DNA of 64,000 nucleotides from Chaetoceros tenuissimus (taxonomy: Eukaryota; Bacillariophyta; Thalassiosirophyceae; Chaetocerotales; Chaetocerotaceae). The notes beneath the pieces are model-generated. The model did not search any database, was not told where the DNA came from, and was given only the letters and a program-made list of their open reading frames with translations. The DNA is taken from the NCBI GenBank assembly GCA_021927905.1, contig BLLK01000029.1, positions 1 through 64,000 on the forward strand. The letters are read 5' to 3'. Shown in pieces: positions 1 to 64,000 of this stretch (position 1 is its first letter; every line of letters starts with the position of its first letter). Made by a program: the position numbers and the translations under genes.

Positions 1-166
1 AGAAAACACCTCCTACCCAAGATATCGTTTGCTCCATCCAAAAACACGTAAATATTCGTATGTTCCAAGATCTTGACATTTTCCAATAGGAAAAATATGT
101 ACGAGTAATCGCCAAATCAAACTTTTCCCTCAAGCAGAATTTCATACTTCTTCTTCTACGTACTCT
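1..166 (+). promoter_or_regulatory. Upstream module of family copy 1 (left end cut by the window)
   Basis: This block precedes the first family copy and matches the blocks before the other copies. It holds the CCAAGATCTTGACATTTTCC stretch, the AAATATGTACGAGTAATCGCC stretch and a T/C-rich run just before the start codon. Retention of the block before every copy suggests promoter and 5' UTR sequence. No transcription start can be read from it. Confidence 0.55.
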
Positions 167-2755
167 ATGACAACAATGCATCTATTCATTCCAAACTATA
201 ACATGAAGATGCGAAAGATGAATAAGCGAAATATGAAGAGAATTGAATTGATTCTATTGGGAATGTTGCTCCTTTTGTTGATAACAATTATTCTCAACAT
301 TTCTATCGCCTTAGACCTAATTGTCAGTACCAACATTATCAAAGTTCCAGACAAGGACAACATGTCGATGAAGAATCAGCGACAGCAAGTATTTTTAGAA
401 GCTCATTTCGACTTACTTCAACAGCAACGTTTGTATGATTACTCTTCTTCCAGTAGCAATCATACAGAGAGTAAGGAGCATGATATGAAAAGCATGGTGT
501 CTCGAAATGTATCTAAACCAACACTCTTGAGACAAGCAGTAGGATTGGCACCGAAAATACAATGCCATTCACCAGAGAAGAATGTTCCGTGGATATTAGA
601 TGGTACATGTATGAAGGATCCACATCGCTCTATTTTCAGTTCTGCTTCCTATAAGCGCACTTGTGGGCTTTGTGGAGACAATGCAGAATATTTGAGAGAA
701 TTGCAAGAAGATATTGCAAAGAAGTTTGCAAAGAAGTGCAAAGAATTAGTAGTTTACGGAGCTGCTCTTGGAAGCAAATATGAGCAATGGATGCGATCAT
801 CAAATTTTCTTGGTGACCATAGTATCAAAGTGGTTCGACGTCATGGAACTTGCTTTTTCCAATTTGTGACTGATGTTGATCATACGGGAGACCTTCTATC
901 AGCAGATGGTTCCCAGCGGCTCATTGTGATTGACCCATCTAGAATGCCATACAAGAACAACCGTCGGAATACAAAAATCTTGAAGCTTAATCCTGGTCTA
1001 CTCTTCCCTTGGGCTGATAGAGTGATTTGGCAGGATGCTAAACTTCTTCAATCGAATCATGGCAATATGCCTTCGCCCCGTGGTTTACCAAGCGATTACT
1101 TACTACACTTCAATCGTACCGTTGGTCGCTATGGTGTTTGCTCGAGCTACATGGGATTGCCTCCTGATAAAGCTTCTGTTGGAGACTCCTCGACAGTCAG
1201 TTTTAAAGCTCATTGCGATGCTATTATTGCTTCTGCTGAGAAGAGACCTACTGTATCTGATGATCTCGAAACTCTACGACTCCAGTGTCAACACTACGAG
1301 GGATTGCATAGTAATGAAGCACTACAGTCGAGTCAGTTATTTTACAATCAGCATCCACTTGTTGATACTGCCTTCATCGTTTATGATATGCGTAATTCAA
1401 CCTGCCGCAAATTTAATGGAGATTTTGGGTGTTCATGGCTCAGTGAAATACACTGTTTCTCCGACCGAGATCAGATTTCATTTCCACATGTACTAGCAAG
1501 CTCAGGGTTGAGGCTTTCTCCTCATATGCAAGTTTCTGGTCAAGAATATCGCGACCGCATATATATTAATGAAAAGCAAAGACCTATGTTACACATTGCA
1601 AAGAGAGGCTGCCATTGGTACTATAGGAGCTTTTCTCGATGTGTAGCAAGTTCCAACACACATATTGATGAGGAAATGATCAAGGACAACGAGACTCCAC
1701 CAACGACCACCACAACGTCAACAAAGCCGAGAGTTGCTGTGATTGTAGCGGGTACTTTGAATAGGTTCATTTTTGATTCTGCTCTGAAAAATTTGATAAA
1801 ACCTATGAAAAAAAGAGCATCCGTTGACTATTATGTGTCACTAAGCACTGCTCGAATGAAAGCTTACAGGTCAGACTCAGGATACACAGACCGCCTTCAG
1901 CCAGATCCCACACTACCTTCTTCTTCTGTTGAAGATTTTGTTGACATAGAGGAATATATACGAACCAAAATTGCCAGTCTGGCCTCGTCTGTAGGTGCCG
2001 TGTATTTGCAGGAATCTATTGATATAGATTCTGAGCCAATGCTTATCGCTAGAAGAGAAAGAGCCCTACAAGAACACCCAGACGAAGATCCAGACTCAAG
2101 ATTTCCTATCATTGACAATAGAAACGCTGCTATATCGCAAAGGACTGCAAATGCAAATAGGAATCTTTTGAGGTTGCATCTCGCTATACAGAGTTTGTGG
2201 AAGACTGCCACCAATTGGGAAAACGAAGAAGGTTTTAAGTACGATTATGTCATGCTCCTTCGTGACGACTCTCTCTGGTTGAAAGAGTTTGACATACGCA
2301 ACCTTATAGCTAAAGGTGGAGACATTTTCATCCCTGCATGTGATGCAAGGGATCCTCCTCTACAACCAAGTGAAATAAATGACCATATCCTAGTTTCGCG
2401 ACGTGACACTGCAGACGTATTTGGAAATTATTATTCAGAACTATCGAAGAAAGATGTCAAGGGTTGCATGAAACTACTGCCAGATGATCTGACAAAAGGT
2501 GGAAAGCGTGGGTGCAACAGTGAAATGTTACTGAAATGGATAGTGGACGAAAGAAACATAACTGTCACCAAACTTGGACAAAGTAAGCTACCCTTTCAGC
2601 GCTCTGCAAATGTAAAGCTACCGGATGGATCGAATGTTCCATGTTTCCATAAGTTTTGTCAAAGTCGAAAGCACCCCTTGACTTTCACAAATGAGTCGAA
2701 TGCAATAAAAATATGCAAACAAATCGATTGGAAAAAGGTCTTTGAAATAAAGTAA
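167..2755 (+). CDS. Family copy 1: two-domain type II membrane glycosyltransferase-like protein, 862 aa
   Basis: Unbroken 862-codon frame. A basic tail (residues 1-25) is followed by one membrane segment (about 27-50), so a type II Golgi/ER protein is expected. Domain 1 (about 190-450) resembles DUF616/TOD1-MUCI70 glycosyltransferases: it has ADRVIWQDAKL (283-293) and FSDRDQISF (431-439), the family's conserved RDQ-SF motif. A Thr-rich linker (510-520) leads to domain 2 (about 521-835). Domain 2 looks like a GT-A fold, with RVAVIVAGTLNRF at its start, YDYVMLLRDD (692-701) as the probable acidic metal or sugar-nucleotide site, NDHILVSRRDT (738-748) and GCNSEMLLKW (782-791). Several N-glycosylation sequons are present. 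Transfer of a sugar to a secreted or surface glycan is inferred; donor and acceptor are unknown. The start MTTMHLF differs from the MTHNNASSH start of copies 2, 3, 6 and 7. Confidence 0.85.
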   Translation: MTTMHLFIPNYNMKMRKMNKRNMKRIELILLGMLLLLLITIILNISIALDLIVSTNIIKVPDKDNMSMKNQRQQVFLEAHFDLLQQQRLYDYSSSSSNHTESKEHDMKSMVSRNVSKPTLLRQAVGLAPKIQCHSPEKNVPWILDGTCMKDPHRSIFSSASYKRTCGLCGDNAEYLRELQEDIAKKFAKKCKELVVYGAALGSKYEQWMRSSNFLGDHSIKVVRRHGTCFFQFVTDVDHTGDLLSADGSQRLIVIDPSRMPYKNNRRNTKILKLNPGLLFPWADRVIWQDAKLLQSNHGNMPSPRGLPSDYLLHFNRTVGRYGVCSSYMGLPPDKASVGDSSTVSFKAHCDAIIASAEKRPTVSDDLETLRLQCQHYEGLHSNEALQSSQLFYNQHPLVDTAFIVYDMRNSTCRKFNGDFGCSWLSEIHCFSDRDQISFPHVLASSGLRLSPHMQVSGQEYRDRIYINEKQRPMLHIAKRGCHWYYRSFSRCVASSNTHIDEEMIKDNETPPTTTTTSTKPRVAVIVAGTLNRFIFDSALKNLIKPMKKRASVDYYVSLSTARMKAYRSDSGYTDRLQPDPTLPSSSVEDFVDIEEYIRTKIASLASSVGAVYLQESIDIDSEPMLIARRERALQEHPDEDPDSRFPIIDNRNAAISQRTANANRNLLRLHLAIQSLWKTATNWENEEGFKYDYVMLLRDDSLWLKEFDIRNLIAKGGDIFIPACDARDPPLQPSEINDHILVSRRDTADVFGNYYSELSKKDVKGCMKLLPDDLTKGGKRGCNSEMLLKWIVDERNITVTKLGQSKLPFQRSANVKLPDGSNVPCFHKFCQSRKHPLTFTNESNAIKICKQIDWKKVFEIK

Positions 2756-4931
2756 ATGTATTTGAAATTGTCGATCTTTGTGTCCAGTTCTATTTTATAC
2801 AAAATCCCAGGGCTGCCAGTTCCTGGAATTCTTCTCTGTTTGTAGTTTTGTGCAAAAGTCTTTTACTTCCTACCTACAATCTATGTTGATAAAGAATGAT
2901 GTCTCTCTGGAAGAAGTCAAGAAGAGTCAAGTACCACTTTGTATGTTTTTGTCTAGTCTGTCCCTGTTGGTAAGAAGTCAGGAGGCGAATTGATTGGTAT
3001 TACACCTTGTTCAGGATTATCAATCCAATTTCGTCTACCTGCTAGGAGAAATTATTGTTGGAGTGTGGGCTCTGTATGAACTGTATGAATAGTTGTCATG
3101 AATGTCAAAGTGATGTACAAATACAATACTCAAGCAGATAGAGAAAGACTTGGATTGTATCGACCAATGCTATGTGATGTGATTGTTTTAAAGATGCTGT
3201 AGTACTTTTCTTCAGAAATTGCTTACAAAAGCCGTGAACAACTATAGTGGAATGCATTTCTACTGAGAGAATCCACGGACGAAAATATGGCAGTGTTAAT
3301 AGAATCTGTCGAACGAAAATATCGTGACCAGACATAGATGAAGAAGGGGGAAGTAAATAAATACAGAGCTATGTTACAACAATATCACAATAGAATGTCA
3401 CATGATTGTACATTACATGACAACGAACTAATGTTGCCAAAATAGAAAAGAGTAAAACATATGTTATTTTTTATAGTAATGTTTGGCTACTGGACTTTCA
3501 CCAGTCAAAGCCCACACAGAAATAAATGAATCAGTACTTGCTTATTGACAAAGAAGCCTGACAAGCAAGGAAATAGTATTCAAAACATGTATGCTGCGGG
3601 GAGAACTCAAGCATCCATGAAAGGATACGGTTCCTCAACCTCACACAGCTATGAAAGAATGAAGAACATATACAAACTTGTTGGGGCAACCTAACAGCAC
3701 AGGCCCTTTTTAGATTGGACAGAGCACACAACTGTCAGCGCAATTGGCTTTGACAGCAGCATCATAAACGGTATCGATGCAATATCTCGCAAGTCATAAT
3801 TATTGATTTAGTAGAGGATCCGAGTCAATAGAAAATTTCAGATCGTCTAATGGCATGGATTTCATAATATAGTTTATGACGAATAAATGTTACCGGGCCG
3901 CGTAAATCCACTGTGTCTTCTATATAATGAAGTGAGAGACTTTCTTTTCAAAGCACTCTGATGAAAATTATGGATCCATCTACGTAGCAAGTGACAACAC
4001 CCAGTAATTTGAACTTATCAGTACCATTTACTCGGTTGCTTCTGCTTGAATGGAATGACGATGTCGACGTCAACACCTTGAGGTTGAAATCTAATTGCAG
4101 AGCCGTGTTGTTATCTCTCTTTCACTTGATCCAATGACATGAGATTTTGTAAATCTTGGTCTTTCAGGTTAATTGTAAAGCGCTCTGTTATAGACGTCTT
4201 TTTTCAATGTGTTGTAGGTATATTCCCAAAGCTGGTTCGATGGATGCATCTATGATGGCCAAACTGCGTCTCTATGAAATGTAGGACAAACCATTACGTA
4301 ACATCCCTCCAATCTTTTCGCCAGGTTTGTGCCTTCCACCACTGTGGACAAGTAATACAGTCTGATTGTTGATGGGATCCTTCACTGTCAAAACCATTTC
4401 TACAGTGCATGTCAGCATCTCTTTCAACATAATAAGAACTACGGAAAAGTTGGATTGATAAAACAGTGGATCAGATGGATATTCATGAGAATCCAATGAC
4501 GAGCTAGCATTGGAGTCCAAAGATGACGTCAGGGAGACCTTTTCTATCTCTTTTTCAGAGAATTCCATTCGTTCTCCTTCCCTGGAAGGGTTCTAACTTG
4601 GGAAAAATAAATGGTTGAAGTGCTCGGGTCTTAAAAAAAAACTCTGATTCTCTGAAAAAGGTAATCTCTTGGGAAGAAGAAATGGTTGAAGTGTTCAGGT
4701 CATTAGTACAGAAAGACCCTCTTCTGATCAGGGTTCAAGAAGGGAGAAGCCTCTGAGAGAATCATGAACTCTTGAACTTCAGTCTTGGAAAGGGCCCTCG
4801 GGTCATTTTAAAAAGATCTCAAAATTCTTTCCCTCTCTCTATCTCCTCTAAAGGGCCTGTTCGGGTCATCAAAAGTTCTCCCTCTTCTAAGGCAGTCGGT
4901 GAAACCGAGACATTTCTCCATTTCCAAAAAA
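2756..4931. repeat. 3' flank plus distal upstream block of the amplified unit, first copy
   Basis: This gene-free stretch between copies 1 and 2 recurs almost unchanged at 8479-10654. It recurs inverted at 33252-35438, and diverged at about 22800-25200. It holds the 3' flank of copy 1, an antisense gene relic (3710-4568), and the distal upstream block of copy 2 with TTGAAGTGCTCGGGTC at 4615-4630 and a close variant at 4686-4701. Small open frames inside it recur only because the repeat is young. Confidence 0.8.
3710..4568 (-). pseudogene. Relic of an unrecognised host gene ending in a ShKT-like Cys tail
   Basis: On the minus strand the relic runs from MEFSEKEIEKVSLTSS to a tail reading CIDTVYDAAVKANCADSC followed by VLCPI and a stop. 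The tail spacing resembles the C-terminal half of a ShKT domain, a small disulfide module common in algal secreted enzymes. Middle pieces (VLLVHSGGRHKPGEKIGG; DKFKLLGVVTCYVDGS) are recognisable in all copies but lie in different frames, so it is broken in several places. I do not recognise the body. Copies are at 9433-10291, 23973-24830 and 33615-34474, with tails at 27660-28184 and 38461-38975. Confidence 0.5.
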
Positions 4932-5616
4932 CTACACGCACGAAAAACGTTGACCAGTGGAAAAACTTTGACCACTTTTCCCTTTTCACTCCTGGGAAAG
5001 CAAGCACACTACCAACGGACATAGCCAAAATACAATGAAGAATGAAAAAAAATATTCCAGAAATAAAAAACCAATAGCACAACCATCTTCAACACGCACA
5101 AATACACATGTTTTGTATTGGTACATTAGCGATTTTTTCATTTTTTGCCAATTTTTGAAACTCAACCCTCTGGTATGGTTTGTACGGTGAATGCCACGTA
5201 GAGGTTGTTGTCACAAGTGAAAAAATATTGTAGAAATAGCAAAACCATTGCATAACCATCTTCCATATGTATAAATATACATCTTTTGTATTGGAACTAT
5301 ATTGATTTTTTTATTTCTTCATTATTTTTTAATACTCAACTCTCTGGTATGGTTTGTACGGTAGATGGACACCAGATTCACGTAGAAATGTCGGTATCCA
5401 TCATGTCGGTAACTCATCGAAAACATAAAAAATGAATACAGTTCCACAACAAAAGATATACATTTAAACACATAGAAGATGCTTATGCTGTGGCTTTATT
5501 ATTTTTACAATATTATTTTTTCAATTGTACATGTATTTTTACCATGTCCGTTAGTAGTGTCATCACTTTTTGTGTAGACCAGAGCTTTGACCGGTCAACG
5601 TTTTTCGTGTGTGTAG
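4932..5616. mobile_element. Non-autonomous TIR element (MITE-like), 685 bp
   Basis: The ends are inverted repeats: left CTACACGCACGAAAAACGTT, right complement CTACACACACGAAAAACGTT. Partial inverted similarity continues to an inner pair containing ACTAACGGACAT. The element is flanked by AAAA on both sides (4928-4931 and 5617-5620). The same site before copies 3 and 7 (about 10650 and 33255) is empty and has one A-run, so this is a real insertion with a 4-bp target duplication. Inside are two diverged tandem units of about 170 bp (5043-5210 and 5219-5390). No transposase is encoded. Confidence 0.85.
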
Positions 5617-5620
5617 AAAA

Positions 5621-5883
5621 GTGACAATTCCCCCAGCCCATCCGAAATTCGGCGATCCTGATCTAGATCTTGACATTTTGATTCAAGGTCTTATTGATGC
5701 CCCCCTTTTGAGAAAGAAAACGTCTCCTACCCAAGCTACTGTCTTCTGCTCCATCCCAAATCACGTAAATATTCGCTCGTATGTTCCAAGATCTTGACAT
5801 TTTCCAATAGGAAAAATATGTACGAGTAATCGCCAAATCAAACTTTTCCCTCGAATAGGATTTTATACTTCTTCTTCTTCTCT
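5621..5883 (+). promoter_or_regulatory. Proximal upstream module (type I) of family copy 2
   Basis: The module starts at GTGACAATTCCCCCAG and contains GGCGATCCTGATCTAGATC, a second GATCTTGACATTTT about 130 bp later, and the T/C-rich run TTATACTTCTTCTTCTTCTC just before the start codon. Near-identical copies precede copies 3, 6 and 7. A variant precedes the unrelated methyltransferase gene at 54033. Probable core promoter and 5' UTR, inferred from conservation and position. Confidence 0.6.
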
Positions 5884-8478
5884 ATGACGCACAACAATGC
5901 CTCCTCTCATTCCAAATCAAATATGAAGATACGAAAGATGAAGAAGCGAAAGATGAAAAAAATTGAACTGATTCTATTGGGAATGTTGCTCCTTTTGTTA
6001 ACAACAATTATTCTCAACATTTCTATCGCCTTAGACCTAAAGATTGTCAATGCCAACATTATCAAAGCTCCAGACAAGGACAATATGTCGATTAACAATC
6101 AGCGACAGCAAGCATTTTCTAGAGCTCATTTCGACTTACTTCAAAAGCAACGTTTGTATGATTACTCTTCTTCCAGTAGCAATCATACAGAGAGTAAGGA
6201 GCATGATATGAAAAGCATGGCGTCTCGAAATGTATCTAAACCAACACTCTTGAGACAAGCTGTAGGATTGGAACCGAGAATACAATGCCATTCACCAGAG
6301 AAGAATGTTCCCTGGATATTAGATGGTACATGTATGAAGGATCCACATCGCTCTATTTTCAGTTCTGCTTCCTATAAGCGCACTTGTGGGCTTTGCGGAA
6401 ATGGTGCAGAATATTTGAGAGAATTACAAGAAGATATTGCAAAGAAGTTTGCAAAGAAGTGCAAAGAATTAGTAGTTTACGGAGCTGCTCTTGGAAGCAA
6501 ATATGAGCAATGGATGCGATCATCAAATTTTCTTGGTGACCATAGTATCAAAGTGGTTCGACGTCATGGAACTTGCTTTTTCCAATTTGTGACTGATGTC
6601 GATCATACGGGAGACCTTCTATCATCAGATGGTTCCCAGCGGCTCATTGTGATTGACCCATCTAGAATGCCATACAAGAACAACCGTCGGAATACAAAAA
6701 TCTTGAAGCTGAATCCTGGTCTACTCTTCCCTTGGGCTGATAGAGTGATTTGGCAGGATGCTAAACTTCTTCAATCGAATCATGGCAATATGCCTTCGCC
6801 CCGCGGTTTACCAAGCGATTACTTACTACACTTCAATCGTACCGTTGGTCGCTATGGTGTTTGCTCGAGCTACATGGGATTGCCTCCTGATAAAGCTTCT
6901 GTTGGAGACTCCTCGACAGTCAGTTTTAAAGCTCATTGCGATGCTATTATTGCTTCTGCTGAAAAGAGACCTACTGTATCTGATGATCTCGAAACTCTAC
7001 GACTCCAGTGTCAACACTACGAGGAAATGCATAGTAATGAAGCACTACAGTCGAGTCAGTTATTTTACAATCAGCATCCACTTGTTGATACTGCCTTCAT
7101 CGTTTATGATATGCGTAATTCAACCTGCCGCAAATTTAATGGAGATTTTGGGTGTTCATGGCTCAGTGAAATACACTGTTTCTCCGACCGAGATCAGATT
7201 TCATTTCCACATGTACTAGCAAGCTCAGGGTTGAGGCTTTCTCCTCATATGCAAGTTTCTGGTCAAGAATATCGCGACCGCATATATATTAATGAAAAGC
7301 AAAGACCTATGTTACACATTGCAAAGAGAGGCTGCCATTGGTACTATAGGAGCTTTTCTCGATGTGTAGCAAGTTCCAACACGCATATTGATGAGGAAAT
7401 GATCAAGGACAACGAGACTCCACCAACGACCACCACAACGTCAACAAAGCCGAGAGTTGCTGTGATTGTAGCGGGTACTTTGAATAGGTTCATTTTTGAT
7501 TCTGCTCTGAAAAATTTGATAAAACCTATGAAAAAAAGAGCATCCGTTGACTATTATGTGTCACTAAGCACCGCTCGAATGAAAGCTTACAGGTCAGACT
7601 CAGGATACACAGACCGCCTTCAGCCAGATCCCACACTACCTTCTTCTTCTGTCGAAGATTTTGTTGACATAGAGGAATATATACGAACCAAAATTGCCAG
7701 TCTGGCCTCGTCTGTAGGTGCCGTGTATTTGCAGGAATCTATTGATATAGATTCTGAGCCAATGCTTATCGCTAGAAGAGAAAGAGCCCTACAAGAACAC
7801 CCAGACGAAGATCCAGACTCAAGATTTCCTATCATTGACAATAGAAACGCTGCTATATCGCAAAGGACTGCAAATGCAAATAGGAATCTTTTGAGGTTGC
7901 ATCTCGCTATACAGAGTTTGTGGAAGACTGCCACCAATTGGGAAAACGAAGAAGGTTTTAAATACGATTATGTCATGTTCCTTCGTGACGACTCTCTCTG
8001 GTTGAAAGAGTTTGACATACGCAATCTTCTATCTAAAGGTGGAGACATTTTCATCCCTGCATGTGATGCAAGGGATCCTCCTCTACAACCAAGTGAAATA
8101 AATGACCATATCCTAGTTTCGCGACGTGACACTGCAGACGTATTTGGAAATTATTATTCAGAACTATCGAAGAAAGATGTCAAGGCTTGCATGAAACTAC
8201 TGCCAGATGATCTGACAAAAGGTGGAAAGCGTGGGTGCAACAGTGAAATGTTACTGAAATGGATAGTGGACGAAAGAAACATAACTGTCACCAAACTTGG
8301 ACAAAGTAAGCTACCCTTTCAGCGCTCTGCAAATGTAAAGCTACCGGATGGATCGAATGTTCCATGTTTCCATAAGTTTTGTCAAAGTCGAAAGCACCCC
8401 TTGACTTTCACAAATGAGTCGAATGCAATAAAAATATGCAAACAAATCGATTGGAAAAAGGTCTTTGAAATAAAGTAA
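5884..8478 (+). CDS. Family copy 2: two-domain type II membrane glycosyltransferase-like protein, 864 aa
   Basis: Intact 864-codon frame with the same architecture as copy 1: basic tail, membrane anchor near residues 28-50, DUF616-like domain with FSDRDQISF, Thr linker, and second GT-A-like domain with YDYVMFLRDD. The start MTHNNASSHSKSN is shared with copies 3, 6 and 7. Diagnostic variants are CGLCGNGAEYL, LEPRIQ, EEMHS, VYLQESID, WENEEGF, LLSKGG and KKDVKA. Some of these match copy 1 and others copies 3 or 7, so the copy is mosaic. It is followed by the full A-type flank. Confidence 0.85.
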   Translation: MTHNNASSHSKSNMKIRKMKKRKMKKIELILLGMLLLLLTTIILNISIALDLKIVNANIIKAPDKDNMSINNQRQQAFSRAHFDLLQKQRLYDYSSSSSNHTESKEHDMKSMASRNVSKPTLLRQAVGLEPRIQCHSPEKNVPWILDGTCMKDPHRSIFSSASYKRTCGLCGNGAEYLRELQEDIAKKFAKKCKELVVYGAALGSKYEQWMRSSNFLGDHSIKVVRRHGTCFFQFVTDVDHTGDLLSSDGSQRLIVIDPSRMPYKNNRRNTKILKLNPGLLFPWADRVIWQDAKLLQSNHGNMPSPRGLPSDYLLHFNRTVGRYGVCSSYMGLPPDKASVGDSSTVSFKAHCDAIIASAEKRPTVSDDLETLRLQCQHYEEMHSNEALQSSQLFYNQHPLVDTAFIVYDMRNSTCRKFNGDFGCSWLSEIHCFSDRDQISFPHVLASSGLRLSPHMQVSGQEYRDRIYINEKQRPMLHIAKRGCHWYYRSFSRCVASSNTHIDEEMIKDNETPPTTTTTSTKPRVAVIVAGTLNRFIFDSALKNLIKPMKKRASVDYYVSLSTARMKAYRSDSGYTDRLQPDPTLPSSSVEDFVDIEEYIRTKIASLASSVGAVYLQESIDIDSEPMLIARRERALQEHPDEDPDSRFPIIDNRNAAISQRTANANRNLLRLHLAIQSLWKTATNWENEEGFKYDYVMFLRDDSLWLKEFDIRNLLSKGGDIFIPACDARDPPLQPSEINDHILVSRRDTADVFGNYYSELSKKDVKACMKLLPDDLTKGGKRGCNSEMLLKWIVDERNITVTKLGQSKLPFQRSANVKLPDGSNVPCFHKFCQSRKHPLTFTNESNAIKICKQIDWKKVFEIK

Positions 8479-10654
8479 ATGTATTTGAAATTGTCGATCT
8501 TTGTGTCCAGTTCTATTTTATACAAAATCCCAGGGCTGCCAGTTCCTGGAATTCTTCTCTGTTTGTAGTTTTGTGCAAAAGTCTTTTACTTCCTACCTAC
8601 AATCTATGTTGATAAAGAATGATGTCTCTCTGGAAGAAGTCAAGAAGAGTCAAGTACCACTTTGTATGTTTTTGTCTAGTCTGTCCCTGTTGGTAAGAAG
8701 TCAGGAGGCGAATTGATTGGTATTACACCTTGTTCAGGATTATCAATCCAATTTCGTCTACCTGCTAGGAGAAATTATTGTTGGAGTGTGGGCTCTGTAT
8801 GAACTGTATGAATAGTTGTCATGAATGTCAAAGTGATGTACAAATACAATACTCAAGCAGATAGAGAAAGACTTGGATTGTATCGACCAATGCTATGTGA
8901 TGTGATTGTTTTAAAGATGCTGTAGTACTTTTCTTCAGAAATTGCTTACAAAAGCCGTGAACAACTATAGTGGAATGCATTTCTACTGAGAGAATCCACG
9001 GACGAAAATATGGCAGTGTTAATAGAATCTGTCGAACGAAAATATCGTGACCAGACATAGATGAAGAAGGGGGAAGTAAATAAATACAGAGCTATGTTAC
9101 AACAATATCACAATAGAATGTCACATGATTGTACATTACATGACAACGAACTAATGTTGCCAAAATAGAAAAGAGTAAAACATATGTTATTTTTTATAGT
9201 AATGTTTGGCTACTGGACTTTCACCAGTCAAAGCCCACACAGAAATAAATGAATCAGTACTTGCTTATTGACAAAGAAGCCTGACAAGCAAGGAAATAGT
9301 ATTCAAAACATGTATGCTGCGGGGAGAACTCAAGCATCCATGAAAGGATACGGTTCCTCAACCTCACACAGCTATGAAAGAATGAAGAACATATACAAAC
9401 TTGTTGGGGCAACCTAACAGCACAGGCCCTTTTTAGATTGGACAGAGCACACAACTGTCAGCGCAATTGGCTTTGACAGCAGCATCATAAACGGTATCGA
9501 TGCAATATCTCGCAAGTCATAATTATTGATTTAGTAGAGGATCCGAGTCAATAGAAAATTTCAGATCGTCTAATGGCATGGATTTCATAATATAGTTTAT
9601 GACGAATAAATGTTACCGGGCCGCGTAAATCCACTGTGTCTTCTATATAATGAAGTGAGAGACTTTCTTTTCAAAGCACTCTGATGAAAATTATGGATCC
9701 ATCTACGTAGCAAGTGACAACACCCAGTAATTTGAACTTATCAGTACTATTTACTCGGTTGCTTCTGCTTGAATGGAATGACGATGTCGACGTCAACACC
9801 TTGAGGTTGAAATCTAATTGCAGAGCCGTGTTGTTATCTCTCTTTCACTTGATCCAATGACATGAGATTTTGTAAATCTTGGTCTTTCAGGTTAATTGTA
9901 AAGCGCTCTGTTATAGACGTCTTTTTTCAATGTGTTGTAGGTATATTCCCAAAGCTGGTTCGATGGATGCATCTATGATGGCCAAACTGCGTCTCTATGA
10001 AATGTAGGACAAACCATTACGTAACATCCCTCCAATCTTTTCGCCAGGTTTGTGCCTTCCACCACTGTGGACAAGTAATACAGTCTGATTGTTGATGGGA
10101 TCCTTCACTGTCAAAACCATTTCTACAGTGCATGTCAGCATCTCTTTCAACATAATAAGAACTACGGAAAAGTTGGATTGATAAAACAGTGGATCAGATG
10201 GATATTCATGAGAATCCAATGACGAGCTAGCATTGGAGTCCAAAGATGACGTCAGGGAGACCTTTTCTATCTCTTTTTCAGAGAATTCCATTCGTTCTCC
10301 TTCCCTGGAAGGGTTCTAACTTGGGAAAAATAAATGGTTGAAGTGCTCGGGTCTTAAAAAAAAACTCTGATTCTCTGAAAAAGGTAATCTCTTGGGAAGA
10401 AGAAATGGTTGAAGTGTTCAGGTCATTAGTACAGAAAGACCCTCTTCTGATCAGGGTTCAAGAAGGGAGAAGCCTCTGAGAGAATCATGAACTCTTGAAC
10501 TTCAGTCTTGGAAAGGGCCCTCGGGTCATTTTAAAAAGATCTCAAAATTCTTTCCCTCTCTCTATCTCCTCTAAAGGGCCTGTTCGGGTCATCAAAAGTT
10601 CTCCCTCTTCTAAGGCAGTCGGTGAAACCGAGACATTTCTCCATTTCCAAAAAA
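8479..10654. repeat. 3' flank plus distal upstream block, second copy
   Basis: Near-identical to 2756-4931 but without the 685-bp insertion at its right end. Here CTCCATTTCCAAAAAAGTG is uninterrupted, which gives the empty site. It includes an antisense relic at 9433-10291 and the distal motifs before copy 3. Confidence 0.85.
9433..10291 (-). pseudogene. Second copy of the ShKT-tail gene relic
   Basis: Same relic as at 3710-4568, displaced by 5723 bp with very few differences. It was copied passively with the family unit and is equally broken. Confidence 0.5.
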
Positions 10655-10917
10655 GTGACAATTCCCCCAGCCCATCCGAAATTCGGCGATCCTGATCTAG
10701 ATCTTGACATTTTGATTCAAGGTCTTATTGATGCCCCCCTTTTGAGAAAGAAAACGTCTCCTACCCAAGCTACTGTCTTCTGCTCCATCCCAAATCACGT
10801 AAATATTCGCTCGTATGTTCCAAGATCTTGACATTTTCCAATAGGAAAAATATGTACGAGTAATCGCCAAATCAAACTTTTCCCTCGAATAGGATTTTAT
10901 ACTTCTTCTTCTTCTCT
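10655..10917 (+). promoter_or_regulatory. Proximal upstream module (type I) of family copy 3
   Basis: Matches 5621-5883 almost base for base, including GGCGATCCTGATCTAGATC and the T/C run before the start codon. It directly follows the distal block with no insertion. Confidence 0.6.
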
Positions 10918-13509
10918 ATGACGCACAACAATGCCTCCTCTCATTCCAAATCAAATATGAAGATACGAAAGATGAAGAAGCGAAAGATGAAAAAAATTGA
11001 ACTGATTCTATTGGGAATGTTGCTCCTTTTGTTGATAACAATTATTCTCAACATTTCTATCGCCTTAGACCTAATTGTCAGTACCAACATTGTCAAAGCT
11101 CCAGACAAGGACAATATGTCGATGAAGAATCAGCGACAGCAAGTATTTTTAGAAGCTCATTTCGACTTGCTTCAAAAGCAACGTTTGTATGATTACTCTT
11201 CTTCCAGTAGCAATCATACAGAGAGTAAGGAGCATGATATGAAAAGCATGGTGTCTCGAAATGTATCTAAACCAACACTCTTGAGACAAGCGGTAGGATT
11301 GGAACCGAGAATACAATGCCATTCACCAGAGAAGAATGTTCCCTGGATATTAGATGGTACATGTATGAAGGATCCACATCGCTCTATTTTCAGTTCTGCT
11401 TCCTATAAGCGCTCTTGTGGGCTTTGTGGAGACAATGCAGAATATTTGAGAGAATTACAAGAAGATATTGCAAAGAAGTTTGCAAGCAAGTGCAAAGAAT
11501 TAGTAGTTTACGGAGCTGCTCTTGGAAGCAAATATGAGCAATGGATGCGATCATCAGATTTTCTTGGTGACCACAGTATCAAAGTGGTTCGACGTCATGG
11601 AACTTGCTTTTTCCAATTTGTGACTGATGTCGATCATACGGGAGACCTTCTATCATCAGATGGTTCCCAGCGGCTCATTGTGATTGACCCATCTAGAATG
11701 CCATACAAGAACAACCGTCGGAATACAAAAATCTTGAAGCTGAATCCTGGTCTACTCTTCCCTTGGGCTGATAGAGTGATTTGGCAGGATGCTAAACTTC
11801 TTCAATCGAATCATGGCAATATGCCTTCGCCCCGCGGTTTACCAAGCGATTACTTACTACACTTCAATCGTACCGTTGGTCGCTATGGTGTTTGCTCGAG
11901 CTACATGGGATTGCCTCCTGATAAAGCTTCTGTTGGAGACTCCTCGACAGTCAGTTTTAAAGCTCATTGCGATGCTATTATTGCTTCTGCTGAAAAGAGA
12001 CCTACTGTATCTGATGATCTCGAAACTCTACGACTCCAGTGTCAACACTACGAGGAAATGCATAGTAATGAAGCACTACAGTCGAGTCAGTTATTTTACA
12101 ATCAGCATCCACTTGTTGATACTGCCTTCATCGTTTATGATATGCGTGATTCAACCTGCCGAAAATTTAATGGAGATTTTGGGTGTTCATGGCTCAATGA
12201 AATACACTGTTTCTCCGACCGAGATCAGATTTCATTTCCACATGTACTAGCAAGCTCAGGGTTGAGGCTTTCTCCTCATATGCAAGTTACTGGTCAAGAA
12301 TATCGCGACCGCATATATATTAATGAAAATCAAAGACCTATGTTACACATTGCAAAGAGAGGCTGCCATTGGTACTATAGGAGCTTTTCTCGATGTGTAG
12401 CAAGTTCCAACACACATATTGATGAGGAAATGATCAAGGACAACGAGACTCCACCAACGACCACCACAACGTCAACAAAGCCGAGAGTTGCTGTGATTGT
12501 AGCGGGTACTTTGAATAGGTTCATTTTTGATTCTGCTCTGAAAAATTTGATAAAACCTATGAAAAAAAGAGCATCCGTTGACTATTATGTGTCACTAAGC
12601 ACCGCTCGAATGAAAGCTTACAGATCAGACTCAGGATACACAGACCGCCTTCAGCCAGATCCCACACTACCTTCTTCTTCTGTCGAAGATTTTGTTGACA
12701 TAGAGGAATATATACGAACCAAAATTGCCAGTCTGGCCTCGTCTGTAGGTGCCGTGAATTTGCAGAAATCTATTGATATCGATTCTGAGCCAATGCTTAT
12801 CGCTAGAAGAGAAAGAGCCCTACAAGAACACCCAGACGAAGATCCAGACTCAAGATTTCCTATCATTGACAATAGAAACGCTGCTATATCGCAAAGGACT
12901 GCAAATGCAAATAGGAATCTTTTGAGGTTGCATCTCGCTATACAGAGTTTGTGGAAGACTGCCACCAATTGGGAAAAGGAAGAAGGTTTTAAATACGATT
13001 ATGTCATGTTCCTTCGTGACGACTCTCTCTGGTTGAAAGAGTTTGACATACGCAATCTTATAGCTAAAGGTGGAGACATTTTCATCCCTGCATGTGATGC
13101 AAGGGATCCTCCTCTACAACCAAGTGAAATAAATGACCATATCCTAGTTTCGCGACGTGACACTGCAGACGTATTTGGAAATTATTATTCAGAACTATCG
13201 AAGAAAGATGTCAAGGCTTGCATGAAACTACTGCCAGATGATTTGACAAAAGGTGGAAAGCGTGGGTGCAACAGTGAAATGTTACTGAAATGGATAGTGG
13301 ACGAAAGAAACATAACTGTCACCAAACTTGGACAAAGTAAGATACCCTTTCAGCGCTCTGCAAATGTAAAGCTACCGGATGGATCGAATGTTCCATGTTT
13401 CCATAAGTTTTGTCAAAGTCGGAAGCACCCCTTGACTTTCACAAATGAGTCGAATGCAATAAAAATATGCAAACAAATCGATTGGAAAAAGGTCTTTAAA
13501 ATAAAGTAA
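10918..13509 (+). CDS. Family copy 3: two-domain type II membrane glycosyltransferase-like protein, 863 aa
   Basis: Intact 863-codon frame with the standard family layout. The anchor lies near residues 28-50. The DUF616-like domain carries the RDQISF motif, and the second domain has YDYVMFLRDD and GCNSEMLLKW. Distinguishing residues are CGLCGDNAEYL, KKFASKCKEL, RDSTCRK, SWLNEIHC, VTGQEY, NENQRP, VNLQKSID, SKIPFQ and the C-terminus KKVFKIK. The VNLQKSID to KKVFKIK end matches fragment copy 5, while the N-terminal part resembles copies 1 and 2. It is followed by the B-type flank instead of the A-type flank. Confidence 0.85.
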   Translation: MTHNNASSHSKSNMKIRKMKKRKMKKIELILLGMLLLLLITIILNISIALDLIVSTNIVKAPDKDNMSMKNQRQQVFLEAHFDLLQKQRLYDYSSSSSNHTESKEHDMKSMVSRNVSKPTLLRQAVGLEPRIQCHSPEKNVPWILDGTCMKDPHRSIFSSASYKRSCGLCGDNAEYLRELQEDIAKKFASKCKELVVYGAALGSKYEQWMRSSDFLGDHSIKVVRRHGTCFFQFVTDVDHTGDLLSSDGSQRLIVIDPSRMPYKNNRRNTKILKLNPGLLFPWADRVIWQDAKLLQSNHGNMPSPRGLPSDYLLHFNRTVGRYGVCSSYMGLPPDKASVGDSSTVSFKAHCDAIIASAEKRPTVSDDLETLRLQCQHYEEMHSNEALQSSQLFYNQHPLVDTAFIVYDMRDSTCRKFNGDFGCSWLNEIHCFSDRDQISFPHVLASSGLRLSPHMQVTGQEYRDRIYINENQRPMLHIAKRGCHWYYRSFSRCVASSNTHIDEEMIKDNETPPTTTTTSTKPRVAVIVAGTLNRFIFDSALKNLIKPMKKRASVDYYVSLSTARMKAYRSDSGYTDRLQPDPTLPSSSVEDFVDIEEYIRTKIASLASSVGAVNLQKSIDIDSEPMLIARRERALQEHPDEDPDSRFPIIDNRNAAISQRTANANRNLLRLHLAIQSLWKTATNWEKEEGFKYDYVMFLRDDSLWLKEFDIRNLIAKGGDIFIPACDARDPPLQPSEINDHILVSRRDTADVFGNYYSELSKKDVKACMKLLPDDLTKGGKRGCNSEMLLKWIVDERNITVTKLGQSKIPFQRSANVKLPDGSNVPCFHKFCQSRKHPLTFTNESNAIKICKQIDWKKVFKIK

Positions 13510-14041
13510 ATGTATTTTGAAAGTGTTCATCTATGTGCTTCTTCAAGCCACAAACTTATGTAGACTAATAGTATTGTAATTGTAATGTTCATAATCGATA
13601 GCCAATTAGAGTCATGAAAGGCGTTGCTAGATTTACCTCTCCAGTTGTTGTTATTAAAACCTCCTCGAGAAGAGAGCTAGAGCCCCGTTCCTTTTCGGTA
13701 CCCTACTAGTCTAGGATTTCGAGCTTGCTATGAAGATCTAAACTTCTTCTGACCGGATCGAGAATATTATTGTTGGGACAATACATCAATTGGAACTTGC
13801 ATATTTTCTACTCTAGCTGATCTAAGTAGTAAAAACTAAGCAGTTTTTGTTTCGGTTGCCACATCTTTGATATTGTTTGGATTCATTTGAAAGTGGTGTG
13901 AATAGATGGAACCGGGAAGAGATTGTAATCCTCTCTCCAGTTATATTTTGATAGAAAATTCCAGGCCTGCTAGTCCCTTGAATTCTTCTCTAGTAGTAGT
14001 TTTGTGCAAAAGTCTTTTACTTCCTACATAATCTATGTTGA
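13510..14041. repeat. B-type 3' flank, gene-free
   Basis: Gene-free 3' flank beginning TGTATTTTGAAAGTGTTC. The same flank follows copy 5 (22302-22800). It also follows copies 7 and 10 inverted (29841-30387 and 49698-50244). It contains CCTCCTCGAGAAGAGAGCTAG, pieces of which recur at about 20565 and 58540. It breaks off at 14041, where the next family fragment begins. Confidence 0.7.
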
Positions 14042-14611
14042 ATACAGAGTTTGTGGAAGACTGCCACCAATTGGGAAAAGGAAGAAGGTTTTAAATACGA
14101 TTATGTCATGTTCCTTCGTGACGACTCTCTCTGGTTGAAAGAGTTTGACATACGCAATCTTATAGCTAAAGGTGGAGACATTTTCATCCCTGCATGTGAT
14201 GCAAGGGATCCTCCTCTACAACCAAGTGAAATAAATGACCATATCCTAGTTTCGCGACGTGACACTGCAGACGTATTTGGAAATTATTATTCAGAACTAT
14301 CGAAGAAAGATGTCAAGGCTTGCATGAAACTACTGCCAGATGATTTGACAAAAGTTGGAAAGCGTGGATGCAACAGTGAAATGTTACTGAAATGGATAGT
14401 GGACGAAAGAAACATAACTGTCACCAAACTTGGACAAAGTAAGATACCCTTTCAGCGCTCTGCAAATGTAAAGCTACCGGATGGATCGAATGTTCCATGT
14501 TTCCATAAGTTTTGTCAAAGTCGGAAGCACCCCTTGACTTTCACAAATGAGTCGAATGCAATAAAAATATGCAAACAAATCGATTGGAAAAAGGTCTTTG
14601 AAATAAAGTAA
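14042..14611 (+). pseudogene. Family copy 4: C-terminal fragment
   Basis: From ATACAGAGTTTGTGGAAG to the stop this matches the last ~570 bp of copy 3. An open frame of 186 codons begins at ATG 14051. It lacks the anchor, domain 1 and half of domain 2, so it cannot make a family protein. One difference is KVGKRG where the other copies have KGGKRG. It sits inside a B-type flank and carries the start of another B flank after its stop, which suggests local partial duplication of the end of copy 3. Confidence 0.8.
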
Positions 14612-14787
14612 ATGTATTTTGAAAGTGTTCATCTATGAGCTTCTTTTATCTTATAGTAGTATATTGTTATTTTTATTATCGCTAATTAGAGTCATGAAAG
14701 GCGTTGCTAGATTAACCTATAGTTACAAGAGCAAATAATTGCAAGAAGAGGAATAAATTGCAGAAAAGATGCTTTGTCATTGCAAGT

Positions 14788-15276
14788 TTATATTCTGCTC
14801 AACAGGACACTAGTATTAATATCATAAGAATGCAGTCTTGAAGTTTTGTCGGTTTTATGAAGGACACTAAGAATCCAATGGGAGCTAAATCCTCTATTCG
14901 GTTCCATTTCGAAAACATGTTGAGGTTTGCTTTCTCTGATAAGTATGTAAAGCATCTCAACTTCATAATCAGTAAATTTGCAAGAATTTGATCTTTGACA
15001 CTAAATAACCATCTTTTGGCGGAAAGACGACATTTCTGCACCATACTTGTTGTAGAGAGTCTGGAGTGTAGGATAGAATGTTTCAACCCTTGATAATTTT
15101 TTCATTGAAGGGTCGTCATCGTCAACACGATCAGGATGAATTGAAGTTGATGAAAATTACCATAGGACCATTCTTCATTTTAAGCGAAGACGGAGCACTA
15201 TCATGAGAAAGAAAGGAAGAGAGAAAAGTTTATAACTACTTGAAGAAGCATTCCTTTTCTTGTTGGAGACACGCAT
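14788..15276 (-). pseudogene. Relic of a membrane-anchored class I SAM methyltransferase
   Basis: On the minus strand the start at 15276 gives MRVSNKKRNASSSSYKLF followed by a hydrophobic run, a type II anchor. Downstream the frame changes. Between about 15100 and 14800 one frame reads EVEMLYILIRESKPQHVFEM followed by EPNRGFSSHWILSVLHKTD. This is the glycine-rich SAM-binding start of Methyltransf_24-like enzymes. At least two frame changes and a stop separate the parts. It lies just downstream of the glycosyltransferase at 15522-16883 on the same strand. Confidence 0.5.
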
Positions 15277-15512
15277 ATTCCTATCTTCACCATTATGTCG
15301 AGCAGTATCATGGTCATTTGGTACGGATGTCTCAGGATTGATTGAATGCAAAAGGATGATTATTGGAGTTTGATGAAGCTCTCGGATATTCCTGCTGCTG
15401 TAGTTGTTGATGATGGTCCATATCATGAGTAGCAAAAGCTGGAGGTGACGTATGGCTACTCGAGCAAGCATTCTTTTTCTTGTTGGAGACACGCATATTC
15501 CTATCATAATGA
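15235..15512 (-). repeat. Duplicated methyltransferase start region
   Basis: Two copies of a ~50-bp segment (about 15239-15290 and 15460-15512) both encode DRNMRVSNKK on the minus strand, with KRNASSSS or KKNACSSS after it. The start of the methyltransferase relic was therefore duplicated with ~220-bp spacing. The DNA between encodes Gln/His-rich low-complexity sequence. Confidence 0.55.
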
Positions 15513-15521
15513 TACGTAATT

Positions 15522-16883
15522 TCAACTTGTCTTGGTTGAATCATTCGAAATATTTTCACCTGCTCGACTTTTTTGCAAGGAAGGTGGTATAATATCAGTT
15601 TCATCTTGTGCTGTATGCGAAAGACTTAGTTTGACTTTCCAATTTGCCTCTGAATATCCAAGAAAATTGAGCAAATTTAATTCATGTTCACTAATATCTT
15701 TCCAAAATTTTCCAAATAGCAGTGGCCATTCCTTCTTTTCATCCCACATGCGTTGTGTGAATCCAATCATTGTACCAGCTCGTTTGATGCTAGAGGGAAG
15801 TTCTACCCAGTATAAATTGTGAAAAGTTTCAGTATTCACCAGAAAAGAACCTTCAATTTTTGTTGTGTTTTCATAGAATTTCCATCCCCACCAGGATAAA
15901 CTAGGATTTTCTTTGTATAAAAACTGATATTCATTCAAACGATGGTGGAGTGTATGCGAAGGACAAGTGCGAAGTTTCTCATAGATTTCGTAATCAAACC
16001 TTGGTGCGGGTCTCAGGTCTATTTCAAAGTCTGCTTCAGGAACATTGGCATAGCCCCATGTGAAATTTTTATCAGTTGAAAGATCGCAAGGCATAATACT
16101 TGGGTGGGACTGAACCCAATGTTCAGAAGCATAGCGGCCAGAACCTGTACAAGATTCACGAGGAAAGGGATTGGGATACAATGAGTCTATTTGCTTTTGA
16201 AATTTGAAAGGGTTTTGTAACTTTGCAATGTATTCACACTTGGCTACCCACATATTTCCAGACGTATGAGGATGGGGTAGTGGAGACATTCGTGAGCTAC
16301 AGACGTTGCATGTATCCTCTGGCATGTTTGCACATTCTTGTGACAGGGCCCCTCTCGTCAAGAATCTACGTAATGAATCATTTTCAGGTTTGGGATGAAA
16401 TGATCCTTTGTTGTGCAGATATACCGCAGTATCTGTCGGGTTCTCTTTACAATAATTATGTAGGAGTTCGAGTGTTCCAAATTCATCTCCTTCTTTGTCA
16501 TACTCAATTGTCTTTGTGTTATTAATAGCAAATGAGGTACCGATAAAGCGCACATGTACTTGATGAAAAGGTTTCATGTGATCCATTTGTTCATCAACAA
16601 TTGATTTTGAGGTCTCAATAGATGTTGCATTCAAGTCTCTAGTGTAGACGTTGTAGAAAACAGGAATGCTGTCAGAGGGGGTTAATCTATCATTTTGTAC
16701 TTCAGTTGCATTTCGAGTATTTCCACTTGTTTCCAAAAACAGCACAGTATCTGGGGAATTAAAAGATGAAAGCTTCATCCAAAAGGAAAAAACATGGATC
16801 AAGAACAACATTAAGGACAGAAACCATGCTTCTTTCTTTAGTGGTGTGACAAGACAATAAAAAGATATTCTTCTTCCTCTCAT
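15522..16883 (-). CDS. Putative type II membrane glycosyltransferase, 453 aa
   Basis: Single open frame of 453 codons. A short basic N-terminus and membrane segment (about 17-37) are followed by a lumenal part with several N-glycosylation sequons. YLHNKGSFHP (155-164), LRRFLTRGAL and PHTSGNMWVAKCEYIAKL (205-222) match a pattern found in putative algal and bacterial glycosyltransferases: a KG-S segment, an Arg-rich helix, paired cysteines, then H-SGN-W-A---YI--L. It is not related to the amplified family. Substrate unknown. The region upstream (above 16883) has no clear copy of the type I module in its own orientation. Confidence 0.65.
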   Translation of the reverse strand: MRGRRISFYCLVTPLKKEAWFLSLMLFLIHVFSFWMKLSSFNSPDTVLFLETSGNTRNATEVQNDRLTPSDSIPVFYNVYTRDLNATSIETSKSIVDEQMDHMKPFHQVHVRFIGTSFAINNTKTIEYDKEGDEFGTLELLHNYCKENPTDTAVYLHNKGSFHPKPENDSLRRFLTRGALSQECANMPEDTCNVCSSRMSPLPHPHTSGNMWVAKCEYIAKLQNPFKFQKQIDSLYPNPFPRESCTGSGRYASEHWVQSHPSIMPCDLSTDKNFTWGYANVPEADFEIDLRPAPRFDYEIYEKLRTCPSHTLHHRLNEYQFLYKENPSLSWWGWKFYENTTKIEGSFLVNTETFHNLYWVELPSSIKRAGTMIGFTQRMWDEKKEWPLLFGKFWKDISEHELNLLNFLGYSEANWKVKLSLSHTAQDETDIIPPSLQKSRAGENISNDSTKTS

Positions 16884-17519
16884 GTTATGTCAAATTTTGA
16901 TCTCAAATAGTAACTGTTCTTTGATGATTCAAAATGAACTGGGTGCTTTGGACTAGACTGCTGGGTCGTATGACCGATGCCTGATGTACAGAATTTGAAG
17001 TCGTTTTCCCACTTTTAGACTCAAGTTTTATATTCCACCTAAAGAAACATACGAAGAAGGTAACGTGAAAGTACATACATTCAAAGTAGAGAAATGTACG
17101 ACGTCGATTTAAAGAAAGAAAAGGGGGAGAGGAAATTAGAGGGAGAAGGCCGGCCTCCTTATGTACAAAGAAGAGGATTGTTAAAATAGCCAGAAAAAGG
17201 ATATAAGCTCCTAAAGATCGGTCTTAATTAAATTGAACAGTCTTTAATTGAACAGTCTTCAAAAGAACGGTCTTCAAAAGAACAGTCTTCAAAAGATCAG
17301 TCTCCAAAAGAACAGTCTTCAAAAGAACTTTCTCTTTGGAAGCCTCCAACTTAGAATCTTGTTGAAGTGTTCGGGTCATTAGACTAAAAAGATCTAAGAA
17401 GACTTATCTCAACTGATCAGTCGTAGGAAATTTCTAAACCCTTCCATTTTTGGAACTTCCAAAGTTCACCATCCTTTTCAACAAAATATTCGGCGATCCT
17501 ATTCTCCATTTTGATGATT
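16884..17519. other. Gene-free spacer: minisatellite and distal part of a type II upstream module
   Basis: No convincing gene. The left part is plain AT-rich DNA. From about 17236 there is a 15-bp repeat, then TTGAAGTGTTCGGGTC at 17362-17377. At 17490-17519 a plus-oriented GGCGATCCTATTCTCC block is cut by the insertion at 17520. The module continues at 18376. Confidence 0.55.
17236..17336. repeat. 15-bp minisatellite, about six units of AAAAGAACAGTCTTC
   Basis: Units of about 15 bp (AAAAGAACAGTCTTC with substitutions) are repeated head to tail. The complementary repeat lies at the equivalent place upstream of copy 9 (about 45717-45790), so it belongs to the type II upstream module. Confidence 0.75.
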
Positions 17520-18375
17520 CTACCGTGTGCACAACTGCTCCCCCCTTTTGACGGTTAAAATATTTAACGGCGGGCTTAAGTAAATTATTTAGCTCAGACA
17601 TTTCCACTTTTCCAGAAGTGCTCACCTCGCGCCAAAAGAAAGGTGACCTCCACCCGATAAGAGCACTAACAAACAACAAACTAACACCTAATTCAATTGA
17701 AATACCTAGCCTGTAGCATCATTTCTTCACTAGTTACTAGAGACTATTGCAGTAATTGAATCTATAGATACTCCTTGAACATAATGCGAAGGAGTCTCCA
17801 GTAACCATGAAAAATTCCGGCCGCAATAGAGAGGTAGGTTTCAATCAAACGATTCAACGACACATCTCTCCGCCAACAATACCTCCATTCTACACATTTT
17901 CAAACTACATAATGGTATAATATAGACTAGAACCTATTCTTTAGTAATAATAGTAATAGATAGTATGATTGAATTCCCTTGATAGATTGAATCGATTCAC
18001 CAGTCGACGTGTGAAGATGTGGTCATGATCAAATTTGTAGTCAAGAGACGAATGAACAACTCAATTTCTCTATATCTTCTCCATAACTTACGGAGACTCC
18101 TTCGCTATCTGTTCCAGGAGTGTCTATATAGTTGATTTGAATCAAACTCTCCGTAAGTTACTGAAGAAATGGAGTGTAGCAGTGTATTTTGATTGAATTT
18201 GTTGTGTTTGTTAGTGTGTTCATCGCGGGGAGCTCGTTGAAAAGCAGCAGCAATAATGGTGCAGAAGAGGCTTCTGAGGCCTCCTAGCGAGCTAAATGGT
18301 TACTTAAGCCCTTGGTGTCAAAAATAGCGAGTCCCATTAGGTGAAAATTATCCCCCCCAGTTGTGCACACGGTAG
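17520..18375. mobile_element. Non-autonomous TIR element (MITE-like), 856 bp
   Basis: The ends are inverted repeats of CTACCGTGTGCACAACTG. Imperfect inverted similarity extends inwards: GGGCTTAAGTAA with TTTAGCTC, and CACTAACAAACA pair across the element. ATT flanks both sides (17517-17519 and 18376-18378). The corresponding site upstream of copy 9 (about 45530-45545, complement) reads GATGATTCAACTTC with a single ATT, so this is a true insertion with a 3-bp duplication. The 3-bp duplication is compatible with PIF/Harbinger- or CACTA-type machinery. The end sequence does not settle which. No transposase is seen. Confidence 0.85.
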
Positions 18376-18378
18376 ATT

Positions 18379-18605
18379 CAACTTCTTCTTTTTCCTGCTG
18401 GAGCTCCTCCCGATAAAACGTTAAACTGTCAACGGTCTGCCCTCCATCCAAATCTTGATGATGAATTGGTTTCTACGTACGTAAATACTCGTACAGTATC
18501 CAAAATCTTGAAGTTTCCAATACTCGTACTTAGGAAAAATACGTACGAGTAATCGCCAAATCAAACTTTTCCCTCGAATAGGATTTTATACTTCTTCTTC
18601 ACTGT
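18379..18605 (+). promoter_or_regulatory. Type II upstream module, proximal part, of the chimeric relic
   Basis: Continues the module interrupted at 17520. It contains CTGGAGCTCCTCCCGATAAA, GTACGTAAATACTCGTACAG and the AATCGCCAAATCAAACTTTT run before the start. The closest match is the region upstream of copy 9 (45307-45560, complement). It also resembles 54480-54720. Confidence 0.55.
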
Positions 18606-19657
18606 ATGATAACAATGTCAATATTCATTCCAAACATGAAGACGCGAAAGCAAGATGAAGAAGCGAAAGATGAAGAAAATTGAATTGATCCTATTAGGAA
18701 TGTTGCTCCTTTTGTTCCTAACAATTATTCTCAACATTTCCATCGCCTTAGACCTCAAAATTGCCAATGCCAACATTATCAAAGCTACAGACAAGGAGAA
18801 TATAATCAGCGACAGCATGTATTTTCTAGAGAAGCTCATTTCGACTTACTTCCACAGCAACGGATCTATACTTCTTCTTCTAGTAGAAATCATACGGAGA
18901 GTAGGGAGCATGATATGAAAAGCATGGTGTTTCAAAATGTAAAAGTAGTCCTTCTAACAGAACAACTTTTTGTTATGGTCTCGAGGATAGTCAACTAGCA
19001 AATATTCAACAGCATACTGGAAACACTTTCAGTCGTAATCAAACCAAGGATGAAAATGAAATGTACTTCAAAGAAAATGAGGTCAAAACAAGCATTGATA
19101 AGAAAGACCAAATTTTCATTGTCATGTCTCAAAAAGCTGGAGGAACGGCAATGAGGGCTCTTGTAAGACAATGTTTGGGGGAACTACTAATTTTCAAAAT
19201 GGAATCTCACCAACTCCTGAGGATGATAGGGAAAAAATTCTCACCCAATCATCATTGGACATATATGGCCTAGAAAGAGAATTGAATCATTACTCAAAGG
19301 CGCTTCGAGAGATAGTTCCATTTTCTACATTCATAGAGAAGAGACAAGCAGGCTAGTAGCAGCAATCTAACAAGCCATGAAAAGATTCTGTGGAGGGAGA
19401 TCTCACGAAACTTCTCAAAAGTTTGATTTTTTGCAAAGAAACGACACTGACCATACATGTACAATGGCGGAGAATGATCTTGTTGACAAAGTCATCCAAC
19501 CAAAGCTTTTTGAAATTTCTGGCGGTGTACATCGCATATGGTCATGTGATACATTCAATACAATGAATAATAATCGATCACATGGATGATCAACCTTTTG
19601 AAACTTGCAGTGACAGTGGATTTATGAAGTTTTCTAAAAGCCCAATTGACTAAACAT
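18606..19657 (+). pseudogene. Chimeric relic: family N-terminal anchor joined to a sulfotransferase-like domain
   Basis: The first ~340 bp match the family N-terminus (MKKRKMKKIELILLGMLLL and the following stalk), with a 2-bp insertion near the start and another frame change in the stalk. From about 18940 the sequence is unrelated to the family. It reads through CKSSPSNRTTFCYG to QIFIVMSQKAGGTAMRALV, a typical 5'-phosphosulfate-binding loop of PAPS sulfotransferases. After a frame change comes SSIFYIHREETSRLVAAI, the expected 3'-phosphate-binding segment. Frame changes and stops make it non-functional. The right end meets the TIR element at 19658. Confidence 0.65.
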
Positions 19658-20378
19658 TGGAGACACATCAAAACCTAGATTTTTTCCGTTAGAGAAAAAT
19701 ATTTGGTGGGAATGAATGTTCCCATGGCTAAAAATTGCGTATCTAGGATTAACGGTCGTACTAACCGTCGTGAATTTGTGCTGCGTGAGGCCTCCGTAGC
19801 ACAAGTCTAGGTTTTACCTAAAAGACTAAAAGCCATGGAAATAGATTTGCAACTGAAAAATAGTAACATACAAAATAACACAATACGTATTTGTTGAAGA
19901 TACAAAGATTGGATCTTTATTATATGGTTGAAGGTATCCTTTTTTGCTTCTGATCTTTACTTTTTTCAACTTGTACTTCATTTTTTCATTCATTTTTCGC
20001 GTTTCGTGTGCTCATAATTCCAGAAATCAAAACATGACCCGTGCTTCTCAACGTCGTATCGCTGAAGCTAATGCTGTAGCACAAGATAATGTTGCTGCTG
20101 ATGTTATTGAGAATGCTTTTGAGGCTGCTGCTGCCCCTAATGCTGTTGCTAATGCTAGAGGTAATGCATTGTGTTTTATGTTTATTTGAGTAGATATGTT
20201 GCAGAAAGAGGTTGAAGCAGCAAAAACAAAGATACGTGTATTTTTTTCAAAAAGTGAATACGTGTGAGGGGGGTGAAACTCGCCTCATTTTTTGATTAAA
20301 CCCCCCTAAAGTTGACCACGACACATATTTGGCACAGCGCTTTTTTCCGCGAACAATCTAGGTTTTGATGTGTCTCCA
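19658..20378. mobile_element. Probable TIR DNA transposon remnant, ~721 bp, with a short gene start
   Basis: The ends are inverted copies of TGGAGACACATCAAAACCTA plus GATT, 24 bp in all and exact. I see no clear target duplication. Inside, ATG 20034 opens MTRASQRRIAEANAVAQ, an Ala/Asn-rich frame that runs to 20189. A possible splice donor (GAGGTAATG) lies near 20160. The rest is non-coding, so this looks like an internally deleted element keeping one exon. Superfamily not determined. Confidence 0.6.
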
Positions 20379-20635
20379 TTGTCTATTTATGATGGGATTA
20401 GTTTTAATGAAATATAAAATGTGAATGTGAAAGAAACTACTTTATGATTCTTTCGTATATATATATAAATACTAATCGATTATGAGTACCTATAATATCC
20501 TTTCATTTGGAATTTCACTGTTGGGATTCAAACCAGACGATCTCGCGTCTAGTGCTTTGAAAGACTCCTCGAGAATAAATCTAGAGCCCCGCTCCTTGTT
20601 TGGTAGTCTAGACTTAAGTTCAGGATATAAAAATG
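20379..20635. other. Spacer with a piece of B-type flank
   Basis: AT-rich spacer with a short (TA)n run near 20458. About 20530-20625 it carries GACGATCTCGCGTCTAGTGC and CTCCTCGAGAATAAATCTAG, related to the B flank and to 58510-58590. No gene seen. Confidence 0.4.
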
Positions 20636-21090
20636 TTGATAAAGAATGATGTCTTTCTGGAAGAAGCCAAGAAGAGTCGAGTTCCACCCTGTATCATTTT
20701 GTCTAGTCTGTCCCTTTTGGTAAGAAGTCAGGAGGCAAGTTGTTTGGTATTACACCTTGGTCAGGATTATCAATCCGACTGCGTCTACCTGCTAGGAGAA
20801 ATTGTTGGAGCGTGGACTCTGTATGAACTGTATGAATAGTTGTCATGAATGTCAAAGTGATGTACAAATACAATACTCAAGCAGAAGTAGAAAGACTTGG
20901 ATTGTATCGACCAATGGTGTGTGATGTGATTGTTGTAACGATGCTGTAGTGCTTTTCTTCAGAAATTGCTTACAAAAGCCGTAAACAGTAACTATAGTGG
21001 AATGTATTTCTACTAAGAGAATCTGCGAACGAAAATATCGCGACCAGACATAGATGAAGAAGGGGAAATACAGAGCTATGGTACAGAGCT
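20636..21090. repeat. Diverged fragment of the A-type 3' flank
   Basis: Matches about 2885-3375 (GTTGATAAAGAATGATGTCT onwards) with several substitutions. It ends abruptly where family copy 5 starts at GAATATCGCGACC. Confidence 0.7.
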
Positions 21091-22301
21091 GAATATCGCG
21101 ACCGCATATATATTAATGAAAAGCAAAGACCTATGTTACACATTGCAAAGAGAGGCTGCCATTGGTACTATAGGAGCTTTTCTCGATGTGTAGCAAGTTC
21201 CAACACGCATATTGATGAGGAAATGATCAAGGACAACGAGACTCCACCAACGACCACCACAACGTCAACAAAGCCGAGAGTTGCTGTGATTGTAGCGGGT
21301 ACTTTGAATAGGTTCATTTTTGATTCTGCTCTGAAAAATTTGAAAAACCTATGAAAAAAAGAGCATCCGTTGACTATTATGTGTCACTAAGCACCGCTCG
21401 AATGAAAGCTTACAGGTCAGACTCAGGATACACAGACCGCCTTCAGCCAGATCCCACACTACCTTCTTCTTCTGTCGAAGATTTTGTTGACATAGAGGAA
21501 TATATACGAACCAAAATTGCCAGTTTGGCCTCGTCTGTAGGTGCCGTGAATTTGCAGAAATCTATTGATATCGATTCTGAGCCAATGCTTATCGCTAGAA
21601 GAGAAAGAGCCCTAGAAGAGAACCCAGACGAAGATCCAGACTCAAGATTTCCTATCATTGACAATAGAAACGCTGCTATATCGCAAAGGACTGCAAACGC
21701 AAATAGGAATCTTTTGAGGTTGCATCTCGCTATACAGAGTTTGTGGAAGACTGCCACCAATTGGGAAAAGGAAGAAGGTTTTAAATACGATTATGTCATG
21801 TTCCTTCGTGACGACTCTCTCTGGTTGAAAGAGTTTGACATACGCAATCTTATAGCTAAAGGTGGAGACATTTTCATCCCTGCATGTGATGCAAGGGATC
21901 CTCCTCTACAACCAAGTGAAATAAATGACCATATCCTAGTTTCGCGACGTGACACTGCAGACGTATTTGGAAATTATTATTCAGAACTATCGAAGAAAGA
22001 TGTCAAGGGTTGCATGAAACTACTGCCAGATGATTTGACAAAAGGTGGAAAGCGTGGATGCAACAGTGAAATGTTACTGAAATGGATAGTGGACGAAAGA
22101 AACATAACTGTCACCAAACTTGGACAAAGTAAGATACCCTTTCAGCGCTCTGCAAATGTAAAGCTACCGGATGGATCGAATGTTCCATGTTTCCATAAGT
22201 TTTGTCAAAGTCGGAAGCACCCCTTGACTTTCACAAATGAGTCGAATGCAATAAAAATATGCAAACAAATCGATTGGAAAAAGGTCTTTAAAATAAAGTA
22301 A
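21091..22301 (+). pseudogene. Family copy 5: C-terminal fragment with a frameshift
   Basis: Begins inside domain 1 at EYRDRIYINEKQRP and runs to the normal stop, so it lacks the anchor and most of domain 1. A single-base deletion in the stretch coding for KNLIKPMKK (near 21342) breaks the frame. The 316-codon frame after it starts at MKKRASVDYY. Variants VNLQKSID, LEENPDEDP, LIAKGG, KKDVKG and KKVFKIK link its 3' half to copy 3 and its LEENP patch to copy 10. Confidence 0.8.
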
Positions 22302-23275
22302 ATGTATTTTGAAAGTGTTCATCTATGTGCTTCTTCAAGCCACAAACTTATGTAGACTAATAGTATTGTAATTGTAATGTTCATAATCGATAGCCAATTA
22401 GAGTCATGAAAGGCGTTGCTAGATTTACCTCTCCAGTTGTTGTTATTAAAACCTCCTCGAGAAGAGAACTAGTGCCCCGTTCTTTTTCGGTAGCCTACGT
22501 GTCTAGGATTTCGAGCTTGCAATGAAAATTTAAACTTCTTCTGACCGGATCGAGAATATCATTGTTGGGAGAATCAATCAATCGGAACGTTCATGTTTGC
22601 TACTCTAGCTGATCTAAGTAGTAAAAGTCAAGCTGTTTTTGTTTCGGTTGCAACATCTTTGATCTTGTTTGGATTCATTTCAAAGTGGTATGAATAGATG
22701 GAACCGGGAAGAGATGGTAATCCTCTGTCCAGTTCTATTTTGATAGAATATTCCAGGCCTGCTAGTCCCTGGAATTCTTCTCTAGTAGTAGTTTTGTGCA
22801 AAAGTCTTTTATTTCCTACCTACAATCTATGTTGATAAAGAATCATGTCTTTCTGGAAGAAGCCAAGAGGAGTCGAGTTCCACCCTGTATCATTTTGTCT
22901 AGTCTGTCCCTTTTGGTAAGAAGTCAGGAGGCGAATTGATTGGTATTACTTCTTGTTCAGGATTATCAATCCAACTGCGACTACCTGCTAGGAAAAAAAT
23001 TGTTGGAGTGTGGGCTCTGTATGAACTGTATGAATAGTTGTCATGAATGTCAAAGTGATGTACAAATACAATACTCAATCAGAAGTAGAAAGACTTAGAT
23101 TGTATCGACTAATGCTGTGTGATGTGATTGTTGTGACGATGCTGTAGTACTTTTCTTCAGAAATTGCTTACAAAAGCCCTCAACAAAAACTATAGTGGAA
23201 TGCATTTCTACTAAGAGAATCCTCGGACGAAAATATCGCGACCAGACATAGATGAAGAAGGGGGAAGTAAACAAG

Positions 23276-23634
23276 CCAAGCTGGATGGGATTGTTAGTTT
23301 TTCTTTTTCTTTTATTACAGTAGTTAGCCGTTGATAGTTAGCTAGCGATCAAGATCGGTTGTAGGAAGAAGGAGGACAACAGGCAAAAATTCAGTCATTG
23401 GTCATCAGCAAATATAAAATATTATACGTATAACCAATGACGGTTAGAGTAGAGATCAAATGGGTACCAAGCACTATAAAGTACGTAGCAAGAATGTCAA
23501 CCATTAGTAGAGTGGGAAGGGTAATACCTTAAAAGTACGGATGTCATACGTTGGTAGTGTGAATACACGGACGGACGGACGGACGGACGGACAGAAAATT
23601 AAACGCGGTATTGGGATAACAATCTCATAATAAA
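23276..23634. mobile_element. ~355-bp insertion of unknown type with a GGAC microsatellite
   Basis: Relative to 3350-3362 (GGAAGTAAATAAATACAG), the copy here is split after GGAAGTAAA and resumes at TAAATACAG, so a short TAAA-like duplication is possible. The insert carries (GGAC)n at 23566-23592 followed by AGAAAATTAAACGCGGTA. The similar string GAAAAATAAACGGGGTA follows an ACG-rich run at 61040-61085. No clear inverted ends and no coding capacity. Confidence 0.5.
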
Positions 23635-23972
23635 TACAGAATACAGAGCTACAGAGATATGTTGCAATATCACAATCATTACATGACAACGAACTAATGT
23701 TGCCAAAATAGAAAAGAGTAAAACATGTATTATTTTTTATAGTAATGTTTGGCTACTGGACTTTCACCAGTCAAAGCCCATACAGAAATAAATAACTTGC
23801 TTATTGACAAAGAAGCCTGACAAGCAAGGAAATAGTATTCAAAATATGTAAGCTGCGGGGAGAACTCAAGCATCCATGAAAGGATACGGATCCTCAACCT
23901 CACACAGCTATGAAAAAATGAAGAACATATATAAACTTGTTGGAGCAATCTAACAACTCTCACAGGTCCTTT

Positions 23973-24830
23973 TTAGATTGGACAGAGCCCACAACTGTCA
24001 GCACAATTGGCTTTGACAGCACCATCATAAACGGTATCGGTGCAATATTTCGCAATTCATAATTATTGATTTAGCAGAGGATCCGAGTCAACAGAAATTT
24101 CAGATCGTCTAATGACATGGATTTCATAATATAGTTTATGACGAATGAATGTTGCTGGGCCGCGTAAATCCACTGTGTCTGGTATATAATGAAATGAGAG
24201 ACTTTCTCTTGAAAGCACTCGGATGAAAATTATGGATCCATCTACGTAGCAAGTGACAAGACCCAGTAATTTGAACTTATCAGTACCATTTACTGGATCG
24301 CTTCTGCTTGAATGGGATGTCGGCGCCAACACCTTGAGGTTGAAATCTAATTCCAGAGTCGTGCTGTTAATATCTTTCTTTCACTTGATCCAATGACATG
24401 AGATTTTGTAAATCTTGGTCCTTCAGGTTAATTTTAAAGCGCTCTATCATAGACGTCTTTTTTCAATGTGTTGTAGGTATATTCCCAAAGCTGTTTTGAT
24501 GGAAGCATCTTTGATGACCAAACGCGTCTCTATATGAAATGTAGGACAAACCATTACGTAACATCCCTCCAATCTTTTCGCCAGGTTTGTGGCTTCCACC
24601 ACTGTGGACAAGTAATACAGTCTGATTGTTGATGGGATCCTTCACTGTCAAAACCATTTCTACAGTGCATGTCAGCATCTCTTTCAATATAATAAGAGCT
24701 TCGGAAAAGTTGGATGGACAAAACAGTTGGATCAGATGGATATTCATAAGAATCCAATGACGAGCTAGCATTGGAGTCTAAAGATGACGTCAGGGAGACC
24801 TTTTCTATCTCTTTTTAAGAGAATTCCTCT
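23973..24830 (-). pseudogene. Diverged copy of the ShKT-tail gene relic
   Basis: Same relic family as 3710-4568 but more diverged. It preserves the longest readable middle piece, containing DKFKLLGLVTCYVDGSIIFI and FIRHKLYYEIHVIRRSEI. Broken in several places; body not recognised. Confidence 0.5.
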
Positions 24831-25201
24831 CGTTCTCCTTCCCTGGAAGGGTTAGCTAACTTGGGAGAAAATAAATGGTTGAAGTGCTCGGGTCTTTAAA
24901 AAAACTCTGATTCCCTGAGGAGAAAAAGGTAATCTCTTGGGAAAAAGAAATGGTTGAAGTGTTCAGGTCATTAATAGAAAGATCCTCTTCTGATCAGGGT
25001 TCAAGAAGGGAGAAGCCTCTGAGAGAATCATGAACTCTTGAACTTCAGTCTTGGAAAGGGCCCTCGGGTCATTTTAAAAAGATCTCAAAATTCTTTCCCT
25101 CTCTCTATCTCCTCTAAAGGGCCTGTTCGGGTCATCATGAAAAATTCTCCCTCTTCTAAGGCAGTCGGGTGAAACCGAGACATTTCTCCATTTTCCAAAA
25201 A

Positions 25202-25463
25202 GTGACAATTCCCCCAGCCCATCCGAAATTCGGCGATCCTGATCTAGATCTTGACATTTTGATTCAAGGTCTTATTGATGCCCCCCTTTTGAGAAAGAAA
25301 ACGCCTCCTACCCAAGCTACTGTCTTCTGCTCCATCCAAAAACACGTAAATATTCGCTCGTATGTTCCAAGATCTTGACATTTTCCAATAGGAAAAATAT
25401 GTACTACGAGTAATCGCCAAATCAAACTTTTCCCTCAAGCAGAATTTATACTTCTTCTTCTCT
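25202..25463 (+). promoter_or_regulatory. Proximal upstream module (type I) of family copy 6
   Basis: Starts at GTGACAATTCCCCCAG, with the GGCGATCCTGATCTAGATC block and the T/C run before the start codon, as before copies 2 and 3. It differs slightly, for example in a short TACTACGAG duplication. Confidence 0.6.
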
Positions 25464-27761
25464 ATGACGCACAACAATGCCTCCTCTCATTCCAAATCAA
25501 ATATGAAGATACGAAAGATGAAGAAGCGAAAGATGAAGAAAATTGAATTGATCCTATTGGGAATGTTACTCCTTTTGTTCCTAACAATTATTCTCAACAT
25601 TTCTATCGCCTTAGACCTAAAGATTGTCAGTGCCAACATTATCAAAGCTCCAGACAAGGACAACATGTCGATGAAGAATCAGCGACAGCATGTATTTTCC
25701 AGTAGAGAAACTCATTTCGACTTACTTCAACAGCAACGTTTGTATGATTACTCTTCTTCCAGTAGCAATCATACAGAGAGTAAGGAGCATGATATGAAAA
25801 GCATGGTGTCTCGAAATGTATCTAAACCAACACTCTTGAGACAAGCAGTAGGATTGGAACCGAGAATACAATGCCATTCACCAGAGAAGAACGTTCCCTG
25901 GATATTAGATGGTACATGTATGAAGGATCCACATCGCTCTATTTTCAGTTCTGCTTCCTATAAGCGCACTTGTGGGCTTTGCGGAAATGGTGCAGAATAT
26001 TTGAGAGAATTACAAGAAGATATTGCAAAGAAGTTTGCAAAGAAGTGCAAAGAATTAGTAGTTTACGGAGCTGCTCTTGGAAGCAAATATGAGCAATGGA
26101 TGCGATCATCAAATTTTCTTGGTGACCACAGTATCAAAGTGGTTCGACGTCATGGAACTTGCTTTTTCCAATTTGTGACTGATGTCGATCATACGGGAGA
26201 CCTTCTATCATCAGATGGTTCCCAGCGGCTCATTGTGATTGACCCATCTAGAATGCCATACAAGAACAACCGTCGGAATACAAAAATCTTGAAGCTTAAT
26301 CCTGGTCTACTCTTCCCTTGGGCTGATAGAGTGATTTGGCAGGATGCTAAACTTCTTCAATCGAATCATGGCAATATGCCTTCGCCCAAAGGTTTACCAA
26401 GCGATTACTTACTACACTTCGATCGTACCGTTGGTCGCTATGGTGTTTGCTCGAGCTACATGGGATTGCCTCCTGATAAAGCTTCTGTTGGAGACTCCTC
26501 GACAGTCAGTTTTAAAGCTCATTGCGATGCTATTATTGCTTCTGCCGAGAAGAGACCTACTGTATCTGATGATCTCGAAACTCTACGACTCCAGTGTCAA
26601 CACTACGAGGAAATGCATAGTAATGAAGCACTACAGTCGAGTCAGGTATTTTACAATCGGCATCCACTTGTTGATACTGCCTTCATCGTTTATGATATGC
26701 GTGATTCAACCTGCCGAAAATTTAATGGAGATTTTGGGTGTTCATGGCTCAGTGAAATACACTGTTTCTCCGACCGAGATCAGATTTCATTTCCACATGT
26801 ACTAGCAAGCTCAGGGTTGAGGCTTTCTCCTCATATGCAAGTTACTGGTCAAGAATATCGCGACCGCATATATATTAATGAAAAGCAAAGACCTATGTTA
26901 CACATTGCAAAGAGAGGCTGCCATTGGTACTATAGGAGCTTTTCTCGATGTGTAGCAAGTTCCAACACACATATTGATGAGGAAATGATCAAGGACAACG
27001 AGACTCCACCAACGACCACCACAACGTCAACAAAGCCGAGAGTTGCTGTGATTGTAGCGGGTACTTTGAATAGGTTCATTTTTGATTCTGCTCTGAAAAA
27101 TTTGATAAAACCTATGAAAAAAAGAGCATCCGTTGACTATTATGTGTCACTAAGCACCGCTCGAATGAAAGCTTACAGGTCAGACTCAGGATACACAGAC
27201 CGCCTTCAGCCAGATCCCACACTACCTTCTTCTTCTGTCGAAGATTTTGTTGACATAGAGGAATATATACGAACCAAAATTGCCAGTCTGGCCTCGTCTG
27301 TAGGTGCCGTGTATTTGCAGAAATCTATTGATATCGATTCTGAGCCAATGCTTATCGCTAGAAGAGAAAGAGCCCTACAAGAACACCCAGACGAAGATCC
27401 AGTCTCAAGATTTCCTATCATTGACAGTAGAAACGCTGCTATATCGCAAAGGACTGCAAATGCAAATAGGAATCTTTTAAGGTTGCATCTCGCTATTCAA
27501 AGTTTGTGGGAAACTGCCACCAATTGGGAAAAAGAAGAAGGTTTTAAATACGATTATGTAATGTTCCTTCGTGACGACTCTCTCTGGTTGAAAGAGTTTG
27601 ACATACGCAATCTTCTATCTAAAGGTGGAGACATTTTTATCCCTGCATGTGATGCAAGGGAGCTTGATGATAGATATCATGAGAACACCATCAAGCTCCA
27701 TCTCTCTCGTCAGCACTCAGCACGCCTTCAATGTGAAGTGTATGCAAACTTTGAAAGGTGA
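25464..27761 (+). CDS. Family copy 6: glycosyltransferase-like protein with replaced C-terminus, 765 aa
   Basis: The frame follows the family to about residue 732 (CDAR in domain 2, after YDYVMFLRDD). It then crosses into foreign sequence and ends after 33 unrelated residues (ELDDRYHENTIK onwards). The anchor and full DUF616-like domain are intact, but domain 2 loses NDHILVSRRDT and GCNSEMLLKW. Domain 1 could still function; domain 2 probably could not. Diagnostic variants PKGLPSD, LLHFDRT, QVFYNRH, RDST and VTGQ match copy 10. DPVSRF and WETATNW are unique here. The junction at 27660 lies in AGCTTGATGATAG, which is also present at 38465. Confidence 0.75.
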   Translation: MTHNNASSHSKSNMKIRKMKKRKMKKIELILLGMLLLLFLTIILNISIALDLKIVSANIIKAPDKDNMSMKNQRQHVFSSRETHFDLLQQQRLYDYSSSSSNHTESKEHDMKSMVSRNVSKPTLLRQAVGLEPRIQCHSPEKNVPWILDGTCMKDPHRSIFSSASYKRTCGLCGNGAEYLRELQEDIAKKFAKKCKELVVYGAALGSKYEQWMRSSNFLGDHSIKVVRRHGTCFFQFVTDVDHTGDLLSSDGSQRLIVIDPSRMPYKNNRRNTKILKLNPGLLFPWADRVIWQDAKLLQSNHGNMPSPKGLPSDYLLHFDRTVGRYGVCSSYMGLPPDKASVGDSSTVSFKAHCDAIIASAEKRPTVSDDLETLRLQCQHYEEMHSNEALQSSQVFYNRHPLVDTAFIVYDMRDSTCRKFNGDFGCSWLSEIHCFSDRDQISFPHVLASSGLRLSPHMQVTGQEYRDRIYINEKQRPMLHIAKRGCHWYYRSFSRCVASSNTHIDEEMIKDNETPPTTTTTSTKPRVAVIVAGTLNRFIFDSALKNLIKPMKKRASVDYYVSLSTARMKAYRSDSGYTDRLQPDPTLPSSSVEDFVDIEEYIRTKIASLASSVGAVYLQKSIDIDSEPMLIARRERALQEHPDEDPVSRFPIIDSRNAAISQRTANANRNLLRLHLAIQSLWETATNWEKEEGFKYDYVMFLRDDSLWLKEFDIRNLLSKGGDIFIPACDARELDDRYHENTIKLHLSRQHSARLQCEVYANFER

Positions 27762-28184
27762 AGGTGCAACATGGACCCTTTATGACTGTCCCGTTTCCAG
27801 TTTGGTGGCATCGAAAGCACTCGTCAGGATTGTATCCATGAGCTTTCCAAAAAGATCTTGGTCTATCAATTCTTGCTCAAGACGGCGATACTCTGCGACG
27901 GAGATACTATGGCGCTGACACCATTACAGGTCGTGATGGTGTGATTCCAGTGAAAATCATCATTGATCTAAGTGCTGTTCCTACCAAAAACGAGTGGAGA
28001 ATGACTGGTGATCCGCACCGTCATCTATGGCTGTTCAAGTAGATTCCTCCACAATTCATCTCCTGCTCCTTCTCCTAATTTAGAAACAACTCTTTTGAGT
28101 GAAGTTACAGAATGCACCGATACCGTCTATGATGGTGCTGTCAAAGCCAATTGTGCTGGCAGTTGTGGGGTCTGTCCAATCTAA
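27660..28184 (+). pseudogene. Relic of a host gene with Pro-rich spacer and ShKT-like tail
   Basis: Matches 38461-38975. It ends in a readable SSPAPSPNLETTLLSEVTEC stretch followed by TDTVYDGAVKANCAGSCGVC, PI and a stop: a short Pro/Ser spacer and the C-terminal half of a ShKT-like module. Upstream text is spread over frames and not recognised. The tail is homologous to that of the antisense relics in the A flank. Confidence 0.5.
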
Positions 28185-28801
28185 AACCTTCCTGTGAGAG
28201 TTGTAAAGACGCATGATCCGTGACTTTGTGTTTGCATTTTTAAGTGCATCTTTTCAACAAGTTTACATGTTATATTCTGCATTCTTTCATAGCAGTGTGA
28301 GGTTGAGGAACTGTATTCTTCCCATACGTAGATGCTTGAGTTCTCCCGCAGTTTTACATATTTTGAATACTATTTCCTTGCTTGTCAAATATCTTTGTCT
28401 GTACCGTAAGCAATTAGTGATTCATGTCTTTCTTTCTGATGAAAGTCCAGTAGCCAAAAACAATATATCTTTTATACTCTAACTTGAACTTTCTCTCTGT
28501 ACAATCATGTTCATGTGATATAGGTATGATGTACGTATTCTTTTGAACGGCTCCGTGTCATTCGTAATGCCTTCATCGTTGAAAACGTATTTTTCAAAAT
28601 TAAAATTGACATCAAGAATGAGCATAAAAAACTGCCATAGTTCTCATTTTTTCACAATCTGGTTGTGCTGAGCAGGCACTTTTTTCGTTCCTTTTTTCAA
28701 CTCCTCACCGCTACACACACCTTCTTAGAAAAGCAGTGTTTCATAGACATAACCACAAACATCTTACATTCGCACTTTTCTATTTTCCTCATTCAAGCAA
28801 G
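28185..28801. repeat. Dispersed duplicate region upstream of kinase copy 1
   Basis: About 28185-28620 matches 38976-39403. About 28579-28735 matches 48413-48590, and in part 40868-41008. The shared string GACATCAAGA lies at several of the breakpoints. Relative to the other two kinase copies a ~23-bp segment (CATGGACTGATGTC onwards) is missing near 28708. No gene seen. Confidence 0.6.
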
Positions 28802-29701
28802 ATGGGGGTTGGCTTTCATGACGATGTAGATCTTATTCCAGATAAGCGGACAGTCAGTTCGAGGATTGACTCTGAATCCAAAGATAGCTCTCGTAGAGCG
28901 AAGATGTTGCAGCAAAGATGTATGGATAGTGTGGCTAAAATGAGAGAGACTTTCAAGAATAGCAGGCCAATATTACAACATCGTATCAGTCAGCTCGAAA
29001 TTGGTGAGACTTTGGGTCGTGGAGGTTTCGAAGTACACTCACTAAGATCGATATCCTCTGAAGATGGTGAACACGAAACTTTTACGTCAATGGCATTGAA
29101 ACAAATCAGAGGCAGCCTTTACGGTGCTCAAAGATTACAAGCTCAAGCAGACTTGGCCAAAGAAGCAGAGTTCTTAAGAGCTCTCTCGACACACCCCAAC
29201 ATTATCACTCTTCATTCAACTGGAATCATTGGAAGTCCAGACTTCTTTCTTGTGATGGATAAACTTGAAAAGACTTTTGAGGATATGATCTATAAAGAGT
29301 GGAAGCCTCTATATGAGCAGCGAGATGTCAATATTAGCGAGATAAAGTTGTCGAAGCGTGAAATTAAGAAAGAGAACACGAGAAACCTCATGATTTCACA
29401 AATTAAACTCTTGATTGAAGTTTGCTCTGCTTATTCATTCCTACACGATAACTTGGTTTTGTTCCGTGACGTGAAGCCGGAGAATGTAGGCATCGACTTT
29501 GATGGCGTTGCCAAAGTCTTTGATTTTGGCCTAGCACGGGAACTGAAAGAAGAGGAACAAGTTTCAAAAGATGAGTATAAGCTCACACCACAAACAGGTA
29601 GTAGGGTGTATATGGCGCCTGAAGTATTTACTTCACAACCTTACGGATTACCCTACGATGTCTACTCGTTTTCAATCATGAAAAGACTTTTGAGGATATG
29701 A
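28802..29701 (+). pseudogene. Truncated Ser/Thr protein kinase, copy 1
   Basis: Encodes the kinase seen intact at 41075-42267 up to SFSIM, then runs into KRLLRI and a stop. A codon is lost in the ATP loop: GRGGFEV replaces GRGGFGEV. The catalytic loop FRDVKPEN, the DFG and the MAPEV motifs are present, but the C-lobe after the intron position is missing. At the break a ~162-bp internal kinase segment is repeated. Kinase copy 3 has the same break, so it predates duplication of the cassette. Probably inactive. Confidence 0.75.
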
Positions 29702-29840
29702 TCTATAAAGAATGGAAGCCTCTATATGAGCAGCGAGATGTCAATACTAGCGAGATGAAGTTGTCGAAGCGCGAAATTAAGAAAGAGAACACGAGAAACC
29801 TCATGATTTCACAAATTAAACTCTTGATTGAAGTTTGCTC
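29679..29840 (+). repeat. Internal kinase segment duplicated at the truncation
   Basis: About 162 bp from GAAAAGACTTTTGAGGATAT to GAAGTTTGCTC repeats 29276-29437. It is joined on the left within ATGAAAAGAC and on the right to inverted B-type flank at ATTCTTTATCAACATAG. The same arrangement occurs at about 49536-49697. Confidence 0.8.
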
Positions 29841-30387
29841 ATTCTTTATCAACATAGATCGTAGGTAGGAAGTAAAAGACTTTTGCACAAAACTACTACT
29901 AGAGAAGAATTCCAGGGACTAGCAGGCCTGGAATATTCTATCAAAATAGAACTGGACAGAGGATTACCATCTCTTCCCGGTTTCATCTATTCACACCACT
30001 TTCAAATGAATCCAAACAAGATCAAAGACGTTGCAACCGAAACAAAAACAGCTTGACTCTTACTACTTAGATCAGCTAGAGTAGTAACCATGCACGTTCC
30101 GATTGATGTATTCTCCCAACAATGATATTCTCGATCCGGTCAGAAGAACTTAATCTTCATAGCAAGTACAAAATCCTCTTCTTTACTAGTCTAGGAGGCT
30201 ACCGAAAAGGAACGGGACACTAGTTCTCTTCTCGAGGAGGTTCTAATAATAACTGGAGAAGTTTATCTAGCAACGACTTTCATGACTCTTATTGGCTATC
30301 GATAATAAACATTACAGTACGTACTACTACATAGTCTATATACATTGTGAATTGAAGCAGCACAAACATTTAAACTTTCAAATACAT
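29841..30387. repeat. Inverted B-type flank downstream of family copy 7
   Basis: Reverse complement of the 13510-14041 flank, with a few indels. No gene. It joins the kinase fragment to the 3' end of copy 7. Confidence 0.75.
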
Positions 30388-32988
30388 TTACTTTATTTCA
30401 AAGACCTGCTTCCAATCGATTTGTTTGCATATTTTTATTGCATTCGACTCATTTGTGAAAGTCAAGGGGTGCTTTCGACTTTGACAAAACTTATGGAAAC
30501 ATGGAACATTCGATCCATCCGGTAGCTTTACATTTGCAGAGCGCTGAAAGGGTATCTTACTTTGTCCAAGTTTGGTGACAGTTATGTTTCTTTCGTCCAC
30601 TATCCATTTCAGTAACATTTCACTATTGCACCCACGCTTTCCACCTTTTGTCAGATCATCTGGCAGTAGTTTCATGCAACCCTTGACATCTCTCTTCGAT
30701 AGTTCTGAATAATAATTTCCAAATACGTCTGCAGTGTCACGTCGCGAAACTAGGATATGGTCATTTATTTCACTTGGTTGTAGAGGAGGATCCCTTGCAT
30801 CACATGCAGGGATGAAAATGTCTCCACCTTTAGATAGAAGATTGCGTATGTCAAACTCTTTCAACCAGAGAGAGTCGTCACGAAGGAACATGACATAATC
30901 GTATTTAAAACCTTCTTCTTTTTCCCAATTGGTGGCAGTCTTCCACAAACTCTGTATAGCGAGATGCAACCTCAAAAGATTCCTATTTGCATTTGCAGTC
31001 CTTTGCGATATAGCAGCGTTTCTACTGTCAATGATAGGAAATCTTGAGTCTGGATCTTCGTCTGGGTGTTCTTGTAGGGCTCTTTCTCTTCTAGCGATAA
31101 GCATTGGCTCAGAATCGATATCAATAGATTCCTGCAAATACACGGCACCTACAGACGAGGCCAGACTGGCAATTTTGGTTCGTATATATTCCTCTATGTC
31201 AACAAAATCTTCGACAGAAGAAGAAGGTAGTGTGGGATCTGGCTGAAGGCGGTCTGTGTATCCTGAGTCTGACCTGTAAGCTTTCATTCGAGCGGTGCTT
31301 AGTGACACATAATAGTCAACGGATGCTCTTTTTTTCATAGGTTTTATCAAATTTTTCAGAGCAGAATCAAAAATGAACCTATTCAAAGTACCCGCTACAA
31401 TCACAGCAACTCTCGGCTTTGTTGACGTTGTGGTGGTCGTTGGTGGAGTCTCGTTGTCCTTGATCATTTCCTCATCAATATGCGTGTTGGAACTTGCTAC
31501 ACATCGAGAAAAGCTCCTATAGTACCAATGGCAGCCTCTCTTTGCAATGTGTAACATAGGTCTTTGCTTTTCATTAATATATATGCGGTCGCGATATTCT
31601 TGACCAGAAACTTGCATATGAGGAGAAAGCCTCAACCCTGAGCTTGCTAGTACATGTGGAAATGAAATCTGATCTCGGTCGGAGAAACAGTGTATTTCAC
31701 TGAGCCATGAACACCCAAAATCTCCATTAAATTTGCGGCAGGTTGAATTACGCATATCATAAACGATGAAGGCAGTATCAACAAGTGGATGCTGATTGTA
31801 AAATAACTGACTCGACTGTAGTGCTTCATTACTATGCAATCCCTCGTAGTGTTGACACTGGAGTCGTAGAGTTTCGAGATCATCAGATACAGTAGGTCTC
31901 TTCTCAGCAGAAGCAATAATAGCATCGCAATGAGCTTTAAAACTGACTGTCGAGGAGTCTCCAACAGAAGCTTTATCAGGAGGCAATCCCATGTAGCTCG
32001 AGCAAACACCATAGCGACCAACGGTACGATTGAAGTGTAGTAAGTAATCGCTTGGTAAACCTTTGGGCGAAGGCATATTGCCATGATTCGATTGAAGAAG
32101 TTTAGCATCCTGCCAAATCACTCTATCAGCCCAAGGGAAGAGTAGACCAGGATTAAGCTTCAAGATTTTTGTATTCCGACGGTTGTTCTTGTATGGCATT
32201 CTAGATGGGTCAATCACAATGAGCCGCTGGGAACCATCTGCTGATAGAAGGTCTCCCGTATGATCAACATCAGTCACAAATTGGAAAAAGCAAGTTCCAT
32301 GACGTCGAACCACTTTGATACTATGGTCACCAAGAAAATTTGATGATCGCATCCATTGCTCATATTTGCTTCCAAGAGCAGCTCCGTAAACTACTAATTC
32401 TTTGCACTTGCTTGCAAACTTCTTTGCAATATCTTCTTGCAATTCTCTCAAATATTCTGCACCATTTCCGCAAAGCCCACAAGTGCGCTTATAGGAAGCA
32501 GAACTGAAAATAGAGCGATGTGGATCCTTCATACATGTACCATCTAATATCCACGGAACGTTCTTCTCTGGTGAATGGCATTGTATTTTCGGTGCCAATC
32601 CTACTGCTTGTCTCAAGAGCTTTGGTGTTGGTTTAGATACATTTCGAGACACCATGCTTTTCATATCATGCTCCTTACTCTCTGTATGATTGCTACTGGA
32701 AGAAGAGTAATCATACAAACGTTGCTTTTGAAGTAAGTCGAAATGAGCTCTAGAAAATGCTTGCTGTCGCTGATTTTTCATCGACATATTGTCCTTGTCT
32801 GGAGCTTTGATAATGTTGGTACTGACAATCTTTAGGTCTAAGGCGATAGAAATGTTGAGAATAATTGTTGTTAACAAAAGGAGCAACATTCCCAATAGAA
32901 TCAGTTCAATTTTTTTCATCTTTCGCTTCTTCATCTTTCGTATCTTCATATTTGATTTGGAATGAGAGGAGGCATTGTTGTGCGTCAT
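30388..32988 (-). CDS. Family copy 7: two-domain type II membrane glycosyltransferase-like protein, 866 aa
   Basis: Intact 866-codon frame starting MTHNNASSHSKSN, with all family motifs: anchor, RDQISF, YDYVMFLRDD, NDHILVSRRDT and GCNSEMLLKW. A two-residue insertion gives SKPTPKLLRQ, shared only with copy 8. Other variants are APKIQ, KKFASKC, PKGLPSD, EGLHS, VYLQESID, LLSKGG, SKRDVKG, SKIPFQ and KQVFEIK. SKRDVKG is shared only with copy 10, and KQVFEIK only with the minus-strand copies 8 and 9. Confidence 0.85.
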   Translation of the reverse strand: MTHNNASSHSKSNMKIRKMKKRKMKKIELILLGMLLLLLTTIILNISIALDLKIVSTNIIKAPDKDNMSMKNQRQQAFSRAHFDLLQKQRLYDYSSSSSNHTESKEHDMKSMVSRNVSKPTPKLLRQAVGLAPKIQCHSPEKNVPWILDGTCMKDPHRSIFSSASYKRTCGLCGNGAEYLRELQEDIAKKFASKCKELVVYGAALGSKYEQWMRSSNFLGDHSIKVVRRHGTCFFQFVTDVDHTGDLLSADGSQRLIVIDPSRMPYKNNRRNTKILKLNPGLLFPWADRVIWQDAKLLQSNHGNMPSPKGLPSDYLLHFNRTVGRYGVCSSYMGLPPDKASVGDSSTVSFKAHCDAIIASAEKRPTVSDDLETLRLQCQHYEGLHSNEALQSSQLFYNQHPLVDTAFIVYDMRNSTCRKFNGDFGCSWLSEIHCFSDRDQISFPHVLASSGLRLSPHMQVSGQEYRDRIYINEKQRPMLHIAKRGCHWYYRSFSRCVASSNTHIDEEMIKDNETPPTTTTTSTKPRVAVIVAGTLNRFIFDSALKNLIKPMKKRASVDYYVSLSTARMKAYRSDSGYTDRLQPDPTLPSSSVEDFVDIEEYIRTKIASLASSVGAVYLQESIDIDSEPMLIARRERALQEHPDEDPDSRFPIIDSRNAAISQRTANANRNLLRLHLAIQSLWKTATNWEKEEGFKYDYVMFLRDDSLWLKEFDIRNLLSKGGDIFIPACDARDPPLQPSEINDHILVSRRDTADVFGNYYSELSKRDVKGCMKLLPDDLTKGGKRGCNSEMLLKWIVDERNITVTKLGQSKIPFQRSANVKLPDGSNVPCFHKFCQSRKHPLTFTNESNAIKICKQIDWKQVFEIK

Positions 32989-33251
32989 AGAGAAGAAGAA
33001 GAAGTATAAAATCCTATTCGAGGGAAAAGTTTGATTTGGCGATTACTCGTACATATTTTTCCTATTGGAAAATGTCAAGATCTTGGAACATACGAGCGAA
33101 TATTTACGTGATTTGGGATGGAGCAGAAGACAGTAGCTTGGGTAGGAGACGTTTTCTTTCTCAAAAGGGGGGCATCAATAAGACCTTGAATCAAAATGTC
33201 AAGATCTAGATCAGGATCGCCGAATTTCGGATGGGCTGGGGGAATTGTCAC
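32989..33251 (-). promoter_or_regulatory. Proximal upstream module (type I) of family copy 7
   Basis: Reverse complement of the modules before copies 2 and 3, ending at GTGACAATTCCCCCAG on the minus strand. There is no element at the site where 4932-5616 inserted, so this is a second empty site. Confidence 0.6.
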
Positions 33252-35438
33252 TTTTTTGGAAATGGAGAAATGTCTCGGTTTCACCGACTGCCTTAGAAGA
33301 GGGAGAACTTTTGATGACCCGAACAGGCTCTTTAGAGGAGATAGAGAGAGGGAAAGAATTTTGAGATCTTTTTAAAATGACCCGAGGGCCCTTTCCAAGA
33401 CTGAAGTTCAAGAGTTCATGATTCTCTCAGAGGCTTCTCCCTTCTTGAACCCTGATCAGAAGAGGGTCTTTCTGTACTAATGACCTGAACACTTCAACCA
33501 TTTCTTCTTCCCAAGAGATTACCTTTTTCAGAGAATCAGAGTTTTTTTTTAAGACCCGAGCACTTCAACCATTTATTTTTCCCAAGTTAGAACCCTTCCA
33601 GGGAAGGAGAACGAATGGAATTCTCTGAAAAAGAGATAGAAAAGGTCTCCCTGACGTCATCTTTGGACTCCAATGCTAGCTCGTCATTGGATTCTCATGA
33701 ATATCCATCTGATCCAACTGTTTTGTCCATCCAACTTTTCCGAAGCTCTTATTATATTGAAAGAGATGCTGACATGCACTGTAGAAATGGTTTTGACAGT
33801 GAAGGATCCCATCAACAATCAGACTGTATTACTTGTCCACAGTGGTGGAAGCCACAAACCTGGCGAAAAGATTGGAGGGATGTTACGTAATGGTTTGTCC
33901 TACATTTCATAGAGACGCAGTTTGGCCATCATAGATGCATCCATCGAACCAGCTTTGGGAATATACCTACAACACATTGAAAAAAGACGTCTATAACAGA
34001 GCGCTTTACAATTAACCTGAAAGACCAAGATTTACAAAATCTCATGTCATTGGATCAAGTGAAAGAGAGATAACAACACGGCTCTGCAATTAGATTTCAA
34101 CCTCAAGGTGTTGACGTCGACATCGTCATTCCATTCAAGCAGAAGCAACCGAGTAAATGGTACTGATAAGTTCAAATTACTGGGTGTTGTCACTTGCTAC
34201 GTAGATGGATCCATAATTTTCATCAGAGTGCTTTGAAAAGAAAGTCTCTCACTTCATTATATAGAAGACACAGTGGATTTACGCGGCCCGGTAACATTTA
34301 TTCGTCATAAACTATATTATGAAATCCATGCCATTAGACGATCTGAAATTTTCTATTGACTCGGATCCTCTACTAAATCAATAATTATGACTTGCGAGAT
34401 ATTGCAACGATACCGTTTATGATGCTGCTGTCAAAGCCAATTGCGCTGACAGTTGTGTGCTCTGTCCAATCTAAAAAGGGCCTGTGCTGTTAGGTTGCCC
34501 CAACAAGTTTGTATATGTTCTTCATTCTTTCATAGTTGTGTGAGGTTGAGGAACCGTATCCTTTCATGGATGCTTGAGTTCTCCCCGCAGCATACATGTT
34601 TTGAATACTATTTCCTTGCTTGTCAGGCTTCTTTGTCAATAAGCAAGTACTGATTCATTTATTTCTGTGTGGGCTTTGACTGGTGAAAGTCCAGTAGCCA
34701 AACATTACTATAAAAAATAACATATGTTTCAGTATGTTTTACTCTTTTCTATTTTGGCAACATTAGTTCGTTGTCATGTAATGTACAATCATGTGACATT
34801 CTATTGTGATATTGTTGTAACATAGCTCTGTATTTATTTACTTCCCCCTTCTTCATCTATGTCTGGTCACGATATTTTCGTTCGACAGATTCTATTAACA
34901 CTGCCATATTTTCGTCCGTGGATTCTCTCAGTAGAAATGCATTCCACTATAGTTGTTCACGGCTTTTGTAAGCAATTTCTGAAGAAAAGTACTACAGCAT
35001 CTTTAAAACAATCACATCACATAGCATTGATCGATACAATCCAAGTCTTTCTCTATCTGCTTGAGTATTGTATTTGTACATCACTTTGACATTCATGACA
35101 ACTATTCATACAGTTCATACAGAGCCCACACTCCAACAATAATTTCTCCTAGCAGGTAGACGAAATTGGATTGATAATCCTGAACAAGGTGTAATACCAA
35201 TCAATTCGCCTCCTGACTTCTTACCAACAGGGACAGACTAGACAAAAACATACAAAGTGGTACTTGACTCTTCTTGACTTCTTCCAGAGAGACATCATTC
35301 TTTATCAACATAGATTGTAGGTAGGAAGTAAAAGACTTTTGCACAAAACTACAAACAGAGAAGAATTCCAGGAACTGGCAGCCCTGGGATTTTGTATAAA
35401 ATAGAACTGGACACAAAGATAGACACTTTCAAATACAT
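33252..35438. repeat. Inverted A-type flank between copies 8 and 7
   Basis: Reverse complement of 8479-10654, including distal motifs and the relic, here on the plus strand at 33615-34474. It forms part of the large inverted duplication. Confidence 0.85.
33615..34474 (+). pseudogene. ShKT-tail gene relic in inverted flank
   Basis: Same relic as 3710-4568, from MEFSEKEIEKVSLTSS to the CPI stop. Its first part (RSSYYIERDADMHC frame versus LIILKEMLTCTVEM frame) is more like the copy at 23973-24830 than the two left copies. That hints at conversion between repeats. Broken in several places. Confidence 0.5.
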
Positions 35439-38027
35439 TTACTTTATTTCAAAGACCTGCTTCCAATCGATTTGTTTGCATATTTTTATTGCATTCGACT
35501 CATTTGTGAAAGTCAAGGGGTGCTTTCGACTTTGACAAAACTTATGGAAACATGGAACATTCGATCCATCCGGTAGCTTTACATTTGCAGAGCGCTGAAA
35601 GGGTAGCTTACTTTGTCCAAGTTTGGTGACAGTTATGTTTCTTTCGTCCACTATCCATTTCAGTAACATTTCACTGTTGCATCCACGCTTTCCACCTTTT
35701 GTCAGATCATCTGGCAGTAGTTTCATGCAACCCTTGACATCTTTCTTCGATAGTTCTGAATAATAATTTCCAAATACGTCTGCAGTGTCACGTCGCGAAA
35801 CTAGGATATGGTCATTTATTTCACTTGGTTGAAGAGGAGGATCCCTTGCATCACATGCAGGGATGAAAATGTCTCCACCTTTAGCTATAAGGTTGCGTAT
35901 GTCAAACTCTTTCAACCAGAGAGAGTCGTCACGAAGGAGCATGACATAATCGTATTTAAAACCTTCTTCGTTTTCCCAATTGGTGGCAGTCTTCCACAAA
36001 CTCTGTATAGCGAGATGCAACCTCAAAAGATTCCTATTTGCATTTGCAGTCCTTTGCGATATAGCAGCGTTTCTATTGTCAATGATAGGAAATCTTGAGT
36101 CTGGATCTTCGTCTGGGTGTTCTTGTAGGGCTCTTTCTCTTCTAGCGATAAGCATTGGCTCAGAATCTATATCAATAGATTTCTGCAAATTCACGGCACC
36201 TACAGACGAGGCCAGACTGGCAATTTTGGTTCGTATATATTCCTCTATGTCAACAAAATCTTCGACAGAAGAAGAAGGTAGTGTGGGATCTGGCTGAAGG
36301 CGGTCTGTGTATCCTGAGTCTGACCTGTAAGCTTTCATTCGAGCGGTGCTTAGTGACACATAATAGTCAACGGATGCTCTTTTTTTCATAGGTTTTATCA
36401 AATTTTTCAGAGCAGAATCAAAAATGAACCTATTCAAAGTACCCGCTACAATCACAGCAACTCTCGGCTTTGTTGACGTTGTGGTGGTCGTTGGTGGAGT
36501 CTCGTTGTCCTTGATCATTTCCTCATCAATATGTGTGTTGGAACTTGCTACACATCGAGAAAAGCTCCTATAGTACCAATGGCAGCCTCTCTTTGCAATG
36601 TGTAACATAGGTCTTTGCTTTTCATTAATATATATGCGGTCGCGATATTCTTGACCAGAAACTTGCATATGAGGAGAAAGCCTCAACCCTGAGCTTGCTA
36701 GTACATGTGGAAATGAAATCTGATCTCGGTCGGAGAAACAGTGTATTTCATTGAGCCATGAACACCCAAAATCTCCATTAAATTTGCGGCAGGTTGAATT
36801 ACGCATATCATAAACGATGAAGGCAGTATCAACAAGTGGATGCTGATTGTAAAATAACTGACTCGACTGTAGTGCTTCATTACTATGCATTTCCTCGTAG
36901 TGTTGACACTGGAGTCGTAGAGTTTCGAGATCATCAGATACAGTAGGTCTCTTCTCGGCAGAAGCAATAATAGCATCGCAATGAGCTTTAAAACTGACTG
37001 TCGAGGAGTCTCCAACAGAAGCTTTATCAGGAGGCAATCCCATGTAGCTCGAGCAAACACCATAGCGACCAACGGTACGATTGAAGTGTAGTAAGTAATC
37101 GCTTGGTAAACCTTTGGGCGAAGGCATATTGCCATGATTCGATTGAAGAAGTTTAGCATCCTGCCAAATCACTCTATCAGCCCAAGGGAAGAGTAGACCA
37201 GGATTAAGCTTCAAGATTTTTGTATTCCGACGGTTGTTCTTGTATGGCATTCTAGATGGGTCAATCACAATGAGCCGCTGAGAACCATCTGCTGATAGAA
37301 GGTCTCCCGTATGATCAACATCAGTCACAAATTGGAAAAAGCAAGTTCCATGACGTCGAACCACTTTGATACTATGGTCACCAAGAAAATTTGATGATCG
37401 CATCCATTGCTCATATTTGCTTCCAAGAGCAGCTCCGTAAACTACTAATTCTTTGCACTTCTTTGCAAACTTCTTTGCAATATCTTCTTGCAATTCTCTC
37501 AAATATTCTGCACCATTTCCGCAAAGCCCACAAGTGCGCTTATAGGAAGCAGAACTGAAAATAGAGCGATGTGGATCCTTCATACATGTACCATCTAATA
37601 TCCACGGAACATTCTTCTCTGGTGAATGGCATTGTATTTTCGGTGCCAATCCTACTGCTTGTCTCAAGAGCTTTGGTGTTGGTTTAGATACATTTCGAGA
37701 CACTATGCTTTTCATATCATGCTCCTTACTCTCTGTATGATTGCTACTGGAAGAAGAGTAATCATACAAACGTTGCTTTTGAAGCAAGTCGAAATGAGCT
37801 TCTAAAAATACTTGCTGTCGCTGATTTTTCATCGACATATTGTCCTTGTCTGGAGCTTTGATAATGTTTGCACTGACAATTTTTAGGTCTAAGGCGATAG
37901 AAATGTTGAGAATAATTGTTGTTAACAAAAAGAGCAACATTCCCAATAGAATCAGTTCAATTTTTTTCATCTTTCGCTTATTCATCTTTCGCATCTTCAT
38001 GTTATAGTTTGGAATGAATAGATGCAT
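35439..38027 (-). CDS. Family copy 8: two-domain type II membrane glycosyltransferase-like protein, ~862 aa
   Basis: Intact family frame. It is open upstream to an ATG at 38093 (884 codons). That ATG lies in what is 5' untranslated sequence in other copies, and the ATG used by copy 1 is lost here by a 2-bp deletion. I therefore prefer MHLFIPNYNMK at 38027. The N-terminus resembles copy 1, while the SKPTPKLLRQ insertion matches copy 7. Other variants are CGNGAEYL, APKIQ, PKGLPSD, SWLNEIHC, VNLQKSID, WENEEGF, YVMLLRDD, LIAKGG, SKLPFQ and KQVFEIK. Both catalytic domains look complete. Confidence 0.82.
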   Translation of the reverse strand: MHLFIPNYNMKMRKMNKRKMKKIELILLGMLLFLLTTIILNISIALDLKIVSANIIKAPDKDNMSMKNQRQQVFLEAHFDLLQKQRLYDYSSSSSNHTESKEHDMKSIVSRNVSKPTPKLLRQAVGLAPKIQCHSPEKNVPWILDGTCMKDPHRSIFSSASYKRTCGLCGNGAEYLRELQEDIAKKFAKKCKELVVYGAALGSKYEQWMRSSNFLGDHSIKVVRRHGTCFFQFVTDVDHTGDLLSADGSQRLIVIDPSRMPYKNNRRNTKILKLNPGLLFPWADRVIWQDAKLLQSNHGNMPSPKGLPSDYLLHFNRTVGRYGVCSSYMGLPPDKASVGDSSTVSFKAHCDAIIASAEKRPTVSDDLETLRLQCQHYEEMHSNEALQSSQLFYNQHPLVDTAFIVYDMRNSTCRKFNGDFGCSWLNEIHCFSDRDQISFPHVLASSGLRLSPHMQVSGQEYRDRIYINEKQRPMLHIAKRGCHWYYRSFSRCVASSNTHIDEEMIKDNETPPTTTTTSTKPRVAVIVAGTLNRFIFDSALKNLIKPMKKRASVDYYVSLSTARMKAYRSDSGYTDRLQPDPTLPSSSVEDFVDIEEYIRTKIASLASSVGAVNLQKSIDIDSEPMLIARRERALQEHPDEDPDSRFPIIDNRNAAISQRTANANRNLLRLHLAIQSLWKTATNWENEEGFKYDYVMLLRDDSLWLKEFDIRNLIAKGGDIFIPACDARDPPLQPSEINDHILVSRRDTADVFGNYYSELSKKDVKGCMKLLPDDLTKGGKRGCNSEMLLKWIVDERNITVTKLGQSKLPFQRSANVKLPDGSNVPCFHKFCQSRKHPLTFTNESNAIKICKQIDWKQVFEIK

Positions 38028-38230
38028 TGTTGTCAGAGTACGTAGAAGAATAAGTATGAAATTCTGCTTGAGGGAGAGGTTATGATTTGGCAATTACTCG
38101 TATTATTTAATATGAGCGAATATTTACGTGATTTGGATTGGGCAAACGATATCTTGGGTAGGAGATGTTTTCTAGGACCTTTAGAGGAGAGAGAGGAAAA
38201 GAATCTTTGAGATCTTTTGAAATGACCCGA
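38028..38230 (-). promoter_or_regulatory. Deleted variant of the upstream module, copy 8
   Basis: Contains the AATTACTCGTATTATTTAA and GAATATTTACGTGATTTGG segments and the GACCCGAGGGCCCTTT motif, but the GGCGATCCTGATCTAGATC block is missing through an internal deletion. Expression of copy 8 may therefore differ from the others. Confidence 0.45.
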
Positions 38231-38460
38231 GGGCCCTTTACAAGACTTAAGTTCTAAGGCGTCTCTCTTTCTCCTTTCTTGAACCCTTTTTGGAAGACCC
38301 TGTCTTTTTCCCAAGAAAGATAACTTTTTCTTCTCAGAGGCCTTTCTTCCCTTTTTCCCTCTTCCCGACAAGCAGTTCCCTTTTCCTTTTCCCCTTGGGG
38401 ATGGAAATAAGAGGAGGAGTGGAAGCTTTTTCGGAGACTTGTGAATGATGTGTTTTCAGC

Positions 38461-38975
38461 GCAAGAGCTTGATGATAGAAACCATGAGAACACCATCAAG
38501 CTCCATCGCTCTAGTCAGCACTGAGCACGCCTTGAATGTTAAGTGTATGCAAACTTTGAAAGGTGAAGGTGCAACATGGACCCTTATGACTGTTTCCAGT
38601 TTGGTGGCATCGACAGCACTCATCAGGATGTATCCACGAGCTTTCCAAAAGATCTTGGTCCATCAATTCTTGCTCAAGACGGCGATACTCTGCGACGGAG
38701 ATAATATGGCACTGACACCATCACAGGTCTTGATGGTGTGCTTCCAGTTAAAACAATAATTGATCTAAGTGTGTTTCTGCCAAGGAAAGTAGAGAATGAC
38801 TGGTGCACCGTCATCTATGGCTGTTTCAAGTAGATTCCTCCAGACTTCATCTCCTGCTCCTTCTCCTAATTTAGAAACAACTCTTTTGAGTGAAGTTACA
38901 GAATGTACCGATACCGTCTATGATGGTGCTGTCAAAGCCAATTGTTTTGACAGTTGTGGGGTCTGTCCAATCTAA
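38461..38975 (+). pseudogene. Second copy of the Pro-rich/ShKT-tail relic
   Basis: Homologous to 27660-28184, beginning GCAAGAGCTTGATGATAG. It ends in TDTVYDGAVKANCFDSCGVC, then PI and a stop. Broken. Its left edge marks the sequence to which copy 6 was joined. Confidence 0.5.
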
Positions 38976-39668
38976 AACCGTCTTGTTAGAGTTGTTAAGA
39001 CGCATGATCCGTGACTTTATGTTTGCTTTTTTAAATGCATCTTTTCAACAAGTTTACATATTATATTCTGCATTCTTTCATAGCTGTATGAGGTTGAGGA
39101 ACCGTATCCTTTCAAGGATGCTTGAGTTCTCCCGCAGTTTTACATATTTTGAATACTATTTCCTTGCTTGTCAAATATCTTTGTCTGTACCATAAGAAAT
39201 TATTGATGCATTTCTTTCCTTCTGGTGAAAGCCCAGTAGCCAAAGACAATAATGTTTAATACTCTAACTTGAACTTTCTCTCTGTACAATCATGTTCATG
39301 TGATATAGGTATGATGTATTCTATTGAACGGCTCCGTGTCATTCGTAATGCCTTCATCGTTGAAAACGTATTTTCAAAATTAAAATTGACATCAAGAGCA
39401 AAAGGAGACGAGGGAGAAGAAAAAAAGAACAGAAAGACAAAAAGGGAAGAGGAAGGGAAAACTTTTGTTAGCATCTTGGTACGTAGGATTCATAAATTTC
39501 AATTTACATAGTCTACTTCAAAAGCAGCATTATCAAAGACAGACACAAAAGGATAATGTATTACTTGATAAACAGAATGCGATATTATTTTTATTGAATA
39601 TACTTATGTATTTCTATTAAAAATAGAATTATGTCTATGTTAGTCACGTATGAAATATGCATAGAGGA
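38976..39668. repeat. Continuation of the 27.7-28.6 kb duplicate, then spacer
   Basis: Matches 28185-28620 up to GACATCAAGA at about 39397. After that it becomes an unrelated purine-rich and AT-rich spacer. No gene seen. Confidence 0.55.
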
Positions 39669-39705
39669 GCAGGTGTTCCCTACGCTGAGCGTAGGGAACA
39701 CCTGC
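39669..39705. repeat. Perfect 18-bp inverted repeat (hairpin)
   Basis: The arms GCAGGTGTTCCCTACGCT and AGCGTAGGGAACACCTGC pair perfectly around a single G, in otherwise AT-rich unique DNA. It could form a cruciform or RNA hairpin. Role unknown. Confidence 0.9.
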
Positions 39706-40860
39706 ATTCATTTGTGGTTTATTTGTTCTTGGTGAAAGGTAATAAGTAAGTGAACATCTTCTTCATTTCAAATTTGCTCCTTCAAGTGCTCCTTTTTGCA
39801 GGTTCCGAAGAGATTATTTCATTTGATTCTTACTTTTTGCCTTGTCATCGTGCCAAATATCATACTATCTTTCGTCTTGTTCCAAAATTTGATATACAGT
39901 TTCATCATTAAAATCCTGAAATACAGAATTTTCTATATATCTTTTTTATCATAAAAGACTCATCTACGCGTACTTAGTTAACACTTGGATTTCACTTTCG
40001 CTTCCTGTCTGGATTGTTTTTGGTACTATTTTTCACAAAATTCCTATCTATGTTTTGATCAAGGACTTTTAATAATGAGGATGTAACAAAGGAATAGATT
40101 TTAGTTGATGCGAGTGACCTAGAGTGAATTAATTATTGATTTAAAGAAAAAGAATTCGGATGAGGAAAAATGAGGTTCTCAAAAGGGTTCTCATCAGGCC
40201 TCAGATTCGATGATTCGTTACGAACAGCCTAGACTGATCATAGATTGATATTATGGATATGGTTTCAGCATATCCATCCATGAGTAATTAACCAAAGAGT
40301 GTCTTACAACATCTTATTTGTTTTAAACAGGACTTTGTATATATTTGGACTCAAAATATATCAACTACATGAAATTCACGATAAAATAAAAATTTCATTT
40401 TTTTGAAAAAAGGACGATCATATGGAATAGCTTCTTTCATGAAACAAATTTAAGATCTATCAGACCTCCTACCATAACCAAATACATAATAAGCATCTCC
40501 AAACAATACTGAAATATGAAATGTAAATTCATAAAACTCATGAAATGATAGTCAAGACAAAAATCTCCCGCGATGAAAAGTACTAACAAATCGTCTCAGT
40601 CCCGACTAGAAATGCCTTTAACGTAGTCAGCTCAATATAATCCGCAATGCAGACACCACCATACCTAATACTTTCAGTCTATAGTTCTATTGTAATTCTT
40701 GCAAATTAAAATAAGTCAGTAACTCAAAAAAACAGCAGTTGCAACATCGAAAGTACGCACAGATAAATAGTGTAGAAATTAGACTTTCGTTCTCAGGCTC
40801 ACACTGAAGTGTCAGTGTTCGCATACATTAGTTCCCCATCCCAACAAGGATGGAGAGGCT
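39706..40860. other. Gene-free AT-rich spacer
   Basis: No frame of note on either strand and no homology to other parts of the window, except GGATGGAGAGGCTTCATCAA at its right edge, which recurs at about 57002. This is the largest unique non-coding stretch in the window. Confidence 0.5.
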
Positions 40861-41074
40861 TCATCAAGAATGAGCATAAAAAACTGCCATAGTTCTCATT
40901 TTTTCACAATCTGGTTGTGCTGAGCAGGCACTTTTTTCGTTCCTTTTTTCAACTCCTCACATGGACTGATGTCAAACCCAACGCTACACACACCTTCTTA
41001 GAAAAGCAGTGTTTCATAGACATAACCACAAACATCTTACATTCGCACTTTTCTATTTTCCTCATTCAAGCAAG

Positions 41075-42267
41075 ATGGGGGTTGGCTTTCATGACGATGT
41101 AGATCTTATTCCAGATAAGCGGACAGTCAGTTCGAGGATTGACTCTGAATCCAAAGATAGCTCTCGTAGAGCGAAGATGTTGCAGCAAAGATGTATGGAT
41201 AGTGTGGCTAAAATGAGAGAGACTTTCAAGAATAGCAGGCCAATATTACAACATCGTATCAGTCAGCTCGAAATTGGTGAGACTTTGGGTCGTGGAGGTT
41301 TCGGAGAAGTACACTCACTAAGATCGATATCCTCTGAAGATGGTGAACACGAAACTTTTACGTCAATGGCATTGAAACAAATCAGAGGCAGCCTTTACGG
41401 TGCTCAAAGATTACAAGCTCAAGCAGACTTGGCCAAAGAAGCAGAGTTCTTAAGAGCTCTCTCGACACATCCCAACATTATCACTCTTCATTCGACTGGA
41501 ATCATTGGAAGTCCAGACTTCTTTCTTGTGATGGATAAACTTGAAAAGACTTTTGAGGATATGATCTATAAAGAATGGAAGCCTCTATATGAACAACGAG
41601 ATGTCAATAATAGCGAGATGAAGTTGTCGAAACGCGAAATTAAGAAAGAGAACACGAGAAACCTCATGATTTCACAAATTAAACTCTTGATTGAAGTTTG
41701 CTCTGCTTATTCATTCCTACACGATAACTTGGTTTTGTTCCGTGACGTGAAGCCGGAGAATGTAGGCATCGACTTTGATGGCGTTGCCAAAGTGTTTGAT
41801 TTTGGCCTAGCACGGGAACTGAAAGAAGAGGAACAAGTTTCAAAAGATGAGTATAAGCTCACACCACAAACAGGTAGTAGGGTGTATATGGCGCCTGAAG
41901 TATTTACTTCACAACCTTACGGATTACCCTACGATGTCTACTCGTTTTCAATCATGGTGAGTAATTTGCATGTATTTATCTCATATCAGCTATTTCCTTT
42001 TACTCAAACTGTTCTTGCACAACATAGTTTTGGGAAACGCTGACAATGGAAACACCCTATTCCAATCTTACAAAAGCACAACATGCAAATTTTGCCATGT
42101 TGAACAGTAGAAGGCCACCTATTGACCCCAAATGGCCAAAAAATATTCAGCAATTACTAACTTCTGGGTGGAGTAGAGACCCTTCGAAACGTCCCATTAA
42201 TTTCATGACAACAGACCAGCTAGCCTTCTTTCCCTGTCTCGCACCTGCTTTTGCCGTTTCTGCCTGA
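41075..42267 (+). CDS. Ser/Thr protein kinase, complete copy (copy 2), one intron, ~373 aa
   Basis: Exon 1 is 41075-41956. A 71-bp intron (41957-42027, GTGAGT...CATAG) is followed by exon 2, 42028-42267. Joining them gives SFSIMFWETLTMETPYSNL, the expected helix F-G region. Landmarks are GRGGFGEV (72-79), MALK (K101), an alpha-C Glu near 122, FRDVKPEN (222-229; FRD instead of HRD), DFG (242-244), MAPEV (272-276), YDVYSFS, and RDPSKRP near the end. The ~60-residue N-terminus has no known domain, and there is no signal peptide, so it is probably cytosolic or nuclear. ATG 41075 was preferred because upstream extension would need a non-ATG start. The last ~20 residues after RPINFM look atypical, so the extreme C-terminus may be altered. 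Confidence 0.8.
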
Positions 42268-42711
42268 CCAGTGTTTTGAAAAGATCTCGTAATGGCTTCA
42301 GAAATTATGCATACCAAAGTCTCCGCCTAGATTCATCATCTGAAGAAGTGGAATTTCTTGTACACCACAAGAGGCAGCACCAAGAACATACTTTTTCTGA
42401 CACCACACAGGCGTTGTAATTTTACAGTCACAGAGATAGTCATGAGTGGTCGAAAGTAAATAAAAGTCCCTCTGCAAATATTTTTTCAGAAACTTGTGCT
42501 TTACTGTCTCCATCAATTCCTGAGATTGGAAAGACAGTTGAAGCGAGATGAAGATTTATTAGCAACCTCATCGCACCTACTGGATCTTGAATCCTTAATC
42601 AACTTCACTACCTACACGCTCCCTCGCAACCTTTTGAGCTAGAAACATTCAGACATCTACTTATAAGATTGTGGATTGAAGCAGCACAAACATTTACACT
42701 TTCAAATACAT
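42268..42711. other. Spacer between kinase 2 and copy 9
   Basis: A 72-codon minus-strand frame (42298-42516) contains YLCDCKITTPVWCQKKYVLG followed by AASCGVQEIPLLQMMNLGG. It reads like a gene fragment but I do not recognise it. The remainder is AT-rich, ending in the short 3' flank of copy 9. Confidence 0.4.
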
Positions 42712-45306
42712 TTACTTTATTTCAAAGACCTGCTTCCAATCGATTTGTTTGCATATTTTTATTGCATTCGACTCATTTGTGAAAGTCAAGGGGTGCTTTC
42801 GACTTTGACAAAACTTATGGAAACATGGAACATTCGATCCATCCGGTAGCTTTACATTTGCAGAGTGCTGAAAGGGTAGCTTACTTTGTCCAAGTTTGGT
42901 GACAGTTATGTTTCTTTCGTCCACTATCCATTTCAGTAACATTTCACTGTTGCATCCACGCTTTCCACCTTTTGTCAGATCATCTGGCAGTAGTTTCATG
43001 CAACCCTTGACATCTTTCTTCGATAGTTCTGAATAATAATTTCCAAATACGTCTGCAGTGTCACGTCGCGAAATTAGGATATGGTCATTTATTTCACTTG
43101 GTTGTAGAGGAGGATCCCTTGCATCACATGCAGGGATGAAAATGTCTCCACCTTTAGCTATAAGATTGCGTATGTCAAACTCTTTCAACCAGAGAGAGTC
43201 GTCACGAAGGAACATGACATAATCGTACTTAAAACCTTCTTCTTTTTCCCAATTGGTGGCAGTCTTCCACAAACTCTGTATAGCGAGATGCAACCTCAAA
43301 AGATTCCTATTTGCATTTGCAGTCCTTTGCGATATAGCAGCGTTTCTATTGTCAATGATAGGAAATCTTGAGTCTGGATCTTCGTCTGGGTGTTCTTGTA
43401 GGGCTCTTTCTCTTCTAGCGATAAGCATTGGCTCAGAATCGATATCAACAGATTTCTGCAAATTCACGGCACCTACAGACGAGGCCAGACTGGCAATTTT
43501 GGTTCGTATATATTCCTCTGTGTCAACAAAATCTTCAACAGAAGAAGAAGGTAGTGTGGGATCTGGCTGAAGGCGGTCTGTGTATCCTGAGTCTGATCTG
43601 TAAGCTTCCATTGGAGCAGTGCTTAGTGACACATAATAGTCAACGGATGCTCTTTTTTTCATAGGTTTTATCAAATTTTTCAGAGCAGAATCAAAAATGA
43701 ACCTATTCAAAGTACCCGCTACAATCACAGCAACTCTCAGCTGTGTTGACGTTGTAGTGGTCGTTGGTGTAGTCTCGTTGTCCTTGATCATTTCCTCATC
43801 AATATGCGTGTTGGAACTTGCTATACATCGAGAAAAGCTCCTATAGTACCAATGGCAGCCTCTCTTTGCAATGTGTAACATAGGTCTTTGATTTTCATTA
43901 ATATATATGCGGTCGCGATATTCTTGACCAGAAACTTGCATATGAGGAGAAAGCCTCAACCCTGAGCTTGCTAGTACATGTGGAAATGAAATCTGATCTC
44001 GGTCGGAGAAACAGTGTATTTCACTGAGCCATGAACACCCAAAATCTCCATTAAATTTGCGGCAGGTTGAATTACGCATATCATAAACGACGAAGGCAGT
44101 ATCAACAAGTGGATGCTGATTGTAAAATACCTGACTCGACTGTAGTGCTTCATTACTATGCATTTCCTCGTAGTGTTGACACTGGAGTCGTAGAGTTTCG
44201 AGATCATCAGATACAGTAGGTCTCTTCTCAGCAGAAGCAATAATAGCATCGCAATGAGCTTTAAAACTGACTGTCGAGGAGTCTCCAACAGAAGCTTTAT
44301 CAGGAGGCAATCCCATGTAGCTCGAGCAAACACCATAGCGACCAACGGTACGATTGAAGTGTAGTAAGTAATCGCTTGGTAAACCACGGGGCGAAGGCAT
44401 ATTGCCATGATTCGATTGAAGAAGTTTAGCATCCTGCCAAATCACTCTATCAGCCCAAGGGAAGAGTAGACCAGGATTAAGCTTCAAGATTTTTGTATTC
44501 CGACGGTTGTTCTTGTATGGCATTCTAGATGGGTCAATCACAATGAGCCGCTGGGAACCATCTGCTGATAGAAGGTCTCCCGTATGATCAACATCAGTCA
44601 CAAATTGGAAAAAGCAAGTTCCATGACGTCGAACCACTTTGATACTATGGTCACCAAGAAAATTTGATGATCGCATCCATTGCTCATATTTGCTTCCAAG
44701 AGCAGCTCCGTAAACTACTAATTCTTTGCACTTGCTTGCAAACTTCTTTGCAATATCTTCTTGTAATTCTCTCAAATATTCTGCACCATTTCCGCAAAGC
44801 CCACAAGTGCGCTTATAGGAAGCAGAACTGAAAATAGAGCGATGTGGATCCTTCATACATGTACCATCTAATATCCACGGAACGTTCTTCTCTGGTGAAT
44901 GGCATTGTATTCTCGGTGCCACTCCTACTGCTTGTCTCAAGAGTGTTGGTTTAGATACATTTCGAGACACCATGCTTTTCATATCATGCTCCTTACTCTC
45001 TGTATGATTGCTACTGGAAGAAGAGTAATCATACAAATGTTGCTTTTGAAGCAAGTCGAAATGAGCTTCTCTACTGGAAAATGCTTGCTGTCGCTGATTC
45101 TTCATCGAATATTCTCCTTGTCTGTAGCTTTGATAATGTTGGCATTGACAATCTTTAGGTCTAAGGCGATAGAAATGTTGAGAATAATTGTTGTTAACAA
45201 AAGGAGCAACATTCCCAATAGGATCAATTCAATTTTCTTCATCTTTCGCTTCTTCATCTTGCTTTAGCGTCTTCATATTTGGAATGAATATATGAATTGT
45301 TATCAT
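42712..45306 (-). pseudogene. Family copy 9: nearly full-length but N-terminally frameshifted
   Basis: A 797-codon frame runs from ATG 45105 (MKNQRQQAFSSREAHFD) to the stop, with both catalytic domains intact. The anchor-coding part upstream is present but out of frame. It carries the same 2-bp insertion after the first codons as the chimeric relic at 18606, and a 1-bp loss where other copies have DNMSMKN. Translation from 45105 would give a soluble protein with no membrane anchor. Substitutions not seen elsewhere (TQLRVAV, APMEAYR, FVDTEEY, PFQHSAN) suggest relaxed selection. Its upstream module is type II. Confidence 0.7.
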
Positions 45307-46000
45307 AGATTAGAAGAAGAAGTATAAAATCCTATTCGAGGGAAAAGTTTGATTTGGCGATTACTCGTACGTATTTTTCCTAAGTACGAGTATTGGAAAC
45401 TTCAAGATTTTGGATACTGTACGAGTATTTACGTACGTAGAAACCAATTCATCATCAAGATTTGGATGGAGGGCAGACTGTTGCAGTTTAACGTTTTATC
45501 GGGAGGAGCTCCAGGAAAAAGAAGAAGTTGAATCATCAAAATGGAGAATAGGATCGCCGAATATTTTGTTGAAAAGGATGGTGAACTTTGGAAGTTCCAA
45601 AAATGGAAGGGTTTAGAAATTTCCTTGAGATAAGTCTTCTTAGATCTTTTTAGTCTAATGACCCGAACACTTCAACAAGATTCTAAGTTGGAGAGTTGGA
45701 GGCTTCCAAAGAGAAAGTTCTTTTGAAGACTGTTCTTTTGAAGACTGTTCTTTTGGAGACCGTTCTTTTGAAGACCGATTCTTTTATTAAAAGACACTAA
45801 TATTCAACCTCTCTTCGTCAGACATTTTTAGTCTAATGACCCGAACACTTCAACAGGCTTCTAAGTTGAAGGATTCCAAGAGTTTTTTAAAGACTCGAAC
45901 ACTTCAACCTGTTCCAAGCCTTTCTTTTACCCACATGAGAGAATTTTTTTAAAAGACCCGAACATTTGTTTTTCCTTCTCGGAGAGACTTCTTCAGCTCT
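45307..46000 (-). promoter_or_regulatory. Type II upstream module of copy 9, with repeated motifs
   Basis: Contains GTACGTAAATACTCGTACAG and the GGCGATCCTATTCTCC block (complement). This is the uninterrupted ATT site matching the 17520 insertion. Further out are the 15-bp minisatellite (about 45717-45790) and at least four GACCCGAACACTTCAA-type motifs at 45660-45675, 45838-45853, 45892-45907 and about 45955. Whether the motifs are protein-binding sites is inference. Confidence 0.55.
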
Positions 46001-46375
46001 TTTTCTCTCCACGACTGCTTAGAATCTTAGAATCCCAATCCTTCTTTCCTCCTTTCCCTCCTCTCCCCTTCTCCTGATTGGATCTAGAGAGATTGGATTC
46101 TTCCCCCTACCTCTCCCTGAGATGGGAATGATCAAGATTTAGACCGAATTTCAGAGAATAAGGACACAACAGTAATGAAACATCAACTGTCACGTTCATT
46201 ACGCAAATGCTTACAAACGAAAGAATACATACTTTGCATATTTTGATAATTACTATAATGTCTTTTACTGTCAACTCGTAATATCAACTCCCATCCTTCT
46301 ATTTCAACTTATCGTCATTATAAAACAAAGAGCTTCATAAAAAAATGTTCTCTCTCTGCACCTTATTCCTTCATA

Positions 46376-47353
46376 TTAATTACCCCACCATTGATTGCCA
46401 CCAGGAGATGGCAAAGGCATGCCATCCAGATGGTAACACTCATCATCATGGTAATCAAATTTCTCCAACTTACATCCATCCACATTTACAAACATATTCA
46501 TGACTGCTATAAGGTGGTTGTCCCACTCGTTGTAAATAATCATCGATGAATATCCTCCCCTTGTATGATTGTGCCATTCTCCAAATATGTAATTTATGTT
46601 TTTGCAAAGAATCCCACTCCCTATTAGATCAGGAAAAACTTTAAATTCACTACCTTCAATGTCAACCTTCATAACCACCAAAGGTTTCAACTTCAATGCT
46701 TCCTCTCCACCAAATGTGCGACTTGGAATTTGTCTTTCATCAATGTGTTCTTCTAACCATGTCCGAAGCCTTAGTACTGGAACATTCACTGCAGAAGTAC
46801 TATCCTTGAACCGTGTTGTGCTAAAGCCCCATTCGTTATTTTCTAGATCTTTATCACCTTGGTGGTAAAAAGTAAGATTCCCATCAATGTCACTCACACC
46901 AGCAGCTACAGGAAAATATCGGATTCCATAGGCCTTATATGCCTTTTCAAGATCCTTGTGCCTCTTGATGTGTGCGGGATTTGGTTCAAATGCAAACACG
47001 CAAATATCTCTTGGGTCTCTTGTCTCTGCGTTTCCAAAATGATTATAAAAAATTTCCCTTGTTTTAGGTTTGATACGAGGATACTTCTCTGGTTCATAAA
47101 TGAATCGTCCATGAACGCCAATATTGGCTCCAACATCAAGAAAGACATGATAGCAGCCATCGCCTAGCTTTTTGGTTTGTTGTGAGATAGAACTTTTTGT
47201 GGGTGAGTTTCGAGGAGATTGCTCTAGGCATTCTTTGAACAAGCATATGATCATGATGGATAATGCTGAATAAAGGACAATCGCATATTTCATGCTTATA
47301 GATTTCATGCTTACAGATTTTATGCTTATAGATTTCTTGCTTATAGATTTCAT
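46376..47353 (-). CDS. FkbM-family methyltransferase, type II membrane protein, 325 aa
   Basis: Single open frame. The N-terminal tail is a run of KSISM-type repeats (residues 2-22) followed by a membrane segment (about 23-40). The lumenal domain fits Methyltransf_21/FkbM: VFLDVGANIGVHG (70-82) is the SAM-binding glycine loop, AFEPNP (121-126) has the acidic ribose-binding residue, VAAGVSDIDG and TFYHQG follow, and VMKVDIEGSEF (227-237) is the characteristic motif. O-methylation of a sugar or secreted metabolite is the family expectation; the substrate is unknown. TTGAAGTGTT/TTCGGGTC motifs occur upstream at about 47565-47610. Confidence 0.85.
   Translation of the reverse strand: MKSISKKSISIKSVSMKSISMKYAIVLYSALSIMIICLFKECLEQSPRNSPTKSSISQQTKKLGDGCYHVFLDVGANIGVHGRFIYEPEKYPRIKPKTREIFYNHFGNAETRDPRDICVFAFEPNPAHIKRHKDLEKAYKAYGIRYFPVAAGVSDIDGNLTFYHQGDKDLENNEWGFSTTRFKDSTSAVNVPVLRLRTWLEEHIDERQIPSRTFGGEEALKLKPLVVMKVDIEGSEFKVFPDLIGSGILCKNINYIFGEWHNHTRGGYSSMIIYNEWDNHLIAVMNMFVNVDGCKLEKFDYHDDECYHLDGMPLPSPGGNQWWGN
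47284..47353 (-). repeat. 15-bp coding repeat in the methyltransferase tail
   Basis: Four to five units of a 15-bp repeat (AAATCTATAAGCATG with substitutions) encode K-S-I/V-S-M/I/K in the cytosolic tail. It keeps the reading frame, so copy-number changes would only lengthen the tail. Confidence 0.75.
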
Positions 47354-47616
47354 GGTTATGAGGATTTTCTTTCAGGTATTTTTCTGGAGAGAAGAGAGGT
47401 GGACGTTGTATAAAAACGGTGTGTTAGACCGAAATGTTGAACCTATGAGATTGCACTGGATTTAGTAATAACTGGATTATTCACAAAGATTTTCCGGATT
47501 TTACTTGGGAAAAAGAAAGGGTTGGTGAAACTCCCTTAATCTTAGAACCCTTCAACTTAGAACCCTGTTTAAGTGTTCGGGTCATTATTTTGGTTGAAGT
47601 GTTAGACCGCCGAACT

Positions 47617-48308
47617 ATGTGGAAACCCACACCAACCCCTGAAATGACCGACTTTCTCCGATGGATGTTCTGAATTGTAGTACTACGTGTACGTACATGG
47701 CTAACCCCACTCCCATCTCCTTCTATGTTCTATGCACAACACACCCGAAACAATGCACTGTTCCCATTATTTCTCTAAAAGCCCGCCATTTTCTCTCTCC
47801 ACTCATCACTCATCCATCATCTCATTGAGCCTAGTATTTAAGGATGACTGTGGTTTGCCTTGCCTCTATTATCAGAGAAACTTTCATTTAAATCGTATTC
47901 CTACCTTCAAATTGTTTGCGCTACTAATTTAAAATGACCAGTCACTTTGTCAATAAGCAGCCAGCCAGAAGCTGCAACAGCCAGCACCATCAGTGATAAC
48001 TTCTTTCCCATCTTTCACATAACTGCTTAGGATAAACTGCAAATAGCCAGCTTTTGCACAAAAATATTTCATAAGAGCCGAGAAGATATTTATATACATG
48101 GTTATACTCGGTTCCACAATGTAATGGTGGAATGAAATAAAACAATACAAGGCGTCCTATTTCTTGTGTCATTTTGGTGGATAAATTTTAAAATTATTTT
48201 TATTCATGAATTTTCACCCCCATCTTTTAATATACGAAAATACGTAGGTATGAAAATTAGTCCGGGTCATTTTGCGAGGGGTGTGGGTTTCCACATAGTT
48301 CGTGGCAC
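47617..48308. mobile_element. Possible foldback/MITE-like element with ~45-bp inverted ends
   Basis: CGAACTATGTGGAAACCCAC at 47619 and GTGGGTTTCCACATAGTTCG at 48289 are inverted copies. The similarity continues inwards (CCCCT, then AATGACC...GACT). The interior is AT-rich and non-coding. I found no paralogous empty site or clear target duplication, so it could also be two inverted copies of a dispersed motif. Confidence 0.4.
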
Positions 48309-48655
48309 GGGTGTGGCTCAGCGCATAAGGCTCACCTCATGTATTCTACTGATAGAACGTGGAACGAGAGCTCCCTCATTATTTACTTTTATCTTTTTCA
48401 TCGTTTTCTGAATGAAAACGTATTTTTCAAAATTAAAATTGACATCAAGAATGAGCATAAAAAACTGCCATAGTTCTCATTTTTTCACAATCTGGTTGTG
48501 CTGAGCAGGCACTTTTTTCGTTCCTTTTTTCAACTCCTCACATGGACTGATGTCAAACCCAACGCTACACACACCTTCTTAGAAAAGCAGTGTTTCATAG
48601 ACATAACCACAAACATCTTACATTCGCACTTTTCTATTTTCCTCATTCAAGCAAG
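48309..48655. repeat. Upstream region of kinase copy 3
   Basis: From about 48413 matches 28579-28801, and from 48451 matches 40868-41074 including CATGGACTGATGTC. Probably kinase 5' sequence carried with the cassette. Confidence 0.6.
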
Positions 48656-49558
48656 ATGGGGGTTGGCTTTCATGACGATGTAGATCTTATTCCAGATAAG
48701 CGGACAGTCAGTTCGAGGATTGACTCTGAATCCAAAGATAGCTCTCGTAGAGCGAAGATGTTGCAGCAAAGATGTATGGATAGTGTGGCTAAAATGAGAG
48801 AGACTTTCAAGAACAGCAGACCAATATTACAACATCGTATCAGTCAGCTCGAAATTGGTGAGACTTTGGGTCGTGGAGGTTTCGGAGAAGTGCATTCACT
48901 TAGATCGATATCTTCTGAAGATGGTGAACACGAAACTTTTACGTCAATGGCATTGAAACAAATCAGAGGCAGCCTTTACGGTGCTCAAAGATTACAAGCT
49001 CAAGCAGACTTGGCCAAAGAAGCAGAGTTCTTAAGAGCTCTCTCGACACACCCCAACATTATCACTCTTCATTCAACTGGAATCATTGGAAGTCCAGACT
49101 TCTTTCTTGTGATGGATAAACTTGAAAAGACTTTTGAGGATATGATCTATAAAGAGTGGAAGCCTCTATACGAACAACGGGATGTCAATACTAGCGAGAT
49201 GAAGTTATCGAAACGCGAAATTAAGAAAGAGAACACGAGAAACCTCATGATTTCACAAATTAAACTCTTGATTGAAGTTTGCTCTGCTTATTCATTCCTA
49301 CACGATAACTTGGTTTTGTTCCGTGACGTGAAGCCGGAGAATGTAGGCATCGACTTTGATGGCGTTGCCAAAGTGTTTGATTTTGGCCTAGCACGGGAAC
49401 TGAAAGAAGAGGAACAAGTTTCAAAAGATGAGTATAAGCTCACACCACAAACAGGTAGTAGGGTGTATATGGCGCCTGAAGTATTTACTTCACAACCTTA
49501 CGGATTACCCTACGATGTCTACTCGTTTTCAATCATGAAAAGACTTTTGAGGATATGA
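48656..49558 (+). pseudogene. Truncated Ser/Thr protein kinase, copy 3
   Basis: As kinase copy 1 it ends SFSIMKRLLRI through the same internal-segment duplication (about 49536-49697), but the ATP loop GRGGFGEV is intact. It lacks the C-lobe encoded by exon 2 of the complete copy. Scattered silent differences from copies 1 and 2 occur. Probably non-functional as a kinase. Confidence 0.75.
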
Positions 49559-49697
49559 TCTATAAAGAATGGAAGCCTCTATATGAACAACGAGATGTCA
49601 ATACTAGCGAGATGAAGTTGTCGAAGCGCGAAATTAAGAAAGAGAACACGAGAAACCTCATGATTTCACAAATTAAACTCTTGATTGAAGTTTGCTC

Positions 49698-50244
49698 ATT
49701 CTTTATCAACATAGATTGTAGGTAGGAAGTAAAAGACTTTTGCACAAAACTACTACTAGAGAAGAATTCCAGGGACTAGCAGGCCTGGAATTTTTTATCA
49801 AAATAAAACTGGACAGAGGATTACCATCTCTTCCCGGTTTCATCTATTCACACCACTTTCAAATGAATCCAAACAAGATCAAAGACGTTGCAACCAAAAC
49901 AAAAACAGCTTGACTCTTACTACTTAGATCAGCTAGAGTAGTAACCATGCACGTTCCGATTGATGTATTCTCCCAACAATGATATTCTCGATCCGGTCAG
50001 AAGAACTTAATCTTCATAGCAAGTACAAAATCCTCTTCTTTACTAGTCTAGGAGGCTACCGAAAAGGAACGGGACACTAGTTCTCTTCTCGAGGAGGTTC
50101 TAATAATAACTGGAGAAGTTTATCTAGCAACGACTTTCATGACTCTTATTGGCTATCGATAATAAACATTACAGTACGTACTACTACATAGTCTATATAG
50201 ATTGTGAATTGAAGCAGCACAAACATTTAAACTTTCAAATACAT
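49698..50244. repeat. Inverted B-type flank downstream of family copy 10
   Basis: Near-identical to 29841-30387 (offset ~19857 bp). It is part of a directly repeated cassette of kinase fragment, flank and minus-strand family copy. Confidence 0.8.
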
Positions 50245-52505
50245 TTACTTTATTTCAAAGACCTTTTTCCAATCGATTTGTTTACATATTTTTATTGCAT
50301 TCGACTCATTTGTGAAAGTCAAGGGGTGCTTCCGACTATGACAAAACTTATGGAAACATGGAACATTCGATCCATCCGGTAGCTTTACATTTGCAGAGCG
50401 CTGAAAGGGTATCTGACTTTGTCCAAGTTTGGTGACAGTTATGTTTCTTTCGTCCACTATCCATTTCAGTAACATTTCACTATTGCACCCACGCTTTCCA
50501 CCTTTTGTCAGATCATCTGGCAGTAGTTTCATGCAACCCTTGACATCTCTCTTCGATAGTTCTGAATAGTAATTTCCAAATACGTCTGCAGTGTCACGTC
50601 GCGAAACTAGGATATGGTCATTTATTTCACTTGGTTGTAGAGGAGGATCCCTTGCATCACATGCAGGGATGAAAATGTCTCCACCTTTAGATAGAAGATT
50701 GCGTATGTCAAACTCTTTCAACCAGAGAGAGTCGTCACGAAGGAACATGACATAATCGTATTTAAAACCTTCTTCCTTTTCCCAATTGGTGGCAGTCTTC
50801 CACAAACTCTGTATAGCGAGATGCAACCTCAAAAGATTCCTATTTGCATTTGTAGTCCTTTGCGATATAGCAGCGTTTCTATTGTCAATGATAGGAAATC
50901 TTGAGTCTGGATCTTCGTCTGGGTTCTCTTCTAGGGCTCTTTCTCTTCTAGCGATAAGCATTGGCTCAGAATCGATATCAACAGATTTCTGCAAATTCAC
51001 GGCACCTACAGACGAGGACAGACTGGCAATTTTGGTTCGTATATATTCCTCTATGTCAACAAAATCTTCGACAGAAGAAGAAGGTAGTGTGGGATCTGGC
51101 TGAAGGCGGTCTGTGTATCCTGAGTCTGATCTGTAAGCTTTCATTCGAGCGGTGCTTAGTGACACATAATAGTCAACGGATGCTCTTTTTTTCATAGGTT
51201 TTATCAAATTTTTCAGAGCAGAATCAAAAATGAACCTATTCAAAGTACCCGCTACAATCACAGCAACTCTCGGCTTTGTTGACGTTGTGGTGGTCGTTGG
51301 TGGAGTCTCGTTGTCCTTGATCATTTCCTCATCAATATGTGTGTTGGAACTTGCTACACATCGAGAAAAGCTCCTATAGTACCAATGGCAGCCTCTCTTT
51401 GCAATGTGTAACATAGGTCTTTGCTTTTCATTAATATATATGCGGTCGCGATATTCTTGACCAGTAACTTGCATATGAGGAGAAAGCCTCAACCCTGAGC
51501 TTGCTAGTACATGTGGAAATGAAATCTGATCTCGGTCGGAGAAACAGTGTATTTCACTGAGCCATGAACACCCAAAATCTCCATTAAATTTTCGGCAGGT
51601 TGAATCACGCATATCATAAACGATGAAGGCAGTATCAACAAGTGGATGCCGATTGTAAAATACCTGACTCGACTGTAGTGCTTCATTACTATGCATTTCC
51701 TCGTAGTGTTGACACTGGAGTCGTAGAGTTTCGAGATCATCAGATACAGTAGGTCTCTTCTCGGCAGAAGCAATAATAGCATCGCAATGAGCTTTAAAAC
51801 TGACTGTCGAGGAGTCTCCAACAGAAGCTTTATCAGGAGGCAATCCCATGTAGCTCGAGCAAACACCATAGCGACCAACGGTACGATCGAAGTGTAGTAA
51901 GTAATCGCTTGGTAAACCTTTGGGCGAAGGCATATTGCCATGATTCGATTGAAGAAGTTTAGCATCCTGCCAAATCACTCTATCAGCCCAAGGGAAGAGT
52001 AGACCAGGATTCAGCTTCAAGATTTTTGTATTCCGACGGTTGTTCTTGTATGGCATTCTAGATGGGTCAATCACAATGAGCCGCTGGGAACCATCTGATG
52101 ATAGAAGGTCTCCCGTATGATCGACATCAGTCACAAATTGGAAAAAGCAAGTTCCATGACGTCGAACCACTTTGATACTATGGTCACCAAGAAAATTTGA
52201 TGATCGCATCCATTGCTCATATTTGCTTCCAAGAGCAGCTCCGTAAACTACTAATTCTTTGCACTTGCTTGCAAACTTCTTTGCAATATCTTCTTGTAAT
52301 TCTCTCAAATATTCTGCACCATTTCCGCAAAGCCCACAAGTGCGCTTATAGGAAGCAGAACTGAAAATAGAGCGATGTGGATCCTTCATACATGTACCAT
52401 CTAATATCCAGGGAACGTTCTTCTCTGGTGAATGACATTGTACATTCGTTGCTACTTTTAAGACTTGCCTAGTTTGATTCGGTTTGGATAAGATTTCAGT
52501 TACTT
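50245..52505 (-). pseudogene. Family copy 10: N-terminus replaced by diverged sequence, no anchor
   Basis: The family frame is open from about 52505 to the stop, with the first ATG at 52389 (714 codons, MKDPHRSIF). Identity to the other copies stops at QCHSPEK (about 52440). Upstream the in-frame text SKPNQTRQVLKVATNVQ still resembles the family's SKPTLLRQAVGLAPRIQ, so the join is to a diverged relative rather than random DNA. No start codon or membrane anchor follows before a stop. Its 5' half matches copy 6 (PKGLPSD, FDRTVG, QVFYNRH, RDST) and its 3' half copy 7 (LLSKGG, SKRDVKG). Confidence 0.65.
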
Positions 52506-52700
52506 ATCTCCTGTGCTAACAAGAACGAAAAACGTGGGTAGTGACAAAAATTGTTCAGATGAAAAATTAATAAAAACAAAAGGAATAATTTAGCTTTACC
52601 GCAGATTCCAGTTGGCATTGACCACATCTATAGTGTAATCTGAACTTATCTTGTTTACTTCACGGTACCGCCTTTTCTATCTTAAAACCTTCTTCGCTTC
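52506..52700. other. Short spacer between copy 10 and the methyltransferase 3' end
   Basis: AT-rich, no gene. It lies downstream of the methyltransferase stop and upstream of the anchorless copy 10 and has no copy of the family promoter module. Confidence 0.4.
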
Positions 52701-54033
52701 TTAAACCCAAAAGTGTGAGGCAATGCCCTTACTACGCAGTCCATAAAAGAGTTCCATAGAATCCTTCACCGTTCCATTCATAGTTAATTGCCACCAACCA
52801 ACCATTTCCTTCATATTCACATGGTGCTCAAAGTAAAATTGATCAATCTTTGCATTCAATTCATTACTGTTCAAAATTTGTTTTGCCAGTGGAACTTCAG
52901 TTGATCCGTGGTCAATATCAAGTTTGACTACAATGAAATCATCCTCGTCAAATTGACTGACAATGGACTTTAGAGGGTTCATACTAGAATCTGGGTCCTT
53001 TTCCACAGCAACATTGATCCAATGAAATGAGTGCATGTATTTTTGGGGAAGCTGATTCTTATAAACCAGATTTGGATCTCTAAATTTCATTTCATAACCA
53101 TATATATGATCAAATTCAAAGCCAAACTTTGAATATAGATCAAGAAGTTTAATCACAGGCCCTGATTCTCGTGCCAAATCTTAGTTTTGTGACAGGAAAA
53201 AAGTTGATTGAGAATTAGACTAGTATATTCATGAATAAGAATAATAAGTGTTTTGAATACTTACCTGCACCCATATCAATCATTACCAATTTCGAGTAGG
53301 GTTTCAGAGCATTGCACATTGCTTCGAAATCATGTACCAAGTAATCCATGTTGAGTAAATACTTTTTTCTTTCAACACAAAATCTTGGATGACGCATTGG
53401 AGGTAAAAGAGGTTCCATGTATCCCATTTTAGAGCTGTATGATAATTCACTATTTGCAAAAAAATTATCAATGGATCCCTCCTTATGAAGCCTTAGCAAC
53501 TTGCATATATTTGGTATATCTCCCTCAGAAGATCTTTTGATTGCCTTCATGATATCATGTACAGGTTCAAACTCATTTTGGTAATGAGTAAAATTATCTA
53601 GATCCAGAACGTAACTTGTGAACTTCGAAGCCTGATCGGACACTACTGAATTGACTTTTTCGTCGTTATCACTTAGGTAAAAGGTGGAGCATCCTTTTGA
53701 TTTGTTATGATTCTCTTCGTTGAATCCAATATCATTGAGATGTTCCATGACAAATTTTTCCGTGTCTGCTGCATTGTATTTGTAATATTCTTTTTTCAAA
53801 AGTGTTTTAGACATGAGTGTAGCCCCTCGTGTTCCAGTAGCAGAGTTATGAGGCTCGCACCTGACCTCAACTTTGGTGGCGTTACGAAAATTTGCTGGAG
53901 AAAAATCCTTTTCCTTTCCTTTCCATGTATCTAGACACAATCCAAGCTCAAGATTCTGGTGTCCTATGAAAAGGACAACAAAAACTATTGTTACTGTTGC
54001 AGGTGAAATATTCATATTCTTTATGAAATTCAT
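52701..54033 (-). CDS. FkbM-like methyltransferase-family membrane protein, one intron, ~415 aa
   Basis: Exon 1 is 54033-53265. An 85-bp intron (53264-53180, GTAAGT...CTAAG) is followed by exon 2, 53179-52701. Together they give 415 codons. ATG 54033 (MNFIKNMNISPATVTIVFVV) directly precedes a membrane anchor. The longer frame from 54147 reads into the repeated upstream module and was rejected. The lumenal part has GYMEPLLPPMRHPRFC, DYLVHDFEAMCNALKP, KLVMIDMGA across the splice site, FGFEFDHIYGYE, FHWINVAV, DFIVVKLDID, DQFYFEHH and a C-terminal LRSKGIASHFWV. This pattern is found in algal proteins annotated as methyltransferase FkbM-domain. It shares its upstream module with the unrelated glycosyltransferase family. 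Confidence 0.75.
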
Positions 54034-55071
54034 GACTAGACGAAAAGATAGTTGAAAATAGGAGGAAAAAGAACACTCATCATCGCCCCAATCTTTTGGT
54101 ATGGAGCAGAAGACAGTAGCTTGGGTAGGAGGCGTTGTCTTTCTCATTAGGGGGGGAATTGTAACCTTTTGGAAAATGGAGAAATGTCTCGGGGTTTCAC
54201 CCGACTGCCTTAGAAGAGGGAGAACTTTTCATGATGACCCGAACAGGCCCTTTCGAGAGGAGAGAGAGGGAAAGAATATTGAGATCTTTTTAAAATGACC
54301 CAGGGCCCTTTCCAAGACTAGAGTTCAAGTGTTCATGGTTCTCTCAGAGGCTTCTCCCTTCTTGAACCCTGATCAGAAGAGGATCTTTCCATACTAATGA
54401 CCTGAACACTTCAACCATTTCTTTTTCCCAAGAGATTACCTTTTTTAAAGACCCGAGCACTTCAACCAATTGTTTGGGCGGGATGGAGGGCAGACCGTTG
54501 ACCATTCACCGTTTTTTTCGTGAGGAGCTCCAAGAAGATGAAGTTGAATCATCAAAATGTCCAGATCTAGAATAGTATCGCCGAATAGTTGTTGAAAAGG
54601 ATGGTGAAGTTGGGAAGTTCCGAAAAGGAAATTTTGTATGACTTAAAAATCGAGCTAGTCTTCTTAGATCTTTTTAGTCTAATGACCCGAACAGTTCATC
54701 TAGGTTCTAAGTGAAAGGTTTCTTTTTGTTTAAAGACGCGAACACTTCAACTCTTCCAAGAGAAAAAATTAAAGACCCGAACACTTTTAGCCTCTTCCAA
54801 AGAGAAAAAAAATTATAAAGACCCGGACACTTCATCCTTTCCCTTTTTTAAACTAAAGACCCGAACACTTTCTGGCCCGAGAGGTGGGCAGTCAATTTAA
54901 AAATGTACTTTGGGAACATAATTTTTTCTGTGATGGCTTTTCGTTGTTAGTTATCCATTTCTGCTTTCAGTAGGAAAACGTTACTACTATTCTTTTTCTT
55001 CAGCGATCTTATTCTAGATCTGGGCATTTTGAGTCACCTTCTGTGATACAACCTCAATTCTCTCCTTCAAG
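54034..55071. promoter_or_regulatory. Divergent intergenic region with type I and type II modules
   Basis: 54090-54460 holds a minus-oriented type I variant (GAGCAGAAGACAGTAGCTTG, GACCCGAACAGGCCC, GACCTGAACACTTCAACC). 54480-54720 holds a minus-oriented type II module (GAGGAGCTCCAAGAAGATG, ATCGCCGAATAG). About 54684-54870 has five GACCCGAACACTT-type motifs. At 54999-55040 a plus-oriented GCGATCTTATTCTAGATCTG block lies just before the GT32-like gene. Both flanking genes therefore have family-type upstream sequence. Confidence 0.6.
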
Positions 55072-56493
55072 ATGGTATCAATTAAGAAACGATTTACTAC
55101 TTTGTCAGTATCGTCATTACTGGTCATTTCGTACTCGTATCTTGTTATCACCTGCAGTACAATTCATGAAGAAGTGCTTGACATAGAGCTTTTTTGTAAG
55201 TCGGTAAGAGGGCGTGAAGTTACTCTTAATGAGCTCCTGGAGAAGATAGAATCTTCATTTAGTGACATGAATACTAAGCAATTGAACAAAATAGAATCTT
55301 CAATTGCAGCTATGAATACTAAGCAATTGAACAAAATAGAATCTTCAATTGCAGCTATGAATACTAAGCAATTGAACAAAATAGAATCTTCAATTGCAGC
55401 TATGAATACTAAGCAATTGAACAAAATAGAATCTTCAATTGCAGCTATGAATACTAAGCAATTAAACAAAATAGAAGCTTCAATTGCAGATATGAAACAG
55501 CAGTTGAATGATAGTGAATTGAAAGAGCATGACTTGGCGGAGGAGAAGATGCAGATTAAGAACCACATGGATTGTGAAGGATTTCCCAGCTGGCCACTCA
55601 TAGAGGAAGCTTTACTGTACGACGACACTGTTGGGGCACCCAAATGCCATGATAGTAGGAATTCTCCACATCCGTGGGTCCTTCATCAGTCTTCTGCTCC
55701 CGATAGACGTCCATCCAGGGCAGAGGTCGAGGTCGTATTAGCCAATTTACCACCTGGAACTGGATATAAATGGCATTCTGATGCAGACATTTGTGCATTC
55801 ATGCGCACGCAGCCACTCCGATTTCAAGCTCTCTACAACGCCCTACCTAGAACCCCTCACAAGGTTGATCTATGGAGGTACCTCTTTTTATACAAGAACG
55901 GCGGTATCTACCTTGACGATGATGCAGTCATTCTTACCCCTTTCAATGCCTCCTTTGTAGACTCAATTGATAGTGTGTACATGACACAGGGAAACTCCCA
56001 AAAGGCCATGGGCACTGACGATGATACTGAAAAAAAGCCATTTGGCTTGACTATATACAATGGATTTTTGATCTCCAGGTCATGTAATCATGTATTACTG
56101 AGTGTTGCAGAGCGCATGGTGCACATTGGACCGGTGGGTAATCGGGTGAAGACGACATGGGAGCAGTATGTGGCACATCCAAGTCTCATAAATTGGTACA
56201 ATCTGAAGTTGCTGGCTATGGCCATTGCAGAACGAGCACCCAATGACCTCGGTACCGATGCAAAATGCTCAACAGGGGTGGGTAAATGTCTTTTGTTTCA
56301 AAATACTTCGTCTCAGAATACTCCAAAATTTACCAATGGTAGGCCTGTAGTCCTTTACAAAGATGACCATAATTGGACGACTGCTGTCTTTGATATTCCA
56401 TTTAGCAAACTTCCTGTGAAACAAGTCGGCGATGATGATCGCAATGGAGCTGGAGGGGATGACCCATACCCAAACACACCCTGGAAAGGTTAA
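55072..56493 (+). CDS. GT32-like glycosyltransferase with repeated coiled stem, 473 aa
   Basis: Single open frame. The N-terminal anchor (about 8-28) is followed by a stem with five 15-residue repeats (MNTKQLNKIESSIAA, residues 66-140) likely to form a coiled coil. The catalytic part has PWVLHQSSAPDRRPSRAE, then PHKVDLWRYLFLYKNGGIYL followed by DDD (282-284). This is the Gly_transf_sug/OCH1-like signature, with the DXD metal and sugar-nucleotide site. NGFLISRSCNHVLL and GPVGNR fit the fold further on. It is predicted to be a Golgi enzyme adding a hexose to a glycan; donor unknown. It reads divergently from the methyltransferase at 54033. Confidence 0.85.
   Translation: MVSIKKRFTTLSVSSLLVISYSYLVITCSTIHEEVLDIELFCKSVRGREVTLNELLEKIESSFSDMNTKQLNKIESSIAAMNTKQLNKIESSIAAMNTKQLNKIESSIAAMNTKQLNKIESSIAAMNTKQLNKIEASIADMKQQLNDSELKEHDLAEEKMQIKNHMDCEGFPSWPLIEEALLYDDTVGAPKCHDSRNSPHPWVLHQSSAPDRRPSRAEVEVVLANLPPGTGYKWHSDADICAFMRTQPLRFQALYNALPRTPHKVDLWRYLFLYKNGGIYLDDDAVILTPFNASFVDSIDSVYMTQGNSQKAMGTDDDTEKKPFGLTIYNGFLISRSCNHVLLSVAERMVHIGPVGNRVKTTWEQYVAHPSLINWYNLKLLAMAIAERAPNDLGTDAKCSTGVGKCLLFQNTSSQNTPKFTNGRPVVLYKDDHNWTTAVFDIPFSKLPVKQVGDDDRNGAGGDDPYPNTPWKG
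55267..55491 (+). repeat. 45-bp in-frame tandem repeat, five units
   Basis: Units start at 55267, 55312, 55357, 55402 and 55447, each 45 bp (ATGAATACTAAGCAATTGAA onwards). The middle units are identical and the last is diverged. A partial unit precedes them. Unit identity points to recent slippage or unequal exchange. Confidence 0.95.
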
Positions 56494-57326
56494 TAAGTCT
56501 TGAAACAATGTTTTCCTAGTATGGAGATTTAATACATTCGAATGCTGTTGTTGGTACTTGTATATTTATATCCTAAATCAAACATTTTTTGGCTTGTGAC
56601 AACGAACGAACCTTCTTTTATCAGGCATGAAAGCATTGTTGAAGTGGAATACATGAACTCGTCATTTTTGAATATTCCTTCTCGCATGTCAAAGAAATCG
56701 CCAGTTATAAAAAATAATCAATGTTATTTTATTACTAGACAAGTAAATGGTATAATTTGTCCTTTTTATTATTTTTGACTATGATTTAATAATAAAAAAT
56801 GCTTTTTCTTCTTTTGGAAATGAAAAGCAGCGCACTTCCGACTCACTGCAGTATTATAAAAACAACGTCAACCATGTATAGAAATCTTCATTAGAGGCTG
56901 CATGTACAGCGAATTTCTATTACTGAAGTTATTAGTTTCCATGATCACATCGATTTTTCCGTTCCTCTCTGCTAGCTAGCTACTGCGGTCTACAATCAAG
57001 GGATGGAGAGGCTTCATCAAGCAAAATTTTCATTTTCAAATTTGGTCTGCTGCATGGTCCTTTCTGTTGCTACCAATTTAGCTTTTGACACGAAAATCCG
57101 AGTAAGGTAAGGAAAAAGGAAAAGAAGAAGAATCTTTCTTGTTTGGGTCATTAATTTCCCTCTAGGGGCTCCCTTCTTGGATCTGTGGTGCCTGGAAGAA
57201 AGGATGCCCTGTAACGGAGTGATCCTGGTCTAAGTTGAATTTTGTTTTCTTGGGAAAGAATACAAAAAGAAGAGGAAGCTAGTGTTCCTTAATAAAACCA
57301 AGAAGGTAATTTGATTCGATGACACA
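56494..57326. other. Gene-free spacer
   Basis: AT-rich, with only short frames. GGATGGAGAGGCTTCATCAA at about 57002 is shared with 40851. No gene, RNA or element recognised. Confidence 0.4.
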
Positions 57327-58395
57327 ATGACTTTTATTCAGATGAGAAGAAAGACTGCTTCCAAAAATCCTTGGACCTCGATTGTTGTTCTCGGTATTCT
57401 TTATTGCACCTTTTCTCATCACAGAAGGAGTAACTCCCATCTATCGAGGCGCCCTGAAGGATTTGACATGATTGACATTGGATCTAGCAAGGGAGGAGGA
57501 AGTATTAATTTTATACAAGAACCAATACATTTTTCATTGGTGATGAGAACGCGAAAAAGAAGGAAAAAATTCTTGATTTCCGCACTTTGGGGCTCGACAT
57601 AGACTCAGACTGACTCAGAGAAAGTGAAGACGTGCACCAAGAATCAAGCGGGCACCAAGAATAAATGTGAAAAGGCAGATATTCTTACCCTCAGTCTCGA
57701 GACATTGAAGATGATGAGCGAACGCACAATTAGAGGAAACACCTATTGGCATGTTTTTTTCAAGTTTCCACGGACCAGCATATGACGATGAGATGTCTGC
57801 AGCAAATGAATTGCCATCTAATTACCACCGATTCTATGAGAATTGGCACGGACACAAATGCCACTTCAACTCCACCATGCTGGAGGATGCCATGAAGAGA
57901 AAATTGAGAACAACCGCATATGTCATTGTGAATCATGGTCCCATCACTTCCACTGACCATACCCATATTCTCCCCAAAGGTACACCAAAAGATAGTGGTA
58001 AATACGATCCAAAACTCCACCTTCCCAAAGAGTCTAAGCCCCTAGACAAGATCTTATATGAAGAAATGTGGGGCTGTGCCATTTATGATGATATCCAACA
58101 ACCCAAAGGCATGAGCATTTTTTCTGCCTTTTGCATTCATGACACCATGATGTGTAATAAGAAATCGTCTGGGCATAAGATTGTTTCTTGCTCCTTTCAG
58201 CAGTACACAGGTGAGGAATGCGCACTAAAGCTCTCTCTCATTGCTACGAATACTATTGCAGATTTTCTCAAATTAGATACGGAAGATCTTGTGAAGAGCA
58301 TTGATGGACCTACAGCTCTGTCTCATTGCTAAGAATACTATTGCAGATTTTCTCAAATTGGATACGGAAGATCTTGTGAAGAGCATTGATTGAAT
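57327..58395 (+). pseudogene. Relic of a membrane-anchored SAM methyltransferase
   Basis: Starts MTFIQMRRKTASKNPWTSIV with a short hydrophobic run, then GFDMIDIGSSKGGGSINF, a class I methyltransferase glycine motif. Frame changes follow. A different frame reads LGLDIDSD (the acidic motif II), then SEKVKTCTKNQAGTKNK, and from 57751 FFSSFHGPAYDDEM, FYENWHGHKCHFNSTMLEDA and a C-terminal part. The order and spacing fit one ~330-residue methyltransferase broken by about three frame changes. Confidence 0.6.
58230..58390 (+). repeat. 76-bp tandem duplication at the end of the methyltransferase relic
   Basis: 58230-58305 and 58315-58390 are near-identical copies coding TNTIADFLKLDTEDLVKSID. The first copy runs into a shifted frame ending ALSHC. 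The duplication altered the original C-terminus. Confidence 0.85.
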
Positions 58396-58740
58396 GGTCT
58401 TTCTCTAATAGATCGAATAAGTTATCATGACAATTGTCCTCATTGGAATATTTTGAACAATGTTAATAAATATTTAGTAATTTTTAAAAAATAAACCTTC
58501 TCTATTTCAGACCTGACGATCTGGCGTCTAGTGCCTAGAACCTCCTCGAGAAAGTAGCTAGAGCCCCTTTCTTTCGATAGACTAGGCTACTGAACAAGAC
58601 GATTCTAAGCATCATTATGTTGTACTGTGCTATCAATGGTATAGAAGCTTGAGTTTCATTCGTTTCATAACTTGGAAAAATACTTTAGCATGCCGCCAAG
58701 TTTACAGACAATCACAAGAATGATGTCAACTATGGCTCAG
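58391..58740. other. Spacer with B-flank fragment
   Basis: About 58505-58595 carries GACGATCTGGCGTCTAGTGC and CCTCCTCGAGAAAGTAGCTA, related to 20530-20625 and to the B flank (about 13655-13710). No gene. Confidence 0.45.
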
Positions 58741-59637
58741 TTAAAATTGAGATGCATCCAAAGCCACTTGCAACTGTCTTTCGAACAACTCTCCAGCATA
58801 CCTAAATAACAATTCGTCCATGTAGTTCTGTTCCATAATGACTTTTGCAGCCTCTTCTGAAAGTCCTCCTGTACTATTGGAATTCTTCTCATGGGTGCCA
58901 CACATATCTGCCATACTCATCCAAGGCACGAAATGATGAAGAATCTTGTTACTATCCTCACAACGATTGATATGCACAATGGCACATCGAGACATTCTTG
59001 AGACAATGTTTTCAAACTCTTGTAGGAAGTTAGGTTTGCTAGGAGACAGCGAGTTGATCTCACTCTCATGAGCTGTACTTCCAAAAATGCGAGCGTACTC
59101 GTTGTTGCAACCATTGTTGTGCTTATCCATTGCAACGGGTAGAAGATTATTCCAGTCTTTAGGTGTCAATGAATCAGAGGAAGGCAAACGCAGGGTGTCC
59201 ATCTCTACTGTCATTCTATAGTTCCAACAACTAACAACTCTATCAACAGTGGGTCGAATGTTTGTTATACAATCGAATAATGGATAGAAATCATCTAACT
59301 TGTGATAGGAAACAGTTTGCCCTTTCTCCAAGGTGATTGGCTCTTTCATCTCCAAGAGAATGCTACGAGCCTTTGTTTCTCTCATGATCTGAGTCATTTG
59401 CATATAGTTGATATGTCCTGCAAATATTGTAATATTTCCTTGACTAGGAGGCAAAGAGTATGGCACGCATCCTTCATTTTTGCAAGGTATCCACATTTTG
59501 CCTGCCAGGCCAGTCCTATTTGCCTCCTTTGCAATGATTGTTCGAAGAGATGATCCACCGACCTTTCTATTGTGGAAGAATACAAATGGTTTGTCATACC
59601 TTGGTATAAGTAATGCAGGAGTATACTTTGAAACCAT
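58741..59637 (-). CDS. Sulfotransferase-like protein, ~298 aa, possibly N-terminally incomplete
   Basis: The frame from ATG 59637 contains PFVFFHNRKVGGSSLRTI (17-34), the 5'-phosphosulfate loop with its invariant Lys and Gly-Gly, and CITNIRPTVDRVVSCWNYR (about 123-141), the 3'-phosphate motif with conserved R and S. This fits Golgi carbohydrate sulfotransferases using PAPS. No membrane anchor is seen in this frame. An in-frame stop lies ~75 bp upstream of the start, and a neighbouring frame begins MLRNLISLANSTRKKQ. The true N-terminus may therefore lie in another exon or have been lost. The relic at 18940-19640 is a different sulfotransferase. Confidence 0.7.
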   Translation of the reverse strand: MVSKYTPALLIPRYDKPFVFFHNRKVGGSSLRTIIAKEANRTGLAGKMWIPCKNEGCVPYSLPPSQGNITIFAGHINYMQMTQIMRETKARSILLEMKEPITLEKGQTVSYHKLDDFYPLFDCITNIRPTVDRVVSCWNYRMTVEMDTLRLPSSDSLTPKDWNNLLPVAMDKHNNGCNNEYARIFGSTAHESEINSLSPSKPNFLQEFENIVSRMSRCAIVHINRCEDSNKILHHFVPWMSMADMCGTHEKNSNSTGGLSEEAAKVIMEQNYMDELLFRYAGELFERQLQVALDASQF

Positions 59638-60046
59638 GTCTGGAATCTTGTTTTTCCAATATTGTAGTCGAACAGTGTCTGTTTCTTTCTTGTTGAGTTT
59701 GCTAGGCTAATCAGATTACGAAGCATTTTTCTACCAAATAGATACCTGAGCAGATTGAAAATTTCTAGTGTTGGGGGAATAGAATTCCGTCAGTCTCTTT
59801 TTCATTTCGGAGGAGAGAAATTTATTTCTCCGAAATTTGGTGTAATTTCAACAAGGGAGAGGAAGGGGGGAATGGTTCTTCTTTCCTTTCTTCTTAGAAC
59901 TCAAGACCCCAATCTCTTCAAGAGTGTAGACTTCATTTTTATCTGTACTTTTAAATACCACAATTTTCTATCATTTGAATCGATACGTGAGATGAATAGA
60001 ATTTCCAAGGAAAGAATGAAAAACAAGCAAGCTAAAACCTAATTTG
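59638..60046. other. Spacer, no gene recognised
   Basis: A 95-codon plus-strand frame (59755-60042) is low in recognisable features and overlaps a purine-rich stretch. I do not support it as a gene. Confidence 0.35.
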
Positions 60047-60191
60047 AATTGACAATTTTTAGGTCTAAGGCGGTAGAAATGTTGAGAATAATTGTTATTA
60101 TAAACAAAAGGAGCAACCAGGGACCAATTCAATTTTCTTCATCTTTCGTATCTTCATATTTGATTTGGAATGAATAGATGCATTGTTTCAT
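60047..60191 (-). pseudogene. N-terminal relic of the amplified family
   Basis: The minus strand reads through ATGCATCTATTCATTCC, KIRKMKKIEL and TIILNISTALDLKIVNS-like sequence, matching the family anchor region. A short deletion and insertion in the anchor break it. Nothing of the stalk or catalytic domains follows. A family upstream module in the same orientation lies ~0.9 kb away (61113-62040). Confidence 0.7.
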
Positions 60192-61112
60192 ATAGTAGAA
60201 GAAGAAGTATACAAGTCAGGTTGAAATCGGTTTGTTTGTTTTTTCTTATCGAAACTAAAAGTAAATGATAGTACATAGTAGGTTCACCCTATTTTGGAAG
60301 AAGTAAAACGGTACAGCACCATGAGGGGCGTTTCATACAAATTTGTACAAAAGACCCTTCTTTTCCCTTTCTTTTCTCTATGTTTTTGAAAAAATCAATC
60401 TAAGAGTAGTGTTTCTCATTCTCACACTTTGATAATTGAGTATAATACTTTCATTATAAGCTTAGTTACACCATAGACACATCCTTTAATTAATAAAGCA
60501 TTATAAGAAAATAATGCAAAGAAATCTTACGAATTCATATGTATGAAATATATGTCACGAAAGAGGTAGACTTGAATGTTGCTGGTAATTAAATAATATT
60601 TTTATTGCCCGAAAGGCTTACATAATTAAGAAAGTCTGTAATTGAAGAGTTAAAGTGGATATGTTTAAAGCTAATTATTTTGCAAAACAAATGACGTACT
60701 CGTACGTATAAGCTTAGTATGACGATTTTTTGTATGGAACGGCTCATAATCCTTTGTATGAAACGACCCACATTGGGTACAGCACGCACTTACCTCGTCA
60801 CTGTGTTAGAATGTCTGTACAATAGACAATAGAATGGTCCTAGGTAGAGTGTCTTTTACTTGCAGACAGTCTGACCTTCTATCCGTCAATCATGTCAAGT
60901 AGGTAGTTACAATTGTGAGAATGAACGAATCGAATCATCTTCACCCATTTAGAGTCAACAGTTAGTAGTGCGACGCGAACAATAGAACGGAGCGAATCAT
61001 TTCACCCCGTTGGGGTCATCTGTTAGTAGTGTGACACGAACGAACGCACGCACGCACGAACGGAAAAATAAACGGGGTAAGGAATCGGTTCCCTGACAAA
61101 CCGATAAAAATT
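60192..61112. other. Gene-free spacer with a dispersed repeat
   Basis: No gene. About 60950-61085 has two related units with TTAGTAGTG, GAACAATAGAACGG and ACG-rich runs, ending GAAAAATAAACGGGGTA. The end matches that of the insertion at 23276-23634. Confidence 0.45.
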
Positions 61113-61500
61113 TTCCTTGAGAGAGAAGTATGATTTGGCGATTACTCATACGTATTTTTCCTATTGGAAAATGTCAAAGATCTTGGAACATACGAGCAAA
61201 TATTTACGTGATTTGGGATGAGCAGAAGACAGTAGCTTGGGTAGGAGGCGTTTTCTTTCTCATAAGGGGGGCATCAATAAGAGCTTGAATCAAAATGTCA
61301 AGATCTAGATCAGCATCGCCGAATTTCGGATGGCCTGGTGGAATTGTCACTTTTTAGAAAATGGTGAAATGTCCCGGGTTCACCCGACTGCCTTGAAGAG
61401 GGGGAACTTTTCATGATGACCTGAACAGGCCCTTTAGAGGAGCATATACTCTCTTCTATACAACGTTGTATGGAACAACCACCTTTTCTCCTTTCTATCT

Positions 61501-61573
61501 TTTTTTTGTGGGGATCGAACCCACAACCACACGATTTCAGAGTCGTGCGCTCTACCGACTAAGCTATTCGGCT
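61501..61573 (-). tRNA. tRNA-like sequence, probably a relic
   Basis: The minus strand has an A box (TAGCTTAGTCGGTAGAGC), an anticodon-arm stem CACGA/TCGTG and a perfect B box with T arm (GTGGGTTCGATCCCCAC). The anticodon loop CTCTGAAA has eight bases instead of seven, so the anticodon is ambiguous (CTG or GAA). The 3' acceptor side is an A-run that cannot pair with AGCCGAA. It is therefore unlikely to be a working tRNA; a tRNA-derived SINE head is plausible. Confidence 0.45.
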
Positions 61574-61616
61574 ATTACTGCAGAATACAGTGCTACTGCA
61601 AAATATAATCTCTAAG

Positions 61617-61742
61617 TGCCTGCGGCGCACCGCCACAAAGTGGTAGAGGTGGTCACAAAGTGGTAGAGGGCGAGTCGCTGCGCTCCTTTACCGCCCTCTA
61701 ACACTTTGTGAACCTCTAACACTTTGTGGTGCCTGCGGCGCC
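61617..61742. repeat. Long imperfect hairpin bounded by 13-bp direct repeats
   Basis: The arms 61634-61672 and 61692-61728 are near-complementary, each made of two CACAAAGTG-GTAGAGG-type units. GTGCCTGCGGCGC directly repeats outside the arms (61617-61629 and 61729-61741). The block lies inside the 498-bp insertion and may itself be a nested insertion. Confidence 0.75.
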
Positions 61743-62200
61743 CTAAAGAAAGGATGCACACGTACGCTGCGCGGCGGCGAACCCTTGGACTTTCCCGTGA
61801 TCAGCTTATTGGTTGGTCTATGCATTTTCTTGTAATTGTATTGACCTGGTATTGTTTGTACGTAGCGGTCATAGCGGTCATTCTAAAAAGTCTTAGTTGT
61901 ATGGGAAGAGCTTTTTACGTTGTATGGGAACAACATTGTGCTTTAGAGGAGATAGAGGAGAGTGAAAGAATTTTGAGATCTTTTTGAAATGACCCGAGGG
62001 CCCTTTCCAAGACTGAAGTTCAAGAATTGAGGAGATAGAACTCTTCTTCCTTTTTCTCCTCGGGGCTTCAGGAAAATTAGCCAGAAAGACCAGTTTCTTT
62101 TTCCCTTTTCTCAAGAGTAAACAGAATTATCTCTCAAAATTTCACTTTAGAAATTTCTGAAAACACACTCTCATTGCCTTACTATCGATAACACAACAAC

Positions 62201-63955
62201 ATGACTCAAGTTGTATTAGAAAACTTCCTCCGTAACAGAAGGATCACCAAAGCCTATGTCGCAATTCTTTCAGTCCTCGTCATTGGGACGGCATTGCACT
62301 TCTCTCGACAACACTATCTTTGTTTCAATGATTCTTCTATTGTCGAAAAGAGTACTGAAAAAAATATGAAGGTGATTACGAATTCTTCCAGTAACGGAGG
62401 AGGAAACAGAGCTGAAGACAGCCCGACGTCACCACCGCCCACAGCTTATCCTTCTCAAAGGCACACAAGCACCGACAAAAAGTCCAACATTCAGTCCTAT
62501 TGGCTCTCCTTCAAAATTACCTTCCGCAAGTCCAACTAGTTCACCAACTGCTTCGGTAAGCATTTTCAAATTACAGTTGTATCATTATTTTCCATATTTA
62601 CTTTCGAAACTTACATGTTTTCATAATAAAAGCCTACCTCTTCCCCCACGAACATTCCGACTCCTAGTCCGACAGCTGCTCCTACATCAACGGTAAGCAT
62701 TCAGTTGACATGAGATATTCATTTTCATCACACGTTTTCTCCAACTTCTTCCGCTACTGAAAATTCCATCACAAAGAATGTAAGTACCACATCCAGTAGG
62801 GATCCCCTAATAACAAGCCACGACTCCTCTCCTATCGCGAGCAACAAGAATAACAAAACAAGCGATGAAAGAAGAACACCATCAATACTTTCAAATGCTA
62901 CTAACGACTGTGTCCGCTTCGCTACTATGTTACCTATGAGTAGCCGTGCTACTGGATTAGGTCATCGTTTCACCGAAATAGTATTAGGGATGAAATTTGC
63001 ACAAGAAACCAATGCAACGTATCTATTCAACAAAAACACATGGTCTCCCGTCGGTCAGCATGGGGGATATGAATGGATGATTGATTTTCTCCCACTACAC
63101 GACGTAGAAGTGACGAGAAATGATAATTATCATAGGCAGCAACAAAAGCAGGACCTTCAAGTCATCAAGGGACAATGGGAGTGGATGGTACAACATTATT
63201 CCAAGAAGAATTCATGCAATATTGAATTGTGTACTAAGCTAAACATGTGTTGTAAGGACCGTTGGAGCAATAAAACTTGTTGGTGTACATGTGATAAAGG
63301 TCGAATGGGGAGTTTTGACACATTTAAAGGGCGGTTGCGTGAGGCATTTTCAAATTCCAAATACTCTACTCCCAAACACTTTAGCCTACGCCTACAAGAC
63401 CTGGGAGTAGACAAGTCATTCAATGTCACAAGTATTACAAACAAGACATCATACTCATTGATTGTATGGCACTTACGAGTGGGTGACATTGTTTTGAACG
63501 CTCGTCATGAATATTTCTCAAACATTGCTACACAGTTATCATTTTCGTTTCAAAACAGTACCATGATTCCACTCATTATCTTTCTTGGAGAGGGAGGTAA
63601 AGAGTGTATTAAATCTTTTCCATTCCTCCCCTCCCTATGTCATGACTTCTTTTCGAATAATTGTTTCTATCCAAACATGGATGTGAAGGATTCGTTGTAT
63701 CACATGATTCATAGCGACATATTGATAACAAGTGGTAGTAGTTTTTCTGCCATGGCTGGTGCATTACGTTCGAATGGGATGACACTGGCGGCAAGACCTA
63801 AAGAAGGTAAGGCAGCAAGACCTACAGAAGGTGTAGTAGGAACTTACGAAACATCAGAACAGTTATTGATTGACAAGGAAGGAAAGATTGCAAATATTGG
63901 TACTCTCAAAGTGTATATTGAGCAGCTGAGCGTATCAAATTATACCAACGATTGA
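62201..63955 (+). CDS. Fucosyltransferase-like (HxRxGD) type II membrane protein with introns, possibly decaying
   Basis: Starts MTQVVLENFLRNRRITKAYV with an anchor at about 20-35. A Pro/Ser/Thr linker is interrupted by short introns: intron 1 is 62556-62632, exon 2 is 62633-62692 (PTSSPTNIPTPSPTAAPTST), and a second donor is at 62693. The catalytic part (about 62880-63955) has GLGHRFTEIVLGMKFAQETN, GGYEWMIDFLPLHD, VWHLRVGDIVLN (the HxRxGD nucleotide-sugar motif) and MIHSDILITSGSSFSAMAGA. This layout is typical of GT11/GT23/O-fucosyltransferase-like GT-B enzymes. Two problems exist. The linker in exon 1 changes frame near 62455, and I could not find an acceptor for intron 2 that keeps the frame. 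It may be a recent pseudogene. Confidence 0.6.
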
Positions 63956-64000
63956 ACTACTTGTTATTGTCCTTGACGAAAAAATGGAGCTCTGAGAAGT

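Follow-up and report, generated by a model that had tools for sequence, protein, structure and literature searches.

Which enzyme, if any, is encoded by a gene that recurs again and again at the start of a diatom contig, and by which process have its copies accumulated there? The window analysed here, 64 kb in length, comprises positions 1 to 64,000 (forward strand) of the Chaetoceros tenuissimus contig BLLK01000029.1 (GCA_021927905.1), to which we refer as C21. A sequence-only reading of this stretch had described a local amplification of twelve loci of one family, and had proposed that the encoded protein strangely pairs a DUF616/TOD1-MUCI70-like half with a second, GT-A-like half behind one membrane anchor.

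Twelve Loci of One Gene Family

The local amplification is real: when the window was searched by blastn with one intact copy as the query, the same 12 family loci were recovered in the same states (five intact copies, one whose C-terminus is replaced, two damaged at the N-terminus, two C-terminal fragments and two N-terminal relics). The window copies other than the relics share 97.4-98.6% DNA identity with the query at E = 0, and chance is therefore excluded. The loci, all detected by blastn and supported by an open frame where this is stated, are as follows.

167..2755, + strand: intact copy, 862 aa (open frame)
5884..8478, + strand: intact copy, 864 aa (open frame)
10918..13509, + strand: intact copy, 863 aa (open frame)
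14042..14611, + strand: C-terminal fragment, residues 678-866
18631..18941, + strand: N-terminal relic in two frames, 83.6% nucleotide identity
21091..22301, + strand: C-terminal fragment, residues 464-866, in two frames
25464..27761, + strand: copy with an unrelated C-terminus, homology ending at 27661; frame of 765 aa (open frame)
30388..32988, - strand: intact copy, 866 aa, the reference copy (open frame)
35439..38033, - strand: intact copy, listed by the program as an 884-aa frame starting with TTG at 38093 (open frame)
42712..45281, - strand: copy with a damaged N-terminus, 797 aa from 45105 (open frame)
50245..52452, - strand: copy with a truncated N-terminus, 714 aa from 52389 (open frame)
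60050..60187, - strand: N-terminal relic, 77.5% nucleotide identity over 160 columns

In the copy at 35439..38033, CTG stands where copies of this class have their first ATG, and the next ATG in frame follows three codons downstream. The copy at 167..2755 is part of a near-tandem block, in which positions 1-4931 match positions 5715-10654 at 98.3%. Protein kinase genes stand tail-to-tail with three of the copies, each listed below as the partner of its kinase gene.

28736..29701, + strand: kinase gene with a 321-aa frame, partner copy at 30388 (Pfam)
41009..42043, + strand: kinase gene, partner copy at 42712 (Pfam)
48590..49558, + strand: kinase gene, partner copy at 50245 (assigned from its 98.8% DNA identity with the region at 41009)

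The first of these kinase genes and the 30388 copy were duplicated as one block, since positions 28580-32595 match 48413-52452 at 97.9%. An FkbM methyltransferase and a DXD sugar-binding protein (Pfam) are also found among the neighbours. A search for three telomere repeats in 152 loci, in which the window was represented by its first 2.5 kb (locus L005), found none.

One Hydrophobic Anchor and Two Dissimilar Domains

In the reference copy, a hydrophobic anchor (residues 30-48) precedes domain 1 (about residues 187-505), a threonine-run linker and domain 2 (about residues 522-866). The anchor is a single strongly hydrophobic stretch near the N-terminus, in agreement with the one membrane anchor previously proposed. 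Domains 1 and 2 bear no mutual resemblance, and an origin by internal duplication is therefore not supported.

Its sequence marks domain 1 as a divergent member of TOD1_MUCI70/DUF616 (GT116). The profile PF04765, which corresponds to family GT116 (PMC11765706), matched the five long copies scanned whole with E-values of 1.5e-9 to 8.2e-11, and it matched domain 1 searched alone with E = 1.3e-10; the scores of 38.1-42.2 bits lie above the curated cut-off of 21.4, and the earlier assignment of the first half was thus borne out by a separate profile search. Domain 1 keeps RRNxK, WxD and FSxRDQxSF, motifs that were picked from viral relatives, not every one of which has each motif. No clear instance of HxxRxCx[YW]xE was found in domain 1, either by pattern or by alignment to the viral relatives, and PF04765 profile positions of about 170-243 are unmatched. 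An AlphaFold model of domain 1 built with 34 viral relatives reached a mean pLDDT of 60.8 and a pTM of 0.59. Four matches to this model were obtained in a viral structure library (E = 1.2e-5 to 1.8e-4), carrying the names HNH endonuclease (the top match), DUF616, nucleotide-diphospho-sugar transferase and TOD1/MUCI70-like. Against solved structures, the model, with its pLDDT of 60.8, gave nothing at E <= 0.001, the best match being BoGT6A (E = 0.41); on this same list UGGT ranks seventh and MNT2 ninth, and unrelated ATP synthase chains stand beside BoGT6A. We take BoGT6A, UGGT and MNT2 to be GT-A enzymes.

Domain 2 is most likely another sugar-handling domain and probably a second glycosyltransferase. 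The more specific proposal that the second half is GT-A-like found no confirmation: searches of Pfam, NCBIfam, PHROGs and PDB sequences gave no significant match to domain 2, and fold prediction of the domain alone, run together with eight window variants, yielded a pLDDT of 30.5 and no usable model, which leaves the motifs as the basis of this label. A single PDB sequence match at 0.8 was judged to be due to chance, and a PDB sequence search with the family alignment returned no match. Virus contigs were scanned with exact short words, which distant relatives could escape; exact peptides of the whole protein found none, and the domain 2 motifs found none but one locus, for which tblastn shows no kinship. 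Genome contigs scanned with a domain 2 fragment and, separately, with a domain 2 motif, again as exact short words that distant relatives could escape, yielded none. In the collections searched, no relatives of domain 2 were found outside the copies.

Relatives of Domain 1 in Virus Contigs and Plants

The viral relatives of domain 1 align with it at 19-28% identity, and tblastn of one copy against 37 virus-contig loci gave E-values down to 6.7e-8. All 35 rows of the alignment match PF04765, and none of them departs from W, D, K and F-S-x-R-D-Q-x-S. When motifs were counted in 66 viral relatives, HxxRxCx[YW]xE was present in 60 (and missing by pattern in six), FSxRDQxSF in 41 and [WY]xD[GASCN] in 61. 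The IMG/VR DUF616 proteins (L085-L150) have WxD and FSxRDQxS-type motifs in common with domain 1; the frames of 64 of these 66 proteins span 128-281 aa and are too short for an extra part the size of domain 2. Two viral fusion proteins, L086 (Glyco_transf_7C and DUF616) and L101 (Glycos_transf_1 and DUF616), resemble the diatom protein in joining DUF616 to another domain in one chain. However, their DUF616 domain is C-terminal whereas that of the diatom protein is N-terminal, and their partners belong to known families whereas the diatom partner domain has no catalogued family. The view that the pairing of DUF616 with a second glycosyltransferase is strange is weakened by these two proteins with their other partners, but the same partner was not met; among the matches listed, the DUF616/GT116/PF04765/MUCI70 literature contained neither such a pairing nor this DUF616 plus domain 2 family in a diatom.

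A match to PF04765 is common to the diatom protein and to the Arabidopsis GT116 proteins MUCI70 (RGGAT1), an enzyme of pectin building, and TOD1. According to its description in PMC4309442, TOD1 also has an N-terminal transmembrane stretch before DUF616, as does the diatom protein. Unlike the GT116 proteins, the diatom protein possesses an extra C-terminal domain of about 340 residues, has no clear HxxRxCxYxE in domain 1 (a signature taken from viral relatives, not from plant sequences), and is encoded by many near-identical, clustered copies.

Sequence Exchange, Selection and a Proposed Function

The copies exchange sequence: short-range incompatibility among them was 0.241 compared with 0.490 in permutations, none of 1000 of which was as low. 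They differ most over the first 600 bases of their coding sequence. Domain 2 is under significant purifying selection; across ten full-length open copies its variants comprise 22 synonymous and 21 non-synonymous changes, where 26.8% synonymous changes are expected (one-sided p = 6e-4; domain 2 being one of four regions tested). Purifying selection was not significant in domain 1 (11 synonymous, 20 non-synonymous; p = 0.19) or in the N-terminal part (26 synonymous, 51 non-synonymous; p = 0.085).

Most likely, the family encodes an enzyme that builds glycans in the Golgi and has been amplified through segmental duplication together with gene conversion. The product of an intact copy would be a secretory-pathway membrane protein of type II, presumably residing in the Golgi. 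Its first lumenal domain would act as a divergent DUF616/GT116 glycosyltransferase and would rely on the WxD motif and a nucleotide sugar, the mode of action proposed for DUF616 enzymes. Domain 2 would either transfer a second sugar or bind the acceptor, and the protein would extend or decorate a secreted or cell-surface polysaccharide or glycoprotein. Amplification would have proceeded by segmental duplication, both tandem and inverted and partly together with the tail-to-tail kinase gene; gene conversion would keep the copies alike, the 5' ends (anchor and stem) remaining diverse. We are somewhat inclined to accept this proposal in its entirety, that is, a type II secretory protein with a DUF616 transferase, a second sugar-handling domain and amplified copies homogenised by conversion. 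It builds on what was observed, namely the copies and how they are laid out, the match to DUF616, the exchange of sequence and the purifying selection on domain 2; to these it adds a presumed Golgi location, putative catalysis by either domain, a sugar, an acceptor and a conjectured benefit of amplification. A bolder version, to which we give rather little credence, would have domain 2 found a new glycosyltransferase family, the protein work as a bifunctional polymerase alternating two sugars, and the 5'-diverse, core-converted copies constitute a fast-evolving surface-glycan system of this diatom.

To our knowledge, few of the enzymes responsible for diatom surface polysaccharides have been identified. 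The two-domain enzyme, one half of which is recognisable, would provide a direct handle on this synthesis, and its uncatalogued domain 2 may represent a transferase family not described before. Copies that lie in clusters and exchange sequence would offer a natural case in which conversion holds an enzyme core alike while anchor and stem vary.

Alternative Explanations and Copy Number across the Genome

It is conceivable, but in our estimation doubtful, that the amplification arose incidentally from the instability of a repeat-rich region, devoid of adaptive meaning and with most copies dying. Seven of the 12 window loci are damaged, the duplicated blocks also take in kinase genes and intergenic DNA, and dispersed repeats are present inside the copy-bearing region. 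However, 10 full-length open copies were found among the 17 loci read, and it is across those ten that purifying selection on domain 2 is significant.

Somewhat less probable is a loss or change of activity in domain 1, which would now serve as a scaffold or acceptor-binding module and leave domain 2 as the working enzyme. Such a role would suit the unmatched PF04765 positions, the want of a clear copy of the signature found in most viral relatives, and the significant constraint falling on domain 2. Nevertheless, WxD, RRNxK and FSxRDQxSF are still in place, the difference in constraint between domains 1 and 2 is not significant (Fisher p = 0.24), and the alignment of the signature region is itself uncertain, H and E of HxxRxCxYxE being kept in one alignment and none of it in a larger one.

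As for the copies across the whole genome, 42 pieces match, each of them located on one of five contigs (C21, C34, C60, C12 and C24), and the copies on C21 extend past the window to about 98 kb. The 42nd piece (C21:324176; E = 0.98) is not part of any cluster, falls in a frame that by eye resembles an ABC transporter, and was set aside as a chance match. That unmerged haplotypes or misassembly inflate the copy number appears improbable, even though some allelic duplicates may persist in the nominally haploid assembly. The likely source assembly is described as haploid via HaploMerger2, with an estimated genome heterozygosity of 1.56% (PMC8613185), a value close to how far some of the copies diverge. 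The window has 2067 bp in common with C34 with two mismatches, besides two pieces totalling about 5 kb at 99%, and C12, C24 and C60 are short (20-60 kb). Yet the segments common to C21 and C34 differ in order and orientation, and 18 distinct sequences were counted among the 19 copies with a whole 3' end (nine in the window, 10 at other loci), which therefore require at least nine loci in a diploid if the differences are not assembly errors.

Finally, a TOD1-type lipid hydrolase in place of a glycosyltransferase is very improbable: alkaline ceramidase activity was reported for the DUF616 protein TOD1 (PMC4309442), but MUCI70/RGGAT1, likewise a DUF616 protein, has galacturonosyltransferase activity in vitro (PMC10576798), and the two virus-contig fusions join DUF616 to glycosyltransferase domains.

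The N-terminal half is a DUF616 domain

Domain 1 of the amplified gene (residues about 187-505 of the 866-aa copy at 30388-32988, minus strand) matches the Pfam family PF04765 (TOD1_MUCI70), with E-values of 1.5e-9 to 8.2e-11 in the five long copies scanned whole; profile positions about 170-243 are left unmatched by the copies' matching stretches. Relatives occur on viral contigs. A DNA pattern scan found 37 loci carrying FSxRDQxSF, and tblastn with one copy against these gave at least 15 matches in at least 15 loci (best E-value among the matches listed, 6.7e-8). An alignment of seven viral proteins recovered 66 loci, a partly redundant set in which 36 are at least 180 aa long and less than 90% alike; the open frames span 128-281 aa in 64 of them and 547 and 767 aa in the other two. 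When window domain 1 was aligned with 34 viral relatives, PF04765 was matched by all 35 members. The sequence-only reading had called this half DUF616/TOD1-MUCI70-like, an assignment that both the Pfam match and the aligning viral DUF616 relatives uphold.

With each pattern allowed anywhere in the protein, the viral set carries HxxRxCx[YW]xE (60/66), [WY]xD[GASCN] (61/66) and FSxRDQxSF (41/66). Window domain 1 contains WxD, RRNxK and FSxRDQxSF, along with inserts. No clear instance of HxxRxCxYxE was detected in it by motif and alignment comparison with the viral relatives: an alignment of 11 sequences retains H and E and not R, C and Y, and the alignment of 35 retains no residue, so that this motif has likely been lost.

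A structural model built on the alignment of 35 reached a mean pLDDT of 60.8 and a pTM of 0.59, with 157 of 381 residues at a pLDDT of at least 70. Against a viral structure library it gave four matches at E <= 0.001 (1.2e-5 to 1.8e-4), named HNH endonuclease, DUF616, nucleotide-diphospho-sugar transferase and TOD1/MUCI70-like. Among solved structures none matched at E <= 0.001; BoGT6A came first (E 0.41), UGGT and MNT2 ranked 7 and 9, and unrelated proteins occupied ranks 2, 5, 6 and 8. These structure matches back DUF616 membership, and the model weakly suggests a GT-A fold.

The C-terminal half and the novelty of the pairing

Domain 2 (residues about 522-866) matched nothing in Pfam, one fragment remaining without a match even at E-values up to 10, and nothing in NCBIfam; scanning viral and prokaryotic contigs for exact peptides and for motifs brought up no relatives. 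Matches in PHROGs (E 0.11) and among PDB sequences (E 0.8) were taken as chance. A fold prediction made without relatives failed (pLDDT 30.5). The earlier description of this half as GT-A-like consequently gained no backing from profiles or fold, the resemblance residing in motifs, which we take to be reminiscent of GT-A enzymes with a DxD-like motif.

Motifs of domain 2 (residue position)
696, YDYVMFLRDD
728, ACDARDPP
740, EINDH
786, GCNSEMLL

DUF616 chained to another glycosyltransferase is not unique. Two proteins on virus contigs from IMG/VR combine it, each domain above the Pfam cut-off, with Glyco_transf_7C (L086, 1537-3837) or with Glycos_transf_1-type domains (L101, 2002-3642); in both, however, the domain order is reversed relative to the window protein, whose partner domain is a different, uncatalogued one. 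Among the papers listed on DUF616/GT116 proteins (MUCI70 and TOD1 included) and on diatom glycosyltransferase gene family expansion, with subscription journals mostly outside coverage, none was seen to deal with such a pairing or with this family. A word search of the main text of a C. tenuissimus virus-infection transcriptome paper found no words beginning glycosyl, glycan or polysaccharide (PMC12305248).

Layout, genome-wide spread and reality of the copies

One intact copy used as a blastn query matched 12 places in the 64-kb window, recovering the intact, fused, damaged, fragmentary and relic loci previously listed. The left side of the window shows direct duplication and the right side inverted duplication.

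Duplicated blocks in the window
1-4931 and 5715-10654, direct, 98.3% identity
5814-14048 and 38108-29843, inverted, 97.1% identity
28580-32595 and 48413-52452, kinase plus transferase block, 97.9% identity

Kinase and transferase genes lie tail-to-tail at three places (28736/30388, 41009/42712 and 48590/50245). The ends of the three co-duplicated kinase frames are unlike, which may reflect introns or damage.

The window makes up the initial 64 kb of contig C21 (1.12 Mb), and the genome searched comprised 41,027,912 bases in 68 contigs. All 42 matching pieces fell on C21, C34 (4,456,483 bases, the largest contig seen), C60, C12 or C24; PF04765 (E up to 10; 35 pieces) and domain 2 (26 pieces) were confined to the same five contigs. 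Being blind to introns and scoring only the best candidates, these searches could miss a paralogue that is split or very distant. A piece at C21:324176 (E = 0.98), outside the clusters, was taken as chance.

Between C34 and the window, 2067 bp agree but for 2 mismatches and two pieces totalling about 5 kb are 99% identical; some copies are therefore possibly allelic or assembled twice. The order and orientation of the common pieces are not the same. The 19 copies whose 3' end is complete (about 500 bases; 9 window and 10 other genomic loci) comprise 18 distinct sequences, so that a diploid needs at least nine loci, provided the differences are not assembly errors. The C. tenuissimus NIES-3715 assembly is reported to have been made haploid with HaploMerger2, at an estimated heterozygosity of 1.56% (PMC8613185).

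Selection and sequence exchange

Ten full-length copies gave a pairwise dN/dS of 0.42 overall. By region, the values were 0.31 for domain 2, 0.48 for domain 1, 0.42 for the N-terminal part and 0.88 for the short linker. Synonymous (S) and nonsynonymous (N) variants, tested one-sidedly in these copies, numbered 22 S and 21 N in domain 2 (p = 6e-4), 11 S and 20 N in domain 1 (p = 0.19), 26 S and 51 N in the N-terminal part (p = 0.085) and 1 S and 2 N in the linker; constraint did not differ significantly between the two domains (p = 0.24). Given its weak constraint and the missing HxxRxCxYxE, domain 1 is perhaps no longer active. Within it, another reading frame of the same strand is open for 153 aa from an ATG in eight long copies, at window 1035-1496 (plus strand) in one and at the corresponding place in the other seven. 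An alternative-frame run as long arose in 6 of 1000 codon-shuffled versions of one copy; this figure is uncorrected for choice, and the eight copies are not independent.

Of 3828 pairs among 88 informative sites, 1874 were incompatible with a single tree. Close pairs showed an incompatibility of 0.241 against 0.490 in permutations (0/1000 as low), and this excess compatibility argues for gene conversion or recombination among copies. Diversity was 7% in the first 200 bases and 0.6-1.7% per 200 bases past base 600; at 5.4%, the final 14 columns offer too little sequence for a judgement.

Predicted function and neighbourhood

The single membrane anchor proposed earlier is matched by a single hydrophobic stretch, residues 30-48, close to the N-terminus. 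A lysine/arginine-rich tail precedes it and the stem is variable, features that would suit a type II Golgi enzyme. PF04765 corresponds to GT116 (PMC11765706), and MUCI70, renamed RGGAT1, is reported to act in vitro as a galacturonosyltransferase on rhamnogalacturonan I (PMC10576798); for TOD1, likewise a DUF616 protein, a ceramidase role was reported (PMC4309442). From the anchoring and this DUF616/GT116 literature we read the protein as a predicted glycan-building transferase, the second domain being probably sugar-related.

Nearby lie an FkbM-family methyltransferase (46376-47353, minus strand; 1.4e-10) and, at 55072-56493 on the plus strand, a glycosyltransferase-like protein of the DXD sugar-binding kind (2e-11) whose stem carries a 45-base tandem repeat; the neighbourhood thus looks glycan-related. 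By motif, two further frames presumably recall a sulfotransferase (58741-59637, minus strand) and an O-fucosyltransferase (62927-63955, plus strand); Pfam gave nothing for either, even with E allowed up to 10, and PDB sequences gave no match to such enzymes. The segment 60211-61113 is repeated on many contigs, mostly at 90-100% identity, and is probably a transposable element. Another dispersed repeat within the cluster (17507-18379; 89-93% copies on contigs C27, C38 and C16), with inverted internal matches, is possibly a small terminal-inverted-repeat element. A tRNA-like match above the Rfam gathering score lies at 61508-61566 (minus strand).
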